Virus record (IMG/VR): IMGVR_UViG_3300009497_000018
Span: 1 to 34,899 of that record
DNA length: 34,899 nucleotides
From: a virus
Strand: one strand, 5' to 3'
In this document: positions 1 through 34,899 of the stretch, one piece after another
How the letters are laid out: every line of letters begins with the position of its first letter
How positions within the stretch are numbered: the first letter of the stretch is position 1
Translations under genes and position numbers: made by a program
Notes under the pieces: model-generated
What the model was told of the DNA's origin: nothing
The model's database searches: none
What the model saw: the letters and a program-made list of their open reading frames with translations, nothing else

Positions 1-123
1 AACTCGCTTGGTAAAAATAAATTTCACAATCACAATCACAAAATAAAAAACAACCACAAAATGAAAACTCAAGGATTAAAAACTCAAACACAAATCAAGA
101 TTAACGGAAAAAACTTTGCGACC
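1..123. repeat. Terminal direct repeat, left copy (contig closure)
   Basis: The first 123 bases are identical to bases 34777-34899. Such an exact end overlap is what an assembler leaves when it reads through a circular or circularly permuted genome. Bases 1-14 are the 3' end, with TAA stop, of the gene that starts at 34569, so a gene is intact across the junction. This favours circular closure over true terminal repeats, although a short real terminal redundancy cannot be excluded. The unique genome length is 34,776 bp. Confidence 0.93.
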
Positions 124-285
124 GAAAAACGGGCGATCAAAGCAATCGAAAAAATAAATCAGTTGCCCGATACTAATCTCAGATTTTTTATTCATCACAA
201 TCCCGAAACGAATCGTTTCCATCCTGTTCTCGTAGGTGCGGTAAACCTCGATTACATACACGATGGTTTCATGGTAATCGCTTAA
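61..285 (+). CDS. Small basic protein of unknown function, early operon
   Basis: Encodes 74 residues that I do not recognise. The protein is basic at its N-terminal half (many Lys and Gln) and ends in a hydrophobic stretch, with no cysteines, membrane segment or enzymatic motif. Its start is set by the leader ACAACCACAAA directly upstream (about 50-60), the same non-Shine-Dalgarno leader found before most genes of this operon. It is the second gene after the promoter at 34482-34510, once the circle is closed, and its first 63 bases are repeated at the right end of the window. Position and size suggest an early phage protein acting on the host, which is inference only. Confidence 0.7.
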   Translation: MKTQGLKTQTQIKINGKNFATEKRAIKAIEKINQLPDTNLRFFIHHNPETNRFHPVLVGAVNLDYIHDGFMVIA

Positions 286-320
286 TAAATTCTCAATCAC
301 AAAATAAAAACAACCACAAA

Positions 321-629
321 ATGAAAAACCTAAAAATAATTAAAAAATCCTCACTCGAGGAAAATGTTTCCCAACGCACGATCACATATTCGATCATGGT
401 GATTTCCCGAACACAGGCTTTGACCGAGGAAAGAAATTCGCTCGAAACAAATTGCCAATCCGATGCGGATCGATTTCGAATCCTTGCAATCGAAAAAGAA
501 ATAAAAAATATTTCCGATGTGCTTTTAATTTCGAATTGCTCAACCAATATTGAACCCGTCGAACTTGTAGGAGGAATCGAGGATTACGAAACTGCCTACT
601 CCATGATGCATCGATTAAAAAATTCTTAA
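321..629 (+). CDS. Hypothetical protein, early operon
   Basis: Encodes 102 residues with no recognised domain. The composition is charged and helical; residues 30-60 look like an amphipathic helix pair. The ATG at 321 follows CAACCACAAA, a near copy of the leader before the gene at 61, and no purine-rich Shine-Dalgarno is present. It lies 35 bases after the previous gene and 33 before the next, so all are probably one transcript. No function can be assigned. Confidence 0.7.
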   Translation: MKNLKIIKKSSLEENVSQRTITYSIMVISRTQALTEERNSLETNCQSDADRFRILAIEKEIKNISDVLLISNCSTNIEPVELVGGIEDYETAYSMMHRLKNS

Positions 630-662
630 TAAATCTCAATCACAAATCAAAACAACCACAAT

Positions 663-1076
663 ATGAAAATAAAAATAATCGCACTCATTTCCACACTCCA
701 AAAAGTTGCCCACAATGTTGGGGTCGATCAAACCGATTTGACCCAAGAAATTATTTCGATCTCAAAACTGAGTTCAATAAATGATGTAAAGGAATTACAG
801 GTCGCGTCCCTCGCCCTACAAAATACCTTAATCGATAAAAAATTAATTGAACGAGTTATTTCCGAACTTGAATATTATGCTCAATGCGACACCAAGTCGT
901 TGCGATCGTTGCGACGAACCATGGTGAAAACCATCGAGGGTTATATAAACCTCTCGCGAACCGACCGACCTCATTCCTACTCTGACTCAATCGAAATCGA
1001 ATGCCGACAAACCTCATTACTCATAAACGATCTTGTTCTTGAGAATTTGGGAACACAAAACAAGGAGGGTAAATAA
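663..1076 (+). CDS. Hypothetical helical protein, early operon
   Basis: Encodes 137 residues, largely predicted helix, with no recognised motif. The start at 663 is preceded by AACAACCACAAT, the operon's usual leader. The gene ends one base before the ATG at 1078 and contains near its 3' end the only strong Shine-Dalgarno of this block (AAGGAGGG, about 1062-1069), which serves the next gene. Coding is supported by the leader, the full-length open frame and tight packing with its neighbours. Function is unknown. Confidence 0.7.
   Translation: MKIKIIALISTLQKVAHNVGVDQTDLTQEIISISKLSSINDVKELQVASLALQNTLIDKKLIERVISELEYYAQCDTKSLRSLRRTMVKTIEGYINLSRTDRPHSYSDSIEIECRQTSLLINDLVLENLGTQNKEGK
1062..1069 (+). 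promoter_or_regulatory. Shine-Dalgarno AAGGAGGG for the gene at 1078
   Basis: AAGGAGGG lies eight bases before the ATG at 1078, inside the end of the preceding gene. It is exceptional here, since neighbouring genes use the ACAACCAC leader without an SD. It fixes the start at 1078 rather than at the upstream in-frame ATG at 1033, and shows the phage can use SD initiation when genes abut. Confidence 0.7.
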
Positions 1077-1077
1077 T

Positions 1078-1320
1078 ATGGAAACACAAAACCTCACCCA
1101 AACTCGTACAGGTTGGAAATTATATCGGGCAAGCAAAGCTCGTTCTGATATCGATGAAGGCCCAATGATCGATTGGTTTTATTCGACAGGGACGCAAACG
1201 ATTCCTAAGGCCAAGAGGATACTTAAAAAACACAGGGATTACATGTTCGGGAACTTCATTTTAATCGACGAAGAAAACGGACAGGTAATCTCATTTCATT
1301 ATTGCCCAAGAAATTTCTAA
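1078..1320 (+). CDS. Hypothetical 80-residue protein, early operon
   Basis: Encodes 80 residues starting METQNLTQ. The frame is open back to 1033, but the Shine-Dalgarno at 1062-1069 and the end of the previous gene at 1076 place the start at 1078. The middle contains a basic helix (AKRILKKHRDY) and the end has a single Cys, with no recognised domain. It may be a small DNA- or protein-binding early product. That is a guess from charge only. Confidence 0.65.
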   Translation: METQNLTQTRTGWKLYRASKARSDIDEGPMIDWFYSTGTQTIPKAKRILKKHRDYMFGNFILIDEENGQVISFHYCPRNF

Positions 1321-1348
1321 TCAACAATCACAAATAAAAAACAACCAC

Positions 1349-1783
1349 ATGAAAACACCAACACAAAGAAATATACTTTTGCTTGAAGAACGCAACGCGT
1401 GCATGCAAACAATAACAACCGCCACGAAAAAATTAATTCACGCTCAACAAAGTGCTTTATTGCACATTGTATCCGAGGATGAACTTACGGGTTATTTCCG
1501 CGATTCAATATTCCACTCGGAAACAATTGCTTATCATTCTCAAAAAATTAAAAAAATAAATATTGATCTTGAACTAATTCATCAGGCTCAACTCGCACAA
1601 AACCGATACATAAATCGAGATGACACAGGTCGATATACCGAACGAGATCACGAATGGTATCTCAACGAGGTTAGTCGCTTGATCGAGGCACGCCAACCTC
1701 GCCAATGCGTTGCTCTCGAACTCATACATTTTGCGGGGTGCGTCGTAAACGAAACTCGTAACCTCACAAAATTACCACTATGA
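1349..1783 (+). CDS. Hypothetical protein, early operon
   Basis: Encodes 144 residues, mostly helical, with no recognised motif. The ATG at 1349 follows ACAACCAC immediately, with no spacer. The last codons overlap the next gene (ATGA at 1780-1783), so translation of the two is probably coupled. Cysteines are few and scattered, and there is no signal peptide or membrane segment. Function is unknown. Confidence 0.7.
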   Translation: MKTPTQRNILLLEERNACMQTITTATKKLIHAQQSALLHIVSEDELTGYFRDSIFHSETIAYHSQKIKKINIDLELIHQAQLAQNRYINRDDTGRYTERDHEWYLNEVSRLIEARQPRQCVALELIHFAGCVVNETRNLTKLPL

Positions 1784-2118
1784 GTTCGAATACAGGACCC
1801 AACCTACTGCATCAGAAAACTCGATGGAGAAAGGAACGCGAAGCTTTGAGGTGTCGAATATTTACCTTCGATAAAGCGATGGCGAGGCTGACCCCTCAAG
1901 CGTTTCTTAAGGATTCGAATATATATAATTATATAACTGACCCACAATCGATCCTAGGCGATCTCCTAGGGGATTCAAGTAATTGGTATGCACAGGAGTA
2001 TAATGGGACGCGACACAAATATTCCGAACAGGAAATGCTCGATACATGGGACATGATTCTCATACATAAAAATAAAAACCAAATCCAACAGGATAAAAAA
2101 AATACAACCACGATATGA
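1780..2118 (+). CDS. Hypothetical protein, early operon
   Basis: Encodes 112 residues with a basic N-terminal half and an acidic middle; no known domain. It starts in an ATGA overlap with the previous stop, preceded by ACCACT, a partial leader. Bases 1958-1982 contain two near copies of TCCTAGGCGATC encoding an Ile-Leu-Gly-Asp / Leu-Leu-Gly-Asp repeat. The 3' end overlaps the next start by four bases and itself contains that gene's ACAACCAC leader. Confidence 0.65.
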   Translation: MSSNTGPNLLHQKTRWRKEREALRCRIFTFDKAMARLTPQAFLKDSNIYNYITDPQSILGDLLGDSSNWYAQEYNGTRHKYSEQEMLDTWDMILIHKNKNQIQQDKKNTTTI

Positions 2119-2594
2119 AAATAACACAAAACCTACTCACTGCATTAATTAAAATATGCGACAAAGCATTAAGCAATCTTGCCGACCAAAGAATCTCGGA
2201 GGTAAATAATTATAAGAAATATATTGCAAATATTCTCGACGATGCCGAAAAGCATTCTGTATCGCCCAATCGATGCAAAGATTACTCAGAAGTTTTGAGT
2301 CGAATCGGGGACACTTGTAATCGAGAAGAAATTGTGCGACGGGCTCGAATAATATTCCTTAATCATCCACTTGACCGCGAGGAAGATTCTTCATTGCTTA
2401 TCGAAATGATCACATCGGGTATCGCACTCAATGGGAATAGGGATGATAGGGATTTATTTCAAGATACCTTGAGGTTTATATGCGACTTGAATAGGGAAAT
2501 AAATAACCACGAATTTCACATGAAACGAAAAGAGGAAAAGTTAAACTCATTCGTGCAATCCGATCTCAGTAAAACACAAGTAAAACTCTCATAA
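2115..2594 (+). CDS. Hypothetical helical protein, early operon
   Basis: Encodes 159 residues, predicted mostly helical and strongly charged, with a Lys-rich C-terminus. No domain is recognised. The leader ACAACCAC (2104-2111) lies in the 3' end of the previous gene and the start ATG is within a four-base overlap. Arg codons here are mostly CGA, as in the whole left operon, whereas the structural genes use AGA more, so the two halves differ in codon habit. Confidence 0.68.
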   Translation: MKITQNLLTALIKICDKALSNLADQRISEVNNYKKYIANILDDAEKHSVSPNRCKDYSEVLSRIGDTCNREEIVRRARIIFLNHPLDREEDSSLLIEMITSGIALNGNRDDRDLFQDTLRFICDLNREINNHEFHMKRKEEKLNSFVQSDLSKTQVKLS

Positions 2595-2612
2595 ACAACA
2601 ACCATAAATAAA

Positions 2613-3521
2613 ATGACAGATAAAAATAACCAACCACAAGATTCGAAACAAACTTCCTCCGCGGTAATTATCCGCTTGCGATGGAGTTTTATGTCGGGTC
2701 ACAAATCGAATAAAGAAGGAGCATTGGAACTCGCAAAGCTCAAGGACGCGGACGAGGATTCAGTTCGTTCATCAAATCGAATAATACAACCATCGGTTCT
2801 TCGCCCACTCAGAAGAATTAAATCTGCTACTAATAAATATATAAACTCAATCACGCACCCATGGGATGATAATGGCGGGAGATTACTGCCCGCGAAAAAA
2901 GTTACTGAGTATCTTAAATACTTTTCCGAACAAAAAGAAAAGTTCGACACAGAGAAAAGTTTACTCCGAGATCAGTATGATGCAATTATACTTGATGCCC
3001 AAAATCGATTAAAGGAAATGTTCAAACCCGAAGAGTTTCCTCTCGTCGATGAATGGCTTGATAAATACGGGGTGCGATCCGAAATGGAAACGATCTCCGA
3101 TTCCGACACTCGTATCGATAACCTAGACTCAAAGGTGATGCGTGACATACAGGAACAAGTTGAGCAAAATGTTACCCATCGGCTGAATGAGGCAAACCGA
3201 AATAATTATTTCAGAATAATTAAAGCGATCGAGAAACTAATCGACCGATTGTCTGCAATGGAATCGGGTGACGCGGAAAGATTCCGAACATCGACATACG
3301 ACGCGGTCACTACGATATTAAACTCAGCCCACGCTCTAAACTTCGCAGAGGATAAAGTGCTGACCGAACTCATAAATAAAACACAAGCCACATTTAATGA
3401 AACTTGTGCATCGCTTAAAGAACTCAAGGAAAACTCAGGGGAATCGAATCCGAAACGAGCCAAGGCTTGCAAGGCGCTCAAATCTCGCGTTGCCGATCTG
3501 ATGACAAACCTCCCTTCATAA
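2613..3521 (+). CDS. Helical protein upstream of the VWA/MoxR pair
   Basis: Encodes 302 residues. The N-terminal 25 are polar and likely disordered. The rest is long charged helices, with probable coiled coil around residues 105-140 and 180-215, and a basic C-terminus. I do not recognise it with certainty. Its place directly before a VWA metallopeptidase-like gene and a MoxR ATPase fits the three-gene arrangement seen in other phages, where a similar-sized helical protein (for example of the DUF3150 type) accompanies the pair; that assignment is inference. The start follows an ACAACCATAAATAAA leader (2598-2612). It may be the substrate-binding or structural partner of the complex. Confidence 0.72.
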   Translation: MTDKNNQPQDSKQTSSAVIIRLRWSFMSGHKSNKEGALELAKLKDADEDSVRSSNRIIQPSVLRPLRRIKSATNKYINSITHPWDDNGGRLLPAKKVTEYLKYFSEQKEKFDTEKSLLRDQYDAIILDAQNRLKEMFKPEEFPLVDEWLDKYGVRSEMETISDSDTRIDNLDSKVMRDIQEQVEQNVTHRLNEANRNNYFRIIKAIEKLIDRLSAMESGDAERFRTSTYDAVTTILNSAHALNFAEDKVLTELINKTQATFNETCASLKELKENSGESNPKRAKACKALKSRVADLMTNLPS

Positions 3522-3584
3522 TATAATAAACCCAACGACCCCTCTCGTCACGAAGGCGGGGGGGGGTAAAAAGGAAACAACCAC

Positions 3585-4862
3585 ATGATACAAGATATAA
3601 AAAACCAAATTGGGAAATTAATATTCCTTGAGCCATTCTTTGCTTCGATTGCATTAGGATTAAAAGTCGAAATCGATCCCGACCCGAATGCCACCGCGTG
3701 GGTGATGGGCGATAAAATGGGATTCGGAATTAATTTTTGGAAATCACTCAACCCAAAACAAAAAAGAACTTTGATCTGCCACGAAGTAATGCACAAAGCA
3801 TTGTTGCACGATTTAAGAATCCCACGACTTGCTCGCGACGGGAACTTTGATATTTGGAATCGGGCTTGTGATTATGCAATCAATCAACATCTGCTTGACC
3901 CGACACGATTTGAGTTTCCACCCAACGGGCAAACCGACAGGGAAAACCTCAATCGATTTAAAAATAAATCCGCGGAACAAATATTCTCAATATTAATAGA
4001 GGAAGCAAAAGACGAGGACGAGGATGATAAACAGAACGAGGACGACCCTAATCATAATACAGACGAACCCGATACAGGCGAAAGCTCGTCGGAGGGCGAG
4101 GGTTCGGGGGATGATACGGGCGATAACCCCGATACAGGCGATCAAACGACTGAGTCGCAAGTAGGGGAATGGGGCGAGGTTCGACCTTGTGATGAAAATA
4201 AAGATACCGAGGAGGAAATCGCTCAAAGGAAACGCGAGGTTCGACAGGCGATGCTCAATGCTCAACAATCGGGATCAATGCCCGCGGGAATTGAACAGGA
4301 CATTCTCGAAAAGGTAATGAAACCTTCTCTACCTTGGGAACAAATCCTAGAGAACGCAATGGGTCAAATTGCCCCAATTGATTTCTCATTCCAATCACCC
4401 AAACAAATAAATAATATCTTGCTTCCCCGATTCATGTCCGAATCGATTGGTCGCATTGTTATAATATTAGATGCTTCGGGATCGATGACACCTCCCCACA
4501 TGGAGAAGGCTATTGCGGAAACAAGAAACGCGACCCGTGTTTTTGAGGATGCGGGAATGGATCAAACATTTGCTTTGATATATGCTGACACAATTGTTCA
4601 ATCATGCTCAGAGCTTTTGCCCGACGACCCAATACCGAAACCAAAAGGCGGGGGGGGGACTTGTTTTACTTCCGCTTTTAACTTTGTCGATAAAATGGAA
4701 GACGAACCTCTCGCGGTCATTGTTATCACCGATGGGTTTGTCAATGTTCCGAATACATGCAAATACGATACTATATTTCTTATAACTCCAAACGGGTCAC
4801 CTCGATTCACGAATGAACCCAATTGGAAATCAACTGACCTCATCATACGGATGAGCAACTAA
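3585..4862 (+). CDS. VWA domain protein with N-terminal zinc-metallopeptidase-like domain (DUF2201 type)
   Basis: Encodes 425 residues. The N-terminal domain has a zinc-protease HExxH at residues 66-70 (CHEVMH) followed by NRACDYAINQ near 92-101, which probably supplies the third ligand. Residues about 145-215 are a very acidic low-complexity linker. The C-terminal von Willebrand A domain begins near 288 and has the metal-binding DxSxS at 296-300 (DASGS), a GGGGT loop near 355-360 and ITDG near 382-385. This order matches the DUF2201 family. Such proteins work with the MoxR-type ATPase encoded 32 bases downstream, where the ATPase probably remodels clients held by the VWA partner. The target in phage is unknown. 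A nine-G run (4650-4658) lies in the VWA loop codons. The start follows AAACAACCAC. Confidence 0.85.
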   Translation: MIQDIKNQIGKLIFLEPFFASIALGLKVEIDPDPNATAWVMGDKMGFGINFWKSLNPKQKRTLICHEVMHKALLHDLRIPRLARDGNFDIWNRACDYAINQHLLDPTRFEFPPNGQTDRENLNRFKNKSAEQIFSILIEEAKDEDEDDKQNEDDPNHNTDEPDTGESSSEGEGSGDDTGDNPDTGDQTTESQVGEWGEVRPCDENKDTEEEIAQRKREVRQAMLNAQQSGSMPAGIEQDILEKVMKPSLPWEQILENAMGQIAPIDFSFQSPKQINNILLPRFMSESIGRIVIILDASGSMTPPHMEKAIAETRNATRVFEDAGMDQTFALIYADTIVQSCSELLPDDPIPKPKGGGGTCFTSAFNFVDKMEDEPLAVIVITDGFVNVPNTCKYDTIFLITPNGSPRFTNEPNWKSTDLIIRMSN

Positions 4863-4863
4863 A

Positions 4864-4894
4864 AACAACCATAAATAAAACAACCATAAATAAA
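4864..4894 (+). promoter_or_regulatory. Duplicated translation leader before the MoxR gene
   Basis: The short gap holds two tandem 16-base copies of ACAACCATAAATAAAA, the second ending at the ATG of 4895. There is no Shine-Dalgarno. The duplication of this otherwise single leader supports it being a functional unit, probably for translation initiation. Confidence 0.6.
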
Positions 4895-5926
4895 ATGATC
4901 ATAAATAATTATATTCCCCAAGCAAAAGTATTGCTCGAAAATAAATTCCAATTCCTTACGCTTGGTGCTCCAGGATTAGGCAAAACAGAAATAATAAAGC
5001 AACTTGCTCGCGACCTCGACTACGATCTCGTAATTATGCATCCTGTTGTATTCGATCCGACTGACCTAAAGGGCGTTCCCGCGGTCGTGGTAACCGATAA
5101 ACAAACACGGGCAGAGTTTCTACCGACCGCCCAACTCAGAAAGTTACTTGAGGCTGATCGCCCAACGATTTGTTTCCTTGATGATATAGGGCAATGCTCA
5201 AAAGGTGTACAGGCGGCTTTGATGCAATTGATTATGGCGAGGGAAGTAAATGGGCACAAAATATCCGATCATGTGGTATTTACTGCGGCATCAAATCGAA
5301 AACAAGATCGGGCGGGGGTACAAGGAATGCTTACCCCACTAATTTCTCGATTTAAAACTCGATTAAAACTTTCGCCCGACTTGGATTCTTGGCTCGATTG
5401 GGCTTATGAAAATGAGATTGCTCCCGAGGTTATTGCCTTTGTGAAATGGAAACCCGATATGCTCCACTCGTTTGATCCCGATTACATGGATTCAGATGGG
5501 GAAACAATGTCCAACCAACCTTGCCCGAGAACTATCGAGGCAGTTTCCGATTTATTTAAGGTCGGTTTAAGGTCGCACGAAATTATGGAAGGTGCAATCG
5601 GGGAGGCATTTGCAACAGAGTTTTTAAGCTTTATTCAAATGATTGAGCAACTTGGAGACTTTCCGAGACGCATAGCCCAAGGAAAAAACCCATCCATGTC
5701 AGAATTAAACAATACTAGCCCAAGTATTATGTATGCTTTGACTCAATGTTTGACAGGGATGAGCAAAACGAGTTTTGTGAACATTGCCAAATGGGTTCAA
5801 CGCAATATGAGTTCGGAGTATCAAGCAAAGTACATTACGGAAATCGAAAAAAGGTTTCCCGAATGCACAGAGATGGATGGGTATGCCGACCTCGCAATCA
5901 TCGCGAACGGAATAATAAATTCTTAA
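4895..5926 (+). CDS. MoxR-type AAA+ ATPase
   Basis: Encodes 343 residues of a MoxR/CbbQ-like AAA+ ATPase. Walker A is GAPGLGKT at 24-31, Walker B CFLDDIG at 93-99, sensor 1 TAASN at 130-134 and the arginine-finger segment SRF at 151-153. Length and motif order are normal for the family. MoxR ATPases use ATP hydrolysis to act as chaperones for partners with VWA domains; the partner here is the gene just upstream. The Pro-Gly of Walker A (4970-4974, CCAGG) is one of only four CYGG/CCRG-type sites in the genome. The gene is the last of its operon and is followed by a strong terminator. Confidence 0.88.
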   Translation: MIINNYIPQAKVLLENKFQFLTLGAPGLGKTEIIKQLARDLDYDLVIMHPVVFDPTDLKGVPAVVVTDKQTRAEFLPTAQLRKLLEADRPTICFLDDIGQCSKGVQAALMQLIMAREVNGHKISDHVVFTAASNRKQDRAGVQGMLTPLISRFKTRLKLSPDLDSWLDWAYENEIAPEVIAFVKWKPDMLHSFDPDYMDSDGETMSNQPCPRTIEAVSDLFKVGLRSHEIMEGAIGEAFATEFLSFIQMIEQLGDFPRRIAQGKNPSMSELNNTSPSIMYALTQCLTGMSKTSFVNIAKWVQRNMSSEYQAKYITEIEKRFPECTEMDGYADLAIIANGIINS

Positions 5927-5951
5927 TTTCTCGATCGAAGGAAAAAAAACT

Positions 5952-5996
5952 GAAGGGGGTAGGGTCGTGGTTGTCCCTGCTCCCTTCTTTATTTTT
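5952..5996 (+). terminator. Rho-independent terminator of the early operon
   Basis: A 13-bp stem pairs GAAGGGGGTAGGG (5952-5964) with CCCTGCTCCCTTC (5975-5987), including two G-U pairs, around a ten-base loop. The T-rich tract TTTATTTTT (5988-5996) follows. It ends the block from 34569 through 5926 and sits just before the gene at 6002. Confidence 0.85.
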
Positions 5997-6001
5997 AAGA
6001 A

Positions 6002-6727
6002 ATGAAAAAAGAAACTGAAGTCACTCGATTAAAAAATAATGTTCCGAAATATTTACTGAGCAATTTTTGGCACTATATTATGGGTGTCTATTTCCCGTCG
6101 CTCATGCGTATGAAACCCCTAGGTGTATATATTATATCGGATTTCGGGCAAAATGAACTTCTGAATACGCATAAGGGCGTGTATCGGGTCATTTCTGATC
6201 AAAGTATCAAGTATAATTACAATTTCACGCTTCAAAGACATGATTTCCCGAATTGTTCGGGGGCGAAAGAATCTGAGATCGATAGGTTCGCGGATCGTTT
6301 CAGAATACAACATCAATTATATACTCCAAAGAAAACCCAAACAGGATTACTCGTACTCGATTCCCATGAGGATTCCCGATTCAAATCTCCATTCCCACAT
6401 GAGCATGAAGCAAATAAAAGCCTGTTTGATCTTTCAGAGGAATTAAGAAAATCGGAAGAGGTTGAGCATATAAGGACAAAGAATTATTTGATAACTGAAT
6501 TATGTGAAAAGGTTTCTTCCGCACGAAAGATTTTATCCCAAACAAATTCCTTACTCACTTTTTATCCTTTTGCATTACCCAAAACAACATGGGTGGACTT
6601 TTCCGACAACAGGAAGTTACTAAAATACTTTAGGCAGTTTGCTTACATAAACCAAAGGCGAGTGAGAAGGAAAGAAATAATAAGTTCCTTGCCAACAATC
6701 GAAGAAATAACTGATAGGTTTCGATAG
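6002..6727 (+). CDS. Protein of unknown function between the early operon and the packaging region
   Basis: Encodes 241 residues with no recognised domain. It has a lysine-rich N-terminus, an aromatic-rich segment at about 20-45 and a basic C-terminus with probable helix-forming repeats. No signal peptide or clear membrane helix is present. The ATG sits six bases after the terminator T-tract and has neither the ACAACCAC leader nor a clear Shine-Dalgarno, so it may depend on read-through or its own weak promoter. It is followed by the 10-bp repeat array. A role in replication or packaging is possible from location alone. Confidence 0.65.
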   Translation: MKKETEVTRLKNNVPKYLLSNFWHYIMGVYFPSLMRMKPLGVYIISDFGQNELLNTHKGVYRVISDQSIKYNYNFTLQRHDFPNCSGAKESEIDRFADRFRIQHQLYTPKKTQTGLLVLDSHEDSRFKSPFPHEHEANKSLFDLSEELRKSEEVEHIRTKNYLITELCEKVSSARKILSQTNSLLTFYPFALPKTTWVDFSDNRKLLKYFRQFAYINQRRVRRKEIISSLPTIEEITDRFR

Positions 6728-6730
6728 GTT

Positions 6731-6880
6731 ACTCGTACAGATACGAATAGATACGAATAGATACGAATAGATGCTAACGGATCAACGCAGATGCAAGTAG
6801 ATCAACGCAGATGCTAACAGATGCTAACAGATCAACGCAGATCAACGCAGATCAACGCAGAATAAAACAGATCAACGCAG
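6731..6880. repeat. Array of about fifteen 10-bp units in perfect phase
   Basis: From 6741 to 6880 the sequence is fourteen consecutive 10-base units with no indel, plus a degenerate unit at 6731-6740. Types are ATACGAATAG (three, 6741-6770), ATGCTAACRG (three, at 6771, 6811, 6821), ATCAACGCAG (six, at 6781, 6801, 6831, 6841, 6851, 6871), ATGCAAGTAG (6791) and AATAAAACAG (6861). Nearly all units end in AG and begin AT, so the shared core is AGAT every ten bases, close to one helical turn. It lies upstream of the small terminase, where lambda has cosB, so it may be the terminase-binding site. An origin of the iteron type is the main alternative. Confidence 0.9.
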
Positions 6881-7134
6881 ATTTGATTATAGTTTTTGAC
6901 TCTGACCTCAGTAGGAAGTAAATATCGTTGTATCACAATCACATACAGACAGAACAAAACAGGCTTAAAGAAATTTGAGCATCGTGCAATCCAACTCAAA
7001 AAGCTTCTCGGGCTCGCAGTTCTAACCCCCCCCACCCATAAATTCCTTCGATCTGACAGCGACGCAGACCCCTCCCGACCCCGTTGTTTTTATAGATTCT
7101 TTGGGCTGAAGTTCCTGTGTACACTCAACCGCCT
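6881..7134. other. Non-coding region between the repeat array and the small terminase
   Basis: About 250 bases without a convincing gene. A short AT-rich block (6881-6897) follows the array, then mixed sequence, an eight-C run (7026-7033) and a pyrimidine-rich stretch near 7066-7083. One open frame covers the region, but it has an implausible start and runs into the terminase gene. I see no clear terminator or sigma70 consensus promoter. By analogy with lambda-type phages the cohesive-end or packaging-initiation site could be here. Confidence 0.5.
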
Positions 7135-7752
7135 ATGCTAAAAAAAGAACAGGCTCAAAAAATCCTTGAGGGGAACATCAAGAACATTGTCCGCAAAGTC
7201 ACTGAGGGTAAACCACTTACGCCTAGCGAACTCAAGCACATCGGGACTTACGCGGGCGAGCATCAGCAAGCAAAGTCAATTGTCGAACTGTCAAACACAT
7301 TGGGAGTAAGTAGACAATCAATATACAATTGGCAAAAGGCTACAGACGCACCCAAGTCACTAAACATCGCAGAGTGGCACGCATTTATTGAACAGAAGGA
7401 ATCGACTACTGATAAAGGGTCGGGTCGTGTAGCAGTCGGGGGTCGCCATTGGACTGCACAGGAGATTATAGATTTGAAAGCAATGGAGACACAGGAAAAG
7501 CATAAGCGACAAATAGCAGAGCGTAAACTGAGAGAGATAGAGCTTAAGAAAATAGAGGAGAATTGGGTCCCTATATCTGAAGCTCACAGAGTGATCTCAC
7601 TTGTTACAGGAACAATGCACAGACTATTAGAAAACTTCCCAAAAAGATATGCTTCAAAGCTCGATCCAAAAAATGCTGAAGCAGTTGAGTCCGATCTCAG
7701 AGAATGTGTAAATGAGACATTAAGCCAACTTCAAGTCGAGGTGAGAAAATGA
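7135..7752 (+). CDS. Small terminase subunit (Nu1-like, helix-turn-helix)
   Basis: Encodes 205 residues. A helix-turn-helix typical of small terminases and Nu1-like proteins lies at about 50-70 (SNTLGVSRQSIYNWQKATDA). A long charged helix at 115-145 and a C-terminal region (LVTGTMHRLLENFPKRYASKL) match the DUF1441/Nu1 style. It should recognise the packaging site and load the large subunit. The ATG at 7135 is preceded by ACTCAACCGCCT, resembling the leader, and is preferred to the in-frame GTG at 7117. It overlaps the next gene by four bases. The 10-bp array upstream is its likely target, by inference. Confidence 0.78.
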   Translation: MLKKEQAQKILEGNIKNIVRKVTEGKPLTPSELKHIGTYAGEHQQAKSIVELSNTLGVSRQSIYNWQKATDAPKSLNIAEWHAFIEQKESTTDKGSGRVAVGGRHWTAQEIIDLKAMETQEKHKRQIAERKLREIELKKIEENWVPISEAHRVISLVTGTMHRLLENFPKRYASKLDPKNAEAVESDLRECVNETLSQLQVEVRK

Positions 7753-8042
7753 TAGATGATATAAAAGAAGTGATAAGCCTCGCAGTGGATTTGTGTTCTA
7801 CTCCCGAGGTATATGATTCCACGATTGCTAGAGACCTCGTAAACCTCGCGTTAGAAGTAGACGACTTCGATCAAGATGAACTTTTGGATTTGCGAGTATT
7901 GGTTAGGCAATATTGGAATGTAGAAACAAAATTATCTTCAAGATGGAATAAAGAAGAATTACTAAACCTTGCATTGGTAACTTCAAGCAATCCTCTCATT
8001 AAGGAAAAAATACTAACATCAATGAAGATCGAGCCGACATGA
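7749..8042 (+). CDS. Small acidic protein between terminase genes
   Basis: Encodes 97 residues, very acidic and leucine-rich, predicted all-helical, without a recognised domain. It starts in an ATGA overlap with the small terminase gene and ends overlapping the next start by four bases, so it is translated as part of the packaging operon. A packaging accessory role is plausible from position only. Confidence 0.7.
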   Translation: MIDDIKEVISLAVDLCSTPEVYDSTIARDLVNLALEVDDFDQDELLDLRVLVRQYWNVETKLSSRWNKEELLNLALVTSSNPLIKEKILTSMKIEPT

Positions 8043-8413
8043 AACTCGTTCCGTATGATGATAAACTTTTACACGAGGTAAAAGAACCCGACACGAAAAA
8101 CACAATCACAATACTAGCGGGAGAGGTAGCAGTAAGAATCATGGAGTTTTATGAGCATAATCCCAAAAAATGTATATTATTTCTTCAGCAAATAGTACAT
8201 GTATTTCATACATCACCCGAATCGTTTCAGCTAACGATGCAAGTTCTTTCGGGATCGGGAGAGGAAAAGAAATCTTATTCAAAGTTGGCAGAAGAAAAAG
8301 GAACAAGTCGACAATACCAACACAAAAAAAGACAAACGGAATTAAAAAAACTTGAGGCTCAATTCCCAAAAGTTGCAAAGATTCTCAAGAAAAGCCTATG
8401 GACAAATAAATGA
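8039..8413 (+). CDS. Helix-turn-helix-like protein between terminase genes
   Basis: Encodes 124 residues. Residues 84-100 (SYSKLAEEKGTSRQYQH) look like a helix-turn-helix of the sigma region 4/small-terminase type, followed by a lysine-rich helix. The N-terminal 70 residues are helical. With overlaps of four bases on both sides (start at 8039, stop at 8413 within the large-terminase start), it is part of the packaging cluster. It could be a second DNA-binding packaging component or a regulator of late genes. Confidence 0.7.
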   Translation: MKLVPYDDKLLHEVKEPDTKNTITILAGEVAVRIMEFYEHNPKKCILFLQQIVHVFHTSPESFQLTMQVLSGSGEEKKSYSKLAEEKGTSRQYQHKKRQTELKKLEAQFPKVAKILKKSLWTNK

Positions 8414-10227
8414 AAAAACCGATCGACCTTACTGAGTACGCTTTAAACGCACTCAAACCATTTGAGAATAAAAGTGTAGTCGAGTGGGCAGAAGATAATG
8501 TTGTTCTTAGTGAGCGTATTACAGAACAGGCGGGGCTTTATTCTACAAAAAGCTATCCGTATGTAAGAGAGGTGCTTGAGAACTTTGCTGACCCACAGGT
8601 AAAGCAGATTAGTCTTTGTTGGGGAAGCCAAACAAGTAAAACAACTACAATTTACATAGGCGTGGGTTATAGCGTAGACCAAAAGCCATCTCCTGTACTA
8701 ATGGTGTACCCTACAGACGCGGTCGTTAGAACATTTAGCCAAGATAGACTCATACCTTTTTTCACAGATACAAAATGCTTGTACGATAGGATGCCGAAAA
8801 GCGCTAACGGGAATATAGACAAAGATCGCATCACAACTAATCGATTGGAGTTTGATCGATGCTCAATAAATCTTGTCGGTGGTGGCAGTAGGGCAAATGT
8901 TAGAAATTATCCTGTAAGTATACTTGTCCTCGATGAGATAGATATTATTTCCGAAAGCAGTCGACGGGAAGCAATGGATCGAGTAAAAGGCCGAAGAAAT
9001 TACAAGGTAATCCAAGCGTCAACTCCACTCGAAGAGACAACAGGGATATGGGGAGAGTATCAAAACGGAGACAGAAGAAAATACATGATGCCTTGTCCGC
9101 ATTGCTTGAACGAGATAAGCTTTGAGTGGAAGATCGGGGATGATTTTATGATTAGGTATGATCGGGAGAAATCCCGAACGCCCGATGGGTACAATCTAAA
9201 CGAGGTTATCAAAACAACTTACTACTACTGCCAAGTTTGTAATAAGCCTATCGATGATAAGCAAAAGCAAGTAATGTTGGGCCAAGGTAAATGGCGGGCT
9301 CAATCTAGCTCTAATAAACATCGAAGTTATCACTTAAATAGCCTGTATTCTCCGACCTTAACTTTCAGCGACATCATGGTTAAGTGGATTCAAGCACACG
9401 ACAATGTGGACGGGATTAGAAACTTTGTACAGGGTTGGCTTGCTGAACCTTGGAAGGATGAAATATTAAATGTTAGTGTCGAGAAGATACAAGAACTAGA
9501 GGGCGAGTACGAAAGAGGTACGATCAAAGGCGAGCTTAGAATTATGTCGGTTGATGTTCAGAGATCACATTTTTATTATATCGTTAGAGGCTTTGATAAA
9601 GACGGGTCAAGCTATCTCATCGATCATTCGATGGTTCCTACATTTGCTGATCTTGATGACGCTTTTGCGACCTATGAGTGTCACTACGGGGTGATGGATA
9701 CAGGGTATGGGGATCGGGCACAGGAATGTTACGAGCAATTATTCTTGCGACGCAGAAGTTGGACAGGGATAAAAGGATGGAAGTCGATGGCGACCCCATT
9801 TAAGGTTAATCAAATCGATCCGTTTTCGGGATCGGGCAAACAAGGAAAGCATAAAATAAAACTAATTCATTTGGATGTTACGGTTTGGCAAGGAGAATTA
9901 GGAGCAAGGCGAGCGGGAAAAACAAAAGGTTGGCGGCTTTACAAAGACCCCGACATTATGTACCTTAAGCAACTAAGTTCAAAATGGCAGCACGAAAGCG
10001 TAAACAAAAAAGGAGAAGTATCAGTTGAGTGGAGAACAAAAAGTGGGGCGGGGGATCATTATTGGGACTGCGAAACGTATTGTCTCGCGTTTAGTAAATT
10101 GGTTGGATTTGGTAGGGTACAAGATACGAGCGGACTTAGCCCAAGTGATAGCAGAGCAAACGGAGGAAGTAGTAACAATGAGGAGTCAAATAGAGGTAGA
10201 TCAGAAAAAAGGAAAAGCATTTGGTAG
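8410..10227 (+). CDS. Large terminase subunit, gpA family
   Basis: Encodes 605 residues, the usual size for lambda gpA-type large terminases. The ATPase has a deviant Walker A (WGSQTSKTT, 71-79) and Walker B ILVLDEID (171-178). A zinc-ribbon-like pair (CPHC at 229-232 and CQVC further on) is typical of this family. The nuclease half includes MSVDVQRSHFYYIV and an acidic VMDTGYGDRAQE segment, consistent with an RNase H-like active site. It powers DNA translocation into the prohead and cuts the concatemer. The C-terminal tail is low-complexity Ser/Asn/Arg. gpA-type enzymes usually pair with Nu1-like small subunits and cos cleavage. Confidence 0.93.
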   Translation: MKKPIDLTEYALNALKPFENKSVVEWAEDNVVLSERITEQAGLYSTKSYPYVREVLENFADPQVKQISLCWGSQTSKTTTIYIGVGYSVDQKPSPVLMVYPTDAVVRTFSQDRLIPFFTDTKCLYDRMPKSANGNIDKDRITTNRLEFDRCSINLVGGGSRANVRNYPVSILVLDEIDIISESSRREAMDRVKGRRNYKVIQASTPLEETTGIWGEYQNGDRRKYMMPCPHCLNEISFEWKIGDDFMIRYDREKSRTPDGYNLNEVIKTTYYYCQVCNKPIDDKQKQVMLGQGKWRAQSSSNKHRSYHLNSLYSPTLTFSDIMVKWIQAHDNVDGIRNFVQGWLAEPWKDEILNVSVEKIQELEGEYERGTIKGELRIMSVDVQRSHFYYIVRGFDKDGSSYLIDHSMVPTFADLDDAFATYECHYGVMDTGYGDRAQECYEQLFLRRRSWTGIKGWKSMATPFKVNQIDPFSGSGKQGKHKIKLIHLDVTVWQGELGARRAGKTKGWRLYKDPDIMYLKQLSSKWQHESVNKKGEVSVEWRTKSGAGDHYWDCETYCLAFSKLVGFGRVQDTSGLSPSDSRANGGSSNNEESNRGRSEKRKSIW

Positions 10228-10231
10228 GCAA

Positions 10232-10396
10232 ATGAGAGACGCTTGCTATTGGGCAATTGCATCTGCATCGTTTGTCGGAATATTTATATTAGCAATACCT
10301 ATGTGCATCATAGCTTTGCCTATGTTGACAATTATCTATATTATGAGACTCATTGTTGGTTCATGGCAAAACGAAACAAAAAAGAATACGATTTAG
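10232..10396 (+). CDS. Small membrane protein
   Basis: Encodes 54 residues from the ATG at 10232, five bases after the large-terminase stop; an in-frame ATG at 10178 would add 18 residues inside that gene. Residues 6-44 are almost entirely hydrophobic and can form two transmembrane helices, followed by a short basic-polar tail (SWQNETKKNTI). It overlaps the next gene by 34 bases. Small two-helix proteins in phage late operons are often holins or entry/exclusion factors. No endolysin is recognised nearby, so the role is open. Confidence 0.55.
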   Translation: MRDACYWAIASASFVGIFILAIPMCIIALPMLTIIYIMRLIVGSWQNETKKNTI

Positions 10397-11082
10397 ATTT
10401 CACAAATTTCAACCACATGCTTGTGCTTTTATCAAAGCAAGTAGGCAAAGAAAATATTGAGAAAATGGTAAAGGGTGAACTGAAGGGCGTACTAGAGCAA
10501 TGTATTGCCAACACCAAGTCATCAAATAAATCCAAAATAGGAAAAAGATTTGTATTAAAAGGGAGCGTCCAAAAGATGAAGGATGCCGAAAAACCACATA
10601 ACGGAATTACATACCCAAAGCAATCGCCCGACTTAGTCTCACAGATTACATTCGAGGGCAATCGAAAGTTTAAACTCCCGACCGATTTAACTTCCGAAAA
10701 CTTTGCTAGAGTTAAAAAACGGCTCAAAGGAATGAAGGAAAGAAGGATAGGCAGAATAGGTTTAGCAAAGTCTACTTTTTTATTTATTGCGAAAAAAGCG
10801 GGAATAAAAGTGAAGGGCGACAAAAAAGCAGAGTCTGCATTCAAAACAAACCCCGACTACGGAGCAAAGGTTACTCGCGTTGAGGAAAAAGGATCGGGAA
10901 GTAAATACACGCTAACTTTTGAATCTACTTCAGAGACAGTCTACTATGGCACAGGAGGCAAGAGAGTAGTACAAAGAGCAATTGATGGACGGGAAAAGTT
11001 TTTTAAGAAAAACCTACGATTGGGTGTATTTGATGACCCCGAAAAGATGGCAAAAGCGTACGGGTTTATCTTCGAAGGTTGA
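10363..11082 (+). CDS. Head-region protein of unknown function
   Basis: Encodes 239 residues from MAKRNKKEYD at 10363; the frame is open further upstream but would then overlap the membrane-protein gene entirely. The protein is basic (many Lys), with a helical N-terminus and a beta-rich section around 165-200 (KVTRVEEKGSGSKYTLTFES), ending in a segment rich in Lys and aromatics. I do not recognise the family. Its position between large terminase and the gpW-like gene suggests a virion or assembly role. Confidence 0.7.
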   Translation: MAKRNKKEYDLDFTNFNHMLVLLSKQVGKENIEKMVKGELKGVLEQCIANTKSSNKSKIGKRFVLKGSVQKMKDAEKPHNGITYPKQSPDLVSQITFEGNRKFKLPTDLTSENFARVKKRLKGMKERRIGRIGLAKSTFLFIAKKAGIKVKGDKKAESAFKTNPDYGAKVTRVEEKGSGSKYTLTFESTSETVYYGTGGKRVVQRAIDGREKFFKKNLRLGVFDDPEKMAKAYGFIFEG

Positions 11083-11116
11083 CGATAAGCAATAATAGTA
11101 AGATGTATTATAGATA

Positions 11117-11389
11117 ATGGCAGACATACAATCAGTCGCAGACTTAGTCACTTCTCGGGATGCAATGCAAACCGCACTTGATGAATTAATGACCACGGGA
11201 CTTTCGGGTTATACTCTTGGAGGAAGATCAGTTACTTACGAAATGCGCAACGACTTACAAAAACTAATAAATACCTACAATCGAAGAATCGCGGCACGAA
11301 CTGATTCGGGTACAAGGGCTACAGGATTTAATCTTGTCGATTTTAGCAAAAAGACTGAGGTGATAGGGTCAGACGAAGATGAAGGCTAA
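11117..11389 (+). CDS. gpW-like head-tail joining protein
   Basis: Encodes 90 residues. The first 65 follow the gpW pattern: a helix (VADLVTSRDAMQTALDELMT), a hairpin containing YTLGGRSVTYE, then a second helix (MRNDLQKLINTYNRRIAAR). In lambda, gpW seals filled heads and prepares the connector for the tail. Its position just before the portal gene matches the lambda order. It overlaps the portal start by eleven bases. Confidence 0.75.
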   Translation: MADIQSVADLVTSRDAMQTALDELMTTGLSGYTLGGRSVTYEMRNDLQKLINTYNRRIAARTDSGTRATGFNLVDFSKKTEVIGSDEDEG

Positions 11390-12884
11390 TTTTTTCCAAA
11401 GGTTAAAGAAAGCGACCCGATATGCTTTTGGCATTGGCGTTGGTTATGACGCTACTAAAAATACTCGATATAGGGAGCAAAAAAGAATTTACGGAGGAAT
11501 CTTTACAGAGGATAAAGAACTTCCATTGGGCGATAGGTTGTCGATGATTAGTATCCTACTCGATCAAAGAAGAAATAACCCATGCGTCAAAGCGATCTGC
11601 CGACTGCGTGAAGAGGATGTAATTGGGCGTGGCTTAAAACCTAGACCCGATACAGGCGATCCTGTTTTAGATAAAGAATTAGAAAGTTGGTGGGATGATT
11701 ACTCAAGCGACTGCGAAGTTTCGGGACTTTCAATGATGGAGTCTCAAAAGTTACTTTCATCACTACCATTAATTCATGGCGATGGCGGTTTACTTTTACT
11801 CGATGATGGACGGGTTCAGCTTATTGCGGGCGAACAAATTGGCGTTGATACTCCAAGCGTCTTTATGCCCAAGGAATCGGAGCAAAGCGAAAAGAAGGGT
11901 ATCATAGAAGGTCTAGAACTAAACGATGTAGGTGCCGTTACAGGATACCACATTGGACAACTTAGGGATAATGGTCGTGCTAAAAGCGAATTAATTCCCG
12001 CGGACAGATTTATACATCACACAAAGCGAATGCGCATAGGGCAACTGCGAGGAGTTCCCGAACTTGCCACCGCAGTAGATGTTTTAATGGATATACAGGA
12101 GTACGAAAACATTGAAATGATTTCGGCAAAAGCCTCCGCATCTTTATCAGCCGCGGTGAAAAAAGAATCTGCTTTGGATTTCGAGTTGGGGGCTCGCGCC
12201 GAGGCTGATGATCGATTGGAGTATTTCGAGCCGGGGCGATTCCATTACTTGGAGCCTGGAGAAGATGTTAGTGTGATTTCACCAAGTGGTCGACCAAATG
12301 TAAATGCAATCGAGTGGTTGGTTTATAAATTAAGAAAAGTCGGAAGTACAATAGGCATCCCTACTGAGTACCTTTTAATGACCATAGGAGAAACAAGCTT
12401 TTCGGCATCGCAAGGCATGGTTTTACTTTATCAAAACACGATAGAGGCTGAACAAAGATTCATGCAACAAACTTTAAATAAGTGGTGGGGTTGGAGACTC
12501 AAGTATGCGTTAGAATCGAAGGAGCTAACGATCAATACAGAAGTTAACCTAAAACTAAATAAGGTACCTTGGCAATCGCCCGCATTTAGATGGATAAACA
12601 GATCGAGTCAAGTTGCGGCCGATGCACAATACCTACAAATGGGTGCAGTAAGTATCGATACTATCTGCGGTCAGTTCGGAAGTACACCCGAGGAAATCTT
12701 TACACAAAAAGCAAAAGATATTTCCAAGGCAAAAGAATTGGCAATACAATATGACCTTGACTCATGGAGAGACTTAATGAATCCAATTACAACCTTTGGT
12801 AGTTTTTCTTACGCACCTCTCGAAGAACCCGAAATGGTTGACAAGAAACCTATAGTTGAAGAACAACCCGATGCCGACCTATAA
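11379..12884 (+). CDS. Portal protein, lambda gpB family
   Basis: Encodes 501 residues with the size and features of lambda-type portals, including an N-terminal RVREE-like segment (CRLREEDVIGRGLKP, about 73-87), the central VPELATAVDVLMDIQEYE, and GETSFSASQGMVLLYQNTI with WWGWRLKYAL near 335-375. It forms the dodecameric channel at one capsid vertex and binds the terminase. Two of the genome's four CYGG/CCRG-type sites lie here (12231-12234 and 12255-12259), both at Pro-Gly codon pairs. The C-terminus overlaps the next gene by fourteen bases. Confidence 0.9.
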   Translation: MKANFFQRLKKATRYAFGIGVGYDATKNTRYREQKRIYGGIFTEDKELPLGDRLSMISILLDQRRNNPCVKAICRLREEDVIGRGLKPRPDTGDPVLDKELESWWDDYSSDCEVSGLSMMESQKLLSSLPLIHGDGGLLLLDDGRVQLIAGEQIGVDTPSVFMPKESEQSEKKGIIEGLELNDVGAVTGYHIGQLRDNGRAKSELIPADRFIHHTKRMRIGQLRGVPELATAVDVLMDIQEYENIEMISAKASASLSAAVKKESALDFELGARAEADDRLEYFEPGRFHYLEPGEDVSVISPSGRPNVNAIEWLVYKLRKVGSTIGIPTEYLLMTIGETSFSASQGMVLLYQNTIEAEQRFMQQTLNKWWGWRLKYALESKELTINTEVNLKLNKVPWQSPAFRWINRSSQVAADAQYLQMGAVSIDTICGQFGSTPEEIFTQKAKDISKAKELAIQYDLDSWRDLMNPITTFGSFSYAPLEEPEMVDKKPIVEEQPDADL

Positions 12885-14193
12885 TGACTATCCGAAATCA
12901 GCCTCCAACAATGCGAAGAAAGCGATTGCGTGGAAAGAAAAGAATGGGTCGAGTTGCGGGACTGCAGTTGGATGGACTCGTGCAAGGCAACTTGCGGACA
13001 GAAAAAACATTTCAAGAGAAACCATATCTAGGATGGCGAGCTTTAAGCGACATCAACAGCATAAAGATGTTCCGTACTCCGAAGGATGCGGGGGAATTAT
13101 GTGGGACGCATGGGGAGGAACAAGCGGAGTCGAATGGGCGATTGCCAAACTTAAAAAATTAAAAATGAGTGCAGACAGAATTAGTCATAAAAATGCTTTT
13201 AGACAGGCAAGAGCAACAGAGGCAGTTGGAGTAATGAGCGAAGTAAGCTTGATTCAAGCGGGCGAAGCAAAAGGCCATGGGGTGTATGTAGACAGGGACT
13301 CATTACAAAGCGCACTAGAGATTGCACCTAATAAAATACCCGCTTTTTTAACTCATAACGGGGCATTGGAATCAGATAGGATTCTCCAACAAGTAGGTTT
13401 CTTTAAGGACTTTTATATTGATGAAGATAGGCTAATGGCAAAGCAGTTTGTTGCACTAGAGTCATTCAAAAAAGATGAGCCCGAAAAGTATAATAGACTA
13501 TTTGATATTGCTACAGAGATTCCCGAGACTTTTGGCATTAGCTTGGTATTTGAAAACGAACTATTTTGGGCATTGAAAGACGGAACTTTTAAAAAGTTTG
13601 CCGAGGACGAAAAGCCTAAAGACTCAAAGTATGACATGCCCGTCGTTCGATTTGTTGAGATTTATTCTGCAGATTTTGTTGACGAACCTGCCTGTAATGA
13701 GAAGGGACTTTTTAAAGCACTAACAAAATATAACTCACACATTATGACTGAAGACGAAAAAAATACCGACACGGATGCGACTACTGACGCAGAACTAGAG
13801 GCAGAAAATATTGCATTAGCAGCAGAAGATACCATTGAGGACACAGAGTCAGATGAATCTTCCGAAGAAGAAACTGAAGCAGAAGCTGAAGGTAGCCCCG
13901 AAGAAGCATCATTGGACTTAATGGCAGAATTAGCTGAAGGTTTACAGGAACTATCATTAAAAGTAGATGCACTTGTAGCAACGCAAGCAAGTCACGGGGA
14001 CGCTTTAGGTCGACTTACAACTTTAAATAAACTCGGTCTTGCTAAACGGATAACACCGAAGGCAAACAACGAAGATGTGGCAGAGAAAGTAATGTCAGTA
14101 AAAGATCGATACATGAAAATGAATGGATCAGAGCTAATAAACTTCACTAAAAACAATTCGGGCGACTTGAAGAAAGCATTACTTAAAAGATAA
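12871..14193 (+). CDS. Capsid maturation protease-scaffold fusion with an extra N-terminal domain
   Basis: Encodes 440 residues from the ATG at 12871, which directly follows GAACAACCCG; an in-frame TTG lies at 12856. Residues 1-95 form a Trp/Gly/His-rich domain (KRHQQHKDVPYSEGCGGIMW) that also occurs in other phage proteases. Residues 120-285 resemble P2 gpO-type capsid proteases, with a candidate catalytic His in FLTHNG and Ser in IYSADFVDEPA. Residues 290-365 are an extremely acidic Glu/Asp/Ala stretch, followed by a helical scaffold-like tail. It probably templates prohead assembly and is then self-cleaved. An internal ATG at 13744 could produce a separate scaffold, as lambda C/Nu3 do. Confidence 0.82.
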   Translation: MPTYNDYPKSASNNAKKAIAWKEKNGSSCGTAVGWTRARQLADRKNISRETISRMASFKRHQQHKDVPYSEGCGGIMWDAWGGTSGVEWAIAKLKKLKMSADRISHKNAFRQARATEAVGVMSEVSLIQAGEAKGHGVYVDRDSLQSALEIAPNKIPAFLTHNGALESDRILQQVGFFKDFYIDEDRLMAKQFVALESFKKDEPEKYNRLFDIATEIPETFGISLVFENELFWALKDGTFKKFAEDEKPKDSKYDMPVVRFVEIYSADFVDEPACNEKGLFKALTKYNSHIMTEDEKNTDTDATTDAELEAENIALAAEDTIEDTESDESSEEETEAEAEGSPEEASLDLMAELAEGLQELSLKVDALVATQASHGDALGRLTTLNKLGLAKRITPKANNEDVAEKVMSVKDRYMKMNGSELINFTKNNSGDLKKALLKR

Positions 14194-14211
14194 CTCTAAA
14201 ACACAAAAATT

Positions 14212-15138
14212 ATGACAACTACTATTGACGCAGATTTAGCAGGAAAGATCATTTCTGCAAACGCACTTGAGGCGTTCACCAAGAAACTTGCTCCATTGCA
14301 AGCATTCACGACTAGCTATGATACTGATGCGGGGCAAACAGGAGAAAAGATCGTAATTCCTTATGTTCCTCAGTTTGCTAATGATGGTACTTCTACTGTT
14401 TCTGCTTTTACCGCGGGTACAACAAAGTATGATGCGGATAAAAGTTCAAAGATTGATGAAGCAACGGTACAACTAGATTCACATCTTTTTACTAATTGGA
14501 CGCTGAACGATACACAGGTAAGTGAAAACGCGGTGGCATCACTTGAGCGTTTTGGCGCACAAAAAGGTGCTGATCTTGCAAACGAAATCTTTGTTAGTAT
14601 TTGTTCAACAGTTGTCGCTAGTAACTTTTCATCATCCGAAACGGTTTCAGCAACTGCTACGAGTTTGTCTTTGGACGACATTATTAATGCTCGAAAAGTC
14701 ATGGTTGGAAACGGAGGTGACCCCGCTCAATGTGCATTAATACTTCACTCTGACTACTATGCGGGAATGCTTTCATTTGCAGAACTGACTGCTGATGCCT
14801 ATGGGTCCTCTGATGCAATACGACAAGGAAATGTACCATCTATCGTTGGTATCCCTTCCGTATATGAATGCCCGACCCTTCCTGAGAATGGTGAAAACCT
14901 TGTAGGGTTCTTGGTGCATCCCGCCGCTCTTGCAGTTGCATTTAGATACCTTCAACCTAACTCGGGTGGCGAGGCCGCTTACACTCGCACGGACAAGCTT
15001 TCCAATGATGATGGAATGACTATGGGTTACAGGCAGTTTTATAAGGCAGATACAGGCGAATCCGTTGCGGCCATTGAAGCTTTGTACGGATACACAACTG
15101 TAAATCCCGACGCAATCGTTAGACTCGTACACGCTTAA
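14212..15138 (+). CDS. Major capsid protein
   Basis: Encodes 308 residues with the low-Cys, Ala/Thr/Asp-rich composition of a major capsid protein. It begins with a short helix, has a segment GEKIVIPYVPQF near 45-56, a central long helix with DDIINARKVMVGNGGDPAQCALILHSDYYAGML (split here: about 155-190), and ends in ALYGYTTVNPDAIVRLVHA. Position directly after protease/scaffold and before the joiners makes the call secure even though I cannot name the subfamily; an HK97 fold is expected. Codon use is smoother here (more GCA, ACT) than in the early genes, as expected for a highly expressed protein. Confidence 0.87.
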   Translation: MTTTIDADLAGKIISANALEAFTKKLAPLQAFTTSYDTDAGQTGEKIVIPYVPQFANDGTSTVSAFTAGTTKYDADKSSKIDEATVQLDSHLFTNWTLNDTQVSENAVASLERFGAQKGADLANEIFVSICSTVVASNFSSSETVSATATSLSLDDIINARKVMVGNGGDPAQCALILHSDYYAGMLSFAELTADAYGSSDAIRQGNVPSIVGIPSVYECPTLPENGENLVGFLVHPAALAVAFRYLQPNSGGEAAYTRTDKLSNDDGMTMGYRQFYKADTGESVAAIEALYGYTTVNPDAIVRLVHA

Positions 15139-15142
15139 TACG

Positions 15143-15343
15143 ATGTTAGGTACTGCATACGGAATGCTTGAGGACGGAACTATCCGTAATATCAAGACAG
15201 GTTCTGCTAGGGAAGTTCTAGAGATATGGAAGACAAAAGACCCAATTCAGTTCGACAAGATTGGATACTTTACCGAGCGTGGAGGTAATCGCTTACGCAA
15301 GGTAATAAAAAGTGAGCCAATTAAAGCAAGACCTTCTGAGTAG
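15143..15343 (+). CDS. Small protein after the major capsid gene
   Basis: Encodes 66 residues with no recognised domain. It is basic at the C-terminus and contains a charged helix (SAREVLEIWKTKDPIQFDKI). It starts four bases after the capsid stop and overlaps the next gene by 32 bases. Small genes here are often capsid decoration or connector proteins. Which applies cannot be told. Confidence 0.65.
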   Translation: MLGTAYGMLEDGTIRNIKTGSAREVLEIWKTKDPIQFDKIGYFTERGGNRLRKVIKSEPIKARPSE

Positions 15344-15659
15344 TGATTTAGATCACATTATCGATCAGAGAAGTTCGCCCTTAACGGGCGTTCTTCCTGC
15401 ATCGATAGCTAGTTTAGAGTTTATCGCTACTTGTTCAGAGACGGACGAGGATCGCGAGATAGAAGTTAATGGTATTTATATAAACGCCAATACTGAGTAT
15501 TCGCTGAATGCGACTAAGTATGCGACACTTCCATCAATAGGCTCAATACTTGAAGATGCATCGGGTCGGCAAGTCAAAGTGCTTGCGTTGCAGTATGATG
15601 ATGAGAATGACCCTGTACAACTAACCCTTACTTGTAATAGGAGATTCTCAAACCAATGA
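15312..15659 (+). CDS. Probable head-tail joining protein
   Basis: Encodes 115 residues from a GTG start at 15312. The C-terminal half is beta-rich with LPSIGSILEDASGRQVKVLA, a pattern shared with stopper or gpFII-like connector proteins (a strand, then a turn with DxSGR, then a strand). The family match is loose. Gene order (capsid, joiners, tail terminator, tail tube) supports a head-tail connector. It overlaps both neighbours. Confidence 0.6.
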   Translation: MSQLKQDLLSSDLDHIIDQRSSPLTGVLPASIASLEFIATCSETDEDREIEVNGIYINANTEYSLNATKYATLPSIGSILEDASGRQVKVLALQYDDENDPVQLTLTCNRRFSNQ

Positions 15660-16090
15660 ACCTAAAGATCGAGGAGTCAATAGAGGATGCGGTCGCAAGT
15701 TTCTTGGATGGAATTAGTGGTTATACGATATTTAAGGGTTTTGATGACAATCAATTCATAACACCAAGAATAGAGATAGAAGTTTCAAGCCTCAACTTTC
15801 TTGAGACTTTAGATGGAGTTGGCTCGACTTTACCCGAGTATGCTAAGTTTGATCTGACATTGTCTGTACGAGTGATCACAAATGCAGACGACGGAACGAG
15901 TAGATCGGAGCACAATAGTGGAGTTTCTTCTGTACGACAAATCTTTCTGCGATCGTCAGATAACTTTGACACAAGTAACTTGCCCGACCACCATGTAAGT
16001 TACATAAGAATGGAGTCATCAACACAAATGATATCGGGTTCAGCTAGAGTAACTCAATCCGATTACATGATAAGGGCGGCTTGCTCATGA
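15656..16090 (+). CDS. Probable tail terminator / minor tail protein
   Basis: Encodes 144 residues. An N-terminal helix (KIEESIEDAVASFLDGI) is followed by alternating strands, with a pattern of PRIEIEVSS and FDLTLSVRVITNADD typical of gpU/tail-completion proteins that cap the tail tube. The start is in an ATGA overlap with the preceding gene and the stop overlaps the methyltransferase start. No catalytic motif is present. Function is inferred from fold pattern and gene order. Confidence 0.65.
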   Translation: MNLKIEESIEDAVASFLDGISGYTIFKGFDDNQFITPRIEIEVSSLNFLETLDGVGSTLPEYAKFDLTLSVRVITNADDGTSRSEHNSGVSSVRQIFLRSSDNFDTSNLPDHHVSYIRMESSTQMISGSARVTQSDYMIRAACS

Positions 16091-16641
16091 TAAACTTAGA
16101 CCAATTTACATACGGGTATCAAGCTATTGATAAGTGCCACTTGTACCTAATACAGGGATTGCTTGCATCGTATAAGCCCAAACGGATTCTTGAACTCGGA
16201 GTGGGTACAGGCAATGTTTCACAGGTTGTTTTACAGACCAATACATTTAATGAAAATAATTCTGAGCTTGTGTGTGTTGATAATTGGCAAGATTGGAAAG
16301 GCGAGCTTCCTAGGATTGCGATTGAATTAAAAAAGCTTGGTGCAAATATTATAACTCAGTCCGAAAAAGAATATGTAAGCCAAAGCGAAAGCGAGCGATT
16401 TGACTTTATAATTTCAGATGGAGCACATGGAGCAAGCGACCAATGGTGCGGGAAACTATACGATATGCTAAACCCGAATGGGGTTTTAATTGCACATGAT
16501 GTAACAAATAAAGACTTTCCTAATTTGCAGAAATATAAACTAGAAGCAGATGCCCGAAAGTATAATTCTTTTGTTGTAAATAAAAGTACAAGGAAAGATG
16601 AAAGATGCCACAGAGGCCTTTTGGTTGTCTGCAAAGGTTGA
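16087..16641 (+). CDS. Class I SAM-dependent methyltransferase inserted in the tail operon
   Basis: Encodes 184 residues from ATG 16087, in an ATGA overlap with the tail-terminator gene (an in-frame TTG is at 16081). Motif I is ILELGVGTGN near 37-46, motif II VCVDNW near 66-71, motif IV FDFIISDGAH near 104-113, and LNPNGVLIAHDV near 128-139 follows. This is the small-molecule/sugar or O-methyltransferase style; no DNA-methyltransferase DPPY or PCQ motif is present. It likely methylates a sugar, a protein or a surface component. A position inside a structural operon suggests action on the virion or its glycan, by inference. Confidence 0.82.
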   Translation: MINLDQFTYGYQAIDKCHLYLIQGLLASYKPKRILELGVGTGNVSQVVLQTNTFNENNSELVCVDNWQDWKGELPRIAIELKKLGANIITQSEKEYVSQSESERFDFIISDGAHGASDQWCGKLYDMLNPNGVLIAHDVTNKDFPNLQKYKLEADARKYNSFVVNKSTRKDERCHRGLLVVCKG

Positions 16642-16673
16642 CACAACATACAATATTAGAAACACATATAAAT

Positions 16674-17630
16674 ATGAGCTTAATCCTAAACCCTAACTTT
16701 ACATCTACGACTACTACCGCGACAGGCGATGCGCTTGTTGCAGTTGGTACCGCAAAAGCATTTGTTAAAATAGCGGGGAATTACAACGGGGCAAGCTTTG
16801 CCGTCGACGAAATTCTTGATATTACAGATTACAACGATAGCAACAGCAGTTATCAGTTGACAAAAAAGGATGGAAGTGGCGGTTTTTATTGGCGAGTGTT
16901 GGGTGATTCATCTTGGGGTCTTGTGGCCACACTTGATGATTGGACTATAACACAAGGTGTACTAAGTCAGACAGAACTTGCAAATGGCAAATTCAAAGGG
17001 GACGCAAGTTCATCCGTTGCTCTGATCGCTTCGCAAGATATTACATTGCTAGAAGACGAGAAATACACAATCGCAAGCACCTCAACAAATTACCGAATTG
17101 ATTTCATAGATGAGGCGGTTGAAAGAGATAGCGATAATGTAACTCAAAAGTTTTTCCAAGGACAAAGAACGGGCTTTACTTTTACCACTAGTACGCTTTT
17201 ACCGACACAAATAACTATACGAGTGGTCGACTCACACGAAATTTCTTCATTTCAAATAACTCAAAAAACAAAACCTATGGCTATTACAAAAGACGGAACG
17301 CATAAATTCGGAATCGAGTACAGTCCGATTACTATAGACGCAAAGACATACATCGCTGAATCAATGAGTTTTAACTCAACTGCAAGTCGTGTAGACATTG
17401 ATGACTCAAACGGAGAACCCGTAGGCTCAACAATTGTCCCAGGTCGTATAGAAGGATCAACAACATTGCAACTTCAAGGAACAGATACTGCCCCCGCTCG
17501 CGGAGATGAGTTTACGCTCGCAAGTGGAGACAATGATGGAGTTTATGTTATACAAGATGTGAGTGAGGCTCAATCACAGGGAGATTACACAAAAGTCTCT
17601 GTGAACTTTTATAAGAAAATAAACGTATAA
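16674..17630 (+). CDS. Major tail (tube) protein
   Basis: Encodes 318 residues from the ATG at 16674; the open frame upstream overlaps the methyltransferase and is not used. The protein is Thr/Ser-rich and beta-structured. Residues about 1-195 form one part and a second begins at MAITKDGTHKFGIEYSP (about 202), so it looks like two domains. The C-terminal domain ends in a strand pair (TKVSVNFYKKINV), as tail tube proteins often do. One CCAGG site (17439-17443) lies at Pro-Gly. Order before the chaperone and tape measure supports the call. Confidence 0.7.
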   Translation: MSLILNPNFTSTTTTATGDALVAVGTAKAFVKIAGNYNGASFAVDEILDITDYNDSNSSYQLTKKDGSGGFYWRVLGDSSWGLVATLDDWTITQGVLSQTELANGKFKGDASSSVALIASQDITLLEDEKYTIASTSTNYRIDFIDEAVERDSDNVTQKFFQGQRTGFTFTTSTLLPTQITIRVVDSHEISSFQITQKTKPMAITKDGTHKFGIEYSPITIDAKTYIAESMSFNSTASRVDIDDSNGEPVGSTIVPGRIEGSTTLQLQGTDTAPARGDEFTLASGDNDGVYVIQDVSEAQSQGDYTKVSVNFYKKINV

Positions 17631-17636
17631 ATCGGT

Positions 17637-18239
17637 GTGCAAAGAAACCCACAAACATTGTGGGAGGAGTACCGAAAAAGAATTGCGGATGCGAAGAACG
17701 AAGACTTCAAATCTCGCGCCGAAGCTTGGGTTCAACTACCACATCAGATAGCGGGGACACTCTTGTCTCCTATGACATTAAGAAAGTTAATCTTTCTTGA
17801 ACAAGTCGAAAGTCCCTTACTAAGTGGCAAGGATGCTACGCACGAAGATGTAGTTACTTTTATATGGGTTTGTTCCGATCAGTTTACTCCAAACGAAGCT
17901 GCGGCTAAAGCATTTAGGCAAGGCATGGGGAAATTTCCCGAAAGCCTAGAGCAAGAAATTACCGATTACTTAAAGGACAATCTTAGCCACATTAACCAAG
18001 GTGGTGAAAGTAGTCCAAGCAATGCTCACTTTGCAAGTTCTGTAATTGACCTCATGGCAAGTGAGTACGGATGGACAAGTGAGCAAATACTCGACCTTCC
18101 TTTAAGTCAAATGTTTCAGTTGTTGAGTAGTATTACACAACGCTTAACAGTTACTAATGGTGGGACTCCTATCGAGTTTAATCCCGCAGTTGATAAACTT
18201 AAAGCCGAATTTCTTAAACAAGCCAACATGGGGAATTGA
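17637..18239 (+). CDS. Probable tail assembly chaperone
   Basis: Encodes 200 residues from a GTG at 17637. The protein is helical and acidic, without membrane segments. Genes between tail tube and tape measure normally code for assembly chaperones that coat the tape measure. In many phages this slot has a programmed frameshift, but I see a single complete frame ending at the TGA that overlaps the tape-measure ATG (18239). The identity is inferred from position, size and composition. Confidence 0.6.
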   Translation: MQRNPQTLWEEYRKRIADAKNEDFKSRAEAWVQLPHQIAGTLLSPMTLRKLIFLEQVESPLLSGKDATHEDVVTFIWVCSDQFTPNEAAAKAFRQGMGKFPESLEQEITDYLKDNLSHINQGGESSPSNAHFASSVIDLMASEYGWTSEQILDLPLSQMFQLLSSITQRLTVTNGGTPIEFNPAVDKLKAEFLKQANMGN

Positions 18240-21025
18240 TGTCAAAGTTTTCAATATTAGCAACCCTCGGACTTGATGCAAAGAAGTTCCTTGAGGGAAC
18301 AGATAAAGCCAAGAAAGGAGGGACGAAGTTTTCGAGCTTTTTAAAGGGCGCTTTTATTGGTGGGTTTGTTGCCGCGGGGGCGGCTATTGTCGCGTTTGTA
18401 GGTAAAGGAATTAAGGACTTTATCGACATGGAAAAAAAGACCCGAGAGGTATTTACAATGATACCCGATGCTTCTAATAAAATGAGAAAGCAATTGGTAG
18501 ACGGAGCAAGAGAAATATCAAAAGAGTTTGGTGCCCCAATTACAGATGTGTTACAAGGTATGTACAACGCTTTATCCGCGGGGATACCGAAAGAAAATGT
18601 AGTCGACTTCTTAAAGGTTGCGGGCGATGCGGCTAAAGGGGGCGTTGCTTCGCTATCAGATGCGGTCGCGGCTATTACGACGGTCTTGAACGGATACGGG
18701 ATGGAGGCAAGTAAGGCCCGAGATGTTTCTGATGTATTATTTACAACAGTTAAAGGAGGTTATACAAACTTCTCAGAGTTAGGTGCCGAGGTAGGTAAAG
18801 TAACACCGATTGCATCTGCTTTAGGTATAAAGTTTTCTGAAGTTGGGGCGCTATTTGCTGACTTAACTGCGAAGTTAGGTGAGGGTAAGACGGGAGTTGC
18901 GGGCACACAGATTTCAGCAATGCTTTCAGAATTAGCAAAGTCGGGATCAAAAGCTAACAAAGCATTCGAAGACTTAACGGGTACAACATTTCCCGACTTT
19001 GTAAAGAATGGGGGAAGTGTAAAAGATGCCTTGCTTGCAATGTCAGATTCAGCCGCAGAAAACGATCAAAGTATGATCGATATGTTCGGTTCACTAGAGG
19101 CGGGTAAAGCGGCCTTGAATCTCACAAAGAACGGGGCTGAAGGATTGACGAAAGCACTTGAGGCTCAAGAAACAAGAATGAACTCAACCAAAGTTGCGGC
19201 TGATGAAATGAAGCAGTCATTTGCAGAAAAACTCGCAGTAGCGGGTGAAAAAGTAAAAGATGTCTTTCGTAGAGTTGGTGAGGTTTTAATGAAACTCGGT
19301 GGGGGATCGGGAGGCATTGTTGATATGCTTATGGGGTATGTTGAGAATCTTGTAGGTTATTTAGAGGACGCAACACAAGAAGGAAATATGCTATCAAAAG
19401 CTTTCGATGCACTCGGGACAGTAATGAAGTTTATGATTAAGGTTGCGGCAACACAGATCAATGTAATCAAGTCAGTTATTGCAGTCTTTATGCTTTGGGC
19501 TGATGCAATATCATCGGTAGGTGCAATAATTAAAGCAGTTTTTCAGCCTGTACTAACTATCGTCGAAGCTGCGGGTACGATAATGGCAGAGTTTGCTAAA
19601 GCAGTCGCCGCGGGATTTAGTCCCGACGCGTGGATGAAGTTTAAAGATACGGTAGGAAACGAACTCGATGCAGTTCAAGATTCGTTTGAGAATTGGGGGA
19701 CCAATGTAGAAAAAGTAATGACAGAAGAGACTGATAACATGGCAAAAGCATGGGACGGATTCTCAAAAGATATAATTAAAAACACTAAGGAAATTGGAGA
19801 TGTTTGGAACGAGACAGGCAGTTGGGAATTTTTAAATGAGGAATTAATGCTCAAGAAAGAACTAGAAGCTGCGAAAGAAGAAGCTATTAAGCTTGGAGCT
19901 GAATCAATCAAGACCGCAACTGAGATTGAAAAGCAAAAAAAGTTAGCAGAGGAACAAGCGAAGTTACTAAAAGAACGCATTGCGAAAGTTAAGGAAATGA
20001 AAAAAGCGGAGGAAGAAATAAAGGCGAACATGGAAAAAATGAAGGGTCTATCTGCTGAAATAAAGAATCTCCAAGGCAAAAAAGTCGAACTCGCAAAAGC
20101 GGAAGCAGAACGACAGAAGGAGATTGCGGGGATGATAAAGGAGCAAGCAACAAATCATTCCGCGGCCTTAGGTATTTTAGATAAACTTGCGGCTAAAACA
20201 AATTTAAGAAAACGAGACATTCGGGCGATTGCAGACTTGCGAGCAAGGATTGCCGAAAAGGAGCAACTTGCAAATGATGCAACTGAAGAGGGCATAAAGA
20301 AATTAAAGGCTCATCGAGATGCCCTACTACTTATCAAGGAAACTGAAATCACTCGTTTGATGGAAGTTAAGAATCTTACTCGCGAGCAAGCGGAAGCAGA
20401 GGCCAAAAGAAGTAAAGTTTTACAACAGATAGATAAAGGAATCGCGGGTACTAATAATCGATTAAAGAAGGCAACGGAACACCAACAAGCTTTTAATAAA
20501 GCAGTTCCACCCGCAGAGGTTGCAGTTGGTAAAGTTAAGATGAATGCACAACAACTCAATAAAGAGATAGCGAAGTGCAAAAACGAGCAAGCGAACTTGA
20601 CTGCAAAAACAAATGATTCAGTCGCGGGGTTCAAGGCAATGGGTGGCGAGGCATCAGCAATCGAAGAGGGGCTTAGACAGGTTGGGCAAGAAATGGAATC
20701 GATGAAGTTTGGAGTTGATGACATGAAGATCGATATGAGCGACGCAGAAAAACTGCCCGAAAGTATCAAGGAAGCCAATAAAGGGTTGGATGACTTTAAT
20801 GCTAAATCTAAAGAAAATGAATTGGTGAAATTAGCAAATGCGGGAACGATTAAAGTTAGTACAGATTCCCCAATCCCTGTTAAAGTCGAAGACCTTAAAT
20901 TAGATACGAAAGCGCTTAATGCTTTAAGTGATGGAACTACAAAACTTTTAGGACAGGCAAAAGCACAAACAAAATCTTTGCGGTCGATAGATAAAACAGT
21001 TAAGGGTTATTTTATAAATCAGTAA
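18239..21025 (+). CDS. Tape measure protein (TP901 type)
   Basis: Encodes 928 residues. The N-terminal 60 contain FSILATLGLDAKKFLEGTDK, typical of tape measures, followed by a Gly/Ala-rich hydrophobic stretch. Residues 85-320 match the TP901 core (LQGMYNALSAGIPKEN, FTTVKGGYTNFSELGAEVGK). Two hydrophobic segments follow at about 385-460. Residues 540-780 are long Lys/Glu/Ala coiled coil, and a C-terminal region ends SLRSIDKTVKGYFINQ. It sets tail length; at about 1.5 angstrom per residue this implies a tail near 140 nm. The ATG shares bases with the preceding stop (TGATG). Confidence 0.92.
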   Translation: MSKFSILATLGLDAKKFLEGTDKAKKGGTKFSSFLKGAFIGGFVAAGAAIVAFVGKGIKDFIDMEKKTREVFTMIPDASNKMRKQLVDGAREISKEFGAPITDVLQGMYNALSAGIPKENVVDFLKVAGDAAKGGVASLSDAVAAITTVLNGYGMEASKARDVSDVLFTTVKGGYTNFSELGAEVGKVTPIASALGIKFSEVGALFADLTAKLGEGKTGVAGTQISAMLSELAKSGSKANKAFEDLTGTTFPDFVKNGGSVKDALLAMSDSAAENDQSMIDMFGSLEAGKAALNLTKNGAEGLTKALEAQETRMNSTKVAADEMKQSFAEKLAVAGEKVKDVFRRVGEVLMKLGGGSGGIVDMLMGYVENLVGYLEDATQEGNMLSKAFDALGTVMKFMIKVAATQINVIKSVIAVFMLWADAISSVGAIIKAVFQPVLTIVEAAGTIMAEFAKAVAAGFSPDAWMKFKDTVGNELDAVQDSFENWGTNVEKVMTEETDNMAKAWDGFSKDIIKNTKEIGDVWNETGSWEFLNEELMLKKELEAAKEEAIKLGAESIKTATEIEKQKKLAEEQAKLLKERIAKVKEMKKAEEEIKANMEKMKGLSAEIKNLQGKKVELAKAEAERQKEIAGMIKEQATNHSAALGILDKLAAKTNLRKRDIRAIADLRARIAEKEQLANDATEEGIKKLKAHRDALLLIKETEITRLMEVKNLTREQAEAEAKRSKVLQQIDKGIAGTNNRLKKATEHQQAFNKAVPPAEVAVGKVKMNAQQLNKEIAKCKNEQANLTAKTNDSVAGFKAMGGEASAIEEGLRQVGQEMESMKFGVDDMKIDMSDAEKLPESIKEANKGLDDFNAKSKENELVKLANAGTIKVSTDSPIPVKVEDLKLDTKALNALSDGTTKLLGQAKAQTKSLRSIDKTVKGYFINQ

Positions 21026-21026
21026 T

Positions 21027-21875
21027 ATGTATCAGGTTGAACAAAATTTGCACGATGATCCTAACAATGATGGGTTTCATACTGCCGTTCGGATTTCTGT
21101 AAGACCAACTATTACTTTTCCCTTTGAGCGAGATCAAACTGCACGCACTTTTACGGATCAATGGGTTCAGCAATATGACTCATTTCAGCCTTTAGCAGTA
21201 GGTTCTTGTCACCCATACTTAAAAAAACAAATAGTTGGAACTATTGAAGTAGAAAAGGATTCCGATGAAGTCGTGGGATTGAGTACGACCTTTAGTAGCG
21301 ACTTTTTGGTTGGCGATATAATATGGGTAAACGAGCAAAGTAAAGTGATTCAGTCGATAGAAAGTGACACTGAGTTGACGCTTGAAGAACTTTACGATGG
21401 CATAAGCGCAAGTGGTATGAACGCATTTAGATCAGAGTGTTACTTAACCTCTGAAGATGGCTTTTCATACATGGAGAATGGGTTGATGGAGTTTAACAGA
21501 AACTATGCAAGCTTGCCCGAAGGAAGAATTGAGTGGGGAACGACAGGTTTTACTTTTCCCGCATTTAAGAATTTATCTGCCGACACGGCTAATCCCATAA
21601 GAAAAAGCTTCAATCAAAATGTAGTAGCTAGAAATTCTTACTCATACATAAGAACAAATTCACCCGCTACGGAGTTAGTTATCTCACCCAAATTTGAGCC
21701 CTTGGATGCAAGTGGGAATGTTGTGAGTTTTGTTGCGACGGATTCATTTCCCACACTAGCAACTTATCAAGGATATATATCAGCAAGCACTTATATTCGA
21801 TCAGCCGAAACAAAGGTCGATCCTTGGATGGGCAACATTTGGCAAATGCTCAATATTGAAGTGATTGCTAAATGA
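21027..21875 (+). CDS. Tail tip protein, probably distal tail
   Basis: Encodes 282 residues starting one base after the tape-measure stop. It is beta-rich with aromatic residues and includes HPYLKKQIVGTIEVEKDSDEVVG, written here only by its ends (about 63-85). The composition is that of a baseplate or distal tail subunit, but I recognise no named family. Order (tape measure, then distal tail) supports the role. It overlaps the next gene by four bases. Confidence 0.6.
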   Translation: MYQVEQNLHDDPNNDGFHTAVRISVRPTITFPFERDQTARTFTDQWVQQYDSFQPLAVGSCHPYLKKQIVGTIEVEKDSDEVVGLSTTFSSDFLVGDIIWVNEQSKVIQSIESDTELTLEELYDGISASGMNAFRSECYLTSEDGFSYMENGLMEFNRNYASLPEGRIEWGTTGFTFPAFKNLSADTANPIRKSFNQNVVARNSYSYIRTNSPATELVISPKFEPLDASGNVVSFVATDSFPTLATYQGYISASTYIRSAETKVDPWMGNIWQMLNIEVIAK

Positions 21876-22237
21876 GCGGAAATCACATCAGCCAACTCGT
21901 TAAGGGGAAGTCCCCTACTTTGCTTACAACAAGCAAGGGCAACGAGGTTATAAATGCACTTAATGTTTTAGCTAATATCGAGATATTTCCCGATACAAGT
22001 GATCGGGTAGAGTATTCAGATAACGGAGTTTATATTTATTATAAGAAGGCGGGCCTTGATATAAGTGGGGAGTTTACACTGCTTGATGGAAATGATGTTA
22101 CCAAGCAATGGAAATTTGTGGTCGAGGATGGAGTCATAACAACGATTGAAGAACAGGACTCTGCTTACGAGCTAAAGGATGTTGATCTCTGTGAAGGTGG
22201 TGAGACTTCTTCATATCAGTTTGTAATTAAAACATGA
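21872..22237 (+). CDS. Small tail-region protein
   Basis: Encodes 121 residues with mixed helix and strand and no recognised motif. It begins in an ATGA overlap with the preceding gene and ends six bases before the cysteine-rich gene. The sequence is acidic in its second half (WKFVVEDGVITTIEEQDSAYELKD). A tail-tip or fibre-attachment component is likely from context only. Confidence 0.6.
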   Translation: MSGNHISQLVKGKSPTLLTTSKGNEVINALNVLANIEIFPDTSDRVEYSDNGVYIYYKKAGLDISGEFTLLDGNDVTKQWKFVVEDGVITTIEEQDSAYELKDVDLCEGGETSSYQFVIKT

Positions 22238-22243
22238 CGCTAG

Positions 22244-23317
22244 ATGGCTTTTATCCCGAGCGCAATTGATGGGGAGTGTTGCGATCCTCCTTGTGATAGA
22301 GACTCGCCTTGTGAAAAGTGTTGCGAATGTAAAGTAGCAGACGATCAATTTGTAAAAGTAACTTACGAAGTTAAAAAAGTCACGAGCGATGCGGGGCAAT
22401 CTGATTGTCAAATGGCATACGCGGTTTGCGTATTAGTAGAGTATTTTTATCCACTAGATAATTTGTGCGGGTACGATTCTAAAGGGCCTACTTATGTTCC
22501 CGAATTAAAAGAATGGCAGTTAGGTTCCTATGCAATTGAAGACGAAGAGTGCACAAATAAAGGTCTAGGTACATACTATGGAGAGGAATTTTTTCCGTCG
22601 GGCGGAACAACACAAGTTCCTGTATATAAAGTTTTAACAGTTGAAGATTGGAACAACTCGGGGTCTCAAGGAAGTGTTATGCAAATTGGCATTTATGATT
22701 CCACAGGATGCGGAGGGTGCGATAAGGATATAGAGTTTGATTGCGAAGCGTACGAAGACGAGTCGGGTGGCACAGGGCTTCCATTGTGTTCTGATCCCGA
22801 CTTAGAGAAACCCTGTAGCGAGGGACCATATCCTATAGAAGGAGAAGGTGATGAGCCTTGTTGTCCGTCGGATGCAAATATTTGCGGTAACGATCCCGAG
22901 GATTGTGGAGGGTCGGGAATTACGGGATCGGGAATACAAGGATCGGGAACGCAAGGATCGGGTTGCGTACCTTGTTGCGAGGAAACAAATGACTGCACAA
23001 ATATCCCGCCTTGTTGTGCTAGAGACGAAGCGGGCGAGAAGGAATTACCCGACTGCCCCGCCGATGGAGCATGTTGTGATGGTTCGGAACCCGTTTGTGG
23101 ATCGGGGGTACAGGGTTCAGGCACACAGGGATCGGGCACACAGGGATCGGGTTGTTGCACTGAAACAAATGATTGCGGAGAATGTTGTGATGACCCACCC
23201 GACTGCGAGTGTGATGACTGCTATGATGGTGATCCTACTACTGAATATTATTGCACAGAAACAATTACGGATGACTGCACAGATGTTGACTTTACTGAAC
23301 CTACTAGCAATTGCTAA
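22244..23317 (+). CDS. Cysteine-rich protein with GSG-Q repeats in the tail-tip region
   Basis: Encodes 357 residues, 41 of them Cys (about 11%), often as CC pairs or CxxC, in a strongly acidic background. Residues 30-150 form a more ordinary beta-rich part. The C-terminal half has two blocks of GSGxQ repeats (22913-22962 and 23098-23152) flanked by CC-rich segments, the two halves looking like an internal duplication (GSGCVPCCEETNDC and GSGCCTETNDCGECC). I know no family. Either disulfides form after lysis or the cysteines bind metal. A structural tail-tip role, perhaps binding an extracellular target, is inferred. The stop lies in a 12-base palindrome, TAGCAATTGCTA (23306-23317). Confidence 0.8.
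   Translation: MAFIPSAIDGECCDPPCDRDSPCEKCCECKVADDQFVKVTYEVKKVTSDAGQSDCQMAYAVCVLVEYFYPLDNLCGYDSKGPTYVPELKEWQLGSYAIEDEECTNKGLGTYYGEEFFPSGGTTQVPVYKVLTVEDWNNSGSQGSVMQIGIYDSTGCGGCDKDIEFDCEAYEDESGGTGLPLCSDPDLEKPCSEGPYPIEGEGDEPCCPSDANICGNDPEDCGGSGITGSGIQGSGTQGSGCVPCCEETNDCTNIPPCCARDEAGEKELPDCPADGACCDGSEPVCGSGVQGSGTQGSGTQGSGCCTETNDCGECCDDPPDCECDDCYDGDPTTEYYCTETITDDCTDVDFTEPTSNC
22913..23152 (+). repeat. Two blocks of GGATCGGG-type tandem repeats
   Basis: Each block consists of near-identical 15-base units around GGATCGGG, coding Gly-Ser-Gly-x-Gln. The first block is at about 22913-22962 and the second at about 23098-23152. They are separated by a Cys-rich segment. Repeats like these can expand or shrink by recombination and alter a surface-exposed linker. 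Confidence 0.7.
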
Positions 23318-23352
23318 TTGCATTAGTTTAAAAAACCTATTTTAAGTATTAT

Positions 23353-23574
23353 ATGAGTTGTGATATACAAACTGAAAACACATTAACTTTTACTCTTGGT
23401 GCTTGTAATCCTCCTTCAGAAGGTGGGGGGGTGCCATCGGGAGAAAAATTAGACGATGACAAACTAAATAATTTGGCACAAAGATTCGGGCGCTTTATTT
23501 ATTCCAAAAATTCGAGCAAGGGTTCGAGATATATTAAAAACTGCATGACATTACCTAGTTGTGAGCAAGGCTAA
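23353..23574 (+). CDS. Small cysteine-containing protein
   Basis: Encodes 73 residues with four Cys, starting MSCDIQTENT, of unknown family. A seven-G run (23425-23431) codes for Gly-Gly-Val. It overlaps the next gene by fourteen bases. It may be a partner of the preceding cysteine-rich protein, because both are small, polar and Cys-containing; that is inference. Confidence 0.6.
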   Translation: MSCDIQTENTLTFTLGACNPPSEGGGVPSGEKLDDDKLNNLAQRFGRFIYSKNSSKGSRYIKNCMTLPSCEQG

Positions 23575-24619
23575 AGATATAGTCGCAAGTTGGGGTCAAC
23601 GAGATATTTACGGCAGTCTAAGCACGATAGAGAGAGTCGAACTCTTCGATTCACTAAAGCTAGACCAAACAAATAAAATAACACGAACGGAGTTATTCAA
23701 GGCGGGTAGCTATCCAAACACCAAGCATGGAATCTTTAATCCAAGTTGCGTACAACGAGGTAGCAAACTAGAGGTTATATTTAGATGTGAGAGTAGTGAA
23801 GCAACATGGGCGGGATATATGCTTACGGACAAAGCAACGCCACAAGTTTCAGTCGGAGAAATAACAAAAGATGGTTTATCTTTATCAGCCCCAAGACCTA
23901 TTTTTTCGGGAACTACTTTGTCGTGCCGACCCGAAGATTGGAGACTATTTCTGCACAAGGGAAAAACTTTTACTAACTTTACTAACTACTTTTATTTAAA
24001 CCGAGGATGGCCGCAGAAAAAGGTACAATGTAGAGTTGGATTAGGTGTAGTATTAAACAATAGGATTCAGTTCCTAAGGGAATCTTCGCACGGAAGAACA
24101 GAACTAAAAATACGACAGGAGGAAAAGAATTGGGCGTTCTTTAGTAATAAAGATCAAATGCACTGCATTTACTCTATTGAGCCTTGGGTAGTTTTAAAGA
24201 CGGATGATACAGGATTTCCAATCGATATGCAAAAGACAGAAACTCGTTTCCCTAGATTGGGTTGGAGGTATCTTGCTTGCAGTACAAACCCTATAAAAAT
24301 ATCTCTGCCGAAATGGGGTAATGTTTGGTTTATGTTTTGCCATCAGTTCTTGACTCCAAAAGGAAAGGGCAGTCGGAATCGTACATACTATCAACATGCT
24401 ATCATTTTTAACGACAACCATAAGCCCATAGCTTGGACACCCAATCCTATTATAGGAGGAGGCGATCATATTGGCGGTAGGCATAACGGAGTTGTTTATA
24501 TAAGTGGGGTTGTTGATTATGAAGAAAATATCTTTGCATTGAGTGGTGAAGGCGATTCTTATAGCGCCATGTATCGAATAGAAAAGAAAACATTGTCGGA
24601 AAACCTACACGCATTATGA
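23561..24619 (+). CDS. GH130/GH43-like five-bladed beta-propeller protein
   Basis: Encodes 352 residues from a GTG at 23561. Repeated blade signatures are visible: HGIFNPSCVQRGSKLEVIF near 47-65, SIEPWVVLKT near 206-215 and GGRHNGVVYISGVVDYE near 308-324. This spacing and the NPS and SIEP motifs resemble GH130-type phosphorylase/glycosidase propellers, which act on mannosides and similar sugars. I cannot confirm catalytic acidic residues, so it could be a non-catalytic binding propeller. It sits with sulfotransferase and glycosyltransferase genes, so it may bind, trim or help assemble a glycan on the virion or host surface. Confidence 0.62.
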   Translation: MSKAKDIVASWGQRDIYGSLSTIERVELFDSLKLDQTNKITRTELFKAGSYPNTKHGIFNPSCVQRGSKLEVIFRCESSEATWAGYMLTDKATPQVSVGEITKDGLSLSAPRPIFSGTTLSCRPEDWRLFLHKGKTFTNFTNYFYLNRGWPQKKVQCRVGLGVVLNNRIQFLRESSHGRTELKIRQEEKNWAFFSNKDQMHCIYSIEPWVVLKTDDTGFPIDMQKTETRFPRLGWRYLACSTNPIKISLPKWGNVWFMFCHQFLTPKGKGSRNRTYYQHAIIFNDNHKPIAWTPNPIIGGGDHIGGRHNGVVYISGVVDYEENIFALSGEGDSYSAMYRIEKKTLSENLHAL

Positions 24620-24888
24620 AGGTAAATAAATCTTTCCTTGATCTTCCTGTTGTCGGAAAAAAGAAAAAGAAAGTTGAAGATTGGTTGAAGCAAAACGCGA
24701 CAGAAGAAAAGCATCACTACTTTGTGGACGATAAATCTTGGAACAACTTTGTTGTTGAAATAGGGCTTAAAAAAAGTCGGGGTCTTGGAGATACGATAGC
24801 AAAAGCGACTAAGGCAGTAGGGATTACGCCATGCGGAGGATGTAATAAAAGAAGAGAGAAGTTAAACACACTTTTTAAATATGAGTAA
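24616..24888 (+). CDS. Small phage protein with C-terminal CGGC motif
   Basis: Encodes 90 residues. A Lys-rich N-terminal part is followed by GLGDTIAKATKAVGITPCGGC and KRREKLN, a C-terminal motif I have seen in several unrelated phages in the tail region. The paired cysteines may bind a metal. It starts in an ATGA overlap with the propeller gene and ends overlapping the sulfotransferase start by eight bases. Function is unknown. Confidence 0.6.
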   Translation: MKVNKSFLDLPVVGKKKKKVEDWLKQNATEEKHHYFVDDKSWNNFVVEIGLKKSRGLGDTIAKATKAVGITPCGGCNKRREKLNTLFKYE

Positions 24889-25471
24889 TAAGTCACTTTT
24901 ACACATTCCAAAAAATGGTGGCACAACTATCCGTAATTTATTTGAGCCTTATAAGCCCATTTGGGAAAAACACGCTTGTCTGCAAGAAATATACGACACA
25001 ATTGGGGAACAGGAGTTTTTAAAAACTGAATACCTAGTGATCGTTAGAAATCCTTGGGCAAGGTTATATTCGTGGTGGAAATATCACAGGCTTACTAAAC
25101 ATCTACGAGAGTACCAATGCGACTTTTCAGAATGGGTTTTTAAATGGTGCCCCCACCATTGGACAGGGTCTCCTCACTTTGGAGGCAAGCACGGGCTACA
25201 TTATAAAGCATATGTTTATGCTCCCGTAGATCAAAAATCTTTCATATTAGTAAATAATGAAATACCTAAAAATATTAAAATTCTTAGGTTAGAAAACATG
25301 AACGCAAGTTGGGACTATATTTGTGATTTTTTCGGTAAGTCAGTTGCGCCAAGAAACGATAATCGGTCTGCAAAACGGGATGAGTGGAAAGCAATGTATA
25401 ATAACAAAACAAAACAGATCGCAAATGAACTACTTGCGGACGACCTAGATTGGCTAAAATATGAAATTTAA
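24881..25471 (+). CDS. Sulfotransferase (PAPS-dependent, carbohydrate type)
   Basis: Encodes 196 residues. The 5'-phosphosulfate loop is HIPKNGGTT at 8-16 and the 3'-phosphate site has Arg and Ser spaced by eight (IVRNPWARLYSWW, R56 and S64). Both are hallmarks of PAPS-dependent sulfotransferases. At under 200 residues the protein resembles compact sulfotransferase-family members in bacteria. The reaction would transfer sulfate from PAPS to a hydroxyl, probably on a sugar. The following glycosyltransferase overlaps it by eleven bases, so the two are likely co-translated and act on one glycan. Host PAPS would be needed. Confidence 0.85.
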   Translation: MSNKSLLHIPKNGGTTIRNLFEPYKPIWEKHACLQEIYDTIGEQEFLKTEYLVIVRNPWARLYSWWKYHRLTKHLREYQCDFSEWVFKWCPHHWTGSPHFGGKHGLHYKAYVYAPVDQKSFILVNNEIPKNIKILRLENMNASWDYICDFFGKSVAPRNDNRSAKRDEWKAMYNNKTKQIANELLADDLDWLKYEI

Positions 25472-26195
25472 ATCGGTTTGCGTACATACTTATTACGACG
25501 GAGACAAGAATCCAAGATGGGGTTCATTCGGGCTTGCGAGTGCAAAGCTTCAACGGGCATGGGCTGAAAATAATAATTATACCTTTCATGCTCATGTGGG
25601 AAGGCAGTTGCCAAACATGGTTCACGCATGGGACAAAATTCCTATTCTTATTAAAAGCATAAAAGAAAGCGATGCAGATTGGCACATGGTTCTTGATGCC
25701 GATATTTTTATAACAAATTTAAACTTTAATCTGAATCAACTATTAAGGCATTATGATTTTAGAAAAGTTTACACAGGAGCAGATTGGAAATATCCTATAA
25801 ATGCGGGTGTCCTTTTAGTTCATCGAAGCGCTTTACCTTTATTCAATGCAATTTTAAAACTTAAGGGATCATGCCCCGACGGGCTTTACGAGCAAGGAGT
25901 CATTCAGCAATTTAGGGTTGCTTGTTCGGAATGGGAGCACGAAATCTGCCCTGTCAAACATCGAATCTTTAATTCTTACTCCGCAAACGCATCACAGGAA
26001 TTTATTGGTACTTGGGAACAAGGTGATTTTTTAGTTCATTTTGCGGGATGGTCGCTTGAAGCGATCCTTGATACACATGGGCATGCCTTTGAGGGACACG
26101 AAAACGCTACACCTTCGCAGTTCTGCAAGGAGCTTTGCGATTCATTAACTACTTTACGAGAAAGAGTTATGTTGACGAAAAGCTTGAATATGTGA
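25461..26195 (+). CDS. Glycosyltransferase, GT-A fold (GT34/GT8-like)
   Basis: Encodes 244 residues. The DxD metal motif is LDADIF around 79-81 and NAGVLLVHRS near 114-123 and YEQGVIQQF near 143-151 match the GT34/galactosyltransferase style. HFAGW near 195-199 supplies the late conserved His. It uses a nucleotide-sugar donor. The ATG at 25461 overlaps the sulfotransferase end, and the stop shares bases with the GTG of the next gene. With the sulfotransferase it probably builds a sulfated glycan. Confidence 0.83.
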   Translation: MKFKSVCVHTYYDGDKNPRWGSFGLASAKLQRAWAENNNYTFHAHVGRQLPNMVHAWDKIPILIKSIKESDADWHMVLDADIFITNLNFNLNQLLRHYDFRKVYTGADWKYPINAGVLLVHRSALPLFNAILKLKGSCPDGLYEQGVIQQFRVACSEWEHEICPVKHRIFNSYSANASQEFIGTWEQGDFLVHFAGWSLEAILDTHGHAFEGHENATPSQFCKELCDSLTTLRERVMLTKSLNM

Positions 26196-26605
26196 AGCCA
26201 TTCGTTTTTTCTTTTACTTTATTATTTATTACATCCTGTAAGATTTCGACACTCTACCCGATGGCGGGAGCAATCACAGGAGGGGCGGGAGGGGCTATAG
26301 CGGGCCCTGTGACCGCGGGAGTAGGTGCGGGCTTAGGTTACTCGGTTGGAGAGAGTTTAAAGCATGCTGACGGGAACGAACAGGACTTAGGGCAAAACAT
26401 TAAGGTTATAAAAGCCCTGTCTGAAGGCGATGTGTCTGCATTAGTAATGAATCAATTGAAGAATGCGGAAAAGAGTTGGATGGACGAAGTTCTAGAACAA
26501 GTTTACGGACTTTTAAAGCTTTCTGCGGTAGGCTTTGCTTTATATTTACTAATACCTATTATTTATACAAAATACTTACACAAAAAAAATGAGCGAACTA
26601 AGTGA
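26192..26605 (+). CDS. Lipoprotein with Gly-rich and transmembrane segments
   Basis: Encodes 137 residues from a GTG at 26192 that overlaps the previous stop (GTGA); an in-frame TTG at 26135 lies deep in the glycosyltransferase gene and is rejected. The N-terminus is a clean lipoprotein signal: MKPFVFSFTLLFITSC with the lipidated Cys near 16. A Gly/Ala-rich hydrophobic region (about 24-50, ITGGAGGAIAGPVTAGVG) and a C-terminal membrane helix (LSAVGFALYLLIPIIY) follow. It could be an outer-membrane spanin partner or a superinfection-exclusion lipoprotein. The adjacent coiled-coil gene favours a lysis role, unproven. Confidence 0.65.
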   Translation: MKPFVFSFTLLFITSCKISTLYPMAGAITGGAGGAIAGPVTAGVGAGLGYSVGESLKHADGNEQDLGQNIKVIKALSEGDVSALVMNQLKNAEKSWMDEVLEQVYGLLKLSAVGFALYLLIPIIYTKYLHKKNERTK

Positions 26606-26828
26606 TTTACTACATTGGACTTGGATAGCAGTTTTCGGATGCGTTGCCTATTTCCTAAAAGATTTATATGCAAGATTTAAGGAGGAGGAGGCCAAAATCT
26701 TACAACTTCAACTTGAGGTACAAAAGCAAGGAGCAGAAAACCAATCTCTATTTAAAAGATTAGATGATGTTAAGGAATCATTAAGGGATATGAACAACAA
26801 GATCGACCGACTGCTCACAAAGGGTTAG
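26589..26828 (+). CDS. Small membrane protein with coiled coil (spanin- or holin-like)
   Basis: Encodes 79 residues: a transmembrane helix at about 8-25 (WTWIAVFGCVAYFLKDLY) then a charged coiled coil (about 30-76). This is the architecture of inner-membrane spanin subunits and of XhlA-like holins. It overlaps the lipoprotein gene by 17 bases. No endolysin is recognised nearby, which is odd for a lysis cassette. The stop TAG shares bases with the opposite-strand stop of the FkbM gene. Confidence 0.6.
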   Translation: MSELSDLLHWTWIAVFGCVAYFLKDLYARFKEEEAKILQLQLEVQKQGAENQSLFKRLDDVKESLRDMNNKIDRLLTKG

Positions 26829-27439
26829 GCAAAATGTATATCCCCGTGTACTAAAACTCCGCAAGCTCGTAAACTATCCAAAAGCGCAACTGCGGTAGAA
26901 TGGTTTTCTTTTTCAAAGTTTCGTTCATGAGTTTCGACCCACATCTCCACAATGTTATTTGTGATCTTCGTGTGCTTAACTAATTCTCTGCAAACAAGAA
27001 ACTCTGCACCTTCGATATCCATCTTGATATAGATTCTGCAACACGGGTCGTCCTTAATTAAATCTTGTAAAAACCCAATAGCATTAATTGTTTTTACTTT
27101 TTGAACTTTTACTTGCCTGTCATCGAAAGAAACTAGGTTATCTTCTATGTGTAAAAAGCTTCCTACTGCTGACAGGTCACCTTTATTTTGTTCTAAATAA
27201 ATACCTTTTGCGGTCAGTTTGGAAATGCGACTTGCTATCGTAAACTCAATTTCAGTTTCCTTTGTATAGATTGCTTTATTGATAAAAGTGTAGTTATCGA
27301 AACTTAAAGAAATGTTTATGTGCGGGTTGGCTTCAAAGCTATAAACTTCCCAATTGGGATTTCCCAATGCGTTAAGTTTTTCATTAAGCTTATTTAAGCC
27401 TTGCCCGACATTCGATCCCATATCCAATAAAAAGTTCAT
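26825..27439 (-). CDS. FkbM-family methyltransferase (only minus-strand gene)
   Basis: Encodes 204 residues. Motif I is DMGSNVGQG at 6-14, then SFEANPH near 34-40, and IKMDIEGAEFLV near 138-149, the FkbM signature. This family O-methylates sugars and related groups. It is the only gene on the minus strand and its end overlaps the plus-strand gene by four bases. The separate orientation and unlinked start suggest independent control or recent acquisition. A TAATAT -10-like box lies upstream on its strand. It likely tailors the same glycan as the sulfotransferase/glycosyltransferase pair. Confidence 0.82.
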   Translation of the reverse strand: MNFLLDMGSNVGQGLNKLNEKLNALGNPNWEVYSFEANPHINISLSFDNYTFINKAIYTKETEIEFTIASRISKLTAKGIYLEQNKGDLSAVGSFLHIEDNLVSFDDRQVKVQKVKTINAIGFLQDLIKDDPCCRIYIKMDIEGAEFLVCRELVKHTKITNNIVEMWVETHERNFEKENHSTAVALLDSLRACGVLVHGDIHFA

Positions 27440-27474
27440 ATTTAAATCTTACGGGATCAAAAAAAAGTTGCGAG

Positions 27475-27480
27475 ATATTA
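27475..27480 (-). promoter_or_regulatory. Possible -10 box for the FkbM gene
   Basis: ATATTA on plus reads TAATAT on minus, 36 bases upstream of the start codon at 27439. It is identical to the -10 of the strong promoter at 34482-34510. No good -35 is visible at 17 bases. Confidence 0.35.
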
Positions 27481-27617
27481 CCTAAAAAAGATAGCTTGCT
27501 TACATAGCACGGAACGCTCACTTGTACATAGTTAGTACGATAGAGCGAAATAAAAACCATCCATAAGTTTGTTTAAATTAAGGCTTACCCAACCCTCGGA
27601 ATTTTCTCACTTTAGGT

Positions 27618-27645
27618 TTTACAAGACATAGGTGCTTGTTATTAG
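27618..27645 (+). promoter_or_regulatory. Possible promoter for the recombination operon
   Basis: TTTACA (27618-27623), a 16-base spacer and TATTAG (27640-27645) give a moderate sigma70 match. The -35 equals that of the promoter at 34482. The leader would include the hairpin at 27669-27702. Confidence 0.4.
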
Positions 27646-27668
27646 ATGTTATCTTCAACCAAATAATA

Positions 27669-27702
27669 AAGTCCCGACACCTACCCACGGGCATCGGGAC
27701 TT
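27669..27702 (+). promoter_or_regulatory. Perfect 9-bp hairpin in the leader of the recombination operon
   Basis: AAGTCCCGA (27669-27677) pairs exactly with TCGGGACTT (27694-27702) around a 16-base loop containing CCCACGGG, which can pair internally. No T tract follows, so it is not a classical terminator. It may be an operator, an RNA structure controlling the gene at 27729, or a weak terminator for leftward transcription. Confidence 0.6.
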
Positions 27703-27728
27703 CAACAATAAATAAATAAAGGAATAAA

Positions 27729-28526
27729 ATGGAACAAGTAATGTTAGGTCAAGTCGCATTTGACCCACTAGTAATAAACGCAGATACTTTTAATAGTCTG
27801 TATAATTATAATATAAAGAAATATATTGAGCGAAGAGGATCGGGAGGTTCAAGTTTTAAGGCATCATACCTAAGTTGGGGTCATGCTTATAAAATACTAA
27901 AACAGGAGTTGCCCGAAATCATGGTCGACTTTGAAAAGGCACCCGACGGGTCAGTCGCTCACTATTATGGAGATGCTCGTACTGCAAGCGTTCATCCATT
28001 TCTCACAAACGGAAAACAACGCACTTCGTCGATATGCTTTCCTATTATGGATAATCGATTCGGTGCAGTTGAGGAACCCGATGCAAGAGAGATTAGTGAT
28101 GCTTGCCAACGAGGTGCAGTTAAAGCAATAGCGATCTATACAGGGTTAGGATTACCTTTGTATAATGGCGAGGATATACCAAAAGATGACTCGGGCGTAA
28201 CAACGAAACCCGACGCGGATGATATATTTGATCCTCCTACTGAAAGCAAACAGACATATAGTGTCCCCGCGGAATCCGATAAAATCTTTCTTGATGTTCC
28301 ATTTAAGAAAAAAGATGAGGCAAAAGAAAAAGGTGCTCGTTGGGATAAAAACCAAAAGAAATGGTACGCGACTGCCGCAACCATTACTGCCCTTGAGGAA
28401 TTTATAATTAAGGCGCCCGAGGCGACCGATATTGTACCGAGGGACAATGATACCGATGCAACCCAAAGTGTTGAGGATGCTCAAGCAGATGAAATGAGTC
28501 CCGATGACGAAGATGTTCCTTTCTAA
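27729..28526 (+). CDS. Single-strand annealing protein (Sak3/DUF1071-like) with DUF5710-like domain and SSB-like tail
   Basis: Encodes 265 residues. Residues 40-140 (SFKASYLSWGHAYKILKQ onwards) match the DUF1071/Sak3 group of single-strand annealing proteins. Residues about 185-220 (FLDVPFKKKDEAKEKGARW and KNQKKWYA) match the DUF5710 fold, which is often joined to DNA-processing domains. The C-terminus ends DDEDVPF, like the acidic tip that bacterial SSB uses to recruit partners. It should anneal or bind single strands in phage recombination. AAAGGA before the ATG gives a modest Shine-Dalgarno. The fusion of annealing core, DUF5710 and SSB-like tip is unusual. Confidence 0.78.
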   Translation: MEQVMLGQVAFDPLVINADTFNSLYNYNIKKYIERRGSGGSSFKASYLSWGHAYKILKQELPEIMVDFEKAPDGSVAHYYGDARTASVHPFLTNGKQRTSSICFPIMDNRFGAVEEPDAREISDACQRGAVKAIAIYTGLGLPLYNGEDIPKDDSGVTTKPDADDIFDPPTESKQTYSVPAESDKIFLDVPFKKKDEAKEKGARWDKNQKKWYATAATITALEEFIIKAPEATDIVPRDNDTDATQSVEDAQADEMSPDDEDVPF

Positions 28527-28542
28527 AATATCAGAACATGAC

Positions 28543-28550
28543 ACAACCAC
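28543..28550 (+). promoter_or_regulatory. Leader ACAACCAC that favours the start at 28556
   Basis: ACAACCAC lies five bases before the ATG at 28556, inside an open frame that also has an ATG at 28538. The early genes carry the same leader immediately before their starts, so this supports the downstream ATG. Confidence 0.6.
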
Positions 28551-28555
28551 ACAAT

Positions 28556-28852
28556 ATGCACTCAAACTCTATCGATGCCTACGAGTCGGAGAAAGTAAAC
28601 CTAAGTAAACGAGCGCTTTCAATACTTACGGAACTCGAAAGTCGCCCTCGCCCCTGTTCTGATCGACAACTCAAGGATCGATTAGGTTATTCTGATATGA
28701 ATATGGTACGACCTAGAGTCACCGAACTTATTGGTAAAGGTTTGGTATTTGAGGTCGGGAAATACCCGTGTGAAATCACAGGTAAATCCGTAAGGCTAAT
28801 TCTGCATTTTAAATATGTGGAGATGGACAAACGCCAACTTGAATTATTCTGA
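28556..28852 (+). CDS. Winged-helix protein with clamp-binding-like C-terminus
   Basis: Encodes 98 residues from ATG 28556, chosen by the ACAACCAC leader; ATG 28538 is the alternative. Residues 20-80 look like a winged helix (LSKRALSILTELESRPRP, DRQLKDRLGYSDMNMVRPRV). The last six residues, RQLELF, match the bacterial sliding-clamp binding consensus QLxLF. It may bind DNA at the phage origin and recruit the host clamp. The gene overlaps the next start by one base. Confidence 0.65.
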   Translation: MHSNSIDAYESEKVNLSKRALSILTELESRPRPCSDRQLKDRLGYSDMNMVRPRVTELIGKGLVFEVGKYPCEITGKSVRLILHFKYVEMDKRQLELF

Positions 28853-29037
28853 TGAACGAGTATGACAGGGAAATATTCTCCGAAATTATGTCGGGTCATG
28901 GAACTTGGTACAACGCTCGCTTGATAAGATTCATCGCAAAAGCAGATAGGGATAATATGGAATTACTTCATAAGATTTATCCCGAACAAGTAGAGTTGGT
29001 GTATAAATATCAGAACGGAAAGGAATGGAATGAGTAA
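28852..29037 (+). CDS. Small hypothetical protein, replication operon
   Basis: Encodes 61 residues, charged and helical, no recognised domain. It starts in a TGATG overlap with the winged-helix gene and ends overlapping the next gene by eight bases. Tight packing supports its being real. Confidence 0.6.
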   Translation: MNEYDREIFSEIMSGHGTWYNARLIRFIAKADRDNMELLHKIYPEQVELVYKYQNGKEWNE

Positions 29038-29320
29038 AGAAATTGATTCAGATAATTATGCCTTAATCATTGCTTCGTTTCTTTGGTGGAAGATCGATCC
29101 GAAAGATCATGGTTGGGCAAAGCAATCTGTATTTCCCATGTGGGTTTCCGAGGCGATAAGTAGAATAACTGCTTATCACTCGGGGCTCAATTTAGGGACC
29201 CACATTTGCATTCATGCTATTGCCCAAGGACACCAAGAACCATACGCGGAAAACATAATAAATAAATTAGTTAAAAACACAAAAGCAGAAAAGGACTTCG
29301 AATATGCCTATAAAAAATAA
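29030..29320 (+). CDS. Hypothetical protein, replication operon
   Basis: Encodes 96 residues including a Trp-rich N-terminal segment (FLWWKIDPKDHGWAKQ) and a His/Cys pair (THICIHAIAQGH) that could be a metal site. No family is recognised. It overlaps both neighbours. Confidence 0.6.
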   Translation: MSKEIDSDNYALIIASFLWWKIDPKDHGWAKQSVFPMWVSEAISRITAYHSGLNLGTHICIHAIAQGHQEPYAENIINKLVKNTKAEKDFEYAYKK

Positions 29321-29369
29321 CTTCGACGAATTGGAGTTTATAAAACAATCACAACAAACAATAAATAAA

Positions 29370-29579
29370 ATGAGTAAATGTACTAAAAAAGCGTATGCTT
29401 GCGACTCTTGCGGTCAAGAAAAGGAGATCGAAACAAATCATTGGGGTCAAATCTACAACACGGATTGCTCCGTTTGTGACACATTGACTACTTGGTCTGT
29501 AAGCGAAGAAATTCCCGAAGGTGCGTGGATACCCACACCATGGACTGAAACGATTTCTATAACCCCTCTTGGACAATGA
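29370..29579 (+). CDS. Small zinc-ribbon protein
   Basis: Encodes 69 residues. Two CxxC pairs (CDSC near 10-13 and CSVC near 33-36) form a likely zinc ribbon. The start at 29370 follows ACAACAAACAATAAATAAA, a variant of the leader; an in-frame ATG at 29304 inside the preceding gene would add 22 residues. The stop overlaps the next ATG. Such small ribbons bind nucleic acid or partner proteins. A role in the replication operon is inferred. Confidence 0.62.
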   Translation: MSKCTKKAYACDSCGQEKEIETNHWGQIYNTDCSVCDTLTTWSVSEEIPEGAWIPTPWTETISITPLGQ

Positions 29580-30382
29580 GAACGTGCAAACGATTTACGG
29601 ATATATTTAAATGGAATCAAGTTTGGTTTAGGGAACTTTTGCCCGACCAAAAACTTGTATTTCTTTTTCTTGTAGACGAATGCGATTCAGCGGGAGTTTG
29701 GGAAATCGATCTCAAAATGTGCGAGTTCAAAACGGGCTTGAGCATTGAGTCAATTGGGGCAACTATTGAAGTTCTCATACATACAGGTCGAATCACAAGG
29801 ATCGATACAGGCGACAAGTTATGGCTTACGAAATTTATAATGTTTCAGTATCCCAAAGGCTTAAAGGAGGATTACAACCCACATAAACCTATCTTTGATT
29901 CGATAACAAGAAACAACCTAGACAGGTCTAAGCTCTATACAACCGAACCCTTGACCAACATAACCCCAACAATACAGGGTATGGATATGGATATGGATTT
30001 GGATTCGGATAAAGAAATAAAAGTAAACATACTCGATAAAGCTATCAAATTGTGGAACACCGAGGTGTCGCCTAAGATCATTGGCACACCCAAGGTCAAA
30101 CACCGAACCAAGGGGCGCGTTAAAAGGCTCAATCAGATACGGGCACGCTTAAAAGAGGGGTTATCAGATAAAACATCACTACCGAAAGATGCAGACGAAC
30201 TCTATCCGTTCAGATTGTTATGCGAAAAAATTAAGTATAGCCCTTTTCTCACGGGTATGTCTACAGATTGGAAATGCACATTCGATTGGGTTCTCAATCC
30301 GACGAATTGGCAAAAGATAATGGACGGAAACTTTGACGGAAAAACTCGTATTGGAAAGGTCGATCACAATGACGGATTCTGA
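29576..30382 (+). CDS. Replication initiator-like protein
   Basis: Encodes 268 residues. Residues 1-100 (FKWNQVWFRELLPDQKLVFLFLVDEC then DSAGVWEID) match the N-terminal winged-helix of phage replisome organisers/O-like and DnaD-type initiators. A low-complexity linker MDMDMDLDSDKE lies near 136-147. The C-terminal half, ending with WKCTFDWVLNPTNWQKIMDG, is the conserved C-terminal block seen in such proteins. It should bind the phage origin and hand off to the DnaC-like loader next to it. The gene overlaps the loader by 14 bases. Confidence 0.78.
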   Translation: MRTCKRFTDIFKWNQVWFRELLPDQKLVFLFLVDECDSAGVWEIDLKMCEFKTGLSIESIGATIEVLIHTGRITRIDTGDKLWLTKFIMFQYPKGLKEDYNPHKPIFDSITRNNLDRSKLYTTEPLTNITPTIQGMDMDMDLDSDKEIKVNILDKAIKLWNTEVSPKIIGTPKVKHRTKGRVKRLNQIRARLKEGLSDKTSLPKDADELYPFRLLCEKIKYSPFLTGMSTDWKCTFDWVLNPTNWQKIMDGNFDGKTRIGKVDHNDGF

Positions 30383-31148
30383 CCCACAAAAACTTGTATC
30401 TGACTTCGTTCAAGAATCGAGGACAATGCAGTTCACATGCGAGAATACAGGGGTTTCGTTCGAAGCGGAACAAATTATGTTCGGGGGGGGGTGGTTTCCA
30501 CATTACAGGTTTTCGCCCGAAGAAACTGACAGGCTGATCGCTTTGGAGCGACAAAAAGAATCAAACGAGCGACGCGACAAGTGGGTAAATATCCAAAAGC
30601 GAAGATACGAAAAGCAATGCCCAAAAATTATGGGTGATACCGATCCCGAACGATTACCACAATTGCAATATAGGCAAGTTATGGATTGGAGTTATCAAGC
30701 AAAGGGAATGATCCTACATGGAGTTACAGGTGCGGGCAAAACTCGCATAATGTGGGCGAAGATTAGGCAATGGGTATCGAGTGGTTCGGGATGGAGTTAC
30801 TATCAAAGTAGAAAGCTACAGGACATGTTACTTAAATCTGTCTTTGATAAAACACACGACGATCTTATGTACCAACTAACGAATCATCGTGTTCTTATAA
30901 TTGATGACTTGGGTAAAGAAAAGGCGGGCGATAAATGGGTGACTGACATCTTTGATATAGTCGATAGACGATGCGAAGCAGAGAAACCTACTTTTATTAC
31001 CACGAATTACAATGGGCAGAAACTTGCTCAAAAGTATCTCAAAGCAAATCCCGAAAACGATGAAACTTGCGAGGCATTACTTAGGCGCTTGCGAGAGTTT
31101 TATATAAGTGTTCCATTCAAAGTAGGCATAAATAATGAAAAGTCTTAA
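30369..31148 (+). CDS. DnaC-like helicase loader ATPase
   Basis: Encodes 259 residues from ATG 30369, which overlaps the initiator gene; an upstream in-frame start at 30333 is deep in that gene. Walker A is GVTGAGKT at 118-125 and Walker B VLIIDD at 175-180. FITTNYNGQKLAQKY and LLRRLREF follow, as in the DnaC/IstB group. It loads the host replicative helicase, so the phage would depend on host DnaB. A nine-G run (30483-30491) codes for Gly-Gly-Gly near residue 40. Confidence 0.85.
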   Translation: MTDSDPQKLVSDFVQESRTMQFTCENTGVSFEAEQIMFGGGWFPHYRFSPEETDRLIALERQKESNERRDKWVNIQKRRYEKQCPKIMGDTDPERLPQLQYRQVMDWSYQAKGMILHGVTGAGKTRIMWAKIRQWVSSGSGWSYYQSRKLQDMLLKSVFDKTHDDLMYQLTNHRVLIIDDLGKEKAGDKWVTDIFDIVDRRCEAEKPTFITTNYNGQKLAQKYLKANPENDETCEALLRRLREFYISVPFKVGINNEKS

Positions 31149-31704
31149 AATAGGAAACATAGAGAATACAATATGTGATTACGGATACCATAAGGGTAAG
31201 CATTGTGTTCTGCTAACGACTTGCGTGTCCGAAAAAAAACAGGTTTTGACACTTCAGCAAATACACAAATATGTAGACGAATGTTCGCCAAAACTCGTAC
31301 TGATACAGGGACATACGGAACTTGCGGAAGATGATCCATGTAATCCAAAGTCGTTCACACCAAACATTCTTAAAGCGTTCTTAGGCATGTCAAAAGTTCC
31401 CATCCATATAACCACGAAGGGTTGTTGGGAAACGAATCTAATGGTCGATTGGATGTGCTTGAGGTTTGATAGAAATAAATACCCATTACATGAAAGTGTT
31501 AGGTATGCTTCAGAAGCAATTATTAATGTTTCAAGTCCCGAGGATATTGAAAGTTGGCTTTATTGTGCTGACGAAAAGTTGAGCTATATGCACACTTGGC
31601 TTAAGGAAAAAAACTCACATGAAACAGATACATACATCAGAGATTATGTAATGACTGAGACGAACTTAAGTTTAAAGTACCAATCCCCAACAATGCAGAT
31701 ATAA
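31135..31704 (+). CDS. Protein of unknown function at the end of the replication operon
   Basis: Encodes 189 residues with eight Cys and no recognised family. It contains a possible Rossmann-type strand-turn (KLVLIQGHTEL, near 53-63) and conserved-looking FTPNILKAFLGMSK and GCWETNLMVDW segments. It overlaps the helicase loader by 14 bases. It lies just before the ParB/glycosyltransferase group and could belong to either module. An enzyme on nucleic acid or nucleotides is a guess. Confidence 0.62.
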   Translation: MKSLKIGNIENTICDYGYHKGKHCVLLTTCVSEKKQVLTLQQIHKYVDECSPKLVLIQGHTELAEDDPCNPKSFTPNILKAFLGMSKVPIHITTKGCWETNLMVDWMCLRFDRNKYPLHESVRYASEAIINVSSPEDIESWLYCADEKLSYMHTWLKEKNSHETDTYIRDYVMTETNLSLKYQSPTMQI

Positions 31705-31707
31705 ATC

Positions 31708-31743
31708 TTTTTTGTTTACTTTGTTCCGATTCAGCTTTACCTC
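31708..31743 (+). promoter_or_regulatory. Possible promoter of the ParB/glycosyltransferase group
   Basis: The 12-mer TTTTTTGTTTAC (31708-31719) is shared with the strong promoter region at 34475-34486. TTTACT (31715-31720) would be the -35, with a poor -10 (TACCTC at 17 bases). The start codon at 31750 would leave a very short leader. Confidence 0.35.
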
Positions 31744-31749
31744 CTAGGT

Positions 31750-32382
31750 ATGAAAGTAAATTGCAGCCACACTAAGCTAGTAAATATAAAAGACTTAAAA
31801 ACCAATCCTCGGAACCCTAATGTTCACCCCGAGAATCAAATACTTTTACTTGCTAAAATATTAAAAGCATCGGGATGGAGATCACCCGTAGTCGTAAGTA
31901 ATCTGAGCGGATTAATCGTGAAAGGTCACGGCAGATTACAAGCCGCAAAGGTCGCGGGCTTTAACAAAGTCCCTGTAGACTTCCAAGATTATGAAACTGC
32001 GGAAGAAGAAACTGCCGACTTAATTGCTGATAATAGGCTCGCAGAGCTATCGGACTTTGACGGACAAATCTTGAAAGATTTAATCGAGGAACTTGATACA
32101 GGTAAAGGTGATCTTGACCTTACGGGTTACGATCAAAAAAGTTTAGAGCAACTCATGTCTCAATTCCATGTCGATGCAGTAGACGAGGAAGCAGAATACG
32201 ACGGGATGCCTAAAGTTGATCTAATCGAGGAGTCATTTAGAAAACTTATTGTTCACTTTGATAATGAGAACGATGTAAAAGATTTTCAGTTAAAACTAGG
32301 ACTGAGCAAACTTACGGAAAAAACTACTTCAATGTATTGGCCTTGGAAAGATCGGGCAACAGAAGCACCTAACTTTGAATAG
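31750..32382 (+). CDS. ParB-like nuclease-domain protein
   Basis: Encodes 210 residues. The ParB/Srx fold N-terminal domain has LKTNPRNPNVHPENQ near 16-30 and GHGRLQAAKVAGFNKVPV near 58-75, the usual signature. The remainder has DNRLAELSDFDGQILKDLIEEL and a C-terminal extension. In phages this domain is commonly found beside or fused to DNA methyltransferases and in base-modification clusters; here it stands alone before two glycosyltransferases. It could nick DNA or bind nucleotides. Full partition function is not implied. Confidence 0.82.
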   Translation: MKVNCSHTKLVNIKDLKTNPRNPNVHPENQILLLAKILKASGWRSPVVVSNLSGLIVKGHGRLQAAKVAGFNKVPVDFQDYETAEEETADLIADNRLAELSDFDGQILKDLIEELDTGKGDLDLTGYDQKSLEQLMSQFHVDAVDEEAEYDGMPKVDLIEESFRKLIVHFDNENDVKDFQLKLGLSKLTEKTTSMYWPWKDRATEAPNFE

Positions 32383-33180
32383 GTGGGTGACTTAAAGTAT
32401 AAGATTTATATCCCTAGTAAGGGTCGGTCAAATAACTGCAAGACCGCAAATGTGTTACTGAAGTACGGCTATACAAAGTTTCAAATTGTAATCGAGCCAC
32501 AGGATGAAAAAGATTACTTAAAAATATACCCAAAAGAAAACTTACTTGTACTAAGTAAGAACGATCAAGGATTAGGATGGTCACGGCAGATTACAAAAGA
32601 AATAAGCCAAAAAGAAGGAGTTGAGTACCATTGGTCGCTTGATGATGATTTAAAGTTCTTTCGAAGAACTATTACATTAGAAGATGGCGAGGTTAAAAAA
32701 AGAAACGCTGTTTGCAATCCTATTGAGCTATTTGAGGAAATAGAAGAATATGTTCAGCCGTTTGGAAATATTGGAATGGTTGGGCTGATTCACCAAGCTT
32801 TTGGATGGACGAAAACTAAAGACTTAGAGTTTAACAGGCAATGTGCGAGTGCATTTCTTATAAATAATAACACAAAAGCTAAATTTAGATTAAAGTTAAA
32901 ACTTGATACTGACTACAATCTTCAGTTGCTCTTCGATAAATGGGTAACAATAAACTTTAACAAGTTTTTATACGACAACCCTGCTTTCGGCACGGTTGAA
33001 GGCGGGCTTACTAATATTTACAGAAACGAAGCAGAGGAGCACCAAAAGATATTTATAAAAAAGTGGCCTTTCTTTGTTCAAGAAAAAGTCATGGGGAAGC
33101 AATATGCGACTCGTATTAAACCGAATAATATTTGGCGAAAGTTTTCACAAAGACCGAAGCTAAAAGTCGATTGGAATTAA
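32383..33180 (+). CDS. TET-associated-type (TAGT-like) glycosyltransferase 1
   Basis: Encodes 265 residues from GTG 32383, directly after the ParB stop. The TAGT pattern is present: YIPSKGRSNNCKTANVL near 8-24, IVIEPQDEKDY near 35-45, GLGWSRQ near 64-70 and YHWSLDDDLKFF near 82-93, with DDD as the metal motif. Members of this group are known to glycosylate 5-hydroxymethylcytosine in phage DNA, made by TET/JBP oxygenases. Neither a cytosine methyltransferase nor a TET oxygenase is seen in this genome. The acceptor could be DNA or another phage component. Confidence 0.78.
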   Translation: MGDLKYKIYIPSKGRSNNCKTANVLLKYGYTKFQIVIEPQDEKDYLKIYPKENLLVLSKNDQGLGWSRQITKEISQKEGVEYHWSLDDDLKFFRRTITLEDGEVKKRNAVCNPIELFEEIEEYVQPFGNIGMVGLIHQAFGWTKTKDLEFNRQCASAFLINNNTKAKFRLKLKLDTDYNLQLLFDKWVTINFNKFLYDNPAFGTVEGGLTNIYRNEAEEHQKIFIKKWPFFVQEKVMGKQYATRIKPNNIWRKFSQRPKLKVDWN

Positions 33181-33187
33181 AAGTAAA

Positions 33188-34045
33188 GTGAAGCAAGGTA
33201 CGAACAATCGTTACCCATTGTACATTCCCTCGAAAGGAAGGTGGGAAACAATGTTCACTTCTAAGTATCTTACTGAAATGGGATTGAATCATAATATTGT
33301 GGTCGAGCCACAAGAAGTAAGAATATATCAAGACGCGGTAAAGAACTTGAGCGCAAAGATCATCCCTTTAGATATGTCGTATAAAGATAAATATGAGTAT
33401 TGTGATGAGCACGGAACTACAATCTCAACAGGAAGTGGTCCCGCGAGAAACTTTATTTGGGATCACTCTATTAGTGAGGGACACGATTGGCATTGGATCA
33501 TGGATGACAATATAAAGTCGTTCGGAATAAAAAAGGACGGGACGCGTGGCAGAACGAAGAATAAAATCTTTTGGACGCTAATGGAGGACTATGTGCAAAG
33601 CTATGAGAATGTAGTTATGGCGGGGCCTAATTATACTTTTTTTGTTTATGCTACAAAGAAACCCTTTCATGCTAATACGAGAATTTATTCATGTAACTTT
33701 ATAAAGAACGACATACCATACAGATGGAGAGGTCGCTATAATGAGGATACTATTTTGTCACTTGATATACTTAAGGGTGGTTTATGCACAATCTTATTTA
33801 ATGGTTTTATTCAGTACAAGATGGGAACTCAATGCGTGAAGGGTGGCAATACGGATTCAGTTTACAAGCATGGAACATACGACAAGTCAAAGCAACTGAT
33901 GGATGTTCATCCCGATGTTGCTCGGGTAAATCAAAGATACGGACGCATACATCACTTTGTAAATTATGGGAAATTCAAGTCGCAAGGATTTATAAAAAAG
34001 AAAAAGTTCAAGATCGCAGAACATGAATGGAAAAGATTATGTTAA
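33188..34045 (+). CDS. TAGT-like glycosyltransferase 2
   Basis: Encodes 285 residues from GTG 33188, seven bases after its neighbour. It repeats the pattern: YIPSKGRWETMFTSKYL near 10-26, VVEPQEVRIYQ near 37-47, GSGPARNFIWDHSISEGHD and WHWIMDDNIKSF (about 80-113). The two genes are tandem paralogues but well diverged, so they likely use different acceptors or donors in sequence. A Gly-rich stretch near the middle and a Lys-rich C-terminus are notable. Tandem sugars on one base or one glycan are the simplest reading. Confidence 0.78.
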   Translation: MKQGTNNRYPLYIPSKGRWETMFTSKYLTEMGLNHNIVVEPQEVRIYQDAVKNLSAKIIPLDMSYKDKYEYCDEHGTTISTGSGPARNFIWDHSISEGHDWHWIMDDNIKSFGIKKDGTRGRTKNKIFWTLMEDYVQSYENVVMAGPNYTFFVYATKKPFHANTRIYSCNFIKNDIPYRWRGRYNEDTILSLDILKGGLCTILFNGFIQYKMGTQCVKGGNTDSVYKHGTYDKSKQLMDVHPDVARVNQRYGRIHHFVNYGKFKSQGFIKKKKFKIAEHEWKRLC

Positions 34046-34356
34046 ACTCAAAAAATAAAGGTGCTCGATACGAGCGAGAGGTCGCAAAGATACTTCGTGA
34101 GTTCGGGTATGAAGCCCGACGCGGAATCCAATTTAGAGGAGGCGAAGATTCCCCCGATGTTATCTCAGATTTCCCATTACATATCGAAGCAAAGCATGTC
34201 GAAAAACTGAATATTTGGAAAGCCCTAGAGCAAAGTGAGCGCGACTCAAACGGGAACCCTTTTTGTGTGATTCATCGACGAAACCGAACCGATACTTTCG
34301 TCACTCTAAAACTTACTGAGTTCGTCAAATTGACCCGTCAGAGAGCGGGTCCCTAA
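34027..34356 (+). CDS. PD-(D/E)XK nuclease, Holliday-junction-resolvase-like
   Basis: Encodes 109 residues. The active-site order is E in YEREVAKIL near 16-24, D in EDSPDV near 41-45, and EAK in HIEAKH near 53-58, as in the archaeal-type Hjc and related phage PD-(D/E)XK enzymes. It probably resolves branched phage DNA before packaging. ATG 34027 is taken as start, ATG 34039 is an alternative; both overlap the glycosyltransferase end. It is the last gene before the terminator-promoter junction. Confidence 0.8.
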   Translation: MEKIMLNSKNKGARYEREVAKILREFGYEARRGIQFRGGEDSPDVISDFPLHIEAKHVEKLNIWKALEQSERDSNGNPFCVIHRRNRTDTFVTLKLTEFVKLTRQRAGP

Positions 34357-34375
34357 GTCCCGAAATAGTTGGAGT

Positions 34376-34385
34376 GGGGGGGGGG
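34376..34385 (+). repeat. Run of ten G residues
   Basis: Ten consecutive G, the longest homopolymer of G in the window, lie in the gap after the nuclease gene, followed by TAAAAAACCCC, so a four-base GGGG/CCCC stem is possible. Similar runs of seven to nine G occur elsewhere (3558-3566, 4650-4658, 23425-23431, 30483-30491). Confidence 0.9.
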
Positions 34386-34457
34386 TAAAAAACCCCGAAA
34401 AAACACAAGAAATATACAGATTTAGTTACCGAAACGCTTGACTGTCACTTACTTAGT

Positions 34458-34480
34458 ACAGAAACCCCTTCTGTTTTTTT
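34458..34480 (+). terminator. Rho-independent terminator
   Basis: ACAGAA (34458-34463) pairs with TTCTGT (34469-34474) around ACCCC, followed by TTTTTT to 34480. It ends the ParB/glycosyltransferase/nuclease group and abuts the -35 of the next promoter. Confidence 0.8.
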
Positions 34481-34481
34481 G

Positions 34482-34510
34482 TTTACATTTTTAAGGATTT
34501 CGGGTAATAT
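34482..34510 (+). promoter_or_regulatory. Consensus sigma70-like promoter of the early operon
   Basis: TTTACA (34482-34487), an exact 17-base spacer and TAATAT (34505-34510). It directly follows the terminator and leaves a 5' leader of about 50 bases before the gene at 34569. It drives the operon that continues through the circle junction into bases 61-5926. Confidence 0.85.
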
Positions 34511-34568
34511 GAATACTTCATATTAATTCACAACCACACCCATACATATATATACAACCACTCAAAAC

Positions 34569-34790
34569 ATGATCGATAACACAAAAAATTACTCAAAATT
34601 AAACATCGGTGACCCTGTTAAATTCACCACGAAAAACCACGATAACTCAAATCGAATTTTCAAAATTGTAAAGAAACACAAATCGTTCTCAACCGACACG
34701 CATTCAGTATGGTTTCTCGAATGCCCGACCTATAATAATAAAATAATAAAAACGATCGGCAACGATTCGAATTTAAAACTCGCTTGGTAA
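34569..34790 (+). CDS. Small protein, first gene of the early operon
   Basis: Encodes 73 residues, basic, with no recognised family (begins MIDNTKNYSKLN). The start follows ACAACCACTCAAAAC, the operon's leader. It is the first gene after the promoter and continues across the contig junction, its last 14 bases being repeated at 1-14. Being first in the operon suggests an immediate-early role in host takeover; no motif supports a specific one. Confidence 0.7.
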   Translation: MIDNTKNYSKLNIGDPVKFTTKNHDNSNRIFKIVKKHKSFSTDTHSVWFLECPTYNNKIIKTIGNDSNLKLAW

Positions 34791-34899
34791 AAATAAATTT
34801 CACAATCACAATCACAAAATAAAAAACAACCACAAAATGAAAACTCAAGGATTAAAAACTCAAACACAAATCAAGATTAACGGAAAAAACTTTGCGACC
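34777..34899. repeat. Terminal direct repeat, right copy
   Basis: Identical to bases 1-123. It includes the end of the gene at 34569, the leader, and the first 63 bases of the gene at 61, so the contig wraps on itself. Confidence 0.93.
34837..34899 (+). CDS. Second copy of the start of the gene at 61 (partial)
   Basis: The first 21 codons of the gene that starts at 61, present only because the contig ends overlap. It is not a separate gene. Confidence 0.9.
   Translation, partial: MKTQGLKTQTQIKINGKNFAT

Follow-up and report, generated by a model that had tools for sequence, protein, structure and literature searches.

An uncultivated bacterial virus that most likely shed CTGG/CCAG, CCGG and ACGT to escape host cutting enzymes

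The DNA analyzed here (the window, i.e., the whole stretch of 34,899 nucleotides) carries phage genes, among them those for a terminase large subunit, a portal protein and a tail-tube-like protein (Table 1). The two TAGT-family genes are located at 32383-33180 and 33188-34045, and the second is 76% identical to a gene of the contig L069, another phage that avoids CCAG. The RusA-like nuclease has a 71% identical copy in a relative, G001, that does not avoid this word. Hypermodification of phage DNA of the TET plus TAGT type would combine a TAGT glycosyltransferase with an oxygenase or a cytosine methylase. Neither TET/JBP nor cytosine C5-methylase genes were found among the ORFs scanned, which were a part of all ORFs; the two TAGT genes were present.

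Table 1. Features of the window, with the four surviving CYGG/CCRG sites.
Feature	Coordinates	Strand	Remarks
Near-total loss of CCAG/CTGG, CCGG, ACGT, RGATCY and GAATTC	1..34899	.	Markov and codon-shuffle counts
CCAGG	4970..4974	+	Forced by Pro-Gly of MoxR-like AAA ATPase (4895-5926)
Terminase large subunit	8410..10227	+	phrog_15, E 9.8e-98
CCGG	12231..12234	+	Forced by Pro-Gly of portal protein (11379-12884)
CCTGG	12255..12259	+	Forced by second Pro-Gly of portal protein
CCAGG	17439..17443	+	Forced by Pro-Gly of tail-tube-like protein (16674-17630)
ParB-like protein	31750..32382	+	74% identity with copy in CCAG-avoiding phage L069
Two TAGT-family glycosyltransferase genes	32383..34045	+	PF20691, E 2.1e-30 and 2.1e-35; phrog_842
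RusA-like / PD-(D/E)XK phage nuclease	34027..34356	+	phrog_244, PF24608

Three short words are almost absent from the window. A reading made from the sequence alone had reported only four CYGG/CCRG sites, and the computed count returned exactly those four, i.e., on the + strand CTGG once (12256), CCAG twice (4970 and 17439) and CCGG once (12231). Under a Markov model 106.9 occurrences of CCAG plus CTGG were expected against the three present, and 64.6 of CCGG against one, a depletion of about 35- to 60-fold. The same holds for a synonymous codon shuffle in which proteins and codon usage were kept constant: in 200 shuffles CCAG plus CTGG averaged 138.6 (sd 10.2, minimum 113) and CCGG 37.7 (minimum 21). 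Both nulls had been proposed by the sequence-only reading as checks, and its claim that the near-absence exceeds chance stands against either, with the strong under-representation that restriction-site avoidance would produce. The effect acts on the DNA itself, as such avoidance would: it is seen on both strands and whatever the codon phase, and it extends to the 2,895 non-coding bases, where there is not a single CCAG, CTGG or CCGG. The neighboring words CAGG, TCAG and CTAG show no such depletion. Tryptophan codons, which the same reading had described as shunning a preceding C, are preceded by codons ending in T (85), A (52) or G (28), never in C.

Other words are missing as well. There are three ACGT in the window against 44.7 expected, no RGATCY against 30.7 and no GAATTC against 11, losses additional to the words listed by the first reading. 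CCGG, ACGT, RGATCY and GAATTC are palindromes and CCAG/CTGG is not. Several NCAGN 5-mers are also missing: TCAGG, GCAGG and CCAGG are depleted and ACAGC is avoided. CAGG/CCTG and CGGG/CCCG had both been called common; for the former this is true only of ACAGG/CCTGT, which make up 113 of the 126 occurrences, and the latter is in strong excess (266 against 114 in the codon-shuffle null), since synonymous escape leads mainly to this word. We could rule out the degenerate palindrome CYRG, since CTAG occurs at expectation (56 against 55.7), and also CCDG as such, given the abundance of CCTGT/ACAGG.

Relatives were located by means of the terminase large subunit. The closest of them, G001, is collinear with the window and avoids CCGG (completely), ACGT and GCGC with a near-normal frequency of CCAG, so that avoidance of CCGG and of CCAG are separable. 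None of the 208 aligned CCAG/CTGG sites of G001 is retained in the window, 96 of them having been lost at unchanged amino acids, against 9-21% retention of control words. The replacements go in several directions and are mostly transversions. Among 60 clusters, CCAG loss recurs in three further contigs (L069, L127 and L135), always accompanied by loss of CCGG and ACGT. The structural genes of L069 are only ca. 26% identical to those of the window, i.e., a different structural module, but it shares ParB-like and TAGT genes with the window (74-76% identity). Two other contigs have lost part of the CCAGN contexts: L019, a relative, avoids CCGG and lacks CCAGC, CCAGG and CCAGT (CCAGB) but has 74 CCAGA, so that CCAG overall is not depleted, and L089 lacks CCAGA and CCAGT (CCAGW) and keeps 10 CCAGC and two CCAGG. 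The avoided set differs among related phages, the window and G001 included, as would be expected of restriction-site avoidance where hosts differ in their enzymes. Several short words have been purged at the DNA level, here and in related and unrelated phages. The very strong selection proposed from the sequence is borne out by a depletion seen in coding DNA of any phase, in non-coding DNA and on either strand, and by the zero retention of the CCAG/CTGG sites of G001.

The pressure extends to the proteins. Each of the four surviving sites is a CCN-GGN pair, and these are the only Pro-Gly pairs in the 45 ORFs, as had been noticed by eye, against 23.5 expected; all four are conserved in G001. 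Some dipeptides force a palindrome of the form XYNX'Y': Pro-Gly (CCNGG), Gly-Pro (GGNCC), Ala-Ala (GCNGC), Thr-Val (ACNGT) and Val-Thr (GTNAC). In phages that avoid the corresponding site elsewhere (11, 8, 2, 5 and 1 contigs, respectively), the observed/expected ratio of the forced dipeptide was 0.13-0.32, compared to 0.8-1.1 in non-avoiders. The predicted proteins of L019 contain no Pro-Gly, Gly-Pro, Ala-Ala or Thr-Val, with the mirror pair Val-Thr at normal frequency. We found no description in the literature of dipeptide loss under site avoidance. It seems fairly likely that restriction acts as a constraint on protein sequence, in which losing such a palindrome drives its dipeptide from the proteome, so that missing dipeptides would reveal the host enzymes that a phage has met, here together with an undescribed asymmetric CTGG/CCAG specificity. 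Site avoidance is usually viewed as a change in DNA that spares the proteins, and here it reaches the amino acids. Dipeptide loss could serve as a simple internal check on avoidance and as a gauge of the strength of natural restriction selection, and the restriction repertoires of the hosts of uncultivated phages might be deduced without any other data than their sequences.

We consider it very probable that the window belongs to a tailed phage avoiding several host restriction specificities, the asymmetric CTGG/CCAG included. That several are involved follows from the additional absence of ACGT, RGATCY, GAATTC and several 5-bp words. The hosts would carry many specificities, probably orthodox Type II-like, cutting unmodified phage DNA at CCGG, CTGG/CCAG, ACGT, RGATCY and GAATTC and, less strictly, at GCWGC, CASTG, ACNGT, GGNCC, TCAGG, GCAGG and ACAGC. 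Every site would reduce survival and be lost, mainly by synonymous changes such as CCA-G to CCC-G or CT-GG to CG-GG. If a site is dictated by the protein (Pro-Gly, Gly-Pro, Ala-Ala or Thr-Val), the dipeptide would often disappear along with it, and mainly functionally fixed pairs would persist, presumably including the four Pro-Gly conserved in G001. Most known avoided sites are palindromic, unlike CCAG/CTGG, which counts against this explanation, and we know of no enzyme with the 4-bp site CTGG/CCAG; a literature search for such specificities returned nothing relevant. An asymmetric 4-bp word that is lost almost entirely points to an enzyme specificity that deserves to be found. A further point against the explanation is that all 68 Verrucomicrobiae genome stretches sampled were free of CCAG depletion. 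Aligning the terminase against genome contigs in search of a host gave no match. The ParB-like protein matched mainly Verrucomicrobiota, with no CCAG-avoiding prophage among the matches.

A host nuclease with one degenerate site, CYGG/CCRG, had been put forward at the outset. A nuclease does remain the simplest source of the selection, but the single degenerate site is only partly borne out, G001 separating CCGG from CCAG. One enzyme covering CCAG/CTGG and CCGG, with the other words due to other systems, would explain why CCGG is avoided in all four CCAG-avoiding clusters and why the window, L127 and L135 have lost both whatever the flanking bases. However, G001 and L019 avoid CCGG without overall depletion of CCAG, which indicates a separate CCGG specificity within the host range; ACGT, which cannot belong to the motif, co-occurs just as strictly; and the partial CCAGN patterns of L089 and L019 do not fit, so that we regard a single enzyme as unlikely. 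These partial patterns also mean that CCAG itself could be composite, a sum of 5-bp specificities (CCAGW, CCAGC, CCWGG, etc.). L089 keeps CCAGC and CCAGG, L019 keeps CCAGA, and the avoidance of TCAGG, GCAGG and ACAGC in the window indicates that asymmetric 5-bp words do occur, yet four different phages have lost every CCAGN context jointly, two of them completely, and we regard a composite origin as possible but less likely than not.

Cutting by the phage rather than by its host is suggested by the predicted PD-(D/E)XK nuclease and the ParB-like protein, if the phage targeted host DNA at a site missing from its own. Both genes have relatives in the non-avoider G001, and no gene of the window is confined to CCAG avoiders, as a self-encoded nuclease would be (gene absence is uncertain in L127 and L069, being partial contigs); we rejected this very improbable explanation. 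Mutational bias, DNA structure or translation could remove words without any cutting, and many genomes show a mild shortage of palindromes whatever their restriction systems (PMC4687349). Against this stand the size of the effect, its independence of codon phase and its presence in non-coding DNA, together with the unaffected CAGG, TCAG and CTAG; the several directions of the replacements reject mutational bias, and such causes have a negligible chance of being right. Avoidance of several host specificities is the reading that we retain.

That phages evade restriction by losing sites is well established (PMC6286503). The window resembles the prokaryotic viruses described by Rusinov et al. (2018, PMC6286503) in the near-complete removal of short sites from a dsDNA phage and in its palindromic, Type II-like losses (CCGG, ACGT, RGATCY and GAATTC). 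It differs in that depletion is greatest for an asymmetric 4-mer, in the many specificities avoided together and in an avoidance that reaches amino-acid pairs, absent from the main text of that paper. In host genomes, avoidance is caused by orthodox Type II systems alone, whether the site is palindromic or asymmetric (Rusinov et al., 2015, PMC4687349); that work deals with hosts, where depletion is weaker, and discusses no CCAG specificity, whereas the window is from a phage. The isolate phages P8625, Lactococcus sk1 and Helicobacter KHP30 have other specificity sets than the window, CCAG and CCGG being normal in P8625, but are likewise poor in the dipeptides that match their avoided palindromes (Gly-Pro 0/29 in P8625, Ala-Ala 2/30 in sk1 and Thr-Val 5/16 in KHP30).

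Over the 34,899 bases of the window there are only one CTGG (12256), two CCAG (4970 and 17439) and one CCGG (12231), exactly the four sites that a sequence-only reading had picked out by eye. The strong depletion it claimed holds against both null models: the Markov expectation is 106.9 for CCAG plus CTGG and 64.6 for CCGG, and the corresponding values are 138.6 and 37.7 when synonymous codons are shuffled over the 45 window ORFs with the proteins and codon usage unchanged (lowest values over 200 shuffles, 113 and 21). The words are purged at the level of DNA, being depleted in all three codon phases and in the 2,895 non-coding bases. The list of missing words was longer than first reported and includes ACGT (3 against a Markov expectation of 44.7), RGATCY (0/31, observed/expected), GAATTC (0/11), GCWGC (6/30), CASTG (7/32), ACNGT (18/78) and several 5-mers containing CAG. 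A matrix of the bases flanking CAG showed that CCAGN, ACAGC, ACAGT, GCAGC, GCAGG and TCAGG are avoided, while ACAGA, ACAGG, GCAGA, GCAGT, TCAGA, TCAGC and TCAGT are not. Both CAGG/CCTG and CGGG/CCCG had been described as common. This is correct for CGGG/CCCG, which is even in excess (266 vs 114 in the codon-shuffle null) because it is the chief product of synonymous escape, but CAGG/CCTG seems common only because ACAGG/CCTGT supplies 113 of its 126 occurrences.

As had also been proposed, Pro-Gly pairs occur in the window proteome at these four sites and nowhere else (23.5 expected). All four are Pro-Gly as well in G001 (IMGVR_UViG_3300045738_000588, 35.8 kb), a relative collinear with the window at ca. 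73% DNA identity, and therefore they are probably held by protein function. G001 avoids CCGG (0/101), ACGT (0/69), GCGC (0/70), CCWGG (5/78), RGATCY (0/45) and GAATTC (0/18), but its CCAG is near expectation (261/302), i.e., the repertoires of avoided words are separable. None of the 208 CCAG/CTGG sites of G001 in aligned coding DNA was kept in the window, and 96 of them were lost with the amino acids of the site identical; for comparable non-avoided tetramers, 9 to 21% of all sites were kept. The commonest replacements from G001 to the window were CCAG to CCCG (24), CTGG to CGGG (16) and CTGG to TTGG (15). Mutational bias does not account for these replacements, which go in several directions and are mainly transversions.

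Related viral contigs were gathered via the terminase, TAGT and ParB-like proteins, and those of at least 8 kb were grouped by DNA into 60 clusters; having been picked by homology to the window's genes, their frequencies do not represent phages in general. The same near-total loss of CCAG was found in four clusters, those of the window, L069 (3/39), L127 (0/37) and L135 (0/78). All four avoid CCGG and ACGT too, words that only 9/56 and 8/59 testable clusters avoid, respectively. The comparison of gene content between avoiders and relatives revealed no gene confined to the CCAG avoiders. The terminase of L069 is only 26% identical to that of the window, but the ParB-like and TAGT proteins reach 74 and 76%, which suggests gene exchange within a shared host range.

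The best explanation, we infer, is that host restriction enzymes with several different specificities have selected against these words. A host nuclease, as proposed at the outset, is plausible; the single degenerate site proposed with it is not established, since G001 avoids CCGG with CCAG near expectation. The host nucleases would be mostly Type II-like, with CTGG/CCAG among the sites cut. To our knowledge, the 4-bp word CCAG/CTGG is not the site of any orthodox Type II enzyme. In two contigs CCAGN is lost only in part: L089 has no CCAGW and 12 CCAGS, and L019 no CCAGB and 74 CCAGA. Therefore, the loss of CCAG could reflect one 4-bp specificity, or it may be the sum of several 5-bp ones. L019 and another contig, L021, lack nearly all the G+C-rich palindromes tested, and the asymmetric CCCAA/TTGGG is scarce in both (0/41 and 1/27) and may mark a further specificity not yet described.

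The window, which IMG/VR records as a linear virus, has the gene content of a tailed phage, and L003, a 10 kb fragment from a different sample, carries identical terminase and head proteins. No TET/JBP oxygenase or cytosine methylase was found beside the two TAGT genes in the window ORFs scanned.

Gene features of the window
Feature	Position	Remarks
Terminase		phrog_15
Structural genes		lambda-like portal, major head protein, tape measure
Replication/recombination genes		Sak-type annealing protein, DnaC-like loader
Nuclease		RusA-like PD-(D/E)XK
ParB-like protein		one gene
TAGT glycosyltransferases	32383-34045	two adjoining genes
DUF3150 protein, DUF2201 metallopeptidase/VWA-like protein, MoxR-like ATPase	2613-5926	adjoining; module unusual for a phage; relatives in the compared sequence L015
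357-aa protein	22244-23317	highly Cys- and Gly-rich, repeated GSGxQGSG stretches, no Pfam match

Homology leans weakly toward Verrucomicrobiota as a candidate host group: they account for about 25 of 38 ParB-like relatives in genome contigs, and the terminase is matched at E<=1e-60 in 16/384 genomes from the class to which an Opitutales genome belongs and in 7/371 from that of a Lachnospiraceae genome. CCAG was depleted in none of 68 sampled Verrucomicrobiae genome stretches. Six sampled stretches of this class (L253, L255, L270, L274, L289 and L292) contain no GTAC at all where 15 to 31 were expected in each, which points to strong site avoidance in its host genomes.

More surprising than the word loss is the rule tying avoided palindromes to missing dipeptides, of which a search of open-access papers found no published account. 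For five dipeptides, every possible codon pair contains an XYNX'Y' palindrome: Pro-Gly (PG, CCNGG), Gly-Pro (GP, GGNCC), Ala-Ala (AA, GCNGC), Thr-Val (TV, ACNGT) and Val-Thr (VT, GTNAC). Four of them are the most depleted dipeptides of the window: PG (4/23.5), TV (15/36.9), GP (8/23.5) and AA (27/45.1). Site avoidance, scored solely in the two codon phases without forcing, was rank-correlated with the dipeptide ratio over 112 to 118 contigs (close relatives included, ORFs predicted mechanically) at 0.78 for PG, 0.54 for GP, 0.56 for AA, 0.35 for TV and -0.04 for VT, GTNAC being avoided in just three contigs. Among dereplicated out-of-frame avoiders the pooled ratios were 0.13 for PG (n=11), 0.13 for GP (n=8), 0.29 for AA (n=2), 0.32 for TV (n=5) and 0.31 for VT (n=1), a set that is not fully independent, retaining both the window and G001 because their similarity is under the clustering cut. 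Non-avoiders gave 1.04, 0.79 (a somewhat low baseline), 1.13, 1.09 and 1.04, respectively. Values between a site and the other dipeptides are low in places because avoiders of one site often avoid others.

The clearest support comes from single contigs where the effects come apart. L019 lacks PG, GP, AA and TV altogether (12, 12, 21 and 16 expected) and has 18 VT (16 expected); L021 lacks GP, AA and TV and has nine PG; L135 has neither PG nor GP, with AA and TV normal. L079 (IMGVR_UViG_2914150438) shows the Thr-Val rule in mirror image, with out-of-frame GTNAC at 1/21, VT at 5/16 and TV at 18/16. In the annotated proteins (9,400 residues) of the Verrucomicrobia phage isolate P8625 (NC_029047), GP is absent (24.8 expected) and PG occurs 22 times, and its genome holds two GGNCC (76 expected) and no GTAC (53 expected); likewise, Lactococcus phage sk1 has two AA where 30 are expected, and normal TV.
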